DNA of 50,239 nucleotides from NCBI GenBank assembly GCA_023664685.1, contig JAMPFC010000009.1, forward strand, positions 1 to 50,239. The letters are read 5' to 3'. How positions within the stretch are numbered: the stretch's first letter is position 1; each line of letters opens with the position of its first letter. Origin of the DNA: Roseburia sp. Lineage in GTDB: Bacteria; Bacillota; Clostridia; Lachnospirales; Lachnospiraceae. Below, piece after piece: positions 1-50,239 of the stretch. Under the pieces are notes generated by a model that searched no databases, was not told the origin of the DNA, and worked only from the letters and a program-made list of their open reading frames with translations. The position numbers and the translations under genes were made by a program.

Positions 1-50
1 CTAGCCCTTAGGAGGGGCTTGTTATATCCATTTAACTATGAGAGCATATA

Positions 51-76
51 ATAAGGGTAGTAAAAACTACCCTTAT
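51..76 (-). terminator. hairpin downstream of metK
   Basis: Perfect 11-bp inverted repeat: ATAAGGGTAGT at 51-61 and ACTACCCTTAT at 66-76, with an AAAA loop, 37 bp past the metK stop. The minus strand has no clean T-tract after it, so it is a weak or RNA-stabilising terminator at best. Confidence 0.5.
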
Positions 77-112
77 ATTCTAATGAAAAATGCCCGGTAA
101 GTCAATCCTAAA

Positions 113-1291
113 TTACAGATATTTTTTCAGGGCATCTGCCTTGTCTGTTTTCTCCCACGGGAGATCAAGGTCGCTTCGGCCAAAATGTCCATAGGCTGCT
201 GTGCCTTTGTAAATTGGTCTGCGAAGATCGAGCATCTGGATGATTCCGGCGGGACGCAGGTCAAAATTCTCACGGATGATGTCGACCAGTTTTTCGTCGG
301 ACAGCTTGCCAGTGCCGAAAGTATCAATGCGGATGGATGTAGGAGATGCTACACCGATCGCATAGGAGAGCTGGATCTCTGCCTTGTCGCAGAGGCCGGC
401 GGCCACGAGATTTTTCGCTACGTAGCGTGCTGCATAAGCGGCGGAGCGGTCTACTTTTGTCGGGTCTTTTCCGGAAAATGCGCCACCGCCGTGACGCGCC
501 CATCCGCCATATGTATCGACAATGATCTTACGCCCGGTAAGACCGCTGTCTCCGTTTGGCCCGCCGATGACGAAACGTCCGGTCGGGTTAATATATATTT
601 TTGTATCCTCGTCAATGAGTTCAGCGGGAAGAATCGGAGTAATCACATGTTTTTTAATATCCTCCTGTATTTGTTCCCATGTAATATCTTCACTGTGCTG
701 ACTGGAAATAACGACAGCATCGAGCCGGACAGGCGCTCCGGACGCATCATATTCTACCGTCACCTGTGATTTTCCGTCCGGGCGAAGATATGGTAATGTA
801 CCGTCTTTTCGCACAGCGGTCAACTGGCGGGTGAGACGGTGGGCGAGATAGATCGGATATGGCATATATTCGTCGGTCTCATTTGTTGCATAGCCAAACA
901 TCATACCCTGATCTCCGGCACCGATCGCATCCAGTTCGGTGTCCGTAAGTTTTGCCTCCAATGCTTGGTCGACTCCGCGGGCAATGTCAGCGGATTGTTT
1001 GTCAAGTGTGATCATTACGCCGCAAGTGGAAGCGTCAAATCCTTTTGCGGAATCATCGTATCCGATCTTTGTGATCGTATCCCGGATGATGTTCTGGAAG
1101 TCCACCTGCGCAGAGGTGGTGATTTCACCCATTACGAGTACAAGCCCGGTAGTGATGGCTGTCTCGCAGGCAACACGGCTCATCGGATCCTGTTCCAATA
1201 AAGCATCCAGAATAGCATCGGAAATTTGGTCACAAATCTTATCCGGATGTCCCTCTGTAACAGATTCAGAGGTAAAAAGTATTTTACTCAT
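113..1291 (-). CDS. metK: S-adenosylmethionine synthase
   Basis: Makes S-adenosylmethionine from methionine and ATP in the cytoplasm, supplying the cell's methyl donor. The 392 residues are the usual full length for MetK. The N-terminus has the family signature [20 protein letters not shown], which contributes the ATP-binding His. The middle has the hexapeptide GAGDQG, and the C-terminal half has the phosphate-loop region [19 protein letters not shown]. The start ATG at 1289-1291 lies behind GAGGAGG with good spacing. The gene is monocistronic, with its own promoter about 90 bp upstream. The leader is short and I see no S-box. Identification is secure. Confidence 0.98.
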
Positions 1292-1380
1292 TATTTGTCC
1301 TCCTCGTTATGATGAATTTATTCCTAACACGATAATACCGATTTGAACGCTGTTTCATCCCGCATCATCGTGCTATTTTT

Positions 1381-1409
1381 AGAATACACCCCCACACGCG
1401 ATTCGTCAA
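1381..1409 (-). promoter_or_regulatory. metK promoter
   Basis: On the minus strand TTGACG (1404-1409) and TATTCT (1381-1386) are separated by 17 bp, pointing at metK. The transcribed leader contains a CACGAT/ATCGTG stem with about 35 nt between the arms (roughly 1320-1375). Confidence 0.7.
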
Positions 1410-1453
1410 GAAATTGAAATATTAAAAATTTAGAAAAATGACAATGTCCTCCT

Positions 1454-2479
1454 TTAAAGCATATCTGCAATCTTATAGATCAGTTTTTCGGTCTTTTCCC
1501 AACCGAGGCACGGATCGGTGATGGATTTGCCATAAATATGTTCTCCGATCTGCTGGTTTCCATCTTCAATATAGCTTTCGATCATAAGGCCTTTGACGAG
1601 ATTTTTTATATCATTTGAAAAGTTGCGGCTCTCCAGAACTTCCTTTGCGATCCGGATCTGCTGGTTGTACTGTTTGGCGGAATTGTTGTGGTTGGTGTCG
1701 ATGATGACAGCCATATTTTCGAGGTTTCGCTCGCAGTAGATCTCATGAAGGAGGAGAAGGTCTTCATAATGATAATTCGGAAGACTTTTTCCGTGTTTGT
1801 TCACGCTTCCGCGCAGGATCGCGTGGGTATACGGATTTCCGCTTGTCTCCACCTCCTGCTGGCGGTAGATAAAATGATGCCCGCACTGTGCTGCCTCGAT
1901 GGAATTTAACATGACTGTCAGGTATCCGCTCGTCGGATTTTTCATGCCGCATGGAACCGAGATGCCGCTCGCAGTGAGCCGGTGCTGTTGGTTTTCCACC
2001 GAACGGGCGCCGATCGCTACGTAGGAAAGTACATCGGAGAGATATTCATAATTCTCAGGATAAAGCATTTCGTCCGCGCAGGTCATGCCGGTCTGCTCTA
2101 CGACAGCGATATGGGTTTTGCGGATCGAGTAAAGCCCTTCGAGCATATCCTCTTTCTTCTCAGGATTTGGCTGGCTTGCCATTCCTTTGTAGCCCTTCCC
2201 GGTCGTCCGAGGTTTGTTCGTGTAGACTCTCGGGACGATGAAAATTTTGTCCTTTACTTTCTCTTGGATTTTGGTCAGGCGCAGGGTATAATCGATCAGT
2301 GCGTCTTCACTGTCGGCAGAGCAGGGGCCGATGATCAGCGCAAATAAATCACTCTTGCCCGACAGGATTTCTTTCAGGGTGCGATCCTTTTCTTCTTTGA
2401 TCTGGGTGACCTTTTCTGAAATAGGAAACAGTTTTTTGACCTCTGCAGGATTTGGCAGATTTCTGAGTACTTTCATCAT
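1454..2479 (-). CDS. 3-deoxy-7-phosphoheptulonate (DAHP) synthase, class I AroF/G type
   Basis: Catalyses the first step of the shikimate pathway, joining phosphoenolpyruvate and erythrose 4-phosphate. The 341 residues match the class I, AroF/AroG-like branch (about 340-350). Visible family signatures are LIIGPCSADSEDALIDYT near residue 50, the KPRTTGKGYKGM substrate loop near 95, and GARSVENQQHR near 150. Which aromatic amino acid inhibits it cannot be read from sequence. The start ATG at 2477-2479 is followed directly by a second ATG; AAGGAGTG eight bases upstream favours the first. The gene stands alone behind a strong promoter and a terminator-like leader, which suggests control by transcription attenuation. 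Confidence 0.95.
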   Translation of the reverse strand: MMKVLRNLPNPAEVKKLFPISEKVTQIKEEKDRTLKEILSGKSDLFALIIGPCSADSEDALIDYTLRLTKIQEKVKDKIFIVPRVYTNKPRTTGKGYKGMASQPNPEKKEDMLEGLYSIRKTHIAVVEQTGMTCADEMLYPENYEYLSDVLSYVAIGARSVENQQHRLTASGISVPCGMKNPTSGYLTVMLNSIEAAQCGHHFIYRQQEVETSGNPYTHAILRGSVNKHGKSLPNYHYEDLLLLHEIYCERNLENMAVIIDTNHNNSAKQYNQQIRIAKEVLESRNFSNDIKNLVKGLMIESYIEDGNQQIGEHIYGKSITDPCLGWEKTEKLIYKIADML

Positions 2480-2526
2480 GTATATTCACTCCTTATTTTT
2501 GCATTTATGACCAAGCTGAGTAAAAA

Positions 2527-2608
2527 TAAAAAACCCGCCCTTACTGCTGCATGGTATCATATCAGCCTCAAAAGGACGGTTTTACAGCCTTTGAATACTC
2601 GTTCAAAG
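2527..2608 (-). promoter_or_regulatory. attenuator-like leader of the DAHP synthase gene
   Basis: The minus-strand transcript should begin with a 7-bp hairpin (CTTTGAA/TTCAAAG, 2589-2595 with 2602-2608). A second stem follows: CCGTCCTT pairs with AAGGGCGG (2572-2579 with 2535-2542, one G-U pair), then a run of T. This is an intrinsic terminator inside the 5' leader, about 50 nt before the start codon. The loop of about 29 nt could hold an alternative fold. It is not a T-box: the AGGGTGGNACCGCG motif and the length are missing. Confidence 0.65.
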
Positions 2609-2610
2609 CC

Positions 2611-2639
2611 ATTCTAGCACCCGAAAAGGGGGATGTCAA
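2611..2639 (-). promoter_or_regulatory. DAHP synthase promoter
   Basis: On the minus strand a perfect -35 TTGACA (2634-2639) and -10 TAGAAT (2611-2616) are 17 bp apart. The expected start point falls at the first leader hairpin. Confidence 0.85.
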
Positions 2640-2741
2640 GATATTTTCGCTAAGCCCTCAAAAAAAGATAGGAATCATTTTTAACTTGTGTTAAACTATA
2701 AGTATCCTTTAAACAATGCAAAGTCAAAATGGGGGAGTGCC

Positions 2742-4238
2742 GTGGAGAAAAACAGTATGTGGTCAGGGGCGGGGAAGAGCCGGAATATGTTCATTATTAT
2801 TGCGGTCGTGCCGTTGCTTGCACTTATTTTTATGGTGATACTTTTTGTATATGGAGAACTTCAGGGGATTCGTTCGACCTATCACATTGAGGAGGGGGAT
2901 ATCGATTCTCCGTACAGTATTTTTGACAAGGTTCTGCTTTTAAATTCTTATACCCGGTATGATTTTCTGGAGCTGCAGGATAAGGTGGAGAATGAACCGG
3001 AGGTTTTTCTGCAGCGTGAATATCTGGAGGCAGAAAATGAAAATCTTCGGGAGAAGTATTCTTTTCTGGCTGTGACCGTCAATGATGAGATTACGTATTT
3101 TGGGGAGCCGGATCGTCTTGAGCAGATTCGGGAGGGGGTTTTGATGGAGGGCGACAGCATTTCGGAGGAAAATGCGCATTATTACGCAAAGGGAAAAACC
3201 CGCTATCTTTTTAAAAAGCTTTCCATTGCGTTTCCGGATGGGCGGAGTGGGAGTGTGTGCATCGTTACGGATCTGGATGTGAACCTGCCGCATATAACAA
3301 TTTTTACCATTGGGCTTGTTGTCATGGTAATTGTTATTTCAGTACTTGTAATTATCGCAATAATCGGTTATGCTTATTATAATATTGTAATACCGATCCG
3401 GAATCTGCAGATGGCGGTGATCCATATCAGCGAGGGCGATATGGATTATGAGATAAAAGCGCAGGGGGAAAACGAATTTACGGAACTTTATGAAGAGCTT
3501 GACAGCATGAGGCTTACGTTAAAGGAGACGATTGGCGAGAGGGATCAGGCGGATGCTCTGACAAAGGAAGTGGTAGGAAATATTTCCCATGACTTGAAAA
3601 CACCTCTGACGGCGATCAAGGGGTATGCAGAAGGGATTCTGGATGGTGTGGCGGCGACGCCGGAACGGATCGAAAAATACGTCAGGACGATACATGCCAA
3701 GTCGATCGATATGGCGGGGTTAGTGGATGAACTTTCGTATTTTACCAAAATTTACCAAAGAGAAGAAACGTTTACATTTTCCGAAGTAAATGTAGTCCGT
3801 TATTTCGGGGAATGTGTAAGCGATATGGCTCTTGATCTGGAGACGAGGGAGATCCAGTTATTGTATCAGTGCTATGTAAATGAAGTTACCAAAGTGACAT
3901 TAGATGCCGATAAAATAAAAAGAGTCATAGCAAATATCATAGGGAATGCGGTAAAGTATATTGACCACCGGCACGGAATTATTCTCATCAGTATCTCAGA
4001 GAGCGAAAAAGAGATCACTGTGATGATCCGTGATAATGGAAAAGGGATTGAAAAGGATGAACTTCCGTTTATCTTTGACCGGTTTTACCGCACCGACAGT
4101 TCCAGAAACTCGAAAACAGGGGGAAGCGGATTGGGGCTTGCCATTGCAAGGAAGATCATGGATGAACATGATGGAAAAATATGGGCAGAGAGTGAAGTGG
4201 ATCAGGGTACAGCGATATACTTCTCGCTCCCCAAATAA
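2742..4238 (+). CDS. sensor histidine kinase (HAMP, HisKA, HATPase)
   Basis: Membrane sensor kinase of a two-component system; the signal is unknown. I place the start at GTG 2742 because GGGGGAG lies just upstream; an in-frame GTG at 2688 lacks a ribosome binding site. From that start it has 498 residues. One membrane segment is near residues 16-38 and a second near 188-215, bracketing an extracytoplasmic sensor of about 150 residues. A HAMP linker follows (IPIRNLQMAVIHISEGDMDY). The H-box NISHDLKTPLTA puts the phosphorylated His near 283. The N-box NIIGNAVKY, G1 DNGKGIEKDE and G2 GGSGLGLAI complete the ATPase. The response regulator follows 29 bp downstream, so the two are co-transcribed partners. 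Confidence 0.93.
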   Translation: MEKNSMWSGAGKSRNMFIIIAVVPLLALIFMVILFVYGELQGIRSTYHIEEGDIDSPYSIFDKVLLLNSYTRYDFLELQDKVENEPEVFLQREYLEAENENLREKYSFLAVTVNDEITYFGEPDRLEQIREGVLMEGDSISEENAHYYAKGKTRYLFKKLSIAFPDGRSGSVCIVTDLDVNLPHITIFTIGLVVMVIVISVLVIIAIIGYAYYNIVIPIRNLQMAVIHISEGDMDYEIKAQGENEFTELYEELDSMRLTLKETIGERDQADALTKEVVGNISHDLKTPLTAIKGYAEGILDGVAATPERIEKYVRTIHAKSIDMAGLVDELSYFTKIYQREETFTFSEVNVVRYFGECVSDMALDLETREIQLLYQCYVNEVTKVTLDADKIKRVIANIIGNAVKYIDHRHGIILISISESEKEITVMIRDNGKGIEKDELPFIFDRFYRTDSSRNSKTGGSGLGLAIARKIMDEHDGKIWAESEVDQGTAIYFSLPK

Positions 4239-4267
4239 AGCAGGGACAGGTGAAAAGGGAGGTATAT

Positions 4268-4975
4268 ATGAGCAGGGTACTTATTGTGGAGGATGAACTG
4301 CCGATCGCAGAACTGGAGAGGGACTATCTTGAACTCAGCGGGTTTGAAGTTGTGATCGAGGCAGACGGAACGCAGGGTCTTGAGCAGGCACTGAAAGGGA
4401 CATTTGATCTGGTCATACTGGATCTTATGCTTCCGGGCATTGATGGATTTGAGATCTGCCGCCGGATACGCAGGGTGACGGAGATTCCGGTCATTATGGT
4501 TTCAGCAAAAAAGGAAGATATTGATAAAATCCGCGGACTTGGCTTGGGGGCAAATGATTATATGACAAAACCATTTAGTCCCAGTGAACTTGTGGCGCGG
4601 GTAAAGGCACATCTCGAGAGGTATAATAAACTCGCAGGAATTGCCGTGAAACAGGAAAATGAAGTGATCACGACAGGCGGTATCAAGATCGACCGGACAG
4701 CCAGACGTGTCTATGTGGATGGGGTTGAGAAATCGCTGACGACCAAAGAGTTTGATCTGCTGTTCTTTTTGGCAAAAAATCCCAATCGGGTATTTTCAAA
4801 AGAAGAGCTTTTGCAGGCGGTGTGGGAGCTGAGTCCGGTCGGGGCGGATATTGCAACCGTTACGGTGCATATCAAAAAAATCCGCGAAAAGATCGAAGCA
4901 GATACCCAGAACCCGAAGTATATTGAGACGGTGTGGGCAGTCGGATATCGTTTCATCGTAAAAGAAGAGGAATGA
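4268..4975 (+). CDS. OmpR/PhoB-family response regulator
   Basis: DNA-binding partner of the kinase just upstream. It has 235 residues from ATG 4268, which follows GGGAGG at 5-base spacing; a GTG at 4250 in the same frame is less likely. The receiver domain (residues 1-120) carries the acidic pair in IVEDE, the phosphoacceptor Asp52 in VILDLMLPG and the conserved Lys101 in MTKPF. The C-terminal winged helix (about 135-232) contains LTTKEFDLLFFLAKNPNRVFSKEELL and a recognition helix in VTVHIKKIREKIE. The target genes are not shown by sequence. Confidence 0.95.
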   Translation: MSRVLIVEDELPIAELERDYLELSGFEVVIEADGTQGLEQALKGTFDLVILDLMLPGIDGFEICRRIRRVTEIPVIMVSAKKEDIDKIRGLGLGANDYMTKPFSPSELVARVKAHLERYNKLAGIAVKQENEVITTGGIKIDRTARRVYVDGVEKSLTTKEFDLLFFLAKNPNRVFSKEELLQAVWELSPVGADIATVTVHIKKIREKIEADTQNPKYIETVWAVGYRFIVKEEE

Positions 4976-5055
4976 CTTACTTTGTGTAATATTGTATCCG
5001 CCTTTTGACAATACTAAGCTTTGTCTACTAATGGTATTGTGAAAGGGGAAAACAT

Positions 5056-6066
5056 ATGAGTTACGACAGAAAATGGAAAAATTTACTTATCATTCTTGGA
5101 ACTGCCGGAGTAGTATATTTGAGTTTTTATTATCTGCTTCCTCTGGTGGTTCCTTTTGTATTTGCTTTTGTATTTGCAAAGATGATTAAGCCGGTCGTTG
5201 GCAGACTACATAAAGTCAGCCGCATCAATGAAAAAGTCTGCAGTGTCATTCTCGTGGTAGTGTTTTTGGGGGCAATCGGCTGTTTTCTGTTCTACATCGG
5301 ATATCTGTGCATCGGGCAGATCACCGATATACTGAGGAACGCCCCCGCCTATATGGGAAGCTGTGCGAGGCTGTGCCAGCGGGCATGTACGGGTGTGGAT
5401 AATCTGCTTGGGCTGCGTGCCGGGGATACGTTTCTCTGGGTGGAGGGGTGCGTCACGGATATGGACAGCCGGATCTCGCAGGTGTATATTCCGAAAATAA
5501 CGGGATATATTCCGGGGATGCTCGTGGCTCTGGGGGAGTGGGGAGCAGGCTTTGTCGTCTTTATCATGTCGACCCTTTTGATCTCTTTTGACGGAGAGAG
5601 CAGCCGGCGTTACCGGAGCCTCATGCCATATATCAATCAGCTTAAAGTGACCGGATTTGCTTACATGAAAGCGCAGGGGATCATCATATTTATCGTGGCA
5701 GCAGTGAGTGTGGCCGGATTGTTCATCATGGGAAATCCCTATGCGATCCTGCTTGGCATCCTGATCGGAGTGATCGATGCATTTCCTGTGCTTGGCAGCG
5801 GCAGTATATTTGTACCGTGGGCGGTGGTCGAACTTGTCCGGCGGGATTTTTACCATGCGGCAGTCCTTCTGACACTTTACGTCATCACCATGCTGATCCG
5901 GGAGATACTGGAACCCCGCCTGATGGGAAAAGAGATGGGATTAAAACCGCTTTATGTGCTGATTTCCGTATATGTCGGGATCAAACTGTTTGGTCTCGGC
6001 GGGATCATTTTAGGGCCGATCGGACTTACGATCCTGAAAACAGTCAGCCAGTCAGCACGTCTTTAG
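5056..6066 (+). CDS. YtvI-like AI-2E family transporter
   Basis: Polytopic membrane protein of 336 residues in the AI-2E transporter/permease family, closest in character to the sporulation membrane protein YtvI. Hydrophobic segments are visible near residues 12-45, 62-90, 155-180, 205-245, 250-275 and 295-325. The C-terminal part has family-typical patterns such as LLGILIGVIDAFPVLGSG and GLKPLYVLISVYVG. The substrate is unknown. The start ATG 5056 follows GAAAGGGG. The next gene encodes a CotS-like protein, which supports a sporulation link, but the sequence does not prove it. Confidence 0.85.
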   Translation: MSYDRKWKNLLIILGTAGVVYLSFYYLLPLVVPFVFAFVFAKMIKPVVGRLHKVSRINEKVCSVILVVVFLGAIGCFLFYIGYLCIGQITDILRNAPAYMGSCARLCQRACTGVDNLLGLRAGDTFLWVEGCVTDMDSRISQVYIPKITGYIPGMLVALGEWGAGFVVFIMSTLLISFDGESSRRYRSLMPYINQLKVTGFAYMKAQGIIIFIVAAVSVAGLFIMGNPYAILLGILIGVIDAFPVLGSGSIFVPWAVVELVRRDFYHAAVLLTLYVITMLIREILEPRLMGKEMGLKPLYVLISVYVGIKLFGLGGIILGPIGLTILKTVSQSARL

Positions 6067-6156
6067 CGCAGTTTTAGCTGTGATAAAGTGCGAAAAGACA
6101 GGCATAGTTTGTGGCTTTCCTTCATAGAATGGTAGAACATGAAGGAGGGGTATCAA

Positions 6157-7158
6157 GTGGAGGATAGACAGGATACAGCAATTACCAGATACGAACTGAC
6201 GGTACGGAAGAAGTACCGTTCCCGTGGCGGGTGGATGCTGGATACTAACATGGGTCCGAAACTGCTGAGGGAGTATGAAAATATCTGTAGTCATTTCGGG
6301 GTGGAAAATGAAATAAAAGCGTTTTTGGCCGGGAAAGGATTTTCTCGTGTGGACAGCGTCGTCCCGGATCGTGAGGGGAACTTTGTGGTGGAACTGGAAA
6401 CTGGAGAAAAGTATGTACTCTATCACTGGTTTTCCGGAGAGGAGTGTAATCTCAGATCTGAAAAATGCCTTGCGGCAGCAGGGGAAAATCTGGGCAAACT
6501 GCACGTTTGTCTCAGAGGCTTTGAATTGTCAGAAGGCGCAGAGCCGCAGAGCGGAAAGATGGGAACAGGGGAAGACCTTCTTCCGTTGTTTCAGAGGCAT
6601 AACCGGGAACTTAAGAGAGTAAATGGCTACATGAAAAATAAAAAGCGGAAAAGTGAATTTGAGATTTATGCCATAAATTGTTTTAATGATTATTACGAAA
6701 AAGCGTGTGAGGCGGCAAAGCTGCTTGAAGGCTGTGATTATTATGCGGAGAATGGGGCGGCAAAAAAAGAGATCAGCCACGGGGACTACAATTATCACAA
6801 TCTCATCCTGACGCCGCAGGGCATGGCGACGACCGGCTTCGACAAATCCGGATACGGGCTTCAACTTCTCGACCTGACTTATTTCATGCGAAAGACGCTA
6901 GAAAAGAATAACTGGAGTGAGCGCGCCGGAGATGCGGTGCTTTCTGGCTATGACCGGGAAAATACGCTGTCGCGCGAACAGATGGAATTTATCTATATCA
7001 TGTTGCTGTATCCGGAAAAATACTGGAAGCTTATGAACCATTATTACAATAAAAAGAAATCGTGGCTGTCGGCAAAAAGCCTTGAGAAATTGGAGGATGT
7101 ACGGAGTATGGAGAAAAACCGCGAAAAATTCCTTCGGGCGTTTGCTGCAAAATATTAG
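6157..7158 (+). CDS. CotS-like spore coat protein (kinase fold)
   Basis: CotS/YsxE-type member of the aminoglycoside-phosphotransferase/choline-kinase fold, 333 residues from GTG 6157. That start is preferred because AAGGAGGGG lies six bases upstream; the in-frame ATG 6139 would place the ribosome binding site inside the gene. The catalytic-loop motif appears as SHGDYNYHNLIL. The metal-binding segment reads FDKSGYGLQLLDLTYFMRK, as in CotS-type proteins, where the canonical DFD of true kinases is altered. It is therefore probably a structural or weakly active coat protein. Its position after a YtvI-like gene fits sporulation. Confidence 0.8.
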   Translation: MEDRQDTAITRYELTVRKKYRSRGGWMLDTNMGPKLLREYENICSHFGVENEIKAFLAGKGFSRVDSVVPDREGNFVVELETGEKYVLYHWFSGEECNLRSEKCLAAAGENLGKLHVCLRGFELSEGAEPQSGKMGTGEDLLPLFQRHNRELKRVNGYMKNKKRKSEFEIYAINCFNDYYEKACEAAKLLEGCDYYAENGAAKKEISHGDYNYHNLILTPQGMATTGFDKSGYGLQLLDLTYFMRKTLEKNNWSERAGDAVLSGYDRENTLSREQMEFIYIMLLYPEKYWKLMNHYYNKKKSWLSAKSLEKLEDVRSMEKNREKFLRAFAAKY

Positions 7159-7168
7159 TGAAAAAAAG

Positions 7169-7197
7169 TGGAAGTTTTACCCATATCGTGTTATACT
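7169..7197 (+). promoter_or_regulatory. candidate promoter of the PEGA lipoprotein gene
   Basis: A good -10 TATACT (7192-7197) is 17 bp from a weak -35 TGGAAG (7169-7174), about 80 bp before the start codon. Confidence 0.45.
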
Positions 7198-7277
7198 GTT
7201 AGCATAGTCGGGCTTTTGCGTCCGTCTGCGAATAAATCCTACCATCAGGTAAGAAAAAGGACAGGAGTAAAAACACT

Positions 7278-8582
7278 GTGAGAGACAAAATATATCGCCT
7301 GACCGCATTGGTTCTCAGCATGTGTCTGATGATATCCGGATGCGGGAAGTCTGTACGCCAGCCGGCGCCTTCCGAAAATCCGAATGCCTCTGTCACCTAT
7401 GAACCGGGACGGGATTTTGCCGGGGTGGTCAAAAAAGCGGATCATGCAAATAAAAACATTACATTTTATAATACATCATTTGAAAAAGAAGAAGTGTACG
7501 GGTACAGCGGGGGAACGGAGTTTTTGACAAAAAATGGAAAAGAAATCTCGTCAGAATCTCTTGAAGCGGGACAAGTTGTGGATGTTTTTTTGAACAAAGA
7601 TACAAAAAAAATCGCAAAGCTGCAGTTGTCCGGGGATATTCTCGAATATGAAAATGTAAAAGACCTGATCGTGGATGTGAATGAAAAGTATGTCCAGATC
7701 GGCGATGTAAAGTATCGTTATGGAAGCGGTTTTACTGCGTTTTCGGCGGGAGAGCCGTTAGATATACAGGAGATCACAAAGACCGATGAGATCACGTTCC
7801 GCGGAGTAAAAGGGAAGGCGTATTCGATCGTGGTCACGAAAGGCCACGGATATATCAAGCCAAAAAAATACAAGGACTTCATAGGCGGGACGATGACAGT
7901 CGGGGGAGTGATGATCGTTCCGGTCACGGATAACATGCTCGTGCCTGTGCCAGAAGGAACGTATGCAGTTTCGATGAAAAATGGGGATTTTGAGGGAAGC
8001 CGCGAGGTAAAGATTGAGCGGGACAAGCAGTTTGTGCTTGACATGTCGCATTTTAAGAGCATAGTGGCAAATACCGGACAGGTGGTCTTTGACATCGAAC
8101 CTGTGGGGGCAGAGCTTTATGTAAATGGCACGCTTACGGACTACTCAAAGCCGGTGTCCATCAAATACGGAAAACATTCTGTCCGGGTTGTTCTGGATGG
8201 ATATGCCACTTACGCCGGTGTTATCGACGTCCAGTCGGCGAACCCGACCGTCCGCATCAGCCTTGCCGATGAGGAAGCGGAGGTAGCAGATGACGATGGG
8301 ACAAGCGTCTCGGCGGACGAGTCAGACGGGAACAGTCAGGTGTCTGAGCGGTATGACAATCTCCACAAGATCACAGTCAGCACTCCGGCGGGCGCAAGCG
8401 TGTATATGGATGGAACTTATAAAGGAACAGCACCCTGCAGTTTTACAAAAAAGATCGGCACGGTTACGATCACGTTGTCAAAGCAGGGATTTACAACGAA
8501 AAGCTATACTGTTACGACGATCGATGACAGCCAAGATGTCCAGTGGAGTTTTCCGGATCTGGTGAGTTCAGCGGTCGGGTGA
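7278..8582 (+). CDS. PEGA-domain lipoprotein
   Basis: Predicted surface lipoprotein of 434 residues. The N-terminus has a charged start, a hydrophobic stretch and the lipobox MISGC, so Cys22 should be lipidated. Two PEGA domains are visible at the C-terminus. One is near residues 262-330 (PVGAELYVNGTL, YGKHSVRVVLDGYATY). The second is near 358-430 (PAGASVYMDGTYKGTAP, GTVTITLSKQGF). The acidic linker between them, rich in Glu, Asp and Ser, looks disordered. The first 250 residues are beta-rich without a family I can name. PEGA domains are common in bacterial envelope proteins; no enzyme motif is seen. The GTG start has AGGAG ten bases upstream. Confidence 0.82.
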   Translation: MRDKIYRLTALVLSMCLMISGCGKSVRQPAPSENPNASVTYEPGRDFAGVVKKADHANKNITFYNTSFEKEEVYGYSGGTEFLTKNGKEISSESLEAGQVVDVFLNKDTKKIAKLQLSGDILEYENVKDLIVDVNEKYVQIGDVKYRYGSGFTAFSAGEPLDIQEITKTDEITFRGVKGKAYSIVVTKGHGYIKPKKYKDFIGGTMTVGGVMIVPVTDNMLVPVPEGTYAVSMKNGDFEGSREVKIERDKQFVLDMSHFKSIVANTGQVVFDIEPVGAELYVNGTLTDYSKPVSIKYGKHSVRVVLDGYATYAGVIDVQSANPTVRISLADEEAEVADDDGTSVSADESDGNSQVSERYDNLHKITVSTPAGASVYMDGTYKGTAPCSFTKKIGTVTITLSKQGFTTKSYTVTTIDDSQDVQWSFPDLVSSAVG

Positions 8583-8618
8583 CGATCATTTATAAAAATT
8601 TAAAGGAGGAATTTTCAT

Positions 8619-10346
8619 ATGGGTTATATGGAAACTTACAAGCAGTGGATCGACAATCCTTACTTTGACGAGGAGACAAAGAAGGAACTGAAAGGGATCG
8701 AGGGAAACGAGGCTGAGATCAAGGAGAGGTTTTATGCTGACCTTGAATTTGGAACAGCCGGACTCAGAGGAGTGATCGGAGCGGGTACAAACCGCATGAA
8801 TATTTATACGGTCAGGAAAGCGACACAGGGCTTGGCGAACTACATAATCCGCCAAGAAGGTCAGGAAAAAGGTGTAGCGATCGCTTACGATTCAAGAAGG
8901 ATGTCGCCAGAATTTGCTGATGAGGCAGCATGTTGTCTTGCCGCAAATGGGATCAAAGCCTATGTCTTTGAAAGCCTTCGTCCGACGCCGGAGCTTTCCT
9001 TTGCTGTCAGGGAACTTGGCTGCATCTCGGGAATCAATATCACCGCCAGCCACAACCCGCCGGAATACAACGGATATAAAGTGTATTGGGAGGATGGCGC
9101 GCAGATCACGCCGCCTCACGACTCAGGGATCATGGATGAAGTAAAGGCAGTGACCGACTATGCGACCGTAAAAACAATGACAAGAGCCGAGGCAGAGAAA
9201 GCTGGGCTTTATGAGACGATCGGGGCTGCGATCGACGACAGGTATATGGAGGAATTAAAGAAAAATGTTCTCCATCCAAATTGCATCAAGGAGACAGAGA
9301 AAGATCTGAAGATCGTTTATACGCCGCTTCATGGTACTGGAAATATACCGGTGCGCCGAGTGTTAAAAGAGCTTGGCTTTACCAATGTATTTGTTGTGCC
9401 GGAGCAGGAACTTCCTGACGGAGAATTTCCGACTGTGAGCTATCCGAATCCGGAGGCGAGGGAGGCATTTGAACTTGCGTTGAAGTTAGCCAAAGAAAAA
9501 GATGCTGATCTGGTACTGGCGACCGATCCGGACGCTGACCGTCTGGGTGTATACGTAAAGGACAGTAAGTCCGGAGACTATATCTGTCTTACCGGAAATA
9601 TGTCGGGTTCTTTCCTTGCGGACTATGAGATCGGCCAGAAACTGGCGCTCGAGGGAAGGCTTCCGGGGGATGGAATGCTTGTAAAGACGATTGTTACAAC
9701 AAATCTTGTCGATGCGATCGCCAATTATTATAATATCGACGTGGTAGAGTGCCTGACCGGATTTAAATGGATCGGAAAGGAAATACTGAAAACAGAGCTT
9801 ACCGGAAAAGGAACATATCTCTTTGGTTTTGAGGAAAGTTATGGATGCCTCATCGGTACGCATGCAAGGGATAAGGACGGAATCGTCGCATCAATGGCGC
9901 TTTGCGAGGCAGCAGCTTATTATAAAAAACGCGGCAAGACATTGTGGGATGCCATGATCGATATGTACGAGAAATATGGCTATTATAAAGACGATGTCAT
10001 TGCGATCACCCACAAAGGGATCGAGGGGCTTGAGAAGATCAAATCCATCATGGATGGTCTGAGGGAAAACCCGCCGATGAAATTTGGTGATTATGAAGTG
10101 ACAGCAGTCCGGGATTATGAGAAAGATACCGTGAAAAACCTCCGCACCGGCGAGGGAAGCACGACCGGTCTGCCAAAGTCAAATGTGCTTTACTTTGAAC
10201 TGACGGATGACGCATGGATCTGTGTACGACCTTCCGGTACAGAGCCGAAGATCAAGATTTACTTTGGCGTTGTGGGAACGGATATGACGGATGCGGAGAA
10301 AAAATCGGCGGCGCTTGCAGAGATCGTTAAAAATACGCTGATGTAG
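8619..10346 (+). CDS. pgcA: phosphoglucomutase (alpha-D-phosphohexomutase family)
   Basis: Interconverts glucose 6-phosphate and glucose 1-phosphate, feeding glycogen and envelope sugar synthesis. The 575 residues are the length of the Firmicutes PgcA type. All four active-site loops are visible: the phosphoserine loop TASHNPPEYNGYKVYW, the metal loop DPDADRLGVYV, the sugar loop GFEESYGCLIG and the phosphate loop RPSGTEPKIKIYF. The start follows AAAGGAGG at ideal spacing. The branching enzyme gene follows after 48 bp, consistent with an operon for glycogen synthesis. Confidence 0.96.
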   Translation: MGYMETYKQWIDNPYFDEETKKELKGIEGNEAEIKERFYADLEFGTAGLRGVIGAGTNRMNIYTVRKATQGLANYIIRQEGQEKGVAIAYDSRRMSPEFADEAACCLAANGIKAYVFESLRPTPELSFAVRELGCISGINITASHNPPEYNGYKVYWEDGAQITPPHDSGIMDEVKAVTDYATVKTMTRAEAEKAGLYETIGAAIDDRYMEELKKNVLHPNCIKETEKDLKIVYTPLHGTGNIPVRRVLKELGFTNVFVVPEQELPDGEFPTVSYPNPEAREAFELALKLAKEKDADLVLATDPDADRLGVYVKDSKSGDYICLTGNMSGSFLADYEIGQKLALEGRLPGDGMLVKTIVTTNLVDAIANYYNIDVVECLTGFKWIGKEILKTELTGKGTYLFGFEESYGCLIGTHARDKDGIVASMALCEAAAYYKKRGKTLWDAMIDMYEKYGYYKDDVIAITHKGIEGLEKIKSIMDGLRENPPMKFGDYEVTAVRDYEKDTVKNLRTGEGSTTGLPKSNVLYFELTDDAWICVRPSGTEPKIKIYFGVVGTDMTDAEKKSAALAEIVKNTLM

Positions 10347-10394
10347 AGGTCAGCTCATACATTGTTTAAAAGAGAAAGAGTAAGGGGTGCATAA

Positions 10395-12662
10395 ATGATG
10401 AATGAAACTTTAAAGGGGTGGATGAATCCGACGTTGCTCGAGGAGATGGACGAAGGCGTCCTCAATGCGCCGCAGGATCTTCTTGGGATGCATTATTTTG
10501 AAGGAACCCAGATGTTTGTGGTGCGACGTCCGGGGGCGCAGGCTGCGTGGATCACGAATGTCAAAGGCGACAAAGCTTTTGAGATGGAAGAACTCGATGA
10601 GGAGCTGGGACTTTTCGGTCTTGAAATAAAGGCGAAGACGAAGCAGTTAAAACAATACCGGGTGCGGGTGAAATACAGCGATGATGACGTGATCGATATA
10701 GCAGATCCTTATAGTTTTGATCCCGTCATGACAGACTTTGACTGCTATATCTTTGGCGAGGGAAAGAACTATAAGATTTTTGACAAGCTCGGAGCGCATA
10801 TCGAGGAAATAAATGGCGTGACCGGTACGAGGTTTGCGGTGTGGGCGCCGGATGCGAGAAGCGTAAGTGTCGTGGGCAGTTTTAATATGTGGGACGGAAG
10901 GCTGCACACGATGCGCCTTCTGGGGCCGACAGGAATGTATGAACTCTTTGTGCCGGAGGCGGCAGAAGGGGCTGTTTATAAATACCAGATCACGACCCGA
11001 AGTGGGGAACTGCTTTATAAGACCGATCCGTATGGGAACTTTGCAGAACTCCGCCCGGGAAATGCTTCCGTTGTGACGTCGCTTGAGGGATATTCATGGG
11101 GCGACAAAGCGTATATGGAGGCACATGCGAAAAAGACAAGGGAGACCCGGGAGAGAAGCCCGATGAACATTTACGAGGTTCATCTTGGCTCATGGAAAAA
11201 ACGCATCGAAGACGACGATAATGGATTTTATTCTTATCAGGAGCTGGCACAGATGCTTGCGGACTATCTGGTGGAGATGGATTATACCCACATCGAACTT
11301 ATGGGGATTGCCGAATATCCTTTTGATGGGTCATGGGGCTATCAGGTGGGGTGCTATTATGCGCCGACGAGCCGGTATGGTACGCCAAAAGATTTTATGT
11401 ATTTTGTGGACACGATGCATGAGCGGGGGATTGAAGTGATCCTTGACTGGGTTCCGGCACATTTTCCAAAAGACGCCCACTGCCTCGGGAACTTTGACGG
11501 AAAGGCTCTGTATGAGCATCCGGACAGACGCCGGGGAGAGCATCCCGATTGGGGAACCTACATCTTTGACTATGGCAGGAAAGAGGTGCAGAATTTCCTC
11601 GTGGCAAATGCCATGTTCTGGGTAGAAAAGTTCCACATCGACGGACTTCGGGTAGATGCCGTGGCATCGATGCTCTATCTTGATTATGGAAAGCAGGACG
11701 GAGACTGGCTGCCGAACAAAGACGGTGGAAATGAGCATTATGAGGCGGTCGAGTTTTTGCGCCATCTGAATGAAGTGATGGAGGAGAATCATCCGGGAGC
11801 GTATATCATCGCCGAGGAGTCTACTGCGTGGCCGGAAGTTACCGGCGCAGTGAAAGATGGCGGACTTGGTTTTTCCTTTAAGTGGAATATGGGATGGATG
11901 AATGATTTTCTTGAGTACATGAAACTTGATCCGTACTTTAAGCAGTTCCACCACGATCAGCTTTGTTTCAGTCTTTCTTATCATCTCAGCGAGAAGTACA
12001 TCCTTGTGCTGTCCCACGATGAGGTGGTGCATGGAAAATGCTCACTGCTCAATAAAATGCCGGGACTGACCGGAGACAAATATGCGGCACTCAAGGCGGC
12101 GTTTGGATTTATGTACGGGCATCCCGGAAAGAAACTTTTGTTCATGGGACAGGAGTTTGCCCAACAGCGGGAGTGGAGTGAGGAGAGGAGCCTTGACTGG
12201 TATCTTCTCGAGGAGGCGCCGCACCGTGGAATCCATGATTTTATCAGGGACTTTAACCATTTATACAAAGAGTACAATGCACTCTGGTATAATGACAGCG
12301 ACGTCATGGGATTTGAGTGGATGGACTGCGCGCGTCCGGAGACGAGTACGGTAGCTTTTGTGCGGAGAGGAAAGACCAAAACGAAACAGCTTATGTTTCT
12401 TCTGAATTTTACGCCGGTGGCTCATGAAAAATACCGGGTGAAGGCTCCGTGCAAAGGAAAATATACGGAAATCCTAAATTCGGATGATGAAAAATATGGC
12501 GGACAGGGCAGGGTCAATAAAAAGGCAATTACTGCCCGGAAGAAAAAGGCAAGTGGAAAATCGTCGGGGAAGGCGAAAGCGTCCGGACAGGAAACAGGGT
12601 ATGAGATCGAATGTTATCTGCCGCCTCTCTCGGTAGTCGTGTTAGAGTATGATTACAATTAA
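10395..12662 (+). CDS. glgB: 1,4-alpha-glucan branching enzyme
   Basis: Introduces alpha-1,6 branches into glycogen. It has 755 residues with the order N-terminal modules, GH13 barrel, C-terminal beta sandwich. Catalytic positions are recognisable: the nucleophile Asp in GLRVDAVASM, the acid/base Glu in YIIAEESTAW and the transition-state Asp in LSHDEVVHGK. Also seen is GYQVGCYYAPTSRYG, the family's region I. Unusual is a Lys/Ala/Ser/Gly-rich insert near residues 715-735 (ARKKKASGKSSGKAKASGQ) within the C-terminal sandwich. It lies 48 bp after the phosphoglucomutase gene, which makes its precursor. Confidence 0.96.
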   Translation: MMNETLKGWMNPTLLEEMDEGVLNAPQDLLGMHYFEGTQMFVVRRPGAQAAWITNVKGDKAFEMEELDEELGLFGLEIKAKTKQLKQYRVRVKYSDDDVIDIADPYSFDPVMTDFDCYIFGEGKNYKIFDKLGAHIEEINGVTGTRFAVWAPDARSVSVVGSFNMWDGRLHTMRLLGPTGMYELFVPEAAEGAVYKYQITTRSGELLYKTDPYGNFAELRPGNASVVTSLEGYSWGDKAYMEAHAKKTRETRERSPMNIYEVHLGSWKKRIEDDDNGFYSYQELAQMLADYLVEMDYTHIELMGIAEYPFDGSWGYQVGCYYAPTSRYGTPKDFMYFVDTMHERGIEVILDWVPAHFPKDAHCLGNFDGKALYEHPDRRRGEHPDWGTYIFDYGRKEVQNFLVANAMFWVEKFHIDGLRVDAVASMLYLDYGKQDGDWLPNKDGGNEHYEAVEFLRHLNEVMEENHPGAYIIAEESTAWPEVTGAVKDGGLGFSFKWNMGWMNDFLEYMKLDPYFKQFHHDQLCFSLSYHLSEKYILVLSHDEVVHGKCSLLNKMPGLTGDKYAALKAAFGFMYGHPGKKLLFMGQEFAQQREWSEERSLDWYLLEEAPHRGIHDFIRDFNHLYKEYNALWYNDSDVMGFEWMDCARPETSTVAFVRRGKTKTKQLMFLLNFTPVAHEKYRVKAPCKGKYTEILNSDDEKYGGQGRVNKKAITARKKKASGKSSGKAKASGQETGYEIECYLPPLSVVVLEYDYN

Positions 12663-12717
12663 GCAATAACACAGAAACCGATAGAACCACAGGCAGGATA
12701 TCAGGAGGAAAGCAAAA

Positions 12718-13365
12718 ATGCAGATAATGAAACCGGGGATCGAGATCATAGACATGGACAGTTACGAGTCGATCCTGAAAAAGATAGAGAGAATCGGACG
12801 AGTGTGTTATAAAAGTGAGGGGAAGATCACGGAGGATTCCGCCGAGAATTTTATCCGTGCGCTTCTCACGAGACAGCACGAGTCCGTGATCGAGCATGAA
12901 TCGGTCACGGTCAGGATGATCTGTGACCGAGGTGTAAGCCATGAGATCGTCCGGCACCGGATCGCAAGCTATAGTCAGGAGAGTACCCGCTATTGCAATT
13001 ATGCGGGGGACAAATTTGATAACCAGATTTCAGTAATTGACCTTGCCAGTGGATTTGAGTATGATCTGTCAAAAGAAAATGACAAGGCAAAATACGAAGT
13101 CTGGACAAAGGCGATGCAGGCGACGGAGAAAGCATATTTCCGTATGCTTGAGCTAGGTGCTACGCCGCAGGAGGCGCGCTCGGTACTCCCGAACTCGTTA
13201 AAGACAGAGATCGTTGTCACGATGAATCTGCGCTCGTGGAGAAATTTTTTCCGTCTCCGCGTGGATTCACATGCGCATCCGCAGATGCGTGAAGTGGCTG
13301 GAATCGTATACAAAGAATTTCAGGAAAAGCTGCCGGTATTTGTAGCCGATCTTGAAATCGAGTAA
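12718..13365 (+). CDS. thyX: flavin-dependent thymidylate synthase
   Basis: Makes dTMP from dUMP using methylene-tetrahydrofolate and FAD. The 215 residues carry the diagnostic ThyX signature RHR-x7-S, here in IVRHRIASYSQESTRY, near residue 80. The C-terminal NLRSWRNFFRLR and HPQMRE segments are also typical of the family. The start ATG follows AGGAGGAAAGCAAA. Using ThyX rather than ThyA is common in Clostridia. Confidence 0.97.
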   Translation: MQIMKPGIEIIDMDSYESILKKIERIGRVCYKSEGKITEDSAENFIRALLTRQHESVIEHESVTVRMICDRGVSHEIVRHRIASYSQESTRYCNYAGDKFDNQISVIDLASGFEYDLSKENDKAKYEVWTKAMQATEKAYFRMLELGATPQEARSVLPNSLKTEIVVTMNLRSWRNFFRLRVDSHAHPQMREVAGIVYKEFQEKLPVFVADLEIE

Positions 13366-13434
13366 AAAACTGTAACTGCCTTGCAGAAGATTTAATAGTT
13401 ATGTGTGTATCGTTTAGAAGGAGACCATAAGACG

Positions 13435-14370
13435 ATGATCGAAAAGACCGAATATGGTATGCCATCCTCGAATGGACAGGATACCGTACATATCATTGAG
13501 TGGAAACCAGAAGGGGATGTGCGTGGGATTTTGCAGATTTCCCACGGGATGATCGAGTATATCGACCGCTACGACCGGTTTGCGAGATTTATGGCTGACA
13601 AGGGCTTTGTGGTGATCGGGAACGATCATCTGGGTCATGGGGAAACAGCGGCAGACAAAAATTTTGGATACTTTGCCCCGAAGGACGGCAGTTACTATGT
13701 GGTCCGGGATCTGCACCGTGTCAGCCGATATATCCGCAAAAAATATCCGGAAGCGCCATTCTTTTTGATGGGACACAGTATGGGTTCTTTTATGGCGAGA
13801 CGTTATGCCATGATGTATGGGAATGAGTTGGACGGTCTGATCCTCATGGGGTCGGGAAGTAAGCCGCAGTGGCTTTTGAATATCGGGAAGGCACTGGTAA
13901 ATCTGCTCAGTAGATGCAAGGGAGAGAGGAGCCACAGCCGGATTCTCGATAAAATAAGTTTTGCGATGTATAACAGCCATTTTGCACCGGTGCGCACCTC
14001 GTCTGACTGGCTGACAAGGGATGTGGACGAGGTCGACAAGTACCGGAAGCATAAATATTGTCAGTTTACCTTTACGTTAAATGGGTATCGTACACTGTTT
14101 GAGGGTATTTCCTATATTCAGGAGAAAAGACATATCCATAAAATTCCCCGGGAACTTCCGATTTTATTTATGTCCGGCGAGGAAGACCCGGTGGGAAATT
14201 ATGGAAAAGGGGTTAAGGCGGTGGCGTCGTCGTACCGGAGAGCCGGTGTGAAAGATGTGACGTGTATCCTCTATCCGGAGGCACGGCATGAACTCCTGAA
14301 TGAACTGGAGTATGAAAAGACGCAGGAGGACATGTGGGAGTGGATACGTAGGCATGGCGGGGGTATTTGA
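13435..14370 (+). CDS. alpha/beta hydrolase, monoacylglycerol lipase/lysophospholipase-like
   Basis: Serine hydrolase of the Hydrolase_4 type, 311 residues from ATG 13435, preceded by GAAGGAGACC. The nucleophile elbow is GHSMG with Ser115. The probable acid is Asp251 in SGEEDPVG and the base His285 in EARHELLNE. The oxyanion region HGMIEYIDRYDRFA near residue 36 matches lysophospholipase/monoacylglycerol lipase relatives. No signal peptide is seen, so it is cytoplasmic. The substrate is inferred only from family. Confidence 0.9.
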   Translation: MIEKTEYGMPSSNGQDTVHIIEWKPEGDVRGILQISHGMIEYIDRYDRFARFMADKGFVVIGNDHLGHGETAADKNFGYFAPKDGSYYVVRDLHRVSRYIRKKYPEAPFFLMGHSMGSFMARRYAMMYGNELDGLILMGSGSKPQWLLNIGKALVNLLSRCKGERSHSRILDKISFAMYNSHFAPVRTSSDWLTRDVDEVDKYRKHKYCQFTFTLNGYRTLFEGISYIQEKRHIHKIPRELPILFMSGEEDPVGNYGKGVKAVASSYRRAGVKDVTCILYPEARHELLNELEYEKTQEDMWEWIRRHGGGI

Positions 14371-14379
14371 TTTTTTTTG

Positions 14380-16155
14380 CTATCTGCCAAGAAACGATGA
14401 CATGTATTTCGCCAGTACCGGAAAGGGAGCAGGGCCTGCTGAGAGGACAAACTCGTGGAATGCCATCTCAGAATACTTATCTGCCATCTGCTTTTTGGCG
14501 GCGTTTTTTAGTTTCATAAACTCCATATAACCGATCGTATATTTGAGATAGGAGCCGGGTTCGTCGATGATATTTGTATAGAGCGAATGGGCGGTCTCTT
14601 CTGTGTAAGTTCCGTTCTGGTTCAAAAATTCCAAAACTTTCGTCTCATCCCATCCATAATAATGAATCCCGATATCGCAGATTCCATAGATGCACAGGGA
14701 AATGATCATGTTGTTGCGCAGGATACCGACCTCGTCTTTGGAGTATCCGAGGTATTTGTATGAATAAATTTCGGCATAAGTTGCCCAACCCTCGCTGTAT
14801 CCGCTGAAATTAAGCGCATAGGATAAGAGGGGATGGTTTTGCTGGCGGTGGTATACATTCTGATACAGATGACCGGGATATCCCTCGTGGGCGAGGGTGG
14901 TGGACAGGTCAGAGCCGGCGAAGCGCTGGCTGTTGTTGATATAGATCACATTTTCGGTATAGGCATCGAGAGGCGGCGTCAGATAAAAGGCGGGGCTGAG
15001 ATAATCCTCCAGTGACGGGTCTACATAGGAGACCGTAAAATTTACATCAGAGACCTTTGGAAAGTCAGCAGCGATAGCAGAAGACAAGGTAGTGAGCAGC
15101 TCCTCCGGCGAGGTGCTTCCTCCAGATTTTGCAGCTAAGCCGCTGAAAAGAGAGGGGGCTTTTTTTGCGTATGCGAGAAGCGTCTGCCGGGATTTGTTCA
15201 GGCGGTCATTCAGTGTTTCATAGTATTCTTCTACGCCTGTGTCGGAACCGGTCTCTGCGGCAAATAAATATTTGTAATATTCTTTTCCATTTTCATAAGA
15301 AGAAAGAGCGCCATCGGTTCCGCACGAGGCGGCGAGGACATTCAGTCCGTCCGTTAGTTTCTGGTAGGCGGGGACGATACAGTCCGCGACCAGTTTTTTA
15401 TTTTCTTTCCTAAATTTTTTGGCGGTATCCGGCTCAAGAAATGTGCAGTCCCGGATTCTTTTTTTAAATGAGGAGATCAGGATGCGGTCGCCTTTTTCCT
15501 GTAAAAAAGCGAGGCACTGGTCGGCGATGGCAGAGACGGTATTCTGGCAGGGGAGCATGTTTTGCTGCGCCTGAACCTCCATAAACGCAAGAAGGGATGT
15601 AAAATACTCCGGAATAGAGTGCAGGAGGGAAAAATAGTTTTCAATATCTTTTTCTGTGTGAAAGGAGTATTCTGCAAGAAGCACCGGGAGCTGCGCCTGA
15701 ACCCCTGTGACGGGAGATAAGGGGCGGGAAAATAAAAGAAATTCGCTGCCCTTTAAGTCCATTTCCAACGTATAAGCGAGGGAGTCATACAAAATCTGCT
15801 GTGGAAGGGAAAGGGCGGACTTGTCAAATTCTCTGAGCGCGCCAAGAAGATTTTCTGTCTCCGGTGCGGCGTTTTTCAGATTTTCATAAGAGAGCGGAGA
15901 GAAGCCGCCGGCGTCGGGGCTGACGCCATATGTCCCGGGATCGGACAGGGTATAATTGAGCGACAGTGCATCGGAGGAGATGCTTTCCTTGAAAAGCTTG
16001 TCGGTAAATTCGGTAAAGGCATCGGAAACTGCGTTTTCCCGGGCGGCGTTATTTCCGGGGGAGGTGCCGGAAAAAGAGCATGCCTGCAAAAGCAGACATA
16101 CGGATAAAAGGATGGAGAGGAGAAGTCTGCGGAAAGGGTGTCTGGAAGTGTTCAT
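14380..16155 (-). CDS. DUF885 family lipoprotein
   Basis: Predicted lipid-anchored protein of 591 residues. The N-terminus is positively charged and hydrophobic, and ends in the lipobox LQAC, placing the lipidated Cys at 26. The hallmark of DUF885 is the zincin-like HEGYPGH near residue 420 in TLAHEGYPGHLYQ, followed by GWATYAE. DUF885 proteins are regarded as metal-dependent peptidase-like proteins; activity here is an inference. The gene converges on the hydrolase gene with only 9 bp between stops. A TATAAT box lies about 30 bp upstream of the start, without a good -35. Confidence 0.88.
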   Translation of the reverse strand: MNTSRHPFRRLLLSILLSVCLLLQACSFSGTSPGNNAARENAVSDAFTEFTDKLFKESISSDALSLNYTLSDPGTYGVSPDAGGFSPLSYENLKNAAPETENLLGALREFDKSALSLPQQILYDSLAYTLEMDLKGSEFLLFSRPLSPVTGVQAQLPVLLAEYSFHTEKDIENYFSLLHSIPEYFTSLLAFMEVQAQQNMLPCQNTVSAIADQCLAFLQEKGDRILISSFKKRIRDCTFLEPDTAKKFRKENKKLVADCIVPAYQKLTDGLNVLAASCGTDGALSSYENGKEYYKYLFAAETGSDTGVEEYYETLNDRLNKSRQTLLAYAKKAPSLFSGLAAKSGGSTSPEELLTTLSSAIAADFPKVSDVNFTVSYVDPSLEDYLSPAFYLTPPLDAYTENVIYINNSQRFAGSDLSTTLAHEGYPGHLYQNVYHRQQNHPLLSYALNFSGYSEGWATYAEIYSYKYLGYSKDEVGILRNNMIISLCIYGICDIGIHYYGWDETKVLEFLNQNGTYTEETAHSLYTNIIDEPGSYLKYTIGYMEFMKLKNAAKKQMADKYSEMAFHEFVLSAGPAPFPVLAKYMSSFLGR

Positions 16156-16307
16156 AGGATTTACCCCCGTGGGGAGCGATTACTATTATTATATTGGGGA
16201 AAAAGGGATTCATGCCTCTTTGCGGGCTAGTTTGTTTTATTGATCATTATTGCTAATCACGGAAATTGATTTTTAATGCTTGCGATTCCCAAAACCAGTA
16301 GATTTCA

Positions 16308-16480
16308 TGCAGAAGAAGGAATATTTTCCACTGCGAACCCGCTCTCGCTATATAAACATGTAGCGGTACAAAGGCTGCAAGGTGCGCTTTCCGCACCTCG
16401 TGCAAAAATCGCACCTTATACGCAGCCTAAGAACCGACACGTTTATAAGGTTCTCATCTGAAAATATTCCTTTCTCTGCA
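16308..16480. repeat. about 172-bp structured imperfect palindrome
   Basis: The outer arms match over 20 of 22 bases (starting ATGCAGA at the left, with GAATATTTTC inward). Further in, the arms agree at TATAAACATGT/TATAAACGTGT, GGCTGC and AAGGTGCG. The centre holds an alternative GGTGCG-CTTTC-CGCACC hairpin. It has no convincing coding capacity. It could be a miniature inverted-repeat element or a structured RNA gene. Confidence 0.6.
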
Positions 16481-16589
16481 TGGAGTTTAACGAATGCTTT
16501 TGGAATTGCTAATGGCTATTGATTCAAAACAATTTGATGTTGCAATGTCATTACCAAAAAATGTGTCTGCACACAAAAATATGGAGTGA

Positions 16590-16765
16590 TTAAAGTTATT
16601 ACGAGAATTAGAAGATGTGGCAAATCTAAAATACTACTTTACGGATGCGGGGCTTAGAAATTTATCATTGTGAATGGCACAGAAAGACCGTGGAGAAATG
16701 ACGAGGGCTTTGTGATTATGGGCATGAAATACTTTCTTCTCCATGCAGAGAGTCTGGAGTTTTAA
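16590..16765 (+). pseudogene. decayed remnant of a DUF4143-type ATPase
   Basis: Two short out-of-register stretches resemble the C-terminus of AAA/DUF4143 proteins. LKYYFTDAGLRNLSL at about 16630-16675 is followed by a stop. After a frame change, RNDEGFVIMGMKYFLL runs to a stop at 16763-16765. The N-terminal ATPase is absent. The palindromic element just upstream may have contributed to the loss. The call rests on remembered family patterns. Confidence 0.4.
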
Positions 16766-16825
16766 GGAGAAGGGAAGCAACGGAGTATGCCGCCGCATCC
16801 AGTTTTCCTTCTGGCTTTCAGCCAT

Positions 16826-18157
16826 TTAACCGTATTTTTGCTGCATCATATACACCATGCAGAGATTTATGATAATTCCAATGATTAAGACACACTGAAT
16901 TATTTTTTGGATATAATGGTTTTTAATTTTCTTCATTAAATCAATTTCTAGCCAAATTAATGCCATATATATTAAGAAATAAATCCTCGTGCCAGATGCA
17001 AGCATCGTCGGCGAAAAGATCAACGCAAACCGGGAAGCCAGACTCCCGATGTAAATCCCGAGCCTTTGGATTTTTTCCTCTTTCCTCTGGTATAAAAATG
17101 ATAATGCCCATAATACTCCTGCCAGATAGAGCACCGCCAGTACAAGAAGAACAAATTGATCAAAAAATTCAGGACTTCCAGTTTTTATTGCAATCTCCGG
17201 CAGCAAATAAGTTACATTTCGATGAATCACAATATTTGTTATGAAATAGTATATAGTAAGTATTACACTGATGAATAATGGGAGGAGAGCATAAACCTTT
17301 TGTCGATTCTTTTCTGCTCTCTTCCATACATGCCATGCAAGCAAAAATGCAAATACCAAAAAAAGAATATTCGGAATCGATGTAAAATGCTGTAATGTTG
17401 ACACAATACAAATGCGAACTCTTTGAAAGATATTTAACTCTTGAAACTGTGGCATCCATTTTGTCGTTTCTTTGGCAATACGAGCTGTATTTCCCGGGCA
17501 GACTAATACATTTATAATTCCAAGGATGCAGATAAAAAGTGAAATGATAATCCATAACAGCTGACCACGGTATTTTTTAATTTTCTCTCTGCAGGTATAT
17601 CTGTATATTATTAAAGCGACCGCATACAAACATGCCAAAATTTCATTGTTTGCTGCATAAATAACAAGAATAAAATATGTAAAAGAACAAAGAATTTTTT
17701 CCTCAGCGTCTTTATGCAGTAATAAAAAGAACGCAGCCAATGCCGCTGTAAATGGCCATAAATAAATTGTAGTTGTCGCAATCCAGCCAGCTGATCCCAT
17801 ATGCATAAATGGATATGCACACAGAAGCAATGCCGTTTCAAGATGACGGTCTGAAAATTTGGCTAACAGCCAGTACAGCAACAGAATCACACCGAGATCC
17901 AGAACCTTCCATACAACCGCCGGCAGAGAAGGAATCCATAACATTAGAAGATCCAGAATAAATCGGGAACTCCATGTAAAATACCGAGCATAAACATACA
18001 AAAAATAATTATGATCATATTGTACCGCTCCCTTACGAAAACCAACCTCATCCCCAAAAACCGGGTCGGTAATAAAATGTATTAATACAAAAACAATTGC
18101 AACAAGAATCATAGATAGTATCCGCTTCTTTGCTGTTCTAGACAATCTTGATATCAT
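16826..18157 (-). CDS. multi-pass membrane protein, DUF6056-like
   Basis: Integral membrane protein of 443 residues from ATG 18157, which has AAAGGA upstream; an earlier in-frame ATG at 18193 is less likely. About ten to eleven hydrophobic segments cover most of the length. The loop after the first segment contains FGDEVGFRKGAVQYDHNYFLYVYARYF in pieces, resembling DUF6056 and GT-C glycosyltransferase-like proteins, in which an acidic residue sits in this first loop. No function is established. The gene is clearly more AT-rich than its chromosomal neighbours and is flanked by repeats and a pseudogene, so it was probably acquired. Confidence 0.65.
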   Translation of the reverse strand: MISRLSRTAKKRILSMILVAIVFVLIHFITDPVFGDEVGFRKGAVQYDHNYFLYVYARYFTWSSRFILDLLMLWIPSLPAVVWKVLDLGVILLLYWLLAKFSDRHLETALLLCAYPFMHMGSAGWIATTTIYLWPFTAALAAFFLLLHKDAEEKILCSFTYFILVIYAANNEILACLYAVALIIYRYTCREKIKKYRGQLLWIIISLFICILGIINVLVCPGNTARIAKETTKWMPQFQELNIFQRVRICIVSTLQHFTSIPNILFLVFAFLLAWHVWKRAEKNRQKVYALLPLFISVILTIYYFITNIVIHRNVTYLLPEIAIKTGSPEFFDQFVLLVLAVLYLAGVLWALSFLYQRKEEKIQRLGIYIGSLASRFALIFSPTMLASGTRIYFLIYMALIWLEIDLMKKIKNHYIQKIIQCVLIIGIIINLCMVYMMQQKYG

Positions 18158-18248
18158 AGTATTTTCCTTTCTTTGACATACGCTTAATGTCATTTGTTAT
18201 GCCTCATAATCTAAAGGCCCATTTGTTCAATTTCAAATGGTATGGATA

Positions 18249-18268
18249 TCAAAAAGTGTACCTTTTGA
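18249..18268. repeat. palindrome copy 1 (TCAAAARGTRYACCTTTTGA type)
   Basis: Imperfect 20-bp palindrome TCAAAAAGTGTACCTTTTGA, flanked by GGATAT/ATATCC as additional arms. It matches the core of the second palindrome 166 bp away. Confidence 0.5.
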
Positions 18269-18400
18269 GAATATCCCTTTCTTTGTCCATTACGAGAAAA
18301 AATACCAGAATCAACCCATATTATAGGGAAAAACATCAAAAATCTGCCTCAAAACAGGAAAATCTGTTGCATACGTCAAAAAAATATAGTAGAATATTCC

Positions 18401-18448
18401 ATGTAGTCGGAGTGTCAAAAGGTACACCTTTTGACACTCCGACCACAT
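18401..18448. repeat. 48-bp near-perfect palindrome (copy 2)
   Basis: Arms of 23 bp at 18401-18423 and 18426-18448 with one mismatch around a central AC. The core is TCAAAAGGTACACCTTTTGA. It lacks a T-tract, so it is not a standard terminator. It could be a protein-binding site or a mobile-element end. Confidence 0.6.
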
Positions 18449-18551
18449 TCTAAACTTCGTATTTTACATTTTTAAAAAGATACAATCACAACAGCTCGCC
18501 TTGAACGATTTCTTTGATTATGGGTGTTTTCAATGATTGATGTTGAAAAAA

Positions 18552-18567
18552 AGACATGAAAAAAGTG
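18552..18567 (+). repeat. left 16-bp direct repeat, candidate left edge of the ICE
   Basis: AGACATGAAAAAAGTG, identical to 49044-49059. Upstream GTTGAAA is also shared with small gaps. No gene of the conjugative element lies to its left. Confidence 0.5.
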
Positions 18568-18582
18568 GGTAAGTTTTATAAT

Positions 18583-18680
18583 GAAGTTGTGAAAAGCAAA
18601 TAGTCCTTTGCAACTTCTCAATTAATTATTAAAAAAAGAAGTTATGAAGAGTTTAAATGACTTTTCATAACTTCTTTTTT
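18583..18680 (+). terminator. two consecutive hairpins, the second terminator-like
   Basis: Hairpin one pairs GAAGTTG (18583-18589) with CAACTTC (18611-18617). Hairpin two pairs GAAGTTATGAA (18638-18648) with TTCATAACTTC (18664-18674), flanked by an A-run and followed by TTTTTT, so it could terminate in both directions. It probably insulates the element from flanking transcription. The rest of the gap between 18194 and 18742 holds only the palindromes and the direct repeat. Confidence 0.6.
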
Positions 18681-18742
18681 ATTTGCAAAGTATATTTTGA
18701 AAGAAGAGTAAAAGGATTTGGTTCGAGAGAGAGGTTGATGGA

Positions 18743-18859
18743 ATGGATTTACTTAATGGAATCATAGAGCTTTGGAATACGGAAGAAATCCGTGCTTTTG
18801 CCATATTGGTGTATATCGCCGGCACTGTGAATGTTATCAGATATATATTTAAGAGGTAA
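18743..18859 (+). CDS. 38-residue hypothetical protein
   Basis: Short reading frame starting MDLLNGIIELWNTEEIRAF, with a moderately hydrophobic centre (AFAILVYIAGTVNVI) and a basic end. GAGAGAGG precedes the start. It could be a small membrane protein at the left edge of the element, or a chance frame. I do not recognise it. Confidence 0.35.
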   Translation: MDLLNGIIELWNTEEIRAFAILVYIAGTVNVIRYIFKR

Positions 18860-18911
18860 TACGGTAACTGTTTGTTCCAATCTTTTGTAGATTGATAACA
18901 TAAATACCTTC

Positions 18912-18965
18912 ATCCCACTACGACATCGGTTGTGATAAAAGGGACTTCAAATGTCCCGGTGGGAT
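18912..18965 (+). promoter_or_regulatory. structured leader before the HTH gene
   Basis: ATCCCAC (18912-18918) pairs with GTGGGAT (18959-18965), closing an internal GGGAC/GTCCC hairpin (18941-18945 with 18953-18957). TTTATTTT follows. The arrangement sits 30 bp before the next gene and could act as an attenuator. Confidence 0.45.
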
Positions 18966-18994
18966 TTATTTTAAATAGAAAGGTGGTGTTAAGA

Positions 18995-19201
18995 ATGGCA
19001 AAAAGGACGAAAACTCCATATCATCATACGACGTTCAAAGACCGTGTGCTGATAGAAAAACTGATTCAAGACAATATACCGACTTCCGGAATTGCTCTCA
19101 TTATTGGCAAGCACAAAAACTCAATATCTATGGAGATTGCTTATAGTGGTGCAGATCGGAAGTCGTATTCTGCCTTAAACGCACAACTCCGTATTACATA
19201 A
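18995..19201 (+). CDS. IS30-like stand-alone HTH protein
   Basis: Small protein of 68 residues from ATG 18995, behind AAAGGTGG. It consists almost only of a helix-turn-helix like that at the N-terminus of IS30-family transposases: FKDRVLIEKLI, then IALIIGKHKNSISMEI. The same pattern opens the full-length transposase at the other end of the element (YEDRLIFEKML, IAKRLHIHKNTVTNEI). No catalytic domain follows; the next gene begins 15 bp later. It may be a regulator derived from a transposase DNA-binding domain, or a remnant. Its place at the start of the element's gene string favours a regulatory role, but that is inference. Confidence 0.6.
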   Translation: MAKRTKTPYHHTTFKDRVLIEKLIQDNIPTSGIALIIGKHKNSISMEIAYSGADRKSYSALNAQLRIT

Positions 19202-19216
19202 GAAAGGAATGATGAA

Positions 19217-19789
19217 ATGTACAAATTATGTTTTGTAGAAGCACTGATTCCTTTAAAAAATTTTTATGCAATCCGGCAGAATTGTGTAATTGAAGGGGAA
19301 TTATGTGCTACGGGAAATAAAAAGTATGTCATTAAAAAAGGCATTCCGCATCATGTTGCACCATATTCACATTTGGAAAATGCAGAAAAGGTATTGGAGA
19401 CAAAAGAAAATATGATTCGTTATCAGCATGTAGATAATTCTTATTACATTAAAGAATGGTTTATTCTGAATGATAAAGATAATAATACTGTGGCGATAAC
19501 GGAAAATTATAGGTTGATTTCTGAAAAAGGCAATTACAAACCAGAAGAAGTCCGTGCGATGAAACAGTTGTTAGAACATATGGGGTTTTATCAGCGGTTG
19601 TCTACGATTATTGCTTATGAGAAATACGGATATCTTGTTCTGGGTATGAATGAAAAGACGTTCAAGTCAGAGATTCAATATGAAGATGAGCGTCAGGTAG
19701 TGACATGTAATGTGGATTCACTTGAAATCAAAGGAACACCAAAAACTTTAAAAAATGAAAAAAGGAAGGAGACAATCAATAATGAATAA
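19217..19789 (+). CDS. hypothetical protein upstream of ssb
   Basis: Protein of 190 residues that I do not recognise. It has mixed alpha/beta character, no signal peptide, no membrane segment and no clear motif. AAGAAAGGAATG precedes the start. Its end overlaps the ssb start by 8 bp, so the two are translationally linked. Position suggests an accessory of the replication/SSB block of the mobile element. Confidence 0.6.
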   Translation: MYKLCFVEALIPLKNFYAIRQNCVIEGELCATGNKKYVIKKGIPHHVAPYSHLENAEKVLETKENMIRYQHVDNSYYIKEWFILNDKDNNTVAITENYRLISEKGNYKPEEVRAMKQLLEHMGFYQRLSTIIAYEKYGYLVLGMNEKTFKSEIQYEDERQVVTCNVDSLEIKGTPKTLKNEKRKETINNE

Positions 19790-20198
19790 AGTGATTTTAT
19801 TGGGAAATTTAACACGTGATCCGGAGGTTCGTTACACGCAGGGCGAAAACTCTATGGCAATAGCGAATTTCACATTAGCAGTAAATCGTAGGTATTTCAG
19901 GCAGGGGGATGCTGATTGTGACTTTTTTAACTGTACTGCTTTTGGAAAGCAGGCAGAATTTGTTGAAAAATATTTTAATCAGGGTTCACGGATGCTGCTT
20001 ACCGGACGCATCCAGAATAATAATTATACGAATAAGAAAGGGGAGAAGGTTTATAGTGTTCAGATCATGGCGGAAGATGTTGAATTTGGTTCGACAAAAG
20101 GGAGTTCTACCCCTAGTGACAAAAATGTTAATAGGGGTATCGAGGATGATTTTACCAATATCCCAGATGATACCCTTCCCGAACTTCCGTTTAATTAA
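19782..20198 (+). CDS. ssb: single-stranded DNA-binding protein
   Basis: Element-encoded SSB of 138 residues. The OB-fold begins MNKVILLGNLTRDPEVRYT and continues with IANFTLAVNRRYF, FFNCTAFGKQAEFVEKYF and LLTGRIQNNNYTNKKGEKVYS. The tail is shorter than in chromosomal SSBs and ends DDTLPELPFN, a variant of the acidic DDDIPF tip that recruits partners. It probably protects the transferred single strand after conjugation and serves plasmid-like replication. The start ATG 19782 follows AAGGAGG. Confidence 0.95.
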   Translation: MNKVILLGNLTRDPEVRYTQGENSMAIANFTLAVNRRYFRQGDADCDFFNCTAFGKQAEFVEKYFNQGSRMLLTGRIQNNNYTNKKGEKVYSVQIMAEDVEFGSTKGSSTPSDKNVNRGIEDDFTNIPDDTLPELPFN

Positions 20199-20216
20199 AG
20201 GAGAAGAGGTCATTGT

Positions 20217-20861
20217 ATGGGATACATAACCACGGATGAAGTCCGGGAGTATTTAGCAAACCCGAACTATATGGAACAACTTCAAAGACAATCGTTAGAG
20301 GTACGCAAGCAGATTGCGGAACTAGATGCACAACATGGCGGGATCGTGGCAGAAATCATTACTACCTCACAAGTGGGAATCTCCTATGATGATAATGAGG
20401 GAGCTTCTTCAGGAGGGAAAAAAAGGGACTTGTCCGATGTTCTGGATGTCACAAAGAAAATGATAGAGGAGCATCGAAAGGAGTATTATTGGAAATATCA
20501 GACGATACTCCGGCAGATTGAAACATGCCACCGGCTGTCGCTTGTGTATGATACTCTGGATGCAGTCACGAGAGAAGTACTAAACCGGTTGTACAAGAAA
20601 AATGAGACATGGGAGTGCATTGAATATGAGCTGCAACTGTCGCATCGGAAAGTACTAAACATACGGAGAAAGGCAATCGAAGATATCCGCTATCGGTACA
20701 ATTCCAGAATGACAAATCTGCAATTAGCGAAACAGTGTGACCGGGCAGTTTTCACGCCATCCCGAAAATTGCCAAAGGTTCAAAAAGAAATGACAAATAT
20801 CGAGGGACAGTTATCTCTGGCTGATACGCTCGAAAGAAAGGAAAAGGGTACAACTAAATGA
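20217..20861 (+). CDS. sigma-70 region 4-like regulator
   Basis: Helical protein of 214 residues. The centre (about 105-165) resembles sigma region 4/ArpU-type regulators: a spacing helix, then VTREVLNRLYKKNETWECIEYELQLSHRKVLNIRRKAIEDI in overlapping helices, which is a helix-turn-helix. The N-terminal part is coiled-coil-like (residues 18-50 and 70-100). Such proteins in phages and mobile elements activate late or transfer genes. The start follows GGAGAAGAGG. The last four bases overlap the parM start, implying coupled expression. Confidence 0.65.
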   Translation: MGYITTDEVREYLANPNYMEQLQRQSLEVRKQIAELDAQHGGIVAEIITTSQVGISYDDNEGASSGGKKRDLSDVLDVTKKMIEEHRKEYYWKYQTILRQIETCHRLSLVYDTLDAVTREVLNRLYKKNETWECIEYELQLSHRKVLNIRRKAIEDIRYRYNSRMTNLQLAKQCDRAVFTPSRKLPKVQKEMTNIEGQLSLADTLERKEKGTTK

Positions 20862-21769
20862 AAAAAGTAGGAGAAAACATAATTATCGGCATCGATCATG
20901 GCTATGGGTACATCAAAACTGCAAGTGAAAACATTATCAAAAGCGGGGTAGAGGAAATTCCAATGCGTCCGCCATTTGACGAAGACATATTTGAGGTTGG
21001 AAATCGTGTCTTTGTTGCTGGGCAGAACAGATCGGAACACATGGCAGATAAGACAGTAAATGAGGATTATTACTACTTAACATTGGTAGGGATTGCAATG
21101 GAACTGAAGGTAAATCGGATGAAGAATGCAAAGAATGTGATTCTTGCGGTTGGTTTACCGTATTCGTTCTTTTCGGCACAAAAGGAATCATTCCGTGCTT
21201 ATCTCATGAAAAAAAAGAGCCTGAATTTTTCTTATGAGGGCGAAAAGTACCATGTGGAGCTGAAAGATGTAAAGGTGTATCCGCAGGGGCTTCCAGTACT
21301 GGCAATGATTATGAACCAGTACCGGGATAAGACGGTATCAATCGCTGACATTGGCTCCCGGACGATAGATGTAATCACTTACCGCAGAGGAAAACCGTTT
21401 TATGATATGTGCTTTTCCATTGACAAGAAGGGAACTCTTGACTGGATAGATGGGATTGAAAAATACTATCTGTCAAAGTATCAGGAAAAAATCGAGGAAG
21501 AGGATATTCAATGCATTTTTCAGAACCAGAAGACGAGCGTTTCCAAGAACCAGACGCAGTATGTAAAGGACTTGATTAAATACTACGTGAAGGATGTTAT
21601 GAAACTGTTGGAAAGCAAAATTCCAAATACGCTTGTTTTATGCGGTGGCGGTGCTACGGTGGCAGCAAATTATTACAATACCGGAAATAAAAGCATCATA
21701 GTCAAAGAAGACATTTTCTGTAATGCGAAAGGATATGAGCTTTTGGCTTACAATAGCATGAAGAAATAA
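20858..21769 (+). CDS. parM: ParM/StbA-type actin-like segregation ATPase
   Basis: Actin-fold protein of 303 residues. Visible nucleotide-binding signatures are the phosphate-1 loop IGIDHGYGYIKTA near residue 9, phosphate-2 SIADIGSRTIDVITYRRG near residue 160 and the adenosine motif LVLCGGGATVAANYY near residue 265. ParM polymers push plasmid copies apart when bound to ParR on a centromere. A ParR-like small protein lies two genes downstream, and a repeat array that could be the centromere begins 5 bp after the stop. This partition type in an integrated element implies an extrachromosomal, replicating stage. Confidence 0.85.
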   Translation: MKKVGENIIIGIDHGYGYIKTASENIIKSGVEEIPMRPPFDEDIFEVGNRVFVAGQNRSEHMADKTVNEDYYYLTLVGIAMELKVNRMKNAKNVILAVGLPYSFFSAQKESFRAYLMKKKSLNFSYEGEKYHVELKDVKVYPQGLPVLAMIMNQYRDKTVSIADIGSRTIDVITYRRGKPFYDMCFSIDKKGTLDWIDGIEKYYLSKYQEKIEEEDIQCIFQNQKTSVSKNQTQYVKDLIKYYVKDVMKLLESKIPNTLVLCGGGATVAANYYNTGNKSIIVKEDIFCNAKGYELLAYNSMKK

Positions 21770-21773
21770 AAAA

Positions 21774-21889
21774 TACGGAATATATACGGAAAAGTAGTTA
21801 AATTCCGTAAAAATTCCGTAAAAAAGTTTCTCGGATATTCCGTAAAGAATACGGAATATGACAATAAATACCGTAACATTTACGGAAAA
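21774..21889. repeat. TTACGGAA repeat array 1 (origin or centromere candidate)
   Basis: Eight copies of TACGGAA or its reverse complement TTCCGTA (some with one change) lie near 21774, 21785, 21803, 21814, 21839, 21848, 21868 and 21881, in both orientations, directly before the rep gene. This fits iterons for the replication protein, or a parC-type centromere. The same motif forms a larger array at 41182-41488. Confidence 0.8.
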
Positions 21890-21907
21890 GAAACGGAGAA
21901 GAAGGGC

Positions 21908-22981
21908 ATGGACTATTTAACAACTGGAAATATCATTGTTGATGAGGTTTCCAAAATCAATTTCAGCGGGGATATTACGCCCCGGATATGGCGGAAAACA
22001 ATCACGAAAGAAAATGGAAAGCCTTATGCACTGGCAAGGGACATTTTATCTGATTTTGTGTACTGGTACCGTGCCATTGAAGAGCCGGACGAAAAGACGG
22101 GAGAAATCCGTCTGAAAAAGAAATTTCGTGATGATCTGCTTTATAAATCTTATGAGCAGTTATGTGAAGAGTTCGGGGAAAGCAAACGTGTCATTCGTGA
22201 CGTGCTGAAACGTCTGGAGGATATTGGAGTAATCAAACGCCATTTCCGTACGGTTACTGCAAAGAGCGGGATGAAGATGAATAATGTCATGTACATAGAG
22301 GTGGTTCCATCGGTACTGTATGAGCTGACTTATCCGGAAAAATCGGCTGACATCGTGGATTTTCCGCAGGAGAAAAGTGGAGAAACAACGGAAAATAGGG
22401 ATTCGTTACCACCTATTGACGAAAATGTCAATAGGGTAGTCACGAAAATGTTACCACGTAATCCAGAGAATACTACAGAGATAATTAATAATTATAATAC
22501 ATCCCATCCATCTATCCGCAGGGATACAAAACCACAAGGAGAACTCCGGATGGATGGGACAAGAAATGCAGATAAGGGCTGCATTGCCAGAAGCGGCGAG
22601 CCTTACTCTCTGGAGAAGATCAAGGAATGGTATGACTATGATTCCTTGTGCCTGATGAAGCCGGAGTTTCGTCAGGATATTGACTGCGTTATCAATCTTC
22701 TTTACGACACGCTGAATACAACCCGCAGGACAATCCGGGTGTTGGGAGAGGAAAAGCCGAAAGACGTAGTAATCTCACGACTGCTGAAACTGGATTCTAT
22801 GGATTTGTTTTATGCAATCGAGCAGTATCAGAACCAGACAACGAGAATAAGGCATCAGCAGTCGTATCTTCTGACTGTTCTGTATCAGGCAAAAGGGCAG
22901 TCGCATCTGGATATCGGCAATCAGGTAAAGTATCATGCAGCAAAGCGGAAAGGAGAGCAGGAATATCATGGAGAAGAGTAA
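21908..22981 (+). CDS. replication initiation-type protein with DUF6017 C-terminus
   Basis: Protein of 357 residues. The N-terminal third contains a winged-helix-like segment (YEQLCEEFGESKRVIRDVLKRLEDIGVIKRHF, in overlapping helices) as in replication initiators. The C-terminal part (about 230-335) matches DUF6017, usually fused to RepA-type initiators in Tn1549-like elements: KIKEWYDYDSL, then DVVISRLLKLDSMDLFYAIEQYQ and YLLTVLYQAKG. The middle is a poorly conserved linker. A repeat array sits immediately upstream, as expected for an initiator with iterons. The gene overlaps the ParR-like gene by 14 bp. Replication function is inferred from family and context. Confidence 0.72.
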   Translation: MDYLTTGNIIVDEVSKINFSGDITPRIWRKTITKENGKPYALARDILSDFVYWYRAIEEPDEKTGEIRLKKKFRDDLLYKSYEQLCEEFGESKRVIRDVLKRLEDIGVIKRHFRTVTAKSGMKMNNVMYIEVVPSVLYELTYPEKSADIVDFPQEKSGETTENRDSLPPIDENVNRVVTKMLPRNPENTTEIINNYNTSHPSIRRDTKPQGELRMDGTRNADKGCIARSGEPYSLEKIKEWYDYDSLCLMKPEFRQDIDCVINLLYDTLNTTRRTIRVLGEEKPKDVVISRLLKLDSMDLFYAIEQYQNQTTRIRHQQSYLLTVLYQAKGQSHLDIGNQVKYHAAKRKGEQEYHGEE

Positions 22982-23354
22982 AAAGGAACAAGACCGGAAA
23001 AGACTGGAAATATGTCTGAATCTGAAAAATAAGGAGGACAAAGAGGTGTGGGATATTCTCCGGAAAAAGAAAAATATCAACGCATATTTCCGTCAGGCGG
23101 TTTTGTATCAGGCAAAAGGACAGCGTCTGGATTTGCAGACTGCACAAGATATCCGGGAAACGATCGAGCGAAGCATAAAGGAAGTGCTTTCGTCCGGTTC
23201 TGCTCCGGTAGTGCCAGAGAAAAAAGAATTTTTCCCAGAGCCGATGCAGGGAGAAGAACCGACTGCGGATGATGGGGCATCGGAGGACGCAGTGCAGGAA
23301 ACGGATGAGGACATCCTTGATTTAAGAGGGTTTGAAGATTTTTTGGGAGAATAA
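22968..23354 (+). CDS. ParR-like small DNA-binding protein
   Basis: Protein of 128 residues from ATG 22968, with AAAGGAG upstream, overlapping the rep gene. The N-terminus is basic and looks like a ribbon-helix-helix (RLEICLNLKNKEDKEVWDIL, then INAYFRQAVLYQAKGQ). The C-terminus is acidic and disordered, ending LDLRGFEDFLGE. A short basic DNA-binding domain with an acidic tail is the layout of ParR adaptors, whose C-terminus contacts ParM. It shares YQAKGQ with the end of the Rep protein. The call depends mainly on parM being present. Confidence 0.6.
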   Translation: MEKSKKEQDRKRLEICLNLKNKEDKEVWDILRKKKNINAYFRQAVLYQAKGQRLDLQTAQDIRETIERSIKEVLSSGSAPVVPEKKEFFPEPMQGEEPTADDGASEDAVQETDEDILDLRGFEDFLGE

Positions 23355-23381
23355 AGAAAAATATAGACCAGATAAGTGATT

Positions 23382-23478
23382 ACTTGATTCTGTAAAAAAA
23401 ATCAAGTTTGTATTGACAAAGAAAATAAAATCTGATACAATGTAATTACAAAGAAAATTTGAAATATAGAACTTGATT
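23382..23478 (+). promoter_or_regulatory. promoter with three ACTTGATT operator half-sites
   Basis: A perfect -35 TTGACA (23413-23418) and -10 TACAAT (23436-23441) are 17 bp apart. ACTTGATT occurs at 23382-23389, inverted at 23400-23407, and again at 23471-23478. The layout suggests autorepression by the RHH protein encoded next. Confidence 0.75.
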
Positions 23479-23495
23479 AAGAGGGGGTGTCAATA

Positions 23496-23702
23496 GTGGG
23501 AATAAAGAAAGGAACGAAGCTGACTTCTAATCCCAAGGATATTTTATATCAAATAAGAGTAGATAAGGAAACCGATGGTAAAGTGAAAGCAATTTGTGAA
23601 AAAGAGGGAATCTCTAAGTCGGAAGTTATTCGACAAGGGATAAAACTCAAGTATAAAAGTTTAAACCTACCAGAAAGAAAAAGCGGACCTAAATGCACCT
23701 AA
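23496..23702 (+). CDS. ribbon-helix-helix regulator
   Basis: CopG-type DNA-binding protein of 68 residues. The beta strand ILYQIRVDKE is followed by two helices, TDGKVKAICEKEG and SKSEVIRQGIKL, typical of RHH repressors and antitoxins. I prefer GTG 23496; an in-frame GTG at 23487 is possible. Its strong promoter carries three copies of an 8-bp motif, suggesting autoregulation. No toxin partner is adjacent, so a copy-number or transfer repressor is more likely than an antitoxin. Confidence 0.7.
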   Translation: MGIKKGTKLTSNPKDILYQIRVDKETDGKVKAICEKEGISKSEVIRQGIKLKYKSLNLPERKSGPKCT

Positions 23703-23712
23703 TTGCACCTAA
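23694..23712 (+). repeat. tandem TGCACCTAA pair
   Basis: TGCACCTAA occurs at 23694-23702, where it includes the stop codon of the RHH gene, and again at 23704-23712. Meaning unknown. Confidence 0.35.
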
Positions 23713-23719
23713 GATGTCG

Positions 23720-23791
23720 TTGCAATGCAAGAATTGATGTAGTAAAATATAATTGTTGAGGAATGCAAAGAAATGGAGTGAGTTCTTTGCA
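23720..23791 (+). promoter_or_regulatory. promoter and 5' hairpin of the transglutaminase-like gene
   Basis: TTGCAA (23720-23725) and TAAAAT (23743-23748) are 17 bp apart. Just after the expected start, TGCAAAGAA (23764-23772) pairs perfectly with TTCTTTGCA (23783-23791), about 20 bp before the start codon. Confidence 0.55.
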
Positions 23792-23811
23792 AAGTGAGAG
23801 GGGGATTCGCT

Positions 23812-25149
23812 ATGAGGCAGATCGTAAGTAGAATTATGATACTTGTTATGATAGTGTGTACTTTGAGTAATGTCATAGAAAATACACCGTATGCATCAGC
23901 TAAATCTAGGGCAAAAATATATAAAGTAACATTTGTTAAAAATCAGTTGAAGACATACTCTTATAAGAACGCAAAGAAGATTAAGATTGCGGTAAGTAAG
24001 AAAGGTATTGTATCTGCAAAAAGAGGTGGATTTGCTTATGAAAACTTGCAGATACGAGGAAAGAAAGTGGGAAAAACAACTATAACGGTAAAAGCAACGC
24101 TGAATAATGGGAAAAAACAAACCTATAAATACAATGTTACAGTAAAAAATAAGAAAATGGAGCAAACAAAACCGCAGAGGGAAAAGGATTCTGAAGTGAC
24201 ACAGATGCCTCAAGTTACTAAGAGACCACAGTCGACAAGAAAGCCAAAAACCACTTTTGTTCCAACGACAACGACAATACCAGTGCAACCAACAGAAACA
24301 TCAATGACAACTTCGCAACCAGAATCGTACCAACCAGAGTATACATATAAGGTTGAGATTTTGAATAATCAGGAAACATTATATAGTACTGCGGGACAAT
24401 TGATTATTTTACATGTTATAACTGAAAATCCAAGTCAAAGTAATTTTAAAGTAAGAGGAGTGAATCAGAATGACGATTGGAAATCAAATGATTTTGTGAA
24501 CCTTAATAGTGCTTTTGCAGATGTGCGTTGGACAGATAAAAGTTATAGTACCAATTCAAATGTTTCTGATGGATATCTTGTAATAGGGTATTTTGAAACA
24601 GAGGGGAAAAAGGAAATTGAAATATGTGAAAGTCCAGATGAGAAATACAGTCCTTCTAAAAGCTTTTATTCAACGGGAACCAAATTGACGCTAGAGATAG
24701 AAAGTTATGCTGATGGTGAAGAATGCTATATTCAGGAGATGTTGAATGAGGCATGCCCTGAAAAGGATATGGATGATTATGATAAAATAAAAAAGATATG
24801 TAATTATATAGCAAACGATCTTAATTATTATTCCAATTTAGGAACCACGGGTATTTATGCAAAAGTGTTGCTAAGGGAATATGCACCACCATATTTTATC
24901 AGCAAGCGGATTGAATGCGGGATGGCAGCATCTTTGGTAAATAGGATTTGCCAGAGATTAGGTATTGAATCATATACAAAAATTATTAATGTAGGAAAGT
25001 TTTATTCAGAGAATCAAGGTTGGGCATTTGCCGGATTTAATCATCGTGTTAATATAGTAAAGATTGATAATAAAGAGTATGTGTTTGACGCAACTCCGAA
25101 TGCTTCAGATAGCACTATTACAGAAGATGAAATAAATTTCATAATATAA
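23812..25149 (+). CDS. secreted transglutaminase-like protein
   Basis: Exported protein of 445 residues from ATG 23812, behind GAGAGGGGG. A signal peptide (residues 1 to about 30) is followed by a beta-rich Ig-like/Big-type domain to about 115 (KTTITVKATLNNGKKQTYKYNVTV). A Thr/Pro/Gln-rich linker spans about 120-175. The C-terminus is a transglutaminase-like cysteine domain with a visible triad: Cys369 in IECGMAASLVN, His411 in GFNHRVNI and Asp426 in YVFDATPN. Such domains hydrolyse or crosslink peptide bonds. There is no sortase signal or membrane anchor. It has its own promoter and terminator, is AT-rich, and is probably cargo acting at the cell surface. Confidence 0.8.
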   Translation: MRQIVSRIMILVMIVCTLSNVIENTPYASAKSRAKIYKVTFVKNQLKTYSYKNAKKIKIAVSKKGIVSAKRGGFAYENLQIRGKKVGKTTITVKATLNNGKKQTYKYNVTVKNKKMEQTKPQREKDSEVTQMPQVTKRPQSTRKPKTTFVPTTTTIPVQPTETSMTTSQPESYQPEYTYKVEILNNQETLYSTAGQLIILHVITENPSQSNFKVRGVNQNDDWKSNDFVNLNSAFADVRWTDKSYSTNSNVSDGYLVIGYFETEGKKEIEICESPDEKYSPSKSFYSTGTKLTLEIESYADGEECYIQEMLNEACPEKDMDDYDKIKKICNYIANDLNYYSNLGTTGIYAKVLLREYAPPYFISKRIECGMAASLVNRICQRLGIESYTKIINVGKFYSENQGWAFAGFNHRVNIVKIDNKEYVFDATPNASDSTITEDEINFII

Positions 25150-25175
25150 AAATGTAGTATTTTACTAAAAACAAG

Positions 25176-25208
25176 ACCTTTCAACGATAAGATGTTGGGA
25201 GGTTTTTT
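25176..25208 (+). terminator. terminator of the transglutaminase-like gene
   Basis: ACCTTTCAAC (25176-25185) pairs with GTTGGGAGGT (25194-25203) using G-U pairs, followed by TTTTTT. Confidence 0.75.
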
Positions 25209-25245
25209 TATGCCATAAAATAGTAAAAGCGAGGAGGAACAAGAT

Positions 25246-25296
25246 ATGCAAGTTGTACGCTCTCCCCCTATGGGAGTGTCTGTAAAGGCAGGCTGA
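25246..25296 (+). CDS. 16-residue leader peptide
   Basis: Reads MQVVRSPPMGVSVKAG and stops. GGAGG lies eight bases before the ATG, a stronger site than most genes here have. CTCCC-CCTAT-GGGAG can fold within the coding region. A rho-independent terminator follows 21 bp after the stop and directly precedes the adhesin gene. The arrangement suggests translation-dependent attenuation rather than a functional peptide. Confidence 0.55.
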   Translation: MQVVRSPPMGVSVKAG

Positions 25297-25317
25297 AAAT
25301 AAGGAAACGGAAAACCA

Positions 25318-25348
25318 GACGTAAAGGAAAATACCTTGCGTCTTTTTT
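25318..25348 (+). terminator. attenuator-type terminator before the adhesin gene
   Basis: GACGTAAAGG (25318-25327) pairs with CCTTGCGTC (25334-25342) with one bulged A, followed by TTTTTT. It ends 18 bp before the adhesin start, so transcripts from upstream must read through it. Confidence 0.75.
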
Positions 25349-25366
25349 GATGAAAGGAAAAGAAAA

Positions 25367-28300
25367 ATGAAAAGCAGAAAAAGTTACATAAAGCGGTTTG
25401 TAGCATATGCAGTCATGTTTGCGATGATTCTCGGCATCTGTCCACAAATCCAGAAGCAGCACGCAGAGGCAGCAACGACATATGCTGCATCTCTTTCCCA
25501 GTTGGGAAAGCTTGGAGCATTTAAGGCAGGAAGCAAGGGGAAAGGGGGCAATGACAACTGGTGGAAAATGACAGTTAATGGTAAAGCCTCTTTTTGTCTA
25601 AATCTTGGTCTGACGTGCCACTCCGGCGATACCTACGAGGAAAAGAGCAGTGGTACATACAAGAGTCATGGTTCAGGGGACAAAGGACCGTGGTATGCCT
25701 GCATCGGCTACTGGTACGATCAGGTGCAGAACCGGAAAAACAAGGCGTTTGCTATGGCACAAGCCCTTTGTTGGACAATCGAGGAAGAAGGAACATCAAA
25801 ATCAAATCTGGTAAAAGCGATCCAGACCGTGCAGACAAATACGGGGTGGTTCAGCAGCAAGTCGGCAGATGATATGTATACTACGATCTTTCAGTATCTG
25901 GACGCTGACAAAGCTGAAGTTCAGGCAGATTACACAAGGTATGAGTATACCGGAAGCCAGAGCGGAAAGCGTCAGGTTTTAATGAATTTAGGCGGCGTTC
26001 CAACTCCGCCACAATGGAAAACTTACAGTACATCCAAACGCTACCGCCAGAGAATCACTCTGTATAAGAAAGATGAGGACGGAAACCCGCTTGCTAATGT
26101 GGAGTTCTCTTTAACGGTAGACAACGTGGATGAGTGTTATTACATCCTCTGCAATGGTGCCGGAGAAGCTACGGAAGAAGCCGACTTTGGCTCTGCCAAC
26201 ACGGACTTCTTTACAACGACCAATACCACAGATGCGGGCGGAAGACTGTACTACATCTTTGCGTTCCGTTTGCAGACCAAGGATTACGGGTATGTGGATG
26301 ATACCACGCTTGCCACACTGGATGATGATGCAAAGAAAGCGGTAAAGGCAGAAATGGACGAGGACGATGTTTCCTACGGTTCTGGTCTTACGCAGGCGGA
26401 AGCCCAAGCACTGGCAGCGGATGACTTAAACCAGCAGTTCGCCAAGATTTCCAATACTTTTTTCATTCAGGAAACGAATACAAATAATGGAAATCTTGTG
26501 GTAGATACGGATTATGGCAGCGGGAAAACAATTACGATCGATTCCGCACATTCATGGTTTAGGGACGATGCCAACGATTACTGGGAGGATAAACACTGGC
26601 AGGATGAAGGAAACGGAAATGCTTGTGATTATAGTAAAAACATCATTGAGAATGTAACAAATGATTACAAGCGGGTTTCTTATAGGATAAAGAAAAATGA
26701 TGATTACTCAACTGATAAGAAAGCACATGGCAACGCTACCCTGCAGGAAGCAAAATACCGCCTGTATTCTGATCCGGCTTGTACCGTTCCGGCAACGGTG
26801 TATACGGATGCAGAAGGAACATATTCTGCGGAATGCCCGGTTCTGGTAACGGACGCTGATGGCGGGTTTACCACGCCATATCTGCGGAGCGGTATCACGT
26901 ACTACCTGAAAGAAGTTGAGCCATCCAGAGGTTATCTTTTAAATGGAAATGTAATTCCGTTCCTTGCGGATGCATCCGACCGGGCAGAGAAAGTTACACC
27001 GAACAAACAAACCATTGAGGCAACGGAAACTCCGATACTTGGAAAGATTCAGATGTTTAAAGTGGAGGATGATAACATATCCGGCGGTTCCAGTTTAGGG
27101 AAATGGGAAGTGGGGTCACAGTTTAAAATATACTTGCAGTCTGATGGAAGTTATGAAGCCAGTGATGATTATGAGAGAGATATTATCACGGTAAACTCGG
27201 AAGGCGTAGCACTTTCCAAAGATTTGTATTATGGTGCGTACATTGTAGAGCAGATTAGTACTGGCGGAGCCGATACAGAAATGCTGGCACCATTTCCAGT
27301 CATTATTGAGCATCCAAATGTAACAAAAACATTTGTGGGAATTGATCCGATTTTCCGTGCCTATCTCCGTGTCGTGAAGAAAGATGGCAATACGGAAAAA
27401 TCAGTTCTGAAATCCGGTACTACGTACCAGATTTACAAAGTCAAGGATTCGGGAGAAGAGGAACTTGTCACACAAAGCACCAGTAATGGAAACAAGGTGG
27501 AGACCTGCGATACATGGCGGACGGACGAATCCGGAATCATAATGACCTATAAGGCATTACCATCCGGTAAATACCGTATTTATGAGACGGAAAGTGCGAC
27601 GGGGCTTCACGTTACGAAAGATTACATTGAGGTGGATATCAACAGTAAGGCACAGAATTATGTCGTGGAAAGCGATGGAATTGAGACGACATATACAGTT
27701 GTCGAAGTGGACTATGTAAATGACGAGACACATGGAAGGCTTTCCCTGAAAAAGACCGGGGAGCAGTTAAGCGGATTTACCAGAACTGCAACTACGGAAA
27801 CTGGAAGCATGGAACTGTCCATTGACACGCTCTTCCCGATAACATCCGCTGCCGGAAGCGACAGTTTCTTTTCTATGGTAAATGGGAAATTTATCTGGGA
27901 AGAGACAAGCGTAAGGGGAGCAGTCTTTGAAGTTTATGCAGAAGAAAATATCGAAACACAAGATGGACAGGGCGATTTCTGGTTTAAGAAAGGCGATCTG
28001 GCTGCCACTGTCACAACGGGCGAAGGGGCAGAATTTACATCAAAATGTGGCGGTATTACTTCTTATGAGACAGATGAGGATGGAATCGTAACCATTGACC
28101 TTCCTCTGGGAAAATACAAAATCATAGAAAAGGAGACTTTGTATGGTTATGTACTGCCGGAGAAAAATGAATGGACGGTTGAATTTACATGGGACAATAA
28201 GGATGAGGCGTTTGTTTATGACAGTTTGGGGACAACAGATGAAAACGGTCTGCTTACTGTAGATAATAAACGGGCAAAGCCTGCACTTTCCATAACAAAA

Positions 28301-29833
28301 GAGGACAGCAGCTCCGGAAAGACGGTCAGTGATACCGTTTTTGGTTTGTATGCATCCAATGACATTTACAATGCCAAGGGGGAAATGATTGTCCGGAAAG
28401 ATACTCTTTTAACTATGGTAACAACTGGAAATGATGGAAAAGCTACCGTTGACAGTGACCTTCCGCTTATGAGCGAGGGATACGTCCCGGAGACGGAGAG
28501 CGGAACAGTTGAGAAGGATTCCGCTGAAGAATCTGACAAGAAGAAAGATGATTCTTCTTCAGAAGAGGATTCAGAAAACAGAGATTCGGACAAGACCGAA
28601 AAGGACGATGCCGGGAAAGCACTTAATTCCGGAGATTACTATTTTAAGGAAATCCGGATTTCTGACAGTTACTATCTGGATGAGAACCCGGTCAAGGTTC
28701 ATTTGGAATATAAGGACATGAAGACACGGGAAATCGTAGCAGCTGCGGTTAAGAAAAACAATCAGACCGAGGTCGAGATTGATAAACTTACGCTCGCAGG
28801 AAACGAGGAACTGCCGGGAGCTACGTTGCAGCTGACCGACAAGAACGGAAATGTTATTGCTGCATGGATATCTGGAAATCTGGAATCTGTTCAGCTCATG
28901 GCGGATTCTGACAAATCAGGATACCGTAATCTGTCTGCATCCATGACGGACAAGGGAAATCTGATGCTGAAGGGTCTTTTGAAGAATGCCGAGTACACTC
29001 TGACAGAGACAAAACCGGCAGACGGTTATGCCACCGCTGAAAGCATTGTGTTTATGGTAACAGAAAGCACTTTGGATAAAGGGAAATCTGTTGTCAGTGT
29101 AAAGAATAGCGTCGGGGCGTTCGATTTGCAGGAAACGAATGTAATAAAAATGTTTGATGATGTGACGAAAGTAGACATTTCAAAAACAGATATTACAGGA
29201 AGCGAGGAAGTTCCGGGGTGTGAGCTGACTGTGACGGATAAAGATACCCAGACAGAGATCGAGACATGGACATCCACAGAGGAGGCACACCGTATAGAGA
29301 AACTGGTTGTTGGCAGAACCTACACGCTGACGGAAAAACGTCCGGCGAAGGGGTATGTAACCGCAGACAGTATTGATTTTGTTATTCAGGACACGGGAGA
29401 AGTACAGTCCTGCGGTATGAAAGATGATACGACCAAAATTCGCTTTTTTAAACTTGCCGGAGATACCGGACAGGGACTGCCGGGAGCTGCATATCAGGTT
29501 TTGGATTCAGAAGATAATGTGGTTTTGGAATTTAAGTCGAATGAGGAAGGAGTTGACATTACTGGAAAACTGGCAGTCGGAGAGACATACACCTTCCATG
29601 AAGTATCAGCTCCAGAGGGTTACAAACTGGCAGAGGATGTGGAGCTTCTGGTGGAAGATACCGCAGATGTTCAGGAGGTAAGTGTAACGGATGAGGCGGT
29701 TGAGATTCCTCCGGTACCACAGACGGGCGGGACGACGCCGATTGTTCTTTCGGCGTTGTTCCTGCTTGCCAGTGTGGGTGCATGGACTGTAGTTTTCAGA
29801 AAGAAAAGGATGGCTGCCAATGAAAAGCGATAA
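25367..29833 (+). CDS. large LPXTG-like surface adhesin with thioester and Cna-B/SpaA domains
   Basis: Cell-wall-anchored adhesin of 1488 residues. After the signal peptide (1 to about 36) comes a thioester-type domain: Cys77 in FCLNLG and Gln132 in AMAQALCW are the likely bond partners. About nine Cna-B/SpaA-type beta modules follow. Their E-box sequences, for example TYYLKEVEPSRGY, KYRIYETESATG, KYKIIEKETLYGY, EYTLTETKPADGY, TYTLTEKRPAKGY and TYTFHEVSAPEGY, supply the Glu for isopeptide bonds. One module near 1045-1085 carries an acidic Ser/Asp/Glu/Lys insert. The C-terminus has the sorting signal PQTGG, a hydrophobic segment and a basic tail. The class B sortase encoded next, overlapping by 14 bp, is its dedicated anchor enzyme. 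It probably promotes mating contact or host attachment. Confidence 0.92.
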   Translation: MKSRKSYIKRFVAYAVMFAMILGICPQIQKQHAEAATTYAASLSQLGKLGAFKAGSKGKGGNDNWWKMTVNGKASFCLNLGLTCHSGDTYEEKSSGTYKSHGSGDKGPWYACIGYWYDQVQNRKNKAFAMAQALCWTIEEEGTSKSNLVKAIQTVQTNTGWFSSKSADDMYTTIFQYLDADKAEVQADYTRYEYTGSQSGKRQVLMNLGGVPTPPQWKTYSTSKRYRQRITLYKKDEDGNPLANVEFSLTVDNVDECYYILCNGAGEATEEADFGSANTDFFTTTNTTDAGGRLYYIFAFRLQTKDYGYVDDTTLATLDDDAKKAVKAEMDEDDVSYGSGLTQAEAQALAADDLNQQFAKISNTFFIQETNTNNGNLVVDTDYGSGKTITIDSAHSWFRDDANDYWEDKHWQDEGNGNACDYSKNIIENVTNDYKRVSYRIKKNDDYSTDKKAHGNATLQEAKYRLYSDPACTVPATVYTDAEGTYSAECPVLVTDADGGFTTPYLRSGITYYLKEVEPSRGYLLNGNVIPFLADASDRAEKVTPNKQTIEATETPILGKIQMFKVEDDNISGGSSLGKWEVGSQFKIYLQSDGSYEASDDYERDIITVNSEGVALSKDLYYGAYIVEQISTGGADTEMLAPFPVIIEHPNVTKTFVGIDPIFRAYLRVVKKDGNTEKSVLKSGTTYQIYKVKDSGEEELVTQSTSNGNKVETCDTWRTDESGIIMTYKALPSGKYRIYETESATGLHVTKDYIEVDINSKAQNYVVESDGIETTYTVVEVDYVNDETHGRLSLKKTGEQLSGFTRTATTETGSMELSIDTLFPITSAAGSDSFFSMVNGKFIWEETSVRGAVFEVYAEENIETQDGQGDFWFKKGDLAATVTTGEGAEFTSKCGGITSYETDEDGIVTIDLPLGKYKIIEKETLYGYVLPEKNEWTVEFTWDNKDEAFVYDSLGTTDENGLLTVDNKRAKPALSITKEDSSSGKTVSDTVFGLYASNDIYNAKGEMIVRKDTLLTMVTTGNDGKATVDSDLPLMSEGYVPETESGTVEKDSAEESDKKKDDSSSEEDSENRDSDKTEKDDAGKALNSGDYYFKEIRISDSYYLDENPVKVHLEYKDMKTREIVAAAVKKNNQTEVEIDKLTLAGNEELPGATLQLTDKNGNVIAAWISGNLESVQLMADSDKSGYRNLSASMTDKGNLMLKGLLKNAEYTLTETKPADGYATAESIVFMVTESTLDKGKSVVSVKNSVGAFDLQETNVIKMFDDVTKVDISKTDITGSEEVPGCELTVTDKDTQTEIETWTSTEEAHRIEKLVVGRTYTLTEKRPAKGYVTADSIDFVIQDTGEVQSCGMKDDTTKIRFFKLAGDTGQGLPGAAYQVLDSEDNVVLEFKSNEEGVDITGKLAVGETYTFHEVSAPEGYKLAEDVELLVEDTADVQEVSVTDEAVEIPPVPQTGGTTPIVLSALFLLASVGAWTVVFRKKRMAANEKR

Positions 29834-30599
29834 TGCATCCAGAATGAACCGCACGGGAAAAGATCGCAAAGGAAAAGGGAGAAAGGTTTTTCTTCTTTTC
29901 CTTGCGGTTTTTACCGCAATGGCAGGAATTTTTTTCAGCGTATGTTATATTACGGAAATAAGGGCGGAAAGGATAATGTCGGAACGAAAGAAGCTTTCCG
30001 GGGAGATTGACTGGACAAATGACATGGTCGGATGGCTTGAGATTCCGGATACTTCCATATCTTATCCGGTCATGCAGAAGGACAATGCCCCGGAGTATTA
30101 TCTGCACCGGGACGTGGATGGCAGATATAATTTTTATGGGACGCCATTTCTTGACGGAAGGTGCAGCACCGAGAGCGACAATCTGCTCATTTACGGTCAT
30201 AACATCAATGGCAGACGTTTTTTTGGTGCGTTGCAGAATTTCAGGGACAAAGAGTATTTTGAATCCCACCGTGACCTTATTTTTACAACAAGACATGCCA
30301 TAGATACATACCGGATTGTGTCAGTGATTGAGACGGATGTTTCGTCACTGGCATTTTCTTTTGCGGATACTTATAACGAAAGCGACTACCGAAAATATGG
30401 AGTTTACCTTTTGGGGAAGTCAAAATTCATAACGGAAGAACAAAAAAATCTCTTAGAGATTTTTAATCAGGAAAAAGAAATCTGGCATACGTATCAGTTT
30501 ATTACGTTGTCTACGTGCCGGACGTCTGAAGGGAAGGAAAAACGTCTTCTGGTCGTGGCATATCGGGAAAGGAATGAGCTAAATGAAATTACAGAATAA
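29820..30599 (+). CDS. class B sortase
   Basis: Membrane-anchored transpeptidase of 259 residues that cleaves a sorting signal and links the protein to the wall. An N-terminal basic stretch and a membrane segment (about 22-45) are followed by the sortase fold. Catalytic His lies in LLIYGHNING, Cys in ITLSTCRTS and Arg in RLLVVAYRE. The substrate is presumably the preceding adhesin with PQTGG, given the overlap of the genes. Sortase-adhesin pairs of this kind occur in Clostridia conjugative elements. Confidence 0.92.
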   Translation: MKSDNASRMNRTGKDRKGKGRKVFLLFLAVFTAMAGIFFSVCYITEIRAERIMSERKKLSGEIDWTNDMVGWLEIPDTSISYPVMQKDNAPEYYLHRDVDGRYNFYGTPFLDGRCSTESDNLLIYGHNINGRRFFGALQNFRDKEYFESHRDLIFTTRHAIDTYRIVSVIETDVSSLAFSFADTYNESDYRKYGVYLLGKSKFITEEQKNLLEIFNQEKEIWHTYQFITLSTCRTSEGKEKRLLVVAYRERNELNEITE

Positions 30600-30753
30600 A
30601 GAAACGGTAAAAAGCAGCGAGACCTTAGTCAGTAATTCCGTTGAGGAATTGAAGCATCTGGTAGGGAAATTGTTAAAAGACGACCATAACCGTATTGTTG
30701 TTACCGTCTCCATGTCTGAAGGGAAAGGAGAGGATGAGAATGGGAAATCTTGA
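30583..30753 (+). CDS. 56-residue hypothetical protein
   Basis: Small hydrophilic protein, beginning MKLQNKETVKSSETLVSNS and overlapping both the sortase end and the RadC start. It has an amphipathic helix around VEELKHLVGKLLKDD and a beta-like RIVVTVSM. AAAGGA precedes the ATG. I do not recognise the family; tight packing between real genes supports expression. Confidence 0.55.
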   Translation: MKLQNKETVKSSETLVSNSVEELKHLVGKLLKDDHNRIVVTVSMSEGKGEDENGKS

Positions 30754-31327
30754 CCGGGTGGCAATCCGGCTTGTAAAAGAGGCGGAGGTTATGTCCAGTT
30801 ATCCGGTCACATCCCCGGAGAGTGCAGTCAGGCTCGTCCGGGATGTGGTTCAAGATATGGACAGAGAATGTGTATGCGTGCTTAACCTTAAATCAAGCAT
30901 GCAGCCGATCAATTTTGAGATAGCCAGTATTGGGACGGTCAATGCTTGTCTGGCTGCACCTAGAGAGCTGATGAAGTCAGCCATACTTTCCAATGCAGCC
31001 AATGTCATTATGATGCACAACCATCCCGGAGGAAGCATTGAACCCTCCGAGCGGGATCTGGATATTACCGTCCGGCTATACAATGCCTATGAAATGATGG
31101 GGATAACCTTGTTAGACCATATCATCGTAGGAAATGGGAGAGAGGAAATTTATTCTTTTCAGAACCACGGAGAGATATTTCTTTCCGATTATGACATGGA
31201 GAAGTATAAATATCACTCACTGGTGGCAGACAGTCAGGCACGACAGAATGAAACTGAAAGAATTAGCAGAGAGCAGATAGAAACTGCAGAAAGGATGATT
31301 CAGCATGAAATTAGTAAACCAAGATAA
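30740..31327 (+). CDS. RadC-like JAB-domain protein
   Basis: RadC/JAMM-family protein of 195 residues from ATG 30740; ATG 30734 is also possible. The metal site is intact: HNHPGGSIEPSERD gives the His-x-His and Asp ligands. The N-terminal helix-hairpin-helix of chromosomal RadC is missing, as usual in mobile-element versions. A deubiquitinase-like metalloprotease or nuclease role has been proposed for the fold; function in conjugative elements is not settled. Confidence 0.88.
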   Translation: MGNLDRVAIRLVKEAEVMSSYPVTSPESAVRLVRDVVQDMDRECVCVLNLKSSMQPINFEIASIGTVNACLAAPRELMKSAILSNAANVIMMHNHPGGSIEPSERDLDITVRLYNAYEMMGITLLDHIIVGNGREEIYSFQNHGEIFLSDYDMEKYKYHSLVADSQARQNETERISREQIETAERMIQHEISKPR

Positions 31328-31649
31328 CAAAAAACGGAGAAACAGTAAATATTTTCGCATAACAACAATTATGTTGTGTGCCATATATTCTATGGCGAAC
31401 TATGTTATGGTTCGGGCAGATGATAAGAAAACGAATGTGGCAGAAGTAACAAATGGGATAGAAATTTTAAAGACGCTTGCCCTTTCTCTTGTACAAGGCG
31501 TAGGAGTTATTTTCCTTGCGTGGGGGCTGCTTGACTTTGCTACTGCGTATTCGGCACATGACACATCGCAGCAGAGCATTGCCATTAAGAAATGCGTGGG
31601 CGGAGTTGTGGCGATCGCAGTTCCGGGAATTGTCAAATTGTTTGTGTAA
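31305..31649 (+). CDS. VirB2/TrbC-like (Maff2-type) membrane protein
   Basis: Small membrane protein of 114 residues. It has an N-terminal basic region and signal-like segment (about 18-38), then two hydrophobic helices near 56-78 and 92-112, separated by a short polar loop (SAHDTSQQSIAIKKC). Size, topology and position just before a VirB6-like gene match the VirB2/TrbC or Maff2 component of Gram-positive type IV secretion systems. It overlaps the RadC gene by 23 bp. Confidence 0.65.
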   Translation: MKLVNQDNKKRRNSKYFRITTIMLCAIYSMANYVMVRADDKKTNVAEVTNGIEILKTLALSLVQGVGVIFLAWGLLDFATAYSAHDTSQQSIAIKKCVGGVVAIAVPGIVKLFV

Positions 31650-31682
31650 GTCACCGGGTGGACATGAAAGGAGTGATAGACG

Positions 31683-32534
31683 TTGGGCTTATGGGATTCA
31701 GTTACCGGGTTCTTTTCGGATATCGGGGATTTCTTTTCCGGGAAAAGTTTTTTTGAACTTGCCGGATATTTATGGAATACCCTCATGGAATCCGCAGGAG
31801 ACATATTACTTAAGAATCCATCCAGTGGAGATTATGCCGGGATATGGTCTGACCTTAAAAACATTTACACCGTTTTAAATGTGGTTGCAACTTCGTTACT
31901 GGTATTGTTTTTCCTTTATGGTTTTTTGCGGGACACCGTGGATATTCATTCAGAACTGACCTTTGACAGAACAGTAAAAATGTTCATCCGGCTTATTCTG
32001 ACTGCAAATGCGGTATCGTTTGCTTTTAGCTGGATGCCGGATTTTTTTTCATGGGCGAAAACCATAACGGATGTAATACTGGGAACGAAAACCTTTGGCT
32101 TTTCGTTTGATGGCGTGGAGATATATGAGCAGATCGCAGATGCAGAATGGGGAACGATGGTTGCATTTCTGACCTCGTTTCTATTTTTTCTGTTTGCTGC
32201 GGTCTGCGGGTTTATCGTAATCCTGACTGTGTTAAAAAGGGTAATCAACATTTATTTGATTGCACCCTTTTGTGCAGTTGCTTTATCAACGCTTGCAGCC
32301 GGAGGTCAGACTTCGCAGGTTGGATATTCATATATCCGTACTTTTTTAGGATATGTATTTTCTGCTTGTCTGATTGCAGTTGTTATTGTCATCAGCGGTT
32401 CATTTATCAATGCGTTTGCCATAACCAGTGAGAATGCTATTGTGAAACTGGTTGAATGCTGCGTTAAGATGGGGGCGATTGCAACTGCGGTCAAAGGTGC
32501 GGATTCGGTTATGCAGAAAGCGTTTAATTTATAA
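31683..32534 (+). CDS. VirB6/TrbL-like channel protein
   Basis: Polytopic protein of 283 residues, start TTG 31683 behind AAAGGAGTG. At least five hydrophobic helices are seen (about 62-85, 98-118, 158-190, 190-210 and 222-250). An amphipathic N-terminus (WDSVTGFFSDIGDFFSGKSF) precedes them. Size and position between the VirB2- and VirB3-like genes match the VirB6/TrbL inner-membrane channel component of the mating apparatus. Confidence 0.78.
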   Translation: MGLWDSVTGFFSDIGDFFSGKSFFELAGYLWNTLMESAGDILLKNPSSGDYAGIWSDLKNIYTVLNVVATSLLVLFFLYGFLRDTVDIHSELTFDRTVKMFIRLILTANAVSFAFSWMPDFFSWAKTITDVILGTKTFGFSFDGVEIYEQIADAEWGTMVAFLTSFLFFLFAAVCGFIVILTVLKRVINIYLIAPFCAVALSTLAAGGQTSQVGYSYIRTFLGYVFSACLIAVVIVISGSFINAFAITSENAIVKLVECCVKMGAIATAVKGADSVMQKAFNL

Positions 32535-32550
32535 AGAGAGGAGCAGAGGA

Positions 32551-32955
32551 ATGACAAAACAGATTAATCAGGACGTGGCTGCGTTTAAGGATGATTTTTT
32601 CAAGGGATTGTCAATCAGGGAGTGTATTTACGGAGGAGCTGCTTTGATAGCAGGGACTACCGTGATACTGTCCCTGATATTCCTTTTTGATAAAAATATC
32701 AATTTCGCAATTACTGTTGGAATCCCATTTATCGGCATTATCGGATTGTGCGGATTTTATCAGAAAAACGGAATGACGCTTCCAATGATTGTAAAAAGGC
32801 AGATTAGTATCATGAGGCAGAAACCATTGACGTACCGGACGGTACGTCTGGATGATGCCGGCAGATATATAAGAGAACAGAAAGAGAACGAGGCAAAAGG
32901 ACTGGAAGGATTTCTCGTCTGGTTGGATAAAAGGAGAGTGATGAAGAATGGATAA
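32551..32955 (+). CDS. PrgI/VirB3-like membrane protein
   Basis: Protein of 134 residues with two adjacent hydrophobic helices (about 25-47 and 50-70). The soluble C-terminus contains YRTVRLDDAGRYIREQKENE. Size and place upstream of the VirB4 ATPase fit the PrgI/VirB3 subunit that couples the channel to VirB4. RBS GAGAGGAG. It ends 8 bp inside the next small frame. Confidence 0.65.
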   Translation: MTKQINQDVAAFKDDFFKGLSIRECIYGGAALIAGTTVILSLIFLFDKNINFAITVGIPFIGIIGLCGFYQKNGMTLPMIVKRQISIMRQKPLTYRTVRLDDAGRYIREQKENEAKGLEGFLVWLDKRRVMKNG

Positions 32956-33103
32956 TGGACAGAAAAATGAAATGATAATGCAGAAATTCATGCAGGAGAA
33001 TGGTGTTACGTTCGGTGTTCCAGATGAGTTTCGGGACGAGACACCGGATGAAAGCGTGATATTTGATGAGTGGGAAGGGGATGGGACAAATGGCAAAGAG
33101 TAA
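32948..33103 (+). CDS. 51-residue acidic hypothetical protein
   Basis: Reads MDNGQKNEMIMQKFMQENG and continues with an acidic Asp/Glu-rich end (FDEWEGDGTNGKE). It overlaps the preceding gene by 8 bp and the next by 14 bp. AAAGGAGAG lies upstream. No family recognised. Confidence 0.45.
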   Translation: MDNGQKNEMIMQKFMQENGVTFGVPDEFRDETPDESVIFDEWEGDGTNGKE

Positions 33104-35969
33104 GATGAGGGAGGAAATGATTGATGCTTTTTTGAATGCCCTTCAGGAAGGCAAAATTCCGTGGCATAGGGAATGGTCTGCTATGCAGATGATGCCCCCA
33201 CGCAATGCAGTAAAAGATACAGAGTACCGAGGCATCAACCGTTTCTGGTTATTTCATATAGCGGAACGAAAATGTTATTCTGATCCACGTTGGTGTACAT
33301 TTAAGCAGGCAAGAGATAATGACTGGCATGTAAAAAAGGGCGAAAAAGGTACGCATGTTGAGTTCTGGTCGTTGTATGACCGGAAAACCAAAAAGACAAT
33401 CAGCGATAAAGAGGCAGCTATTCTCCGGCAGGAATTGTCGCAGGAGGAATATGCAGAGAGGGTAAAACCGGTGGCAAATAACTATACGGTATTTAATGCA
33501 GAGCAGATTGAGGGAATCCCGAAACTTCCGGAACCTGAACTACAGACATATGAACTTGATGAGGAAGAACTTATCCGGACAAGAACGGTTCTGTTGGAAA
33601 ATATGTCTGTTCTTTTTCAGGAAGGGGGCGAAAAGGCTTTTTACCGTTTGTCAGAGGACTGCATCCACCTTCCGGAAATTAAACGGTTTGAAAGCGAATA
33701 TGCCTATATGTCGACGTTGCTGCATGAGGCGGGACATGCAACGGGACACGAGAGCAGATTTGACCGTCTGAAGGGAGCGGAGTTCGGTTCGCCGGAATAT
33801 GCCAAAGAGGAACTTCGTGCCGAGATTGCGTCTGCCTTTACCGCACAGACGTTACACTTTCCCCAGAGTGAAAGCCATAGCCATATGGAAAACCACAAGG
33901 CATATGTCCAGTCGTGGATTCGCATTCTGAAGAATGAACCGGATGAGTTATTCCGGGCGATCAGGGAGGCGGAAAAGATTTCCGATTACCTGATTGAAAA
34001 GGGAGAGTTCGTTCCAGAACATTCTATGGAGAAGGAGATTCCAGTAAAGCAGGAAAAGAGTTTCAGCGAACAGGTGGATGAGGTGCTGAGTGGAAACGCA
34101 GACCGTTATAACGATTTAAAGGTATGTGATACACCGCAAATATTACTGGATGCCGGATGTGAGCAGCTTCCAATGTTGTATACGAAGGCTCATTTGCGGA
34201 AAGCACTTTTGCCGAAAGACACGAGGAAACACAATCATGGTCTGGAAGTAGAGCAGATCAAGAAGCTGCCGGAGTATATGGCTGCCCCGGCGATGCTTAT
34301 TGATTCATCAACCAGAGAGGACAGTATAATTATTGTCTTTTCCGCTTTGGATAACGAAAGCAGTCCGCTTATTGCCACTGTAAGACCAAACGGAACGGGT
34401 ACATATGATTTGGAAGTCCAAAATTCCAATTTTATAACCAGTGTTTACGGGAGGGATAATTTTGAGCAGTTTTTGCATCTGTCGTTGGAGAACAATAAAT
34501 TACTTTATTGGAACAAAACGAAAAGCCAAGAATTGTTCAGTGTGCTTGGGCTACAATTCCCCAAGGGCTTTAACAACCTTGACTATGATATTATTATACA
34601 CCAAAGTAATAATATTGTCAAAACAATTTCGGAAAAAAATGAAGAAATTGCAATGGCAGAACCGGGACGGGAAGCCAGTGAAAATGTGGAAGAAAAACTG
34701 GAGAGGGTTCCGGGAGAAAAGGTAACAGTTGCTATCGAGAGTTCTGAAGATTATTCCGATTTCAATACCGGATTTGCCACACGGTATGAGAATGGGAAAG
34801 CAACCGTTCTTTTCCGTCTGGTAGAGAATAATGAGTATGGTTTTCTTGTTCCATATTCAAAATGCAGTACTGTGTTTGAGGATAAGGATAGCTGCCAGAA
34901 GTATATCGAACTCCATAAGGAAGAACTGGATGCAGTTGGATATGACGAGCTGCTCACACAGGTATTTACAAGGCGTACGCAGTATGCTGCAAATGAAGGA
35001 AAACTGGTAGATGAGGTGGCACAAATGGAAAGATCTCTGCGTATACCGTTTCAGGAATGTATCACGGAGTGGTTTGGCGATTATTCAATGTACATAAGAA
35101 AAATCGGAGTGACGGAAGAAGATTTGTTAAACCGGAGTGAGGAACTTCATGTGCTTACAGAATATACGGTTGCTCCGGAAAAGATGAAACAGTATGGGTA
35201 TGAGGCAGAGGGAATGATTCCGTTTCCGGGGGAAATTGCAGAACGGTTATACAAAGATGATGTTACTGTGTATGTTCTCTACCCGGATAATACGGAATCA
35301 CTGGTTAATCAGGAAACACGGTTTCAGACAGGTGCGGAATCAGAAGTTGTTTATGGGGTGGAGTATGACGATTACCAGAAGTATAGGGAAGAGCGGGAAT
35401 CTCTCCTGAATGAACTGGCACAGATGGAAAAAGAGACATTTGTCCCCTTGGAAGACCGCCTTTCCAGTACCTTACCGGAAAGGATGGTTTTAGCTCCGCA
35501 GGAGATAACAAGGAAAGAGTTAGGCGGACGGATTGATTTTCTGAAACAATACCGGGTGCCGGTTCTGTCATTTCAGGAAGTGGCAAAGCTACGTGTTGAT
35601 GTAAAAAAAGGAAGTCCGGATGATTATGCTTATTACGATTCTCTTTCTGAATCCGAAAAAGATGTACTGGGAGTAATGGAGTGGGTTGATGTTTACAGAA
35701 AACAGGGACTTTCGGATGAGGAGATTGTTTTGTCCCATCTGGAGGAAATTCATTCCCGGTGCGGACATGATAACTATGATTATACAAAGAATCTGGTCTG
35801 TAGTGCCTGTTCCCGTGACCGGGGCGAGTATTACAAAAGAATTTCCTTAGCGGATTCTATGGAGCATGAAAGAAAGATGCAGCAGTCAATCTCATCTTTA
35901 TCTGAAGAATTGAATCGGACAGAGCTGCTTATGAATGAAAGGAGTATTGAAAATGACAAAACAAGGTAA
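33090..35969 (+). CDS. ArdC-type antirestriction protein fused to a MuF-C-like domain
   Basis: Multidomain protein of 959 residues from ATG 33090. Residues 1 to about 120 form the ArdC N-terminal ssDNA-binding domain (EGKIPWHREWSA, YRGINRFWL, KKGEKGTHVEFW). Residues about 170-300 are the zincin-like peptidase domain: HEAGHATGH supplies two His ligands and EELRAEIASAF the third. A region near 340-510 resembles the MuF C-terminal, BECR-nuclease-related domain (CDTPQILLDAGCEQLPMLYT, PEYMAAPAMLIDSS, SVYGRDNFEQFL). Later repeats (LAQMERSL, LAQMEKET) and a Cys/His cluster near 910-930 (CGHDNYDYTKNLVCSAC) finish it. ArdC protects incoming single-stranded DNA from restriction; it may be co-delivered. 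Confidence 0.75.
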   Translation: MAKSKMREEMIDAFLNALQEGKIPWHREWSAMQMMPPRNAVKDTEYRGINRFWLFHIAERKCYSDPRWCTFKQARDNDWHVKKGEKGTHVEFWSLYDRKTKKTISDKEAAILRQELSQEEYAERVKPVANNYTVFNAEQIEGIPKLPEPELQTYELDEEELIRTRTVLLENMSVLFQEGGEKAFYRLSEDCIHLPEIKRFESEYAYMSTLLHEAGHATGHESRFDRLKGAEFGSPEYAKEELRAEIASAFTAQTLHFPQSESHSHMENHKAYVQSWIRILKNEPDELFRAIREAEKISDYLIEKGEFVPEHSMEKEIPVKQEKSFSEQVDEVLSGNADRYNDLKVCDTPQILLDAGCEQLPMLYTKAHLRKALLPKDTRKHNHGLEVEQIKKLPEYMAAPAMLIDSSTREDSIIIVFSALDNESSPLIATVRPNGTGTYDLEVQNSNFITSVYGRDNFEQFLHLSLENNKLLYWNKTKSQELFSVLGLQFPKGFNNLDYDIIIHQSNNIVKTISEKNEEIAMAEPGREASENVEEKLERVPGEKVTVAIESSEDYSDFNTGFATRYENGKATVLFRLVENNEYGFLVPYSKCSTVFEDKDSCQKYIELHKEELDAVGYDELLTQVFTRRTQYAANEGKLVDEVAQMERSLRIPFQECITEWFGDYSMYIRKIGVTEEDLLNRSEELHVLTEYTVAPEKMKQYGYEAEGMIPFPGEIAERLYKDDVTVYVLYPDNTESLVNQETRFQTGAESEVVYGVEYDDYQKYREERESLLNELAQMEKETFVPLEDRLSSTLPERMVLAPQEITRKELGGRIDFLKQYRVPVLSFQEVAKLRVDVKKGSPDDYAYYDSLSESEKDVLGVMEWVDVYRKQGLSDEEIVLSHLEEIHSRCGHDNYDYTKNLVCSACSRDRGEYYKRISLADSMEHERKMQQSISSLSEELNRTELLMNERSIENDKTR

Positions 35970-38361
35970 GGCAAATAAGAAACTGACGGAAAGGATGTAC
36001 AAAGTGCCATACTGCATACAGGACACGATCCCGATTTCACGCATTGCTGAAAATGGCATTTTTGAGTTGGAAAACCGGAAAGGCATCCGCTTGTTTGATA
36101 AGGTGTATCTTTTTGAAGATATCAATTTTTCCACGCAGGATGAGAGTGACAAAGACCAGACGATGGAAAAATTCAAAAAACTGTTAAATTCAATGAATGT
36201 ATCTTTCAAAATCAGTATATCCAACCATTATGCAAATAACAAGCGGTTACAAGAATCCATTCTGCACCGGGCAGTCAGCGAGGAAAAGGAACCGATTGCA
36301 AGAGAGTATCATCGTTTGATTCAGGATCGGATGGAGGAGGGAAGAAATGGACTGGAGCAGTCAAAGTATTTTATTATCAGCTGCCGGAAACCAGACTACG
36401 AGAGTGCCAAGAATTACTTCAGTACGATTGAGTTTTCCATTTTACAGTTTTTCCACAGTTTTGGTTCGGGGCTGATACCCTTAAATGTCACGGAACGTCT
36501 GCGGGCATTGCACGGTTTTTACCGTATGGGAGAAGAGGAATCCTTTTCTTTTGACTGGAATGAGTACCTTTCCATGAAAAGGGACTGGAGAAATGATATT
36601 ATCAATACATCCCTCCGGGAGCATAAAGAACATTTGGAGATGGAAAATGAAAAAGTAGCCTGTACAATGTTTGTGAGGAGTTACGCAAGCGGTCTGTCCG
36701 ATATGTTTCTAACGGAATTGACAAATGTACCGTTTCCCCTGATCGTAACAATGGATTGTGAACCGATGGAAAATGATTATGCATACAATCTGGTAATGAA
36801 GAAATATATGGGAAATGAACGTAGCATTATCCGTCAGCAGGAGGTAAAAAATAAAAATGGAGATTTTTCCAGTAACATTTCTTATGAAAAGAGACGTCAG
36901 CAGGAGGAATCGGAAGAAATGCTCGATGGCATCCGTTCCTTTGATGAACGTCTTTTTTATGTCGGGATTACTGTTTTAGTCCGGGCATCCTCAATGGAAG
37001 AACTGGAGGAACGAAAAGAGAAGATACATATCATAGGGAAAACCTACAACATGGATATCGTTCCCCACTCTTATAATCAGCTTGACGCTATGAATACGAC
37101 ACTTCCCACCGGAGCCAGATTCGTTGATACCATGCGTTCCTTAACAACGGATTCCCTTTCTGTTTTTGCACCGTTTAATGTGCAGGAGATTCAGGAAGAA
37201 GGCGGTTACTGCTATGGTGTCAATGAGGTAACAAAAAATCTTATCATTGGAAACCGGAAAAAGTTGAAAAATGGGAATGGTTTTGTTTTTGGAGTTCCCG
37301 GTTCCGGCAAATCTTTTGATGAGAAAATGGAAATGGGGCAGGTTTTATGTTTTTCAGAGGATGATGTGGTAGTGATAGATCCGATGGGAGAATACCGGGG
37401 GATTGCAGAGAACTGGGATGGGCAGTATGTCAATCTCAGCCAGTCAGAGGAAAATGTCTTTTACATTAATCCGTTTCATATTCCGGAGGTGGTGCAGGAC
37501 AAGGATAAGTTTATTGCGGAGAAGGCAGAGTTTGGATATGCCATCTGTGAGCAGGCATTAAAACCGACACCGATTACCAGTCGCCATATTGCGGTTATTG
37601 ACCGGGCAGTAAGAGATATGTATGAGAACTACTTTGATATAAAGGAAAAGGGAACTCGGAAGGAGAAAAAAAGCCTTACGATACCGACAATTCCGATTAT
37701 GCGTGAACATATCATGGATGAAACGGAAAACAGTTCCGCACGGGAACTGGCAGAACAGTTGGAAGTGTTTGCCAATGGTACGCTGAACATTTTTTCAAGG
37801 GAGCAGTCTACGTCAGAAACAAACCGCTTTACTGTATATGGGTTTTCTGAATTGGGAAAACGCATGAAGGCAATGGCAATGCTTGTCATGCTTGAAAGTA
37901 TTACAAGCCGGATTAAGTACAATCAGGCAAGCGGAGTGGCTACATGGGTATATGTAGATGAAATCCATGAATTGTGGGATGATGAGTATTCCCTTCTGGC
38001 GATACAGAAAATGTGGAGAGAAGTCCGCAAACGTGGCGGCATCTGCACCGGCATGACACAAAATATCATTGATGGAATGAGAAACCGTGAAATCCAGACT
38101 ATGGTATCAAATAGTGAGTTCACTACCTTACTGGATCAGGGGGTTATGGATCGGGAGACCGTAGAACAGATTTTCAAGGTATCAGAGACACAGATTGGTT
38201 ATGTGAATGGGGCGAAAAAGGGTGGCGGACTGATTCGGTTTGGAAAGAAAATCATACCGTTTAATAACACCGTGAAGAAAGAAAGCGAACTGTACCGCCT
38301 ATTCAACACTGATTTCCATGAAATGGTAGAGGATAAAGGGGGAAGGAAGAAACACTTATGA
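35953..38361 (+). CDS. VirB4/TraE-type conjugation ATPase
   Basis: Cytoplasmic motor of the mating channel, 802 residues from ATG 35953 behind AAAGGAG. Walker A lies near residue 450 (VFGVPGSGKSFDEKMEM). Walker B lies near 667 (WVYVDEIHELWDDE), followed by a VirB4-type RKRGGICTGMTQN. The N-terminal half has the structural region seen in VirB4 proteins. The stop overlaps the start of the peptidoglycan hydrolase gene by four bases. VirB4 is the most conserved marker of type IV secretion, so the transfer system appears complete. Confidence 0.95.
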   Translation: MTKQGKANKKLTERMYKVPYCIQDTIPISRIAENGIFELENRKGIRLFDKVYLFEDINFSTQDESDKDQTMEKFKKLLNSMNVSFKISISNHYANNKRLQESILHRAVSEEKEPIAREYHRLIQDRMEEGRNGLEQSKYFIISCRKPDYESAKNYFSTIEFSILQFFHSFGSGLIPLNVTERLRALHGFYRMGEEESFSFDWNEYLSMKRDWRNDIINTSLREHKEHLEMENEKVACTMFVRSYASGLSDMFLTELTNVPFPLIVTMDCEPMENDYAYNLVMKKYMGNERSIIRQQEVKNKNGDFSSNISYEKRRQQEESEEMLDGIRSFDERLFYVGITVLVRASSMEELEERKEKIHIIGKTYNMDIVPHSYNQLDAMNTTLPTGARFVDTMRSLTTDSLSVFAPFNVQEIQEEGGYCYGVNEVTKNLIIGNRKKLKNGNGFVFGVPGSGKSFDEKMEMGQVLCFSEDDVVVIDPMGEYRGIAENWDGQYVNLSQSEENVFYINPFHIPEVVQDKDKFIAEKAEFGYAICEQALKPTPITSRHIAVIDRAVRDMYENYFDIKEKGTRKEKKSLTIPTIPIMREHIMDETENSSARELAEQLEVFANGTLNIFSREQSTSETNRFTVYGFSELGKRMKAMAMLVMLESITSRIKYNQASGVATWVYVDEIHELWDDEYSLLAIQKMWREVRKRGGICTGMTQNIIDGMRNREIQTMVSNSEFTTLLDQGVMDRETVEQIFKVSETQIGYVNGAKKGGGLIRFGKKIIPFNNTVKKESELYRLFNTDFHEMVEDKGGRKKHL

Positions 38362-40166
38362 GCAGTAAAATAGGACAAGACCGGAAACGGGACGTGCATA
38401 GCAAAGTGAAACGGAGAGCCAGAGATCGATACTCGGAGAGAAAACTGAAATATCGGTCGGATGCAAGGCTGACGGAGAAAGAAAGAACTATAGTAGAGCA
38501 GATGAATCCGTTGGCAAGGAAGCGGTTTTTACAGTTTTCTTATCTCGACCAAAAACGCTTTTTGAAAAAAGCGGAGCGGATGCTTATGGATAAGGATAGG
38601 AAAGAAAAAGGGAAGGCACTTGCAGCGGCAGATTTTCGCAAAGAAAAGTCAAGTAATGTGACAAATGCAGGACGCCGGACAGAAAAGTTGAAATCCGGTC
38701 AGAACGTGTCCGGCAGGCAGTCTCCTGTCCGGGGAAAAGCAGCGTTCATGGCAAGTGATATGGCGGTTGTCATGAATGCTCTGCTATCGGAATCAGGCAT
38801 AAACGACAGTCAGGAAGAATCTTCAGAAAGCCGGGTGTCAGGAAGTGCAGCAGCAAATTATTATTCTGTCAGGCAGCATCTCAAAGTTTCTTCCAAGAAG
38901 ACGGACAAGTCCGGACAAAAGGGTTTTTTCAGGCGTAAAAGCCAAAAGGAGCAGATGCTCCGGAAGAATGGTTTGGCAGGAAGAGCAGAGGGAACGAAAA
39001 AGAAAGTTGCGGAATCTCTGAAAAAACTGCTGAAAAAGTCTGCGGAGCAGATGACTTCTGCCTCTGCTTTGCTGATCCTTGGCATACTCGCATGTGTTGC
39101 CGGTGCCTTCATAGGTATCTTTGCAATCATTACCAGTATTATGGGCGGAGCAGGAACGGGAACAGATTCATCCACGTACCAATGTCAGGTGTCAGAACAG
39201 ACGGAAAGTTATCGTGAGTTGGTTGAGAAATATTGTGAACAATATGGGATTGAGGATTATGTGGACTTGTGCCTTGCAGTCATTGAGCAGGAAAGCGGTG
39301 GAAATGGCACAGATGTCATGCAGGCAGAGCAGTCCTATTACAATACAAATCCGCCGATAGATACCGCAGAGGAGAGCATTGACTGTGGTGTCCACGAACT
39401 CAGCGATTGTCTAATAAAGAGCGGCAGCAAAGATTCTTCTGATATACCCCTCATATCCCTTGCCCTTCAGGGCTATAATTTTGGGAACGGATATATTGAA
39501 TGGGCAATGTCAAATTATGGGGGGTATTCAGCCGAAAATGCTATTTTGTTTTCCCAGAAGATGTGTAACAGTCTTGGTTATAGCAGTTATGGAGATGTAG
39601 AGTATGTACCTCATGTATTGCGTTATTATGTTCCCAATGTTGATACCACGATCACGAATGAGAGTGCAGCAAATCTCATTAAAGAACTGAAGGAGAACAA
39701 TGAGGCGAGCAGTGTAAAAGTATGGAACGTGATTGAAAAAGGAAGTTCACTTTGCGGAATGGTTACATATGGAATGCTCGACCCTCCACGTCAGGATGAT
39801 GGCAGGGATAATCCGACCGTGCTTGATTGTTCTTCGTTTGTGGCGTGGTGTTTTCATAAAAGTGGATTTACAGGAATCCCATACACGTCCACAACGTCTA
39901 CGTTTATCAGTTCCACAAAATTTGTTACTGTGTCAGCAGACGATTTAAAGCCCGGAGATATCGGATTAAAGAGTGAGACGGCACCTACAGGCGGTGCTAA
40001 TCATGTCGGGATTTATTGTGGAAAGCGGAAAGATGGTACAAAAATCTGGCTGCACTGTACATCAGAAAGCGGCTCTTCATTAACGGGGAATACGTCGGGG
40101 GTAATGCTTGGTTCTTATAGCAACTTTACGTTTTTTAGAAGATTAAAGAAATGGAATCAAAATTAA
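38358..40166 (+). CDS. bifunctional peptidoglycan hydrolase (lysozyme-like plus NlpC/P60), VirB1-like
   Basis: Opens the cell wall for the mating channel. It has 602 residues. The N-terminal 225 residues are very basic and probably cytoplasmic. A membrane helix follows (about 235-262, ALLILGILACVAGAFIGIFAI). The CwlT-like lysozyme domain (about 285-420) has Glu in AVIEQESGGNG, with QGYNFGNGYIEWA downstream. The NlpC/P60 domain (about 455-600) has Cys in VLDCSSFVAWCF and His in GGANHVGIYCG. Domain order matches Tn916 CwlT-type proteins. The long basic N-terminal tail is unusual. Confidence 0.9.
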   Translation: MSSKIGQDRKRDVHSKVKRRARDRYSERKLKYRSDARLTEKERTIVEQMNPLARKRFLQFSYLDQKRFLKKAERMLMDKDRKEKGKALAAADFRKEKSSNVTNAGRRTEKLKSGQNVSGRQSPVRGKAAFMASDMAVVMNALLSESGINDSQEESSESRVSGSAAANYYSVRQHLKVSSKKTDKSGQKGFFRRKSQKEQMLRKNGLAGRAEGTKKKVAESLKKLLKKSAEQMTSASALLILGILACVAGAFIGIFAIITSIMGGAGTGTDSSTYQCQVSEQTESYRELVEKYCEQYGIEDYVDLCLAVIEQESGGNGTDVMQAEQSYYNTNPPIDTAEESIDCGVHELSDCLIKSGSKDSSDIPLISLALQGYNFGNGYIEWAMSNYGGYSAENAILFSQKMCNSLGYSSYGDVEYVPHVLRYYVPNVDTTITNESAANLIKELKENNEASSVKVWNVIEKGSSLCGMVTYGMLDPPRQDDGRDNPTVLDCSSFVAWCFHKSGFTGIPYTSTTSTFISSTKFVTVSADDLKPGDIGLKSETAPTGGANHVGIYCGKRKDGTKIWLHCTSESGSSLTGNTSGVMLGSYSNFTFFRRLKKWNQN

Positions 40167-40173
40167 GGAAAGG

Positions 40174-40893
40174 ATGGAAAAAATCATGTTAAAGAAAATC
40201 AGATGTTTTTATTGGAAGCAGCGGGACAGAGGGAGAGGCAGAGTATGCATTACCGGATTTGCACTACTGGCTATCTGTCTTGCAGTTCTGGCATCATGGA
40301 TGTTTCTCCGGCTGCATTTTGGCTTTGACGGAGAAGAGGCGGCAGGCGTAGTCAGTGGAGGAGCTATAACTGGAGCTTCTGTCAGTGGAATGGCAGTTTC
40401 TGGCGGGGCGGTTTCCGAACCAGTGGTTCAGAAAACCACGCCGGATGCTGAATCACAAAGTCCAATACCAGAAATAGCACCGGCGGAATATGAACTGGAC
40501 ACAGATGGATTAAGGGTATTCCTTGGATTTATGACAGATACTTCTTATGACATAATGGTATCTGCTTTGGAGACAGAATGCGAAAAAGAGCAGGCACTTT
40601 CAGTTACTAAAATGGAGTATCAGAAAACATCCACGAAGAGCAGTAATGTAACGTCATATGTTTTATCGGATGTCGGCAGTGTGTATCAGGTTGTTTATAA
40701 TCTGAAAAGTGATTCTGTGGCAGTTACAAAAAGCCAATATTCGGAGAGCGATGTTATATCACTGAAGAAAGAGGCTGACAAGAAAGAGCAGGACAGGTTA
40801 AAAAAGGAACGGGAGAAAACGAAGAAAAAGCAGACCGCTAAGAAAAAGAAGGGTAAGACAAAAAAGAAGAAGACCTATAAAGATGTCGGATAA
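40174..40893 (+). CDS. single-pass membrane protein with Lys-rich tail
   Basis: Protein of 239 residues (ATG 40186 is an alternative start). A basic N-terminus precedes one membrane helix (about 25-47). A Gly/Ala/Ser/Val-rich repeat follows, with SGGAITGASVSGMAVSGGAV. A small folded region around 100-190 contains VFLGFMTDTSYDIMVSALE. The tail is extremely Lys-rich. The composition suggests an extracellular, wall-spanning protein of the transfer system. I do not recognise the family. Confidence 0.6.
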   Translation: MEKIMLKKIRCFYWKQRDRGRGRVCITGFALLAICLAVLASWMFLRLHFGFDGEEAAGVVSGGAITGASVSGMAVSGGAVSEPVVQKTTPDAESQSPIPEIAPAEYELDTDGLRVFLGFMTDTSYDIMVSALETECEKEQALSVTKMEYQKTSTKSSNVTSYVLSDVGSVYQVVYNLKSDSVAVTKSQYSESDVISLKKEADKKEQDRLKKEREKTKKKQTAKKKKGKTKKKKTYKDVG

Positions 40894-40908
40894 AGAAAGG
40901 AGACAGAT

Positions 40909-41187
40909 ATGTCAGAGATAAGTTTAAAAGATTTGATCGAGAAATTGGACTGGGAATGGGAAGAGTTTTCTTACAATGTAACCAGTTTGTCCAGAGAAAA
41001 TATTTTTTCTATGGCAGAAATGGTAGCAGATAAAAAACGGATTTATGAAACATTGAAAACAGTTTCGCAGTTCTCTGTGGAACAATTATACCGCATGTAC
41101 CGGATGGAACATGTGATAGATACTCTTTATATTCGTCTGCCAAAGCACTATCCGGACTTGGTGGACGAAATAAAAAGGGTATTATAA
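40909..41187 (+). CDS. 92-residue helical hypothetical protein
   Basis: Wholly helical, acidic N-terminal half (ISLKDLIEKLDWEWEEF), then VEQLYRMYRMEHVIDTLYI. No signal or membrane segment. AAAGGAGACAG precedes the ATG. It closes the transfer gene cluster just before the candidate oriT. Its stop codon lies within a 35-bp palindrome. Confidence 0.6.
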   Translation: MSEISLKDLIEKLDWEWEEFSYNVTSLSRENIFSMAEMVADKKRIYETLKTVSQFSVEQLYRMYRMEHVIDTLYIRLPKHYPDLVDEIKRVL

Positions 41188-41488
41188 AAGTACGGAAAAA
41201 TTCCGTACTTTTATAAGGTATAAGAGGGTATTAGGGACACTTCCCTAACAAGACTGCATTTTGTATATACAAAATGCGTGTCTTGCCATTCAAAACCAAT
41301 ACAAATATACCGTACTTTTTACGGAAAAAAGGGAAAATTTCCGTAGGAATTACGGAAAAAGAAAGACAAATTACGGAAAAATACCGTAAAACAGTTGCTA
41401 AAGTTACGGAAGAGTTACGGAAAATATAGATAGATTACGGACTAATTCCGTAAAAGGCAGTATCAGGATTTCGTAAAAATTACGGAAT
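41182..41488. repeat. TTACGGAA repeat array 2
   Basis: About fourteen copies of TTACGGAA/TTCCGTAA-type units surround and follow the candidate oriT, in both orientations. They lie near 41191, 41201, 41309, 41320, 41340, 41351, 41371, 41383, 41404, 41415, 41435, 41446, 41471 (degenerate) and 41480. The first two form a perfect palindrome with 16-bp arms (41182-41197 and 41201-41216). The motif is that of the array before rep. Confidence 0.8.
41231..41290 (+). other. candidate origin of transfer (oriT)
   Basis: Contains a perfect 22-bp palindrome GCATTTTGTAT-ATACAAAATGC (41256-41277) with outer AAGAC/GTCTT arms, 220 bp upstream of mobC and the relaxase. A smaller TTAGGGA/TCCCTAA hairpin precedes it (41231-41249). 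Just 3' of the palindrome, TGTCTTGCC resembles the MOBP nic consensus YATCCTG/Y, placing a possible nick near 41285/41286. The nick is inference. Confidence 0.55.
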
Positions 41489-41506
41489 ATATGGGAGAAT
41501 ATGTTT

Positions 41507-41839
41507 ATGAGAGCAGAAAAACATACAGAACAGTTGTTAGTCCGTCTGACGAAAAGAGAAAAGGAAGCTCTTTGTCAACAGGCAAAGGCAAATGGGCAAA
41601 ATGTCAGTTCTTATGTGAGGATGATTCTTGCACGTCCCCCGGACGTAACCAGAAAGGAGTTTGAGGAAGTAAACCTCCGATTGGTTTATGAAATAAATAA
41701 GATTGGTGTCAATATTAACCAGATAGCAAAAAAATATAATGAACACCGTCTTACAAAGGCGAGCAGGGATGTGATGGATAAGATGGATGAAATCCGTAAG
41801 CTGCTGAATGAGGTCATGCGTACATTCCACCCAGATTAG
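41507..41839 (+). CDS. mobC: MobC-type relaxosome accessory protein
   Basis: Small DNA-binding protein of 110 residues from ATG 41507; ATG 41501 is in frame but only three bases from GGGAG. It has the MobC/RHH pattern: a strand QLLVRLTKREKEAL, then AKANGQNVSSYVRMIL. The conserved C-terminal segment is YEINKIGVNINQIAKKYNE. MobC proteins bind oriT and help the relaxase melt and nick it. The relaxase gene begins 13 bp downstream. Confidence 0.88.
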   Translation: MRAEKHTEQLLVRLTKREKEALCQQAKANGQNVSSYVRMILARPPDVTRKEFEEVNLRLVYEINKIGVNINQIAKKYNEHRLTKASRDVMDKMDEIRKLLNEVMRTFHPD

Positions 41840-41852
41840 AAAGGAGGTTCTT

Positions 41853-43157
41853 ATGTCAATCATAATTAAGATGGGACGACCGATTGAATCCGAATCGCAT
41901 TTGAAAAAAGCGATTGATTATGTCATGCAGGAGTGGAAGACAGAAGGACGGGCATACAGTAATAGCGGTATTACGCCAGTAGAGATAAAGGACACCTTTT
42001 TCCTGACTAAAAAAGTATACCCTTCTCATGGAAAAAGGCAGGGATATCACTGGAAGTTTTCCTTTTCCAAAGATGAGATGATTTCCCATGATGAGGCTCT
42101 TGAGTTTATCAGAGAATGGGCGGAAGAATATCTGGGGGAAGAGTATGACTTTGTTGTAGCAGAACATAGTGACCGGGAATTAACCCATATGCATCTTATT
42201 TTTAATTCTGTCCGGCGGGGCGGTGGAAAGTACCATTATGGAAAAGATGAGTGGGATAAAGTGATAAAACCACTGACAAACCGTATATGTGACAAGTATC
42301 ATACCGGGCATGTCAAAGAAAAAGATAAGGATTTGGACTATGCTCCGGAAAGGAACTGGAAAGCAGAGGTGGAAGAAGCGATAGATGAATGCATCAAAGC
42401 CAGTAAGTCTTATTCGGATTTTAAGATTCGGCTGCAACGTGATTTTCACTATTCTCTTCGGGAGGGGGTATCGAAAGATTATGGCGTGTACCTGTCACTA
42501 AAACCGCCGGGGAAAGCAAAAGCAATACGATCATACAGACTGTCTCCCGGATATATGCCGGAAGATATTGAGCGGAAAATCACGGAAAGCTTTTTAAAGG
42601 AGATTCCAGAGACAGTCAGGATAAATCTGGAACGGAAAGAGAACACGAAAGCCCTCTTTTGTGTGATATTCCGTCAGGAGAAGGAGCTTTTACGGAGTGG
42701 GTATTTTCGTCAGAGACACATTCCATATAAAGACCTTTCTGCATATCAGCAATACTTTGTGAGGAGAATGTTGTCGGCAAGAAGATTATATCATCGAACC
42801 GGGACAACATTGAAAGGTCATGAGCAGAGTGTCCGTGCGATTCACAGTATGATGCATGAGGTTGGGGAACTGTATAAATATAATATCCGGACAGAACATA
42901 GGTTATCGGAAGAAATATTTGAACTGAAGAAACAGATTACCTTTACAGAACACCGTCTTTCCGAAGGCAAGATACCGCCAGAGCAGGAAGCAGATGTGTC
43001 AAACCAAGTGAAGACATGGAAAAAGGAGCTGACAGACTTAAAAAGACTGGAGAAACAGAAAATTCCGGAAGATTATAAAAAAGAAATGCCAGAACCAGAA
43101 CAAAGAGAATCACTGACTGTTAGAAAGGAGAAAACACATGACGGACGAACAAAGTAA
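41853..43157 (+). CDS. MOBP-type relaxase
   Basis: DNA relaxase of 434 residues that nicks oriT and pilots the strand into the recipient. ATG 41853 follows AAAGGAGG. The N-terminal domain has the HUH-like motif in VAEHSDRELTHMHLIFNSV, corresponding to the HxDxxHxH region of MOBP enzymes. The catalytic Tyr is probably Tyr25 in AIDYVMQ, or nearby. The C-terminal third is helical and coiled-coil-like (about 330-420). It overlaps the next gene by 20 bp. Its neighbours mobC and PcfB/VirD4 complete a relaxosome and coupling set. Confidence 0.88.
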   Translation: MSIIIKMGRPIESESHLKKAIDYVMQEWKTEGRAYSNSGITPVEIKDTFFLTKKVYPSHGKRQGYHWKFSFSKDEMISHDEALEFIREWAEEYLGEEYDFVVAEHSDRELTHMHLIFNSVRRGGGKYHYGKDEWDKVIKPLTNRICDKYHTGHVKEKDKDLDYAPERNWKAEVEEAIDECIKASKSYSDFKIRLQRDFHYSLREGVSKDYGVYLSLKPPGKAKAIRSYRLSPGYMPEDIERKITESFLKEIPETVRINLERKENTKALFCVIFRQEKELLRSGYFRQRHIPYKDLSAYQQYFVRRMLSARRLYHRTGTTLKGHEQSVRAIHSMMHEVGELYKYNIRTEHRLSEEIFELKKQITFTEHRLSEGKIPPEQEADVSNQVKTWKKELTDLKRLEKQKIPEDYKKEMPEPEQRESLTVRKEKTHDGRTK

Positions 43158-44016
43158 AACTTATTTCCAGTTGGCAGAAAAATACCGGACTGAAAAGGGG
43201 AGCATTGATTCCCTCTTTTTATGTCTGGGAATATTTTATTGTATGCCATTGGAACAGATCGAGCGTTATATGACGGAAACAAAAAGCATTTATAAGCGTG
43301 ACTTGATAAGATTGTGTCTGCTTTTAGATATTCCGCCGGATGAAGTGCTAGAAAAACTGCCGGAGCATCCGGAAGAGTTTATAAACTCCCAGCTAGTGAA
43401 AAAGCAGCAGGAAAAGTTTAAGGAGTTGGAAGAAAAGAGCCGGAAACTGGCAGAACAGAACACTTCGGATGGAGAGGAGCTTGCTCTGTTTAAAGAAGAA
43501 AATGCATATCTGAAAAAGGAAGTTGCACGTCTGGAGAAAAACCATCAGGCGTATGTTACCGAAACAAAATCTATGCTAGAGGAATCCGGACAACTCCAAG
43601 TTAAGGCAGAAAAGGAACTAGAGGAGATAAGAGAAAAGTTTTCAGAGGCGGAGGAAATGAATAATAAGCTTGAAATGCAAAATGAATCCTTGCAGAAATC
43701 TGTAGATTTGCTGACGAGGGAAAGAGATGCCCTGCAGAACGAAACCCAGATCCAGAATGATAAAGGAAGCAGGAGAAAAAAGAAATCCGATTATAGCATT
43801 TTGAGGAAAAAAATACTCAATGGCGGGACATTTACCCCATTGCAGTTAGAAAAACTAGATAAGGCGGTAAAGCTGCGGATGCCGGAAGAAGAAATTTTAA
43901 CATTTGCTTCCCCGGACATTTCTCCGGCACAGATGGAAAAATATATATCATGGTGGAAACCAGATAAAACAGAAAAAAGACTGTTTGGCAAAAGGAATAT
44001 AAATAAAAGAAAGTGA
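43138..44016 (+). CDS. coiled-coil protein of the mobilisation cluster
   Basis: Protein of 292 residues. The N-terminal helical domain (about 1-80) contains YCMPLEQIERYMTETKSIYK and LCLLLDIPPDEVLEKL. A long coiled coil spans about 90-200. The C-terminal basic domain (210-292) contains LRKKILNGGTFTPLQLEKLDKAVKLRMPEEEI. No membrane segment. It may bridge the relaxosome and the coupling protein by position. I do not recognise a named family. Confidence 0.55.
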   Translation: MTDEQSKTYFQLAEKYRTEKGSIDSLFLCLGIFYCMPLEQIERYMTETKSIYKRDLIRLCLLLDIPPDEVLEKLPEHPEEFINSQLVKKQQEKFKELEEKSRKLAEQNTSDGEELALFKEENAYLKKEVARLEKNHQAYVTETKSMLEESGQLQVKAEKELEEIREKFSEAEEMNNKLEMQNESLQKSVDLLTRERDALQNETQIQNDKGSRRKKKSDYSILRKKILNGGTFTPLQLEKLDKAVKLRMPEEEILTFASPDISPAQMEKYISWWKPDKTEKRLFGKRNINKRK

Positions 44017-44026
44017 GGATTAGCAT

Positions 44027-45457
44027 ATGAGTGAAGAAGTACAAACTATGGTACAAGTATTGGAACTGACTGGAAGGGGATTATCCGGAGTAATGAAGGG
44101 AATCCGTCTATCTGCAAAGGGAGCATCAAAAGGGGCGGAGCTGATAGATTTGAAATGGATGCAGCTGAAGATGAAACTCCATTATGCCAGTACCGGAACA
44201 CACGATACAATGCTGCTGAAGGATTTGGAAAAACTTACAGGCGGTCAGTATGATATACTGAATATCCCATTTGAGGATGAAAAGTCTTTAATCGGCTTTT
44301 ATGACAGGTTAAAAAAGGTAAGCGTTTCCTTTGCAGAACTGCCGGACTTAAATCTAGGCGACGGATATACCCAGATTGCTTATAATCCGCAGGACGCTGC
44401 CCGCATAAAAACGGTTGTGGAATATTATAAAGATAAACTGGAGGTGGAAGCAGCTGAAATCAGTCTGGAGCAGTATGAGAGAATGGGAGACGAAAAAGCA
44501 AGAGCAGTATTAAATGAACTAGCCGAAAAAGGATATCAGCAGGAAACGCAAATAAACCTTTTGCAGAAGATACGTGAACGCAACAAAGATAATAATTATG
44601 TTCCTATCAGTATTGATATTGAAACATTACTGAAAAAAGAGGATGCAGATAGTTATATCTGTTATGTGCCGGGAACAAAACATAAGCAGACGGTAACAAT
44701 AAAAAAGGAAGACTGTCTGTTGTTTGATGACAGGAAGGTTATTTATACCCACTTACGGAAAGATGATCCGGCAACCAAGAACATTAAGGGAAATTACAAT
44801 AAAGTAGTTGCTAAGTACAAGAAAATGTCAGAAAGGACAAGGCTAGATGATATGGAGATTTTGCCGGATTTTACGAAGGGGCAGGATCAGACGGGTTCTG
44901 CCCCGGAACATGAGCCATTACCCTTTGGCAACAGAAGTGATGCTAGGGGTATTTCTGAAATGGAAGATTTGGAGAAGACATTATTGCAACGTCCTAAAAA
45001 CCAGTCAGAAGAAAAGGTTTATAAAGCATTATCAAATGAACATGTTAAGGGAAAGGCAGGCAGTCCAGATTATCTTCCAGTTACCATCAATCTGGAGAAA
45101 CAACTCGTGGCAGAAAGCCCGAACTTGTATATTGCCAAAATTCCGGATGAGGGAACTCCGGAACTAGGGGAGGAAACAACCCGCCTAATTTCCATTCCGA
45201 AGGAAGATGCAGTAATCAGTAAAGATGGCAGACAAGCACAGATTTTTCTTGATAAGAAAGGAAAAACAGAAGTTTCTCTTCATGATGTGAAAAGCGGAGG
45301 AAGGAAGTCTGACGTTTTGATGAGCAATGAGGAAATTGCTAAAACTTTTGCCGGAAAGAATCCGGGCATTGAAGAAAATAAAACGATGCATAAAAGTCTG
45401 GAGCTGATAAAAGGGAAAGTTTTAAAGAATCCAACGCAAGGAGGGAAAGTGATATGA
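44027..45457 (+). CDS. PcfB-like (DUF3801) protein with duplicated module
   Basis: Protein of 476 residues. The first 150 residues resemble DUF3801/PcfB, the relaxosome-to-VirD4 adaptor: VLELTGRGLSGVMKGI near the start, then KDLEKLTGGQYDILNIPFEDEKSL and a final FAELPDLN segment. The remainder is unusual. A module of about 60 residues occurs twice, once near 190-250 (YVPISIDIETLLKK, VTIKKEDCLLFDDRKVIYTHL) and again near 348-420 (YLPVTINLEKQLVA, ISIPKEDAVISKDGRQAQIFL). It overlaps the virD4 gene by four bases, consistent with an adaptor role. Confidence 0.68.
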   Translation: MSEEVQTMVQVLELTGRGLSGVMKGIRLSAKGASKGAELIDLKWMQLKMKLHYASTGTHDTMLLKDLEKLTGGQYDILNIPFEDEKSLIGFYDRLKKVSVSFAELPDLNLGDGYTQIAYNPQDAARIKTVVEYYKDKLEVEAAEISLEQYERMGDEKARAVLNELAEKGYQQETQINLLQKIRERNKDNNYVPISIDIETLLKKEDADSYICYVPGTKHKQTVTIKKEDCLLFDDRKVIYTHLRKDDPATKNIKGNYNKVVAKYKKMSERTRLDDMEILPDFTKGQDQTGSAPEHEPLPFGNRSDARGISEMEDLEKTLLQRPKNQSEEKVYKALSNEHVKGKAGSPDYLPVTINLEKQLVAESPNLYIAKIPDEGTPELGEETTRLISIPKEDAVISKDGRQAQIFLDKKGKTEVSLHDVKSGGRKSDVLMSNEEIAKTFAGKNPGIEENKTMHKSLELIKGKVLKNPTQGGKVI

Positions 45458-47670
45458 GTAACGTAGTAAGGAGCATTACAGATATCAGGAAGTTAAGGCT
45501 ACGGAATTTTCTAATTATCTGTTTTGTTTTTCTTCCGGCATGGCTATATATGACTTACTGTGCCAGTGGATTATTTATGAGTGATGTTAAACTGGATAAC
45601 ATAAGTGTACTATATGAATGGTGTTTAAAACATCCCATGCAGTGTTATAACGAAAAGAGCATAGGAATAGTGCTTTCGGCATTACTGTTATGGGTAATTT
45701 TTGTCTTTACGCAATATGTAAAAATGAACAATACGCTTATGCATGGACAAGAATATGGCTCTGCTAAATGGGGAAGCATCCCGGCTTTTAACGCAAAATA
45801 TGGAACGGAGAAAGAGGAAGATAACAAAATACTGTCCAGAAATATACGTTTCCGGTATGATGAATCAACACTCCGGAATGGTAATATATTTGTGGTTGGC
45901 GGTTCAGGGGCAGGGAAGACTTCCTTTTTTCTTACGCCAAATCTATTACAGTGCCACGGTTCCAATGTATATACTGATCCAAAAGGAAGTGTGTTAGAAG
46001 AGCTTGGGACATTTCTGGAGAAGCAGAAAGATACGATTGTCTGTGTCATTAATCTTTGTGAAATGGAAAAGAGCATGCATATCAATCCGTTTTTGTTTTT
46101 ACGAACCCAGATGGATGTCAGTAAGCTGATTTCCAATCTGATCCAGAATACAAACAGTGAAAATATTCAAAATTCCACTGCCGATCCATTTTGGGAAAAA
46201 GCAGAAATCGTATTTTTGGAGAGTCTTTTCTTTTATGTCTGGTTACAGTGTCCACAGACGTTTGTTAATGAAAAAGGAAAGACTATCCGTCTGGAAAAAA
46301 ATATGAGTTCAGTATTATATCTGCTAGAGGAGGCGGAGATAAAATCCGCAGATGTACCTACCGGACTGGATAGACGGATGTCAGCGTTGGAGACGGAGCA
46401 GCCCGACCATCCGGCAGTTAAATCTTATAAGAGGTTCCGGAGCGGAGCTGCTGATACGAAACGGAGCGTTCTTATGACAGTCAATGCAAGAATGCAGCCT
46501 TTTGATAATCCGGAACTCTTGGATATTTTTTCTGGAAATGATATTCCATTGAATGAAGTCGGAATAGGAAAAGATGGTGATGGGAAGACAAAAATAAATT
46601 TATTTATCGTGATTCCGGATAATGACACTACTTACAATTTTGTTCCGGGAATGATTTATACACTGTTACTGGAAGATTTATATTATCGGGCGAGGTTGTA
46701 TGGCGGGCGGCTCCCAATTGATGTCGGGTTTTGGCTGGATGAGTTTGCAAATACAAAAATGCCGGCAAATTTTGATAAAGTTCTTGCCACTTGTCGAAGT
46801 CGTGGTATTTATTGTGTTCCCATGCTCCAGTCCCTTGCACAGATAAAACAACTATTTAAAGACGGTGCGTGGGAAGGCGTGGTAGGAAACTGCGATACTT
46901 TTATTTATCTTGGAGGAAACGAACAAAGTACCTTTGAATATATCACGAAACTTTTGGGAAAATGGACGATTGACAAAAAAACAAGCGGGGAAAGCAGAGG
47001 TACATCTGGTTCGTACAGTGAAAATATGGATGTGCTTGGTCGTGAACTGATGATGGAATATGAGGTAAGACTTCTTCCACAGGATGAGTGTATTATATTT
47101 GTTCGCGGCGAAGAACCGCTCCGGGACAAAAAATGGTTTCCGTGGGAATATGAGGAATATAAAAAGGCAAAATCTCTTGGAGTTTATCAAAAGCCAGATG
47201 CCGATCAGTCTGCTGATGAGGAAATTTGCAGAATTTTAAATGATGAAAGCATGGACTATTTGAAGAAACTCACAGAGAAAGGGGAAAATATAGATATTTA
47301 TAGTATTGATGCTCTGGAATTTATGAAAATGGACTTGGTTCAGTTAGAAAGACAACTGGCTCATGGTTCAAGAATAATCGAACAAGATATATCTCTGGAA
47401 CACCTTCAGGAAATTTGTTTGCGGGAAAAGGAAGAAGCGAGGCAACAACTGTACCATGAGTTTTTACAAAATTATGACAGTATGACGTTGTTTGAAATAT
47501 ATTCTTCTGATTTTATCAGTACTACAAGGAAGGATGTGATACAGGAATTGAGACAACACCAGATACCAGAGACAGACATAAAACTTATTATTCATCCAGA
47601 TTATACGGAAGAGGAAATTTTACAAAAGAAAAATGCATATCTTACGTTTCAAGAGTTGTCTCCGGTATAG
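45454..47670 (+). CDS. VirD4/TraG-type coupling protein
   Basis: Hexameric coupling ATPase of 738 residues that links the relaxosome to the channel. Two N-terminal membrane helices (about 18-42 and 68-90) precede the motor. Walker A is VVGGSGAGKTSFFLTP near 150, followed by YTDPKGSVLEELG. Walker B is VGFWLDEFANTK near 428. TCRSRGIYCVPMLQSLAQIKQLF is typical of TraG/VirD4. The C-terminal 170 residues are an acidic helical extension. The order pcfB-virD4 matches PcfB/PcfC pairs. Confidence 0.95.
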   Translation: MSNVVRSITDIRKLRLRNFLIICFVFLPAWLYMTYCASGLFMSDVKLDNISVLYEWCLKHPMQCYNEKSIGIVLSALLLWVIFVFTQYVKMNNTLMHGQEYGSAKWGSIPAFNAKYGTEKEEDNKILSRNIRFRYDESTLRNGNIFVVGGSGAGKTSFFLTPNLLQCHGSNVYTDPKGSVLEELGTFLEKQKDTIVCVINLCEMEKSMHINPFLFLRTQMDVSKLISNLIQNTNSENIQNSTADPFWEKAEIVFLESLFFYVWLQCPQTFVNEKGKTIRLEKNMSSVLYLLEEAEIKSADVPTGLDRRMSALETEQPDHPAVKSYKRFRSGAADTKRSVLMTVNARMQPFDNPELLDIFSGNDIPLNEVGIGKDGDGKTKINLFIVIPDNDTTYNFVPGMIYTLLLEDLYYRARLYGGRLPIDVGFWLDEFANTKMPANFDKVLATCRSRGIYCVPMLQSLAQIKQLFKDGAWEGVVGNCDTFIYLGGNEQSTFEYITKLLGKWTIDKKTSGESRGTSGSYSENMDVLGRELMMEYEVRLLPQDECIIFVRGEEPLRDKKWFPWEYEEYKKAKSLGVYQKPDADQSADEEICRILNDESMDYLKKLTEKGENIDIYSIDALEFMKMDLVQLERQLAHGSRIIEQDISLEHLQEICLREKEEARQQLYHEFLQNYDSMTLFEIYSSDFISTTRKDVIQELRQHQIPETDIKLIIHPDYTEEEILQKKNAYLTFQELSPV

Positions 47671-47752
47671 GATTGATGTTTCTATGCCGGGGCAGTTTTC
47701 CCAAACAGAGAGAAGGGAAAACAAGAATTTTGTTGAAAAAAATCTGTTTTTG

Positions 47753-47782
47753 TTGCGGTACTTAAAATGTGTGTGGTATACT
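47753..47782 (+). promoter_or_regulatory. candidate promoter of the IS30-like transposase
   Basis: TTGCGG (47753-47758) and TATACT (47777-47782) are 18 bp apart, 75 bp before the start. A GTTTTCCC/GGGAAAAC hairpin (47695-47722) lies upstream and may end the virD4 transcript, though without a T-run. Confidence 0.5.
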
Positions 47783-47856
47783 CTTAAAAAATGTGGACAC
47801 AATATGAGATTAGAAAGTTTATATGTGAATTTTTAGAGTAAGAAAAGGAGCGTAAG

Positions 47857-48897
47857 ATGAAAGGGTATCGACAACTTAAATATGAAGACCGCCTTATTTT
47901 TGAAAAGATGTTAAGAGCCGGAATTAAAAAAGGCGAGATAGCAAAGCGGTTACATATTCATAAAAATACGGTAACAAATGAAATCAAGCGGGGACGTTAT
48001 CTTCATCGGAATACCGATTATACGGAAGAGTATCGTTATTCTGCTGAACTTGCAGAGAAACATTATCAGGAAAATGTTAAAATGCGAGGGACGCAGTTGA
48101 AAATAGCGAATGATTATGAGTATGCAGAGTATATTGAAAATCGGATAGCGGAGGATGATTTCTCCCCTTCGGCAGTTTTGGGAGAATTAGAGGCAACCGG
48201 GCGGGATAAGGAGTACAAAACGAAAATATGTGTTACTACATTATACAGTTACATTGATAAGGGGGTGTTTTTCAAGCTGACAAATAAAGACCTTCCGGTT
48301 AAGGGCAAAAGAAAACGGAAGTATCATAAAGTAAAACGCCAGAAAAGAGCAAGTGCGGGAAAAAGCATAACTGAACGTCCGGCGGAGGCAGAAGATCGGG
48401 GAGAGTTTGGACACTGGGAAATGGATACTGTTATCGGAAAGCAGGAAGTGAGTAAAAATGCACTCCTTGTCCTGACGGAACGGAAGACAAGAAAAGAGAT
48501 TCTTTTTAAACTGCCAACCCATGAAGCTAAAGAGGTCGTAAAGAAACTGGATTTTTTGGAAATGGTTTGGAAAGATAAGTTTTCCAAAGTATTTAAAAGC
48601 ATTACAGTAGATAATGGCAGTGAGTTCGCTTATAATGAAGAAATGGAGACATCTATTTTCGGCGGTAAGCGAACAAACATTTTTTATTGTCATGCATACA
48701 GTAGTTGGGAACGTGGCTCGAATGAGAACCAGAACAAACTGGTAAGACGAAAGATTCCTAAAGGGAGTAACTTTGATAACAAGACTGCCGAGGACATATC
48801 TAATATTGAGGATTGGATAAACCGCTATCCCAGAAAGATATTTGGTTTCCATACTTCGGCAGAGTTGTTTGAGAAAGAAGTTGCTATGATTACATAA
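47857..48897 (+). CDS. IS30-family DDE transposase
   Basis: Intact transposase of 346 residues behind AAAAGGAGCG. The N-terminal HTH (residues 5-45) contains EIAKRLHIHKNTVTNEIKRG. The catalytic core has Asp190 in FGHWEMDTVIG, Asp252 in ITVDNGSEFAY and Glu285 in SSWERGSNENQN, giving the D-33-E spacing of IS30. It ends NRYPRKIFGFHTSAELF. Placed at the extreme right of the conjugative gene string, with no other recombinase in the element, it may move the whole element. The alternative is a separate IS that landed there; I could not define its inverted repeats with confidence. Confidence 0.92.
   Translation: MKGYRQLKYEDRLIFEKMLRAGIKKGEIAKRLHIHKNTVTNEIKRGRYLHRNTDYTEEYRYSAELAEKHYQENVKMRGTQLKIANDYEYAEYIENRIAEDDFSPSAVLGELEATGRDKEYKTKICVTTLYSYIDKGVFFKLTNKDLPVKGKRKRKYHKVKRQKRASAGKSITERPAEAEDRGEFGHWEMDTVIGKQEVSKNALLVLTERKTRKEILFKLPTHEAKEVVKKLDFLEMVWKDKFSKVFKSITVDNGSEFAYNEEMETSIFGGKRTNIFYCHAYSSWERGSNENQNKLVRRKIPKGSNFDNKTAEDISNIEDWINRYPRKIFGFHTSAELFEKEVAMIT
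47857..48897 (+). mobile_element. IS30-like transposition module (ends undefined)
   Basis: Coordinates are those of the transposase gene only. Possible ends lie within 47690-47850 and 48950-49043. A partial match (TGTTTTTGT-TGC, inverted near 48970) is too short to accept as a terminal repeat. Confidence 0.4.
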
Positions 48898-48921
48898 AGA
48901 GGGCGGACTATAGGGAATGAA

Positions 48922-48945
48922 AGACTGGCAGTAGGCAGTCTTTTT
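48922..48945 (+). terminator. terminator of the transposase gene
   Basis: AGACTG (48922-48927) pairs with CAGTCT (48936-48941), followed by TTTT. It lies 25 bp after the stop. The remaining intergenic sequence to rpoB holds the right direct repeat and the rpoB promoter. Confidence 0.7.
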
Positions 48946-49043
48946 CTGCTACATGCAATTAGTAAATATGCACAAAAACAACACAACTACACTGTGTAAA
49001 ATGACGAAATGAAAAAATGTCACAAAAAAAGGTTGAAATTTTT

Positions 49044-49059
49044 AGACATGAAAAAAGTG
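49044..49059 (+). repeat. right 16-bp direct repeat next to the rpoB promoter
   Basis: AGACATGAAAAAAGTG, identical to 18552-18567. It ends 11 bp before the -35 box of rpoB. A degenerate relative (ATGAAAAAATGTCAC) lies about 40 bp upstream. Confidence 0.5.
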
Positions 49060-49070
49060 CCAATTTTTTA

Positions 49071-49099
49071 TTGACACTGCTCTACAACTGTGGTAAGAT
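49071..49099 (+). promoter_or_regulatory. rpoB promoter
   Basis: A perfect -35 TTGACA (49071-49076) and -10 TAAGAT (49094-49099) are 17 bp apart, about 95 bp before rpoB. ACTGTGGTAA occurs twice, at 49087-49096 and 49112-49121. Confidence 0.85.
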
Positions 49100-49193
49100 G
49101 GAATATACAGTACTGTGGTAAATTAGGGACAGTAGCCCTACGTAGATTCATTATAACACAGTTCTGTAAAAAAAACAAGGAGTGAAATCATCG

Positions 49194-50239
49194 ATGGAGA
49201 AAAACAGAATACGTCCTGTCAGTGTGGGCAAAGGCGTCAGAATGAGTTACTCAAAGCAAAAAGAAGTATTGGAGATGCCTAACCTGATCGCAGTACAGAC
49301 AGATTCATACAAATGGTTTTTGGAAGAAGGTTTAAATGAAGTTTTTCGTGATATTTCCCCGATTTCCGATTACAATGGTAATCTCAGTCTTGAATTTGTG
49401 AGTTTTGAGCTGTGCAAGGATGATGTGAAATATTCCATAGAGGCGTGCAAGGAGCGTGATGCGACATACGCAGCGCCGCTGAAGGTGAAAGTGAGACTTC
49501 ACAATAAAGAAACAGAAGAGATCAGTGAGCATGACATTTTCATGGGTGATTTACCGCTTATGACAGCGACAGGTACGTTCGTTATCAATGGTGCGGAACG
49601 TGTTATCGTTAGTCAGTTGGTTCGTTCTCCGGGTATTTATTATGGAATCGCACACGATAAGATCGGTAAGGAACTGTATTCTTCGACGGTCATTCCAAAC
49701 CGTGGTGCGTGGCTTGAGTACGAGACGGATTCCAATGATATTTTCTATGTGCGTGTCGACAGGAACCGGAAGGTGCCGATCACGGTGCTGATCCGTGCGC
49801 TTGGCGTTGGGACAAATCAGGAAATTCTGGATCTGTTCGGCGAGGAGCCAAAGATCGTTGCAAGTTTTGCAAAAGATGCCTCCGAGAATTATCAGGATGG
49901 CCTTCTTGAGCTGTACAAAAAGCTCCGTCCGGGTGAACCGCTGTCTGTAGACAGTGCGGAGAACCTCATAAACAGCATGTTTTTTGACGTGAGACGTTAT
50001 GATCTGGCGAAAGTAGGACGTTATAAATTCAATAAAAAACTCGCATTCCGCAACCGCATCACGGGGTTCACTTTGGCAGAAGATGTGGTGGATGTGACGA
50101 CCGGTGAGGTCGTGGCGGAAGCAGGCACTGTGATCTCCGAGGAAAAGGCGACAGAGATCCAGAACACAGCAGTTCCGTATGTAATGATCGAGACCGAGGA
50201 ACGTGTTGTAAAAATACTCTCCAATATGATGGTTGATCT
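49194..50239 (+). CDS. rpoB: RNA polymerase beta subunit (N-terminal part, cut by window end)
   Basis: Essential core RNA polymerase subunit; 348 codons are visible and the frame remains open at the window end. ATG 49194 follows AAGGAGTG. The N-terminus reads [19 protein letters not shown]. Family signatures include [25 protein letters not shown]-type [20 protein letters not shown] and [14 protein letters not shown]. The rifampicin-binding region lies beyond the window. No rplJL genes precede it; the mobile element stands directly upstream. Its promoter core is intact. Confidence 0.98.

Follow-up and report, generated by a model that had tools for sequence, protein, structure and literature searches.

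A 30.5-kb integrative and conjugative element that very probably inserts at a fixed distance upstream of promoters by means of an IS30-family transposase

The stretch of DNA analysed here (the window, 50,239 nucleotides) carries what is, judging from its genes, a 30.5-kb integrative and conjugative element, with a relaxase, a coupling protein, a VirB4 and an integration gene inside defined ends. It is very probable that this element integrates by its IS30-family transposase 11 bp upstream of the -35 box of a promoter, and its relatives, which comprise three genomes with this backbone, a second conjugative type and prophages, point to the transposase as the determinant of both the ends and the target.

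The element spans 30,477 bp (18568-49044), is bounded by 15-bp direct repeats and adjoins the rpoB promoter on its upstream side. A repeat search found AGACATGAAAAAAGTG as the direct repeat flanking it, with copies at 18552-18567 and 49044-49059, whose outer edges are the limits 18552..49059 given in a preliminary description of this DNA; the search that yielded the two ends and the 15-bp duplication made no use of the promoter. The ends and the insertion site are composed as follows:

18553..18567, no strand: target-site duplication, left copy, GACATGAAAAAAGTG (repeat search and end comparison)
18568..18592, forward: left terminus GGTAAGTTT-TATAAT-GAAGTTGTGA, with a -10-like hexamer at 18577-18582 and the inner inverted-repeat core TTGTGA at 18587-18592
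18583..18682, forward: two left-end hairpins with a T-run after the second, a possible terminator against read-in transcription (hairpin search)
49020..49044, forward: right terminus TCACAAAAAAAGG-TTGAAA-TTTTTA, with a -35-like hexamer at 49033-49038 and the inner inverted-repeat core TCACAA at 49020-49025
49045..49059, no strand: target-site duplication, right copy (repeat search and end comparison)
49071..49099, forward: target promoter, -35 TTGACA at 49071-49076, 17-bp spacer, -10 TAAGAT at 49094-49099, 11 bp from the duplication
49194..50239, forward: rpoB, RNA polymerase gene, truncated by the contig end (TIGR02013, 5.4e-97)

The offset of the -10-like hexamer is identical in 17 of the 18 left ends listed, L148 being shifted by one base, and an Rfam scan of 16100-50239 returned nothing above gathering thresholds. 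Sequence comparison demonstrates the ends and the duplication, and likewise the empty site of one relative and the target rule described below. Between the ends lie the following genes and repeat arrays:

18995..19201, forward: small HTH_38 protein, 68 aa (ATG chosen by us), resembling the transposase N-terminal DNA-binding domain (phrog_4646, 3.8e-6)
19755..20198, forward: single-strand binding protein, SSB (PF00436)
20217..20861, forward: transcription-regulator-like protein (phrog_36)
20858..21769, forward: ParM-type actin (phrog_691 partition protein, 9e-37)
21774..21887, no strand: 7 TACGGAA/TTCCGTA repeats between parM and rep, containing short tandem runs, candidate origin iterons or centromere (repeat search)
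21908..22981, forward: replication-initiator-like protein (DUF6017; best replication-initiation family match phrog_270, 3.9e-9)
22935..23354, forward: candidate ParR, ribbon-helix-helix-like (low-confidence model)
25367..29833, forward: SpaA-domain surface protein with an LPXTG-anchor-like end (profile search)
29820..30599, forward: sortase (profile search)
30695..31327, forward: RadC-like protein (profile search)
32452..32955, forward: PrgI-family protein (profile search)
33063..35969, forward: ArdC / zincin / MuF_C multidomain protein (profile search)
35935..38361, forward: VirB4-like ATPase, CD1110 family (NCBIfam)
38358..40166, forward: peptidoglycan hydrolase, lysozyme-like / NlpC-P60 (profile search)
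41191..41487, no strand: another array, with 10 TACGGAA/TTCCGTA repeats, on the upstream side of mobC, which may be an oriT or a second partition site (repeat search)
41501..41839, forward: MobC/NikA-like accessory protein (profile search)
41808..43157, forward: relaxase (PF03432)
45454..47670, forward: VirD4-like coupling protein, CD1115 family (NCBIfam)
47857..48897, forward: IS30-family DDE transposase, 346 aa, the last gene of the element (HTH_38 and rve, Pfam; NCBIfam transpos_IS30)

Profile searches bear out the conjugation gene set first described (PrgI, VirB4, hydrolase, MobC/NikA, PF03432 relaxase and VirD4), and the IS30-family DDE transposase named there as the last gene is the HTH_38 and rve ORF listed above, which scores 230 bits against transpos_IS30 (NF033563, cut-off 80). 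No serine or tyrosine recombinase family, the absence of which had also been noted, was matched at E<=0.001 among the 25 element ORFs scanned, smaller ORFs lying outside the scan, and the ParM proposed earlier is the actin at 20858. Other early assignments stand in part: the relaxase called MOBP is compatible with that group by PF03432 but scores far under the cut-offs of the NCBIfam subfamilies SAG1250 and TraI_MobP; the Rep corresponds to ORF 21908, whose match to replication-initiation families is weak; and the ParR-like gene is plausible at 22935-23354, where the model has a beta-alpha-alpha order (mean pLDDT 54) and no Pfam match was found. The structure model of the transposase reaches a mean pLDDT of 64, so its Foldseek matches, to IstA and retroviral integrases, indicate a DDE / RNase-H-like fold only, and its HTH (residues 7-46) weakly resembles a sigma-70 factor (E 0.0005, below the cut-off).

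The same gene order, with the IS30-like gene in the same last place, for which the preliminary description had proposed a search, occurs at other sites in G018, G025 and, as far as a contig edge, G024; the first two share the backbone and ends of the window, and G024 shows the right end only, before infC. The gene downstream of the G018 element is, on reading, presumably secD. That site is empty in three genomes, with 97, 91 and 87% identity over the joined flanks and a single repeat copy, which in one of them differs by one base. At the rpoB site, relatives match the duplication in its promoter-side part only, which makes this a weak empty site; the clean case is that of G018. Besides, a second conjugative type carries the ends of the same transposase clade, further similarity to the window in ArdC, SpaA, sortase and hydrolase, and ORFs that we take, on reading, to be ParA/ParB-like, while in two prophages (G073a, G073b) the transposase is the only similarity to the window (tblastn, 1e-4) and the end layout, duplication and promoter rule are as in the window. 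The backbones of G171 and G422 have the same conjugation gene set (VirB4 73%, VirD4 56-57%), with no match to the window's transposase in the stretches searched; both presumably encode ParA/ParB (by reading), in G171 at the place corresponding to the parM/rep block, and a profile search found a RepA_N protein and a serine recombinase in G171. A related backbone in G006 lies beside a tyrosine integrase.

The replication and partition genes point, on balance, to a plasmid-like stage, in which the Rep-like protein would copy a circular form, ParM and the ParR-like protein would maintain it, and the relaxase and the type IV secretion apparatus would transfer it. It is possible, though doubtful, that the element integrates as described here and has no true plasmid stage, with rep, parM and the arrays otherwise used or remnants and the circle a short-lived transfer intermediate, an alternative that concerns this step of the cycle only. 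The weak Rep match (3.9e-9), the still weaker ParR and the absence of the parM-rep array from G025 suit such a scheme, but parM, rep, SSB and the ParR candidate stay together in G018 and G025, the RepA_N protein of G171 is accompanied by the presumed ParA/ParB in the corresponding place, and the second conjugative type has its own presumed ParA/ParB-like ORFs. ORF 20217, directly before parM, was considered as ParR and rejected for its transcription-regulator match (phrog_36). Among the matches listed from a plasmid collection, transposase relatives reached at most 38% identity (best 20 of at least 5,000) and VirB4 at most 32.5% (best 10 of 281), so that none of these matches represents an extrachromosomal copy of the element.

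In 16 of the 19 elements with both ends found, the duplication ends 11 bp before a TTG-type -35 hexamer, a distance reached in 3 of the 16 after one or two shared bases were assigned to the left terminus; the raw repeats measure 14-17 bp, mostly 15 when bases that also belong to a terminus are not counted. Promoter tests were made on transposase-side (right) flanks. The spacing test, applied to the best 80 of 470 genome loci, 3 of them too short, placed a promoter at 37-40 bp in 43 of the 77 usable loci, that is, 25-28 bp from the right terminus to the -35 box (37-40 minus 12), and, over the rest of the range 8 to 150, in no more than two loci at each distance; the control of 100 shuffles gave a mean of 0.25 and a maximum of 2, and distant homologues gave 0 of 11. 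Downstream genes were identified by profile for 14 of the 43, picked because they were recognised. The strict test was failed by 34 of the 77 loci, 18 of which had a promoter-like pair near the expected place in a looser, uncontrolled test, and in IMG/VR the spacing was seen in only 6 of 62 loci. Moreover, eight loci whose ends resemble those of phage Lagaffe (L157, L158, L161, L163, L170, L173, L174, L179) had no promoter or a poor one, so promoter targeting does not extend to the family as a whole. A further 80 loci were the best 80 of 160. The search for duplications at the ends of 16 regions found none in 7 (G024a, G067, G038, G026, G018b, G043, G114), the left end of G024a lying off its contig. 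A left-end motif search of 20 loci gave 11 with a match whose position and orientation we judged correct, of which L113 and L131 had no repeat. G036 (= L172) has a 15-bp repeat, an atypical left end and a length of only about 2 kb; in one repeat set, L148 and L172 were kept and L108, L139, L163, L171 and L181 were set aside because their repeats were not at matching ends.

Promoter sparing is needed for insertion upstream of essential genes, and this, together with the missing promoter rule in the Lagaffe-like loci, would fit random or AT-seeking insertion without promoter targeting, followed by selection for those insertions that spare strong promoters. We consider this improbable, because selection for an intact promoter would permit a wide range of distances, whereas the distance to the -35 box is identical to the base in those 16 elements, and always on the transposase side.

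Regarding the enzyme, backbones with another integrase, which the preliminary description held to speak against its reading, occur one step away from the window (serine in G171, tyrosine in G006), and we read them as module exchange rather than as a hint that the transposase of the window might be a passenger. Strict co-inheritance of the transposase with VirD4, a check suggested there, is unsupported, since G006 groups with G025 in the VirD4 tree (support 99/98); the transposase tree, whose outgroup is not cleanly separated by a single branch, was built without six duplicates (genomes reached twice). That the transposase is a passenger insertion sequence in an element integrated by another recombinase, lost or unrecognised, is highly improbable, for although these integrases on related backbones favour it, the outer ends of the whole element are those of the transposase clade, conserved ends that accompany the transposase elsewhere, including the prophages sharing transposase similarity only and the second conjugative type, and no independent IS30 copy with its own ends was found, the window repeats listed including none just upstream of the transposase gene.

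The cycle we propose for the transposase-driven element would begin with the joining of both ends into a circle by a bridge of about 2 bp, a junction seen in phage relatives only. The joined ends would then form a promoter, with the -35 from the right end, the -10 from the left end and a 17-bp spacer, pointing into the left end, and the first gene behind it, a stand-alone relative of the transposase DNA-binding domain, may regulate this promoter. After the plasmid-like stage, the circle would reinsert 11 bp ahead of the -35 box of a sigma-A-type promoter, with the transposase end facing the promoter and about 15 bp duplicated, so that the 26 bp upstream of the host -35 box would be restored; the duplication would presumably span the distal UP region. 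We infer that the window's copy is active and that its circle is replicated and segregated. In circular phage relatives, the ends are joined by about 2 bp with a promoter formed at the junction, as seen by eye in 5 phage records and, in IMG/VR, by script at 6 of 8 loci and by eye at one more, L249 and L250 looking like near copies. Left ends comprise 15 with a single hairpin and three of the window type; in the latter, the predicted junction transcript contains a second terminator and may therefore stop short of the first gene. Simple escape of the junction transcript from the left-end terminator would account for the 15 but not for the three, and was rejected as an explanation.

Overall, we regard it as likely that an IS30-type DDE transposase and its small HTH partner form a promoter-homing module, common to temperate phages, at least two conjugative kinds and smaller elements of Lachnospiraceae and neighbours, which would have reached the rule of TnGBS independently. 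The cut would fall at the edge of the RNA-polymerase footprint, the duplication would rebuild the host promoter, a junction promoter existing only in the circle would lie behind a terminator that blocks read-in in the integrated state, and what the enzyme recognises may be RNA polymerase bound to a promoter or, via its weakly sigma-70-like HTH, the -35 box. TnGBS is the described promoter-homing conjugative element. That a second transposase, of different construction, follows its rule, and does so in phages as well, suggests that large elements in need of a harmless landing have in promoter homing a solution of general use. The rule offers an explanation for a published oddity, the direct repeats that flank phage Lagaffe. 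It also suggests that an "IS30 insertion sequence" annotated in a gut phage can be the gene by which that phage integrates. Besides, it provides a simple way to locate precisely where such elements begin and end, and it makes directly testable how a transposase recognises a promoter.

Conjugative elements (ICE6013) and prophages (Lagaffe) of the IS30 type are already known. ICE6013 reportedly makes a 3-bp duplication around an AT-rich palindrome. Its IS30-like transposase is the recombinase of a conjugative element of Staphylococcus aureus (PMC7913919, PMC3942029), which has Tn916-superfamily conjugation, a MobT relaxase and many different sites (PMC7563843). The window's element resembles it in carrying an IS30-like transposase on a conjugative element and differs in its PF03432 relaxase, VirB4 CD1110, VirD4 CD1115, rep/parM and promoter targeting. 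For IS30 itself, PMC9333248 describes a 2-base bridge in the circle, a junction promoter (Pjunc), 2-bp duplications, and targets that are hot spots or its own ends. The transpos_IS30 match is a point of likeness, and phage relatives show a bridge of about 2 bp and a junction promoter; the duplication of about 15 bp, the promoter targets and the 30 kb cargo set the window type apart. In the IS30 family, 3-bp target duplications also occur. Faecalibacterium phage Lagaffe has a transposase 51% identical to the window's, a similar junction and a small HTH gene, and its authors noted unexpected direct repeats (PMC5883640); however, Lagaffe and other phages with IS30-type transposases (phrog_4646) are not conjugative, and integrated loci with Lagaffe-like ends have no clear fixed-distance promoter. 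Promoter targeting and a 15-bp duplication by an IS30-type transposase were not found in the literature searched.

The closest parallel is TnGBS, for which PMC3942029 and PMC4701971 describe a DDE transposase as integrase, conjugation, plasmid-like replication, a circle intermediate, and insertion in a fixed orientation ahead of sigma-A promoters, which the right end adjoins. The window's element shares the DDE transposase, a conjugation gene set and oriented insertion with the right end on the promoter side, and its genes and repeat arrays suggest a plasmid-like replication. TnGBS has a duplication of 8-9 bp (about 15 bp in the window type), 15-17 bp from right terminus to -35 (25-28 bp here) and a circle coupling of 6-10 bp (about 2 bp in phage relatives of the window type). 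The parallel design with another transposase family, drawn in the preliminary description, is supported because relatives share the ends, the duplication of about 15 bp and the TnGBS-like insertion upstream of promoters, but the combination of an IS30-type transposase with conjugation is not new, as ICE6013 illustrates. The transposase of TnGBS is Mutator-like p-MULT3 (PF06782) and that of the window belongs to the IS30 family (HTH_38, rve, transpos_IS30); as far as its sequence tells, the window's element works like TnGBS, with an unrelated enzyme.

The IS30-family transposase very probably integrates the conjugative element of the window, following a rule in which a target duplication of mostly about 15 bp is made, the promoter-side copy ends 11 bp before the -35 box and the transposase end faces the promoter. 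The window is one complete contig of 50,239 bp from a draft genome in 131 contigs (completeness 98.75, contamination 1.9), and it carries the following features:

18553-18567 and 49045-49059: the two copies of a 15-bp direct repeat, GACATGAAAAAAGTG
18568-49044: the element inside the direct repeat, 30,477 bp
18860-18980: leader ahead of the small HTH gene, similar in the related genome G018; by eye it contains a terminator-like stem, and Rfam gave no match
18995-19201 (+): small HTH gene, first from the left end
22935: ORF with a ribbon-helix-helix-like order (poor structure model)
33063-35969: one 968-aa protein fusing ArdC, zincin and MuF_C domains
49071-49099: rpoB promoter adjoining the right border (TTGACA, 17 bp, TAAGAT), followed by rpoB

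Gene calls with Pfam, NCBIfam and PHROGs gave, in the first part of the element, SSB, a ParM-type actin, a replication-initiator-like protein, a SpaA-domain protein, a sortase and RadC, followed by PrgI, the ArdC fusion, VirB4 (CD1110 family), a cell-wall hydrolase and MobC, and finally by a relaxase (PF03432), VirD4 (CD1115 family) and the 346-aa transposase, whose invariant residues include D190, D252, E285 and E290 (alignment, n = 12). The preliminary description had stated that serine and tyrosine recombinases are missing, and none was found among 25 scanned ORFs of the element.

The transposase matched proteins in 28 of 145 genomes at E≤1e-20, the window's own genome counted. The same gene order with the IS30-like gene last, which had been proposed as a check, was seen among the best matches fetched in G018 and G025, and in G024 up to the contig end, with transposases 91, 71 and 91% identical to that of the window, respectively. 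Each copy occupies a different site from the window's, that of G024 being before infC (locus L107) and that of G018, by our reading of the sequence, presumably before secD. The left terminus common to G018 and G025 is GG(T/A)AAGTTTTATAATG, while the right terminus, similar in the backbone relatives, is AAAGGTTGA(A/C)ATTTT(T/C)A. Moreover, the intact G018 target, with one repeat copy, was found in three relatives (97, 91 and 87% identical across 460 bases), the repeat differing by one base in the 87% relative.

Both ends were obtained for 19 elements: 9 of 16 regions by a direct-repeat search blind to promoters, 9 with the repeat among 11 usable matches from 20 loci sent to a left-end motif search, and one further element. 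Raw direct repeats measured 14-17 bp, mostly 15 after setting aside bases shared with the terminus. In 16 of the 19, a gap of 11 bp separates the promoter-side copy from a TTG-type -35 hexamer; this count includes L136, L138 and L140, which fit once one or two shared bases are assigned to the left terminus. The three others are L124, where the gap is 11 bp and the hexamer poor, L144 (12) and L129 (14).

The distance from a right-end-like hexamer to the downstream promoter, within 500 bp after the transposase, was then evaluated in 80 relatives from named genomes, the best of 470, giving 77 usable loci, some with near-identical transposases whose printed flanks differ. A promoter lies at 37-40 bp in 43 of the 77, and any other distance from 8 to 150 bp occurs in at most two loci; in 100 dinucleotide shuffles the count averaged 0.25 and never exceeded 2. 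Of the 34 loci failing this strict test, 18 show a promoter-like pair roughly where it is expected under a looser test run without a control. The expected spacing was found in 0 of 11 distant homologues and in 6 of 62 IMG/VR loci. Eight integrated loci with ends like those of the Faecalibacterium phage Lagaffe (L157, L158, L161, L163, L170, L173, L174 and L179) have no promoter, or a poor one, at the fixed distance, so that only some members of the family follow the rule. Between the duplication and the -35 box, the 11 bp are rich in A (58-84% A at positions -10 to -6 of this stretch), in which they resemble the proximal UP element. First downstream ORFs of at least 90 codons (14 of 43 scanned, picked because recognised) include infC (two loci), nusG, rpsJ, rimP, pheS, rpsB, typA, hrcA and rplU (two loci); at least 9 of the 43 loci have tRNA genes no more than 1,500 bp from the transposase. 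At G502:C1 24250-24950 (L322), one element has its right end ahead of a tRNA-Ser gene, and the left-end motif of another family element stands about 400 bp further on.

The same type of transposase serves other kinds of element. Two elements of about 34 kb each, measured by their repeats, lie on G073:C1 (one at about 1.71-1.74 Mb, the other spanning the two contig ends) with the transposase as last gene; from their ORFs we take them to be prophages, presumably inserted ahead of a 16S rRNA promoter and of infC, and they resemble the window in the transposase only (tblastn, 1e-4). Another conjugative element, of a second type, resides in the genome of the window (G000:C109; L049, L080 and L081). 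It obeys the same rule, with a transposase 48% and a VirD4 24% identical to the window's; it presumably carries ParA/ParB-like ORFs and lies before pheS. Its ArdC part is 78% identical to the window's. Upstream of the transposase, 49 of 80 loci resemble the two G073 prophages in one or more ORFs, four match conjugation genes (L105-L107, L184), one has an ArdC-like protein (L131) and 26 have no match, many of these with little upstream sequence. In a tree of 97 transposases, made by a quick method and with many weak forks, transposases of the window type make up a single branch (support 100), those of the second conjugative type and a 6.5-kb G025 element another (99), apart from it, and L184 falls among phage-type rows. 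This G025:C21 element (L093-L094, about 6.5 kb), with what we read as ParA/ParB-like ORFs, obeys the same rule, as does a small element of 10.7 kb (L148); an IS-sized relative of about 2 kb (G036:C2, ~184561-186660, L172) shows a 15-bp repeat and the 11-bp rule with an atypical left end. PMC6907783 reports that none of the ICEs or IMEs it identified in gut genomes had a transposase, and lists 12 prophage clusters with IS30, IS256 and IS110 transposases. Phage vB_Fpr_FP01, called lytic, has an IS30 transposase and, three ORFs on, a short HTH protein assigned to the same COG (PMC13432834); this pair looks like an integration module of the present kind, not a stray insertion sequence.

By eye, the ends are joined in phage records not cut at the integration site (Lagaffe, nd12, nd4, Dulem virus 34 and MT835543), with junction spacers of 17 bp in four records and 16 in Lagaffe. 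Eight IMG/VR loci, from 80 kept of 160, have the small HTH gene within 1,200 bp after the transposase, and -35 and -10 hexamers stand 17 bp apart in six of them by script (L249 and L250 look like near copies), in L264 by eye and not in L230. Comparison with integrated ends gives a bridge of about 2 bp (for example TTTTTA-TA-GATAAG). If joined, the ends of the window would give a predicted TTGAAA-17-TATAAT, and those of G025 a predicted TTGACA-17-TATAAT. The first gene past the joint resembles the transposase DNA-binding domain alone, and its product is thus likely to regulate the ends or the junction promoter. The left end is backed by a hairpin and T-run in 18 of 18 elements folded. The full hairpin forms in a transcript entering from outside; in one starting about 7 bases past the -10 hexamer the 5' arm is incomplete, and folding is poorer in 15 single-hairpin types. 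Three window-type left ends have a second complete terminator, which argues against a simple version of such a hairpin switch.

A replicating, segregated stage of the element is somewhat more probable than not. Two TACGGAA/TTCCGTA arrays, of 7 copies in 114 bp between parM and rep and of 10 copies in 297 bp before mobC, hold 17 of the 35 copies of the window and, with the ORF at 22935, fit a candidate origin and centromere; the parM-rep array is present in G018 and absent in G025.

That transposase and VirD4 are strictly inherited together, suggested earlier as a check, is not supported. In a VirD4 tree of 14 rows, 4 of the 9 in the window's clade carry the transposase, and G006, which groups with G025 (99/98), adjoins a tyrosine integrase. 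Among 397 family genomes, a draw that did not include G018, G024 and G025, VirB4 reached 73% in G171 and G422 (next best 43%); both have the conjugation set and, in the regions searched, no match to the transposase. G171, also in the window's VirD4 clade, was confirmed to encode a RepA_N protein and a serine recombinase; for the other clade members, G422, G001 and G024:C91, the sequence up to the contig end yielded no integrase. Given these mixed integrases, the integration module appears to have been swapped between conjugative backbones. In G171:C8 (L216-L217), what we read as a BREX-like phage-defence cluster lies between VirD4 and the serine recombinase.

For ICE6013, a 3-bp duplication was reportedly described in a 2009 paper. 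The literature excerpts returned by our search held no description of promoter targeting, or of a 15-bp duplication, by an IS30-type transposase. According to PMC9333248, the ends of classical IS30 are bridged by 2 bases and form a junction promoter, a likeness to the bridge and junction promoter of the phage relatives. Exchange of the integration module, as seems to have happened here, is also reported for TnGBS (PMC4701971). Overall, the finding of the preliminary description is real, and better than first described: an IS30-type enzyme gives this element a lifestyle like that of TnGBS.
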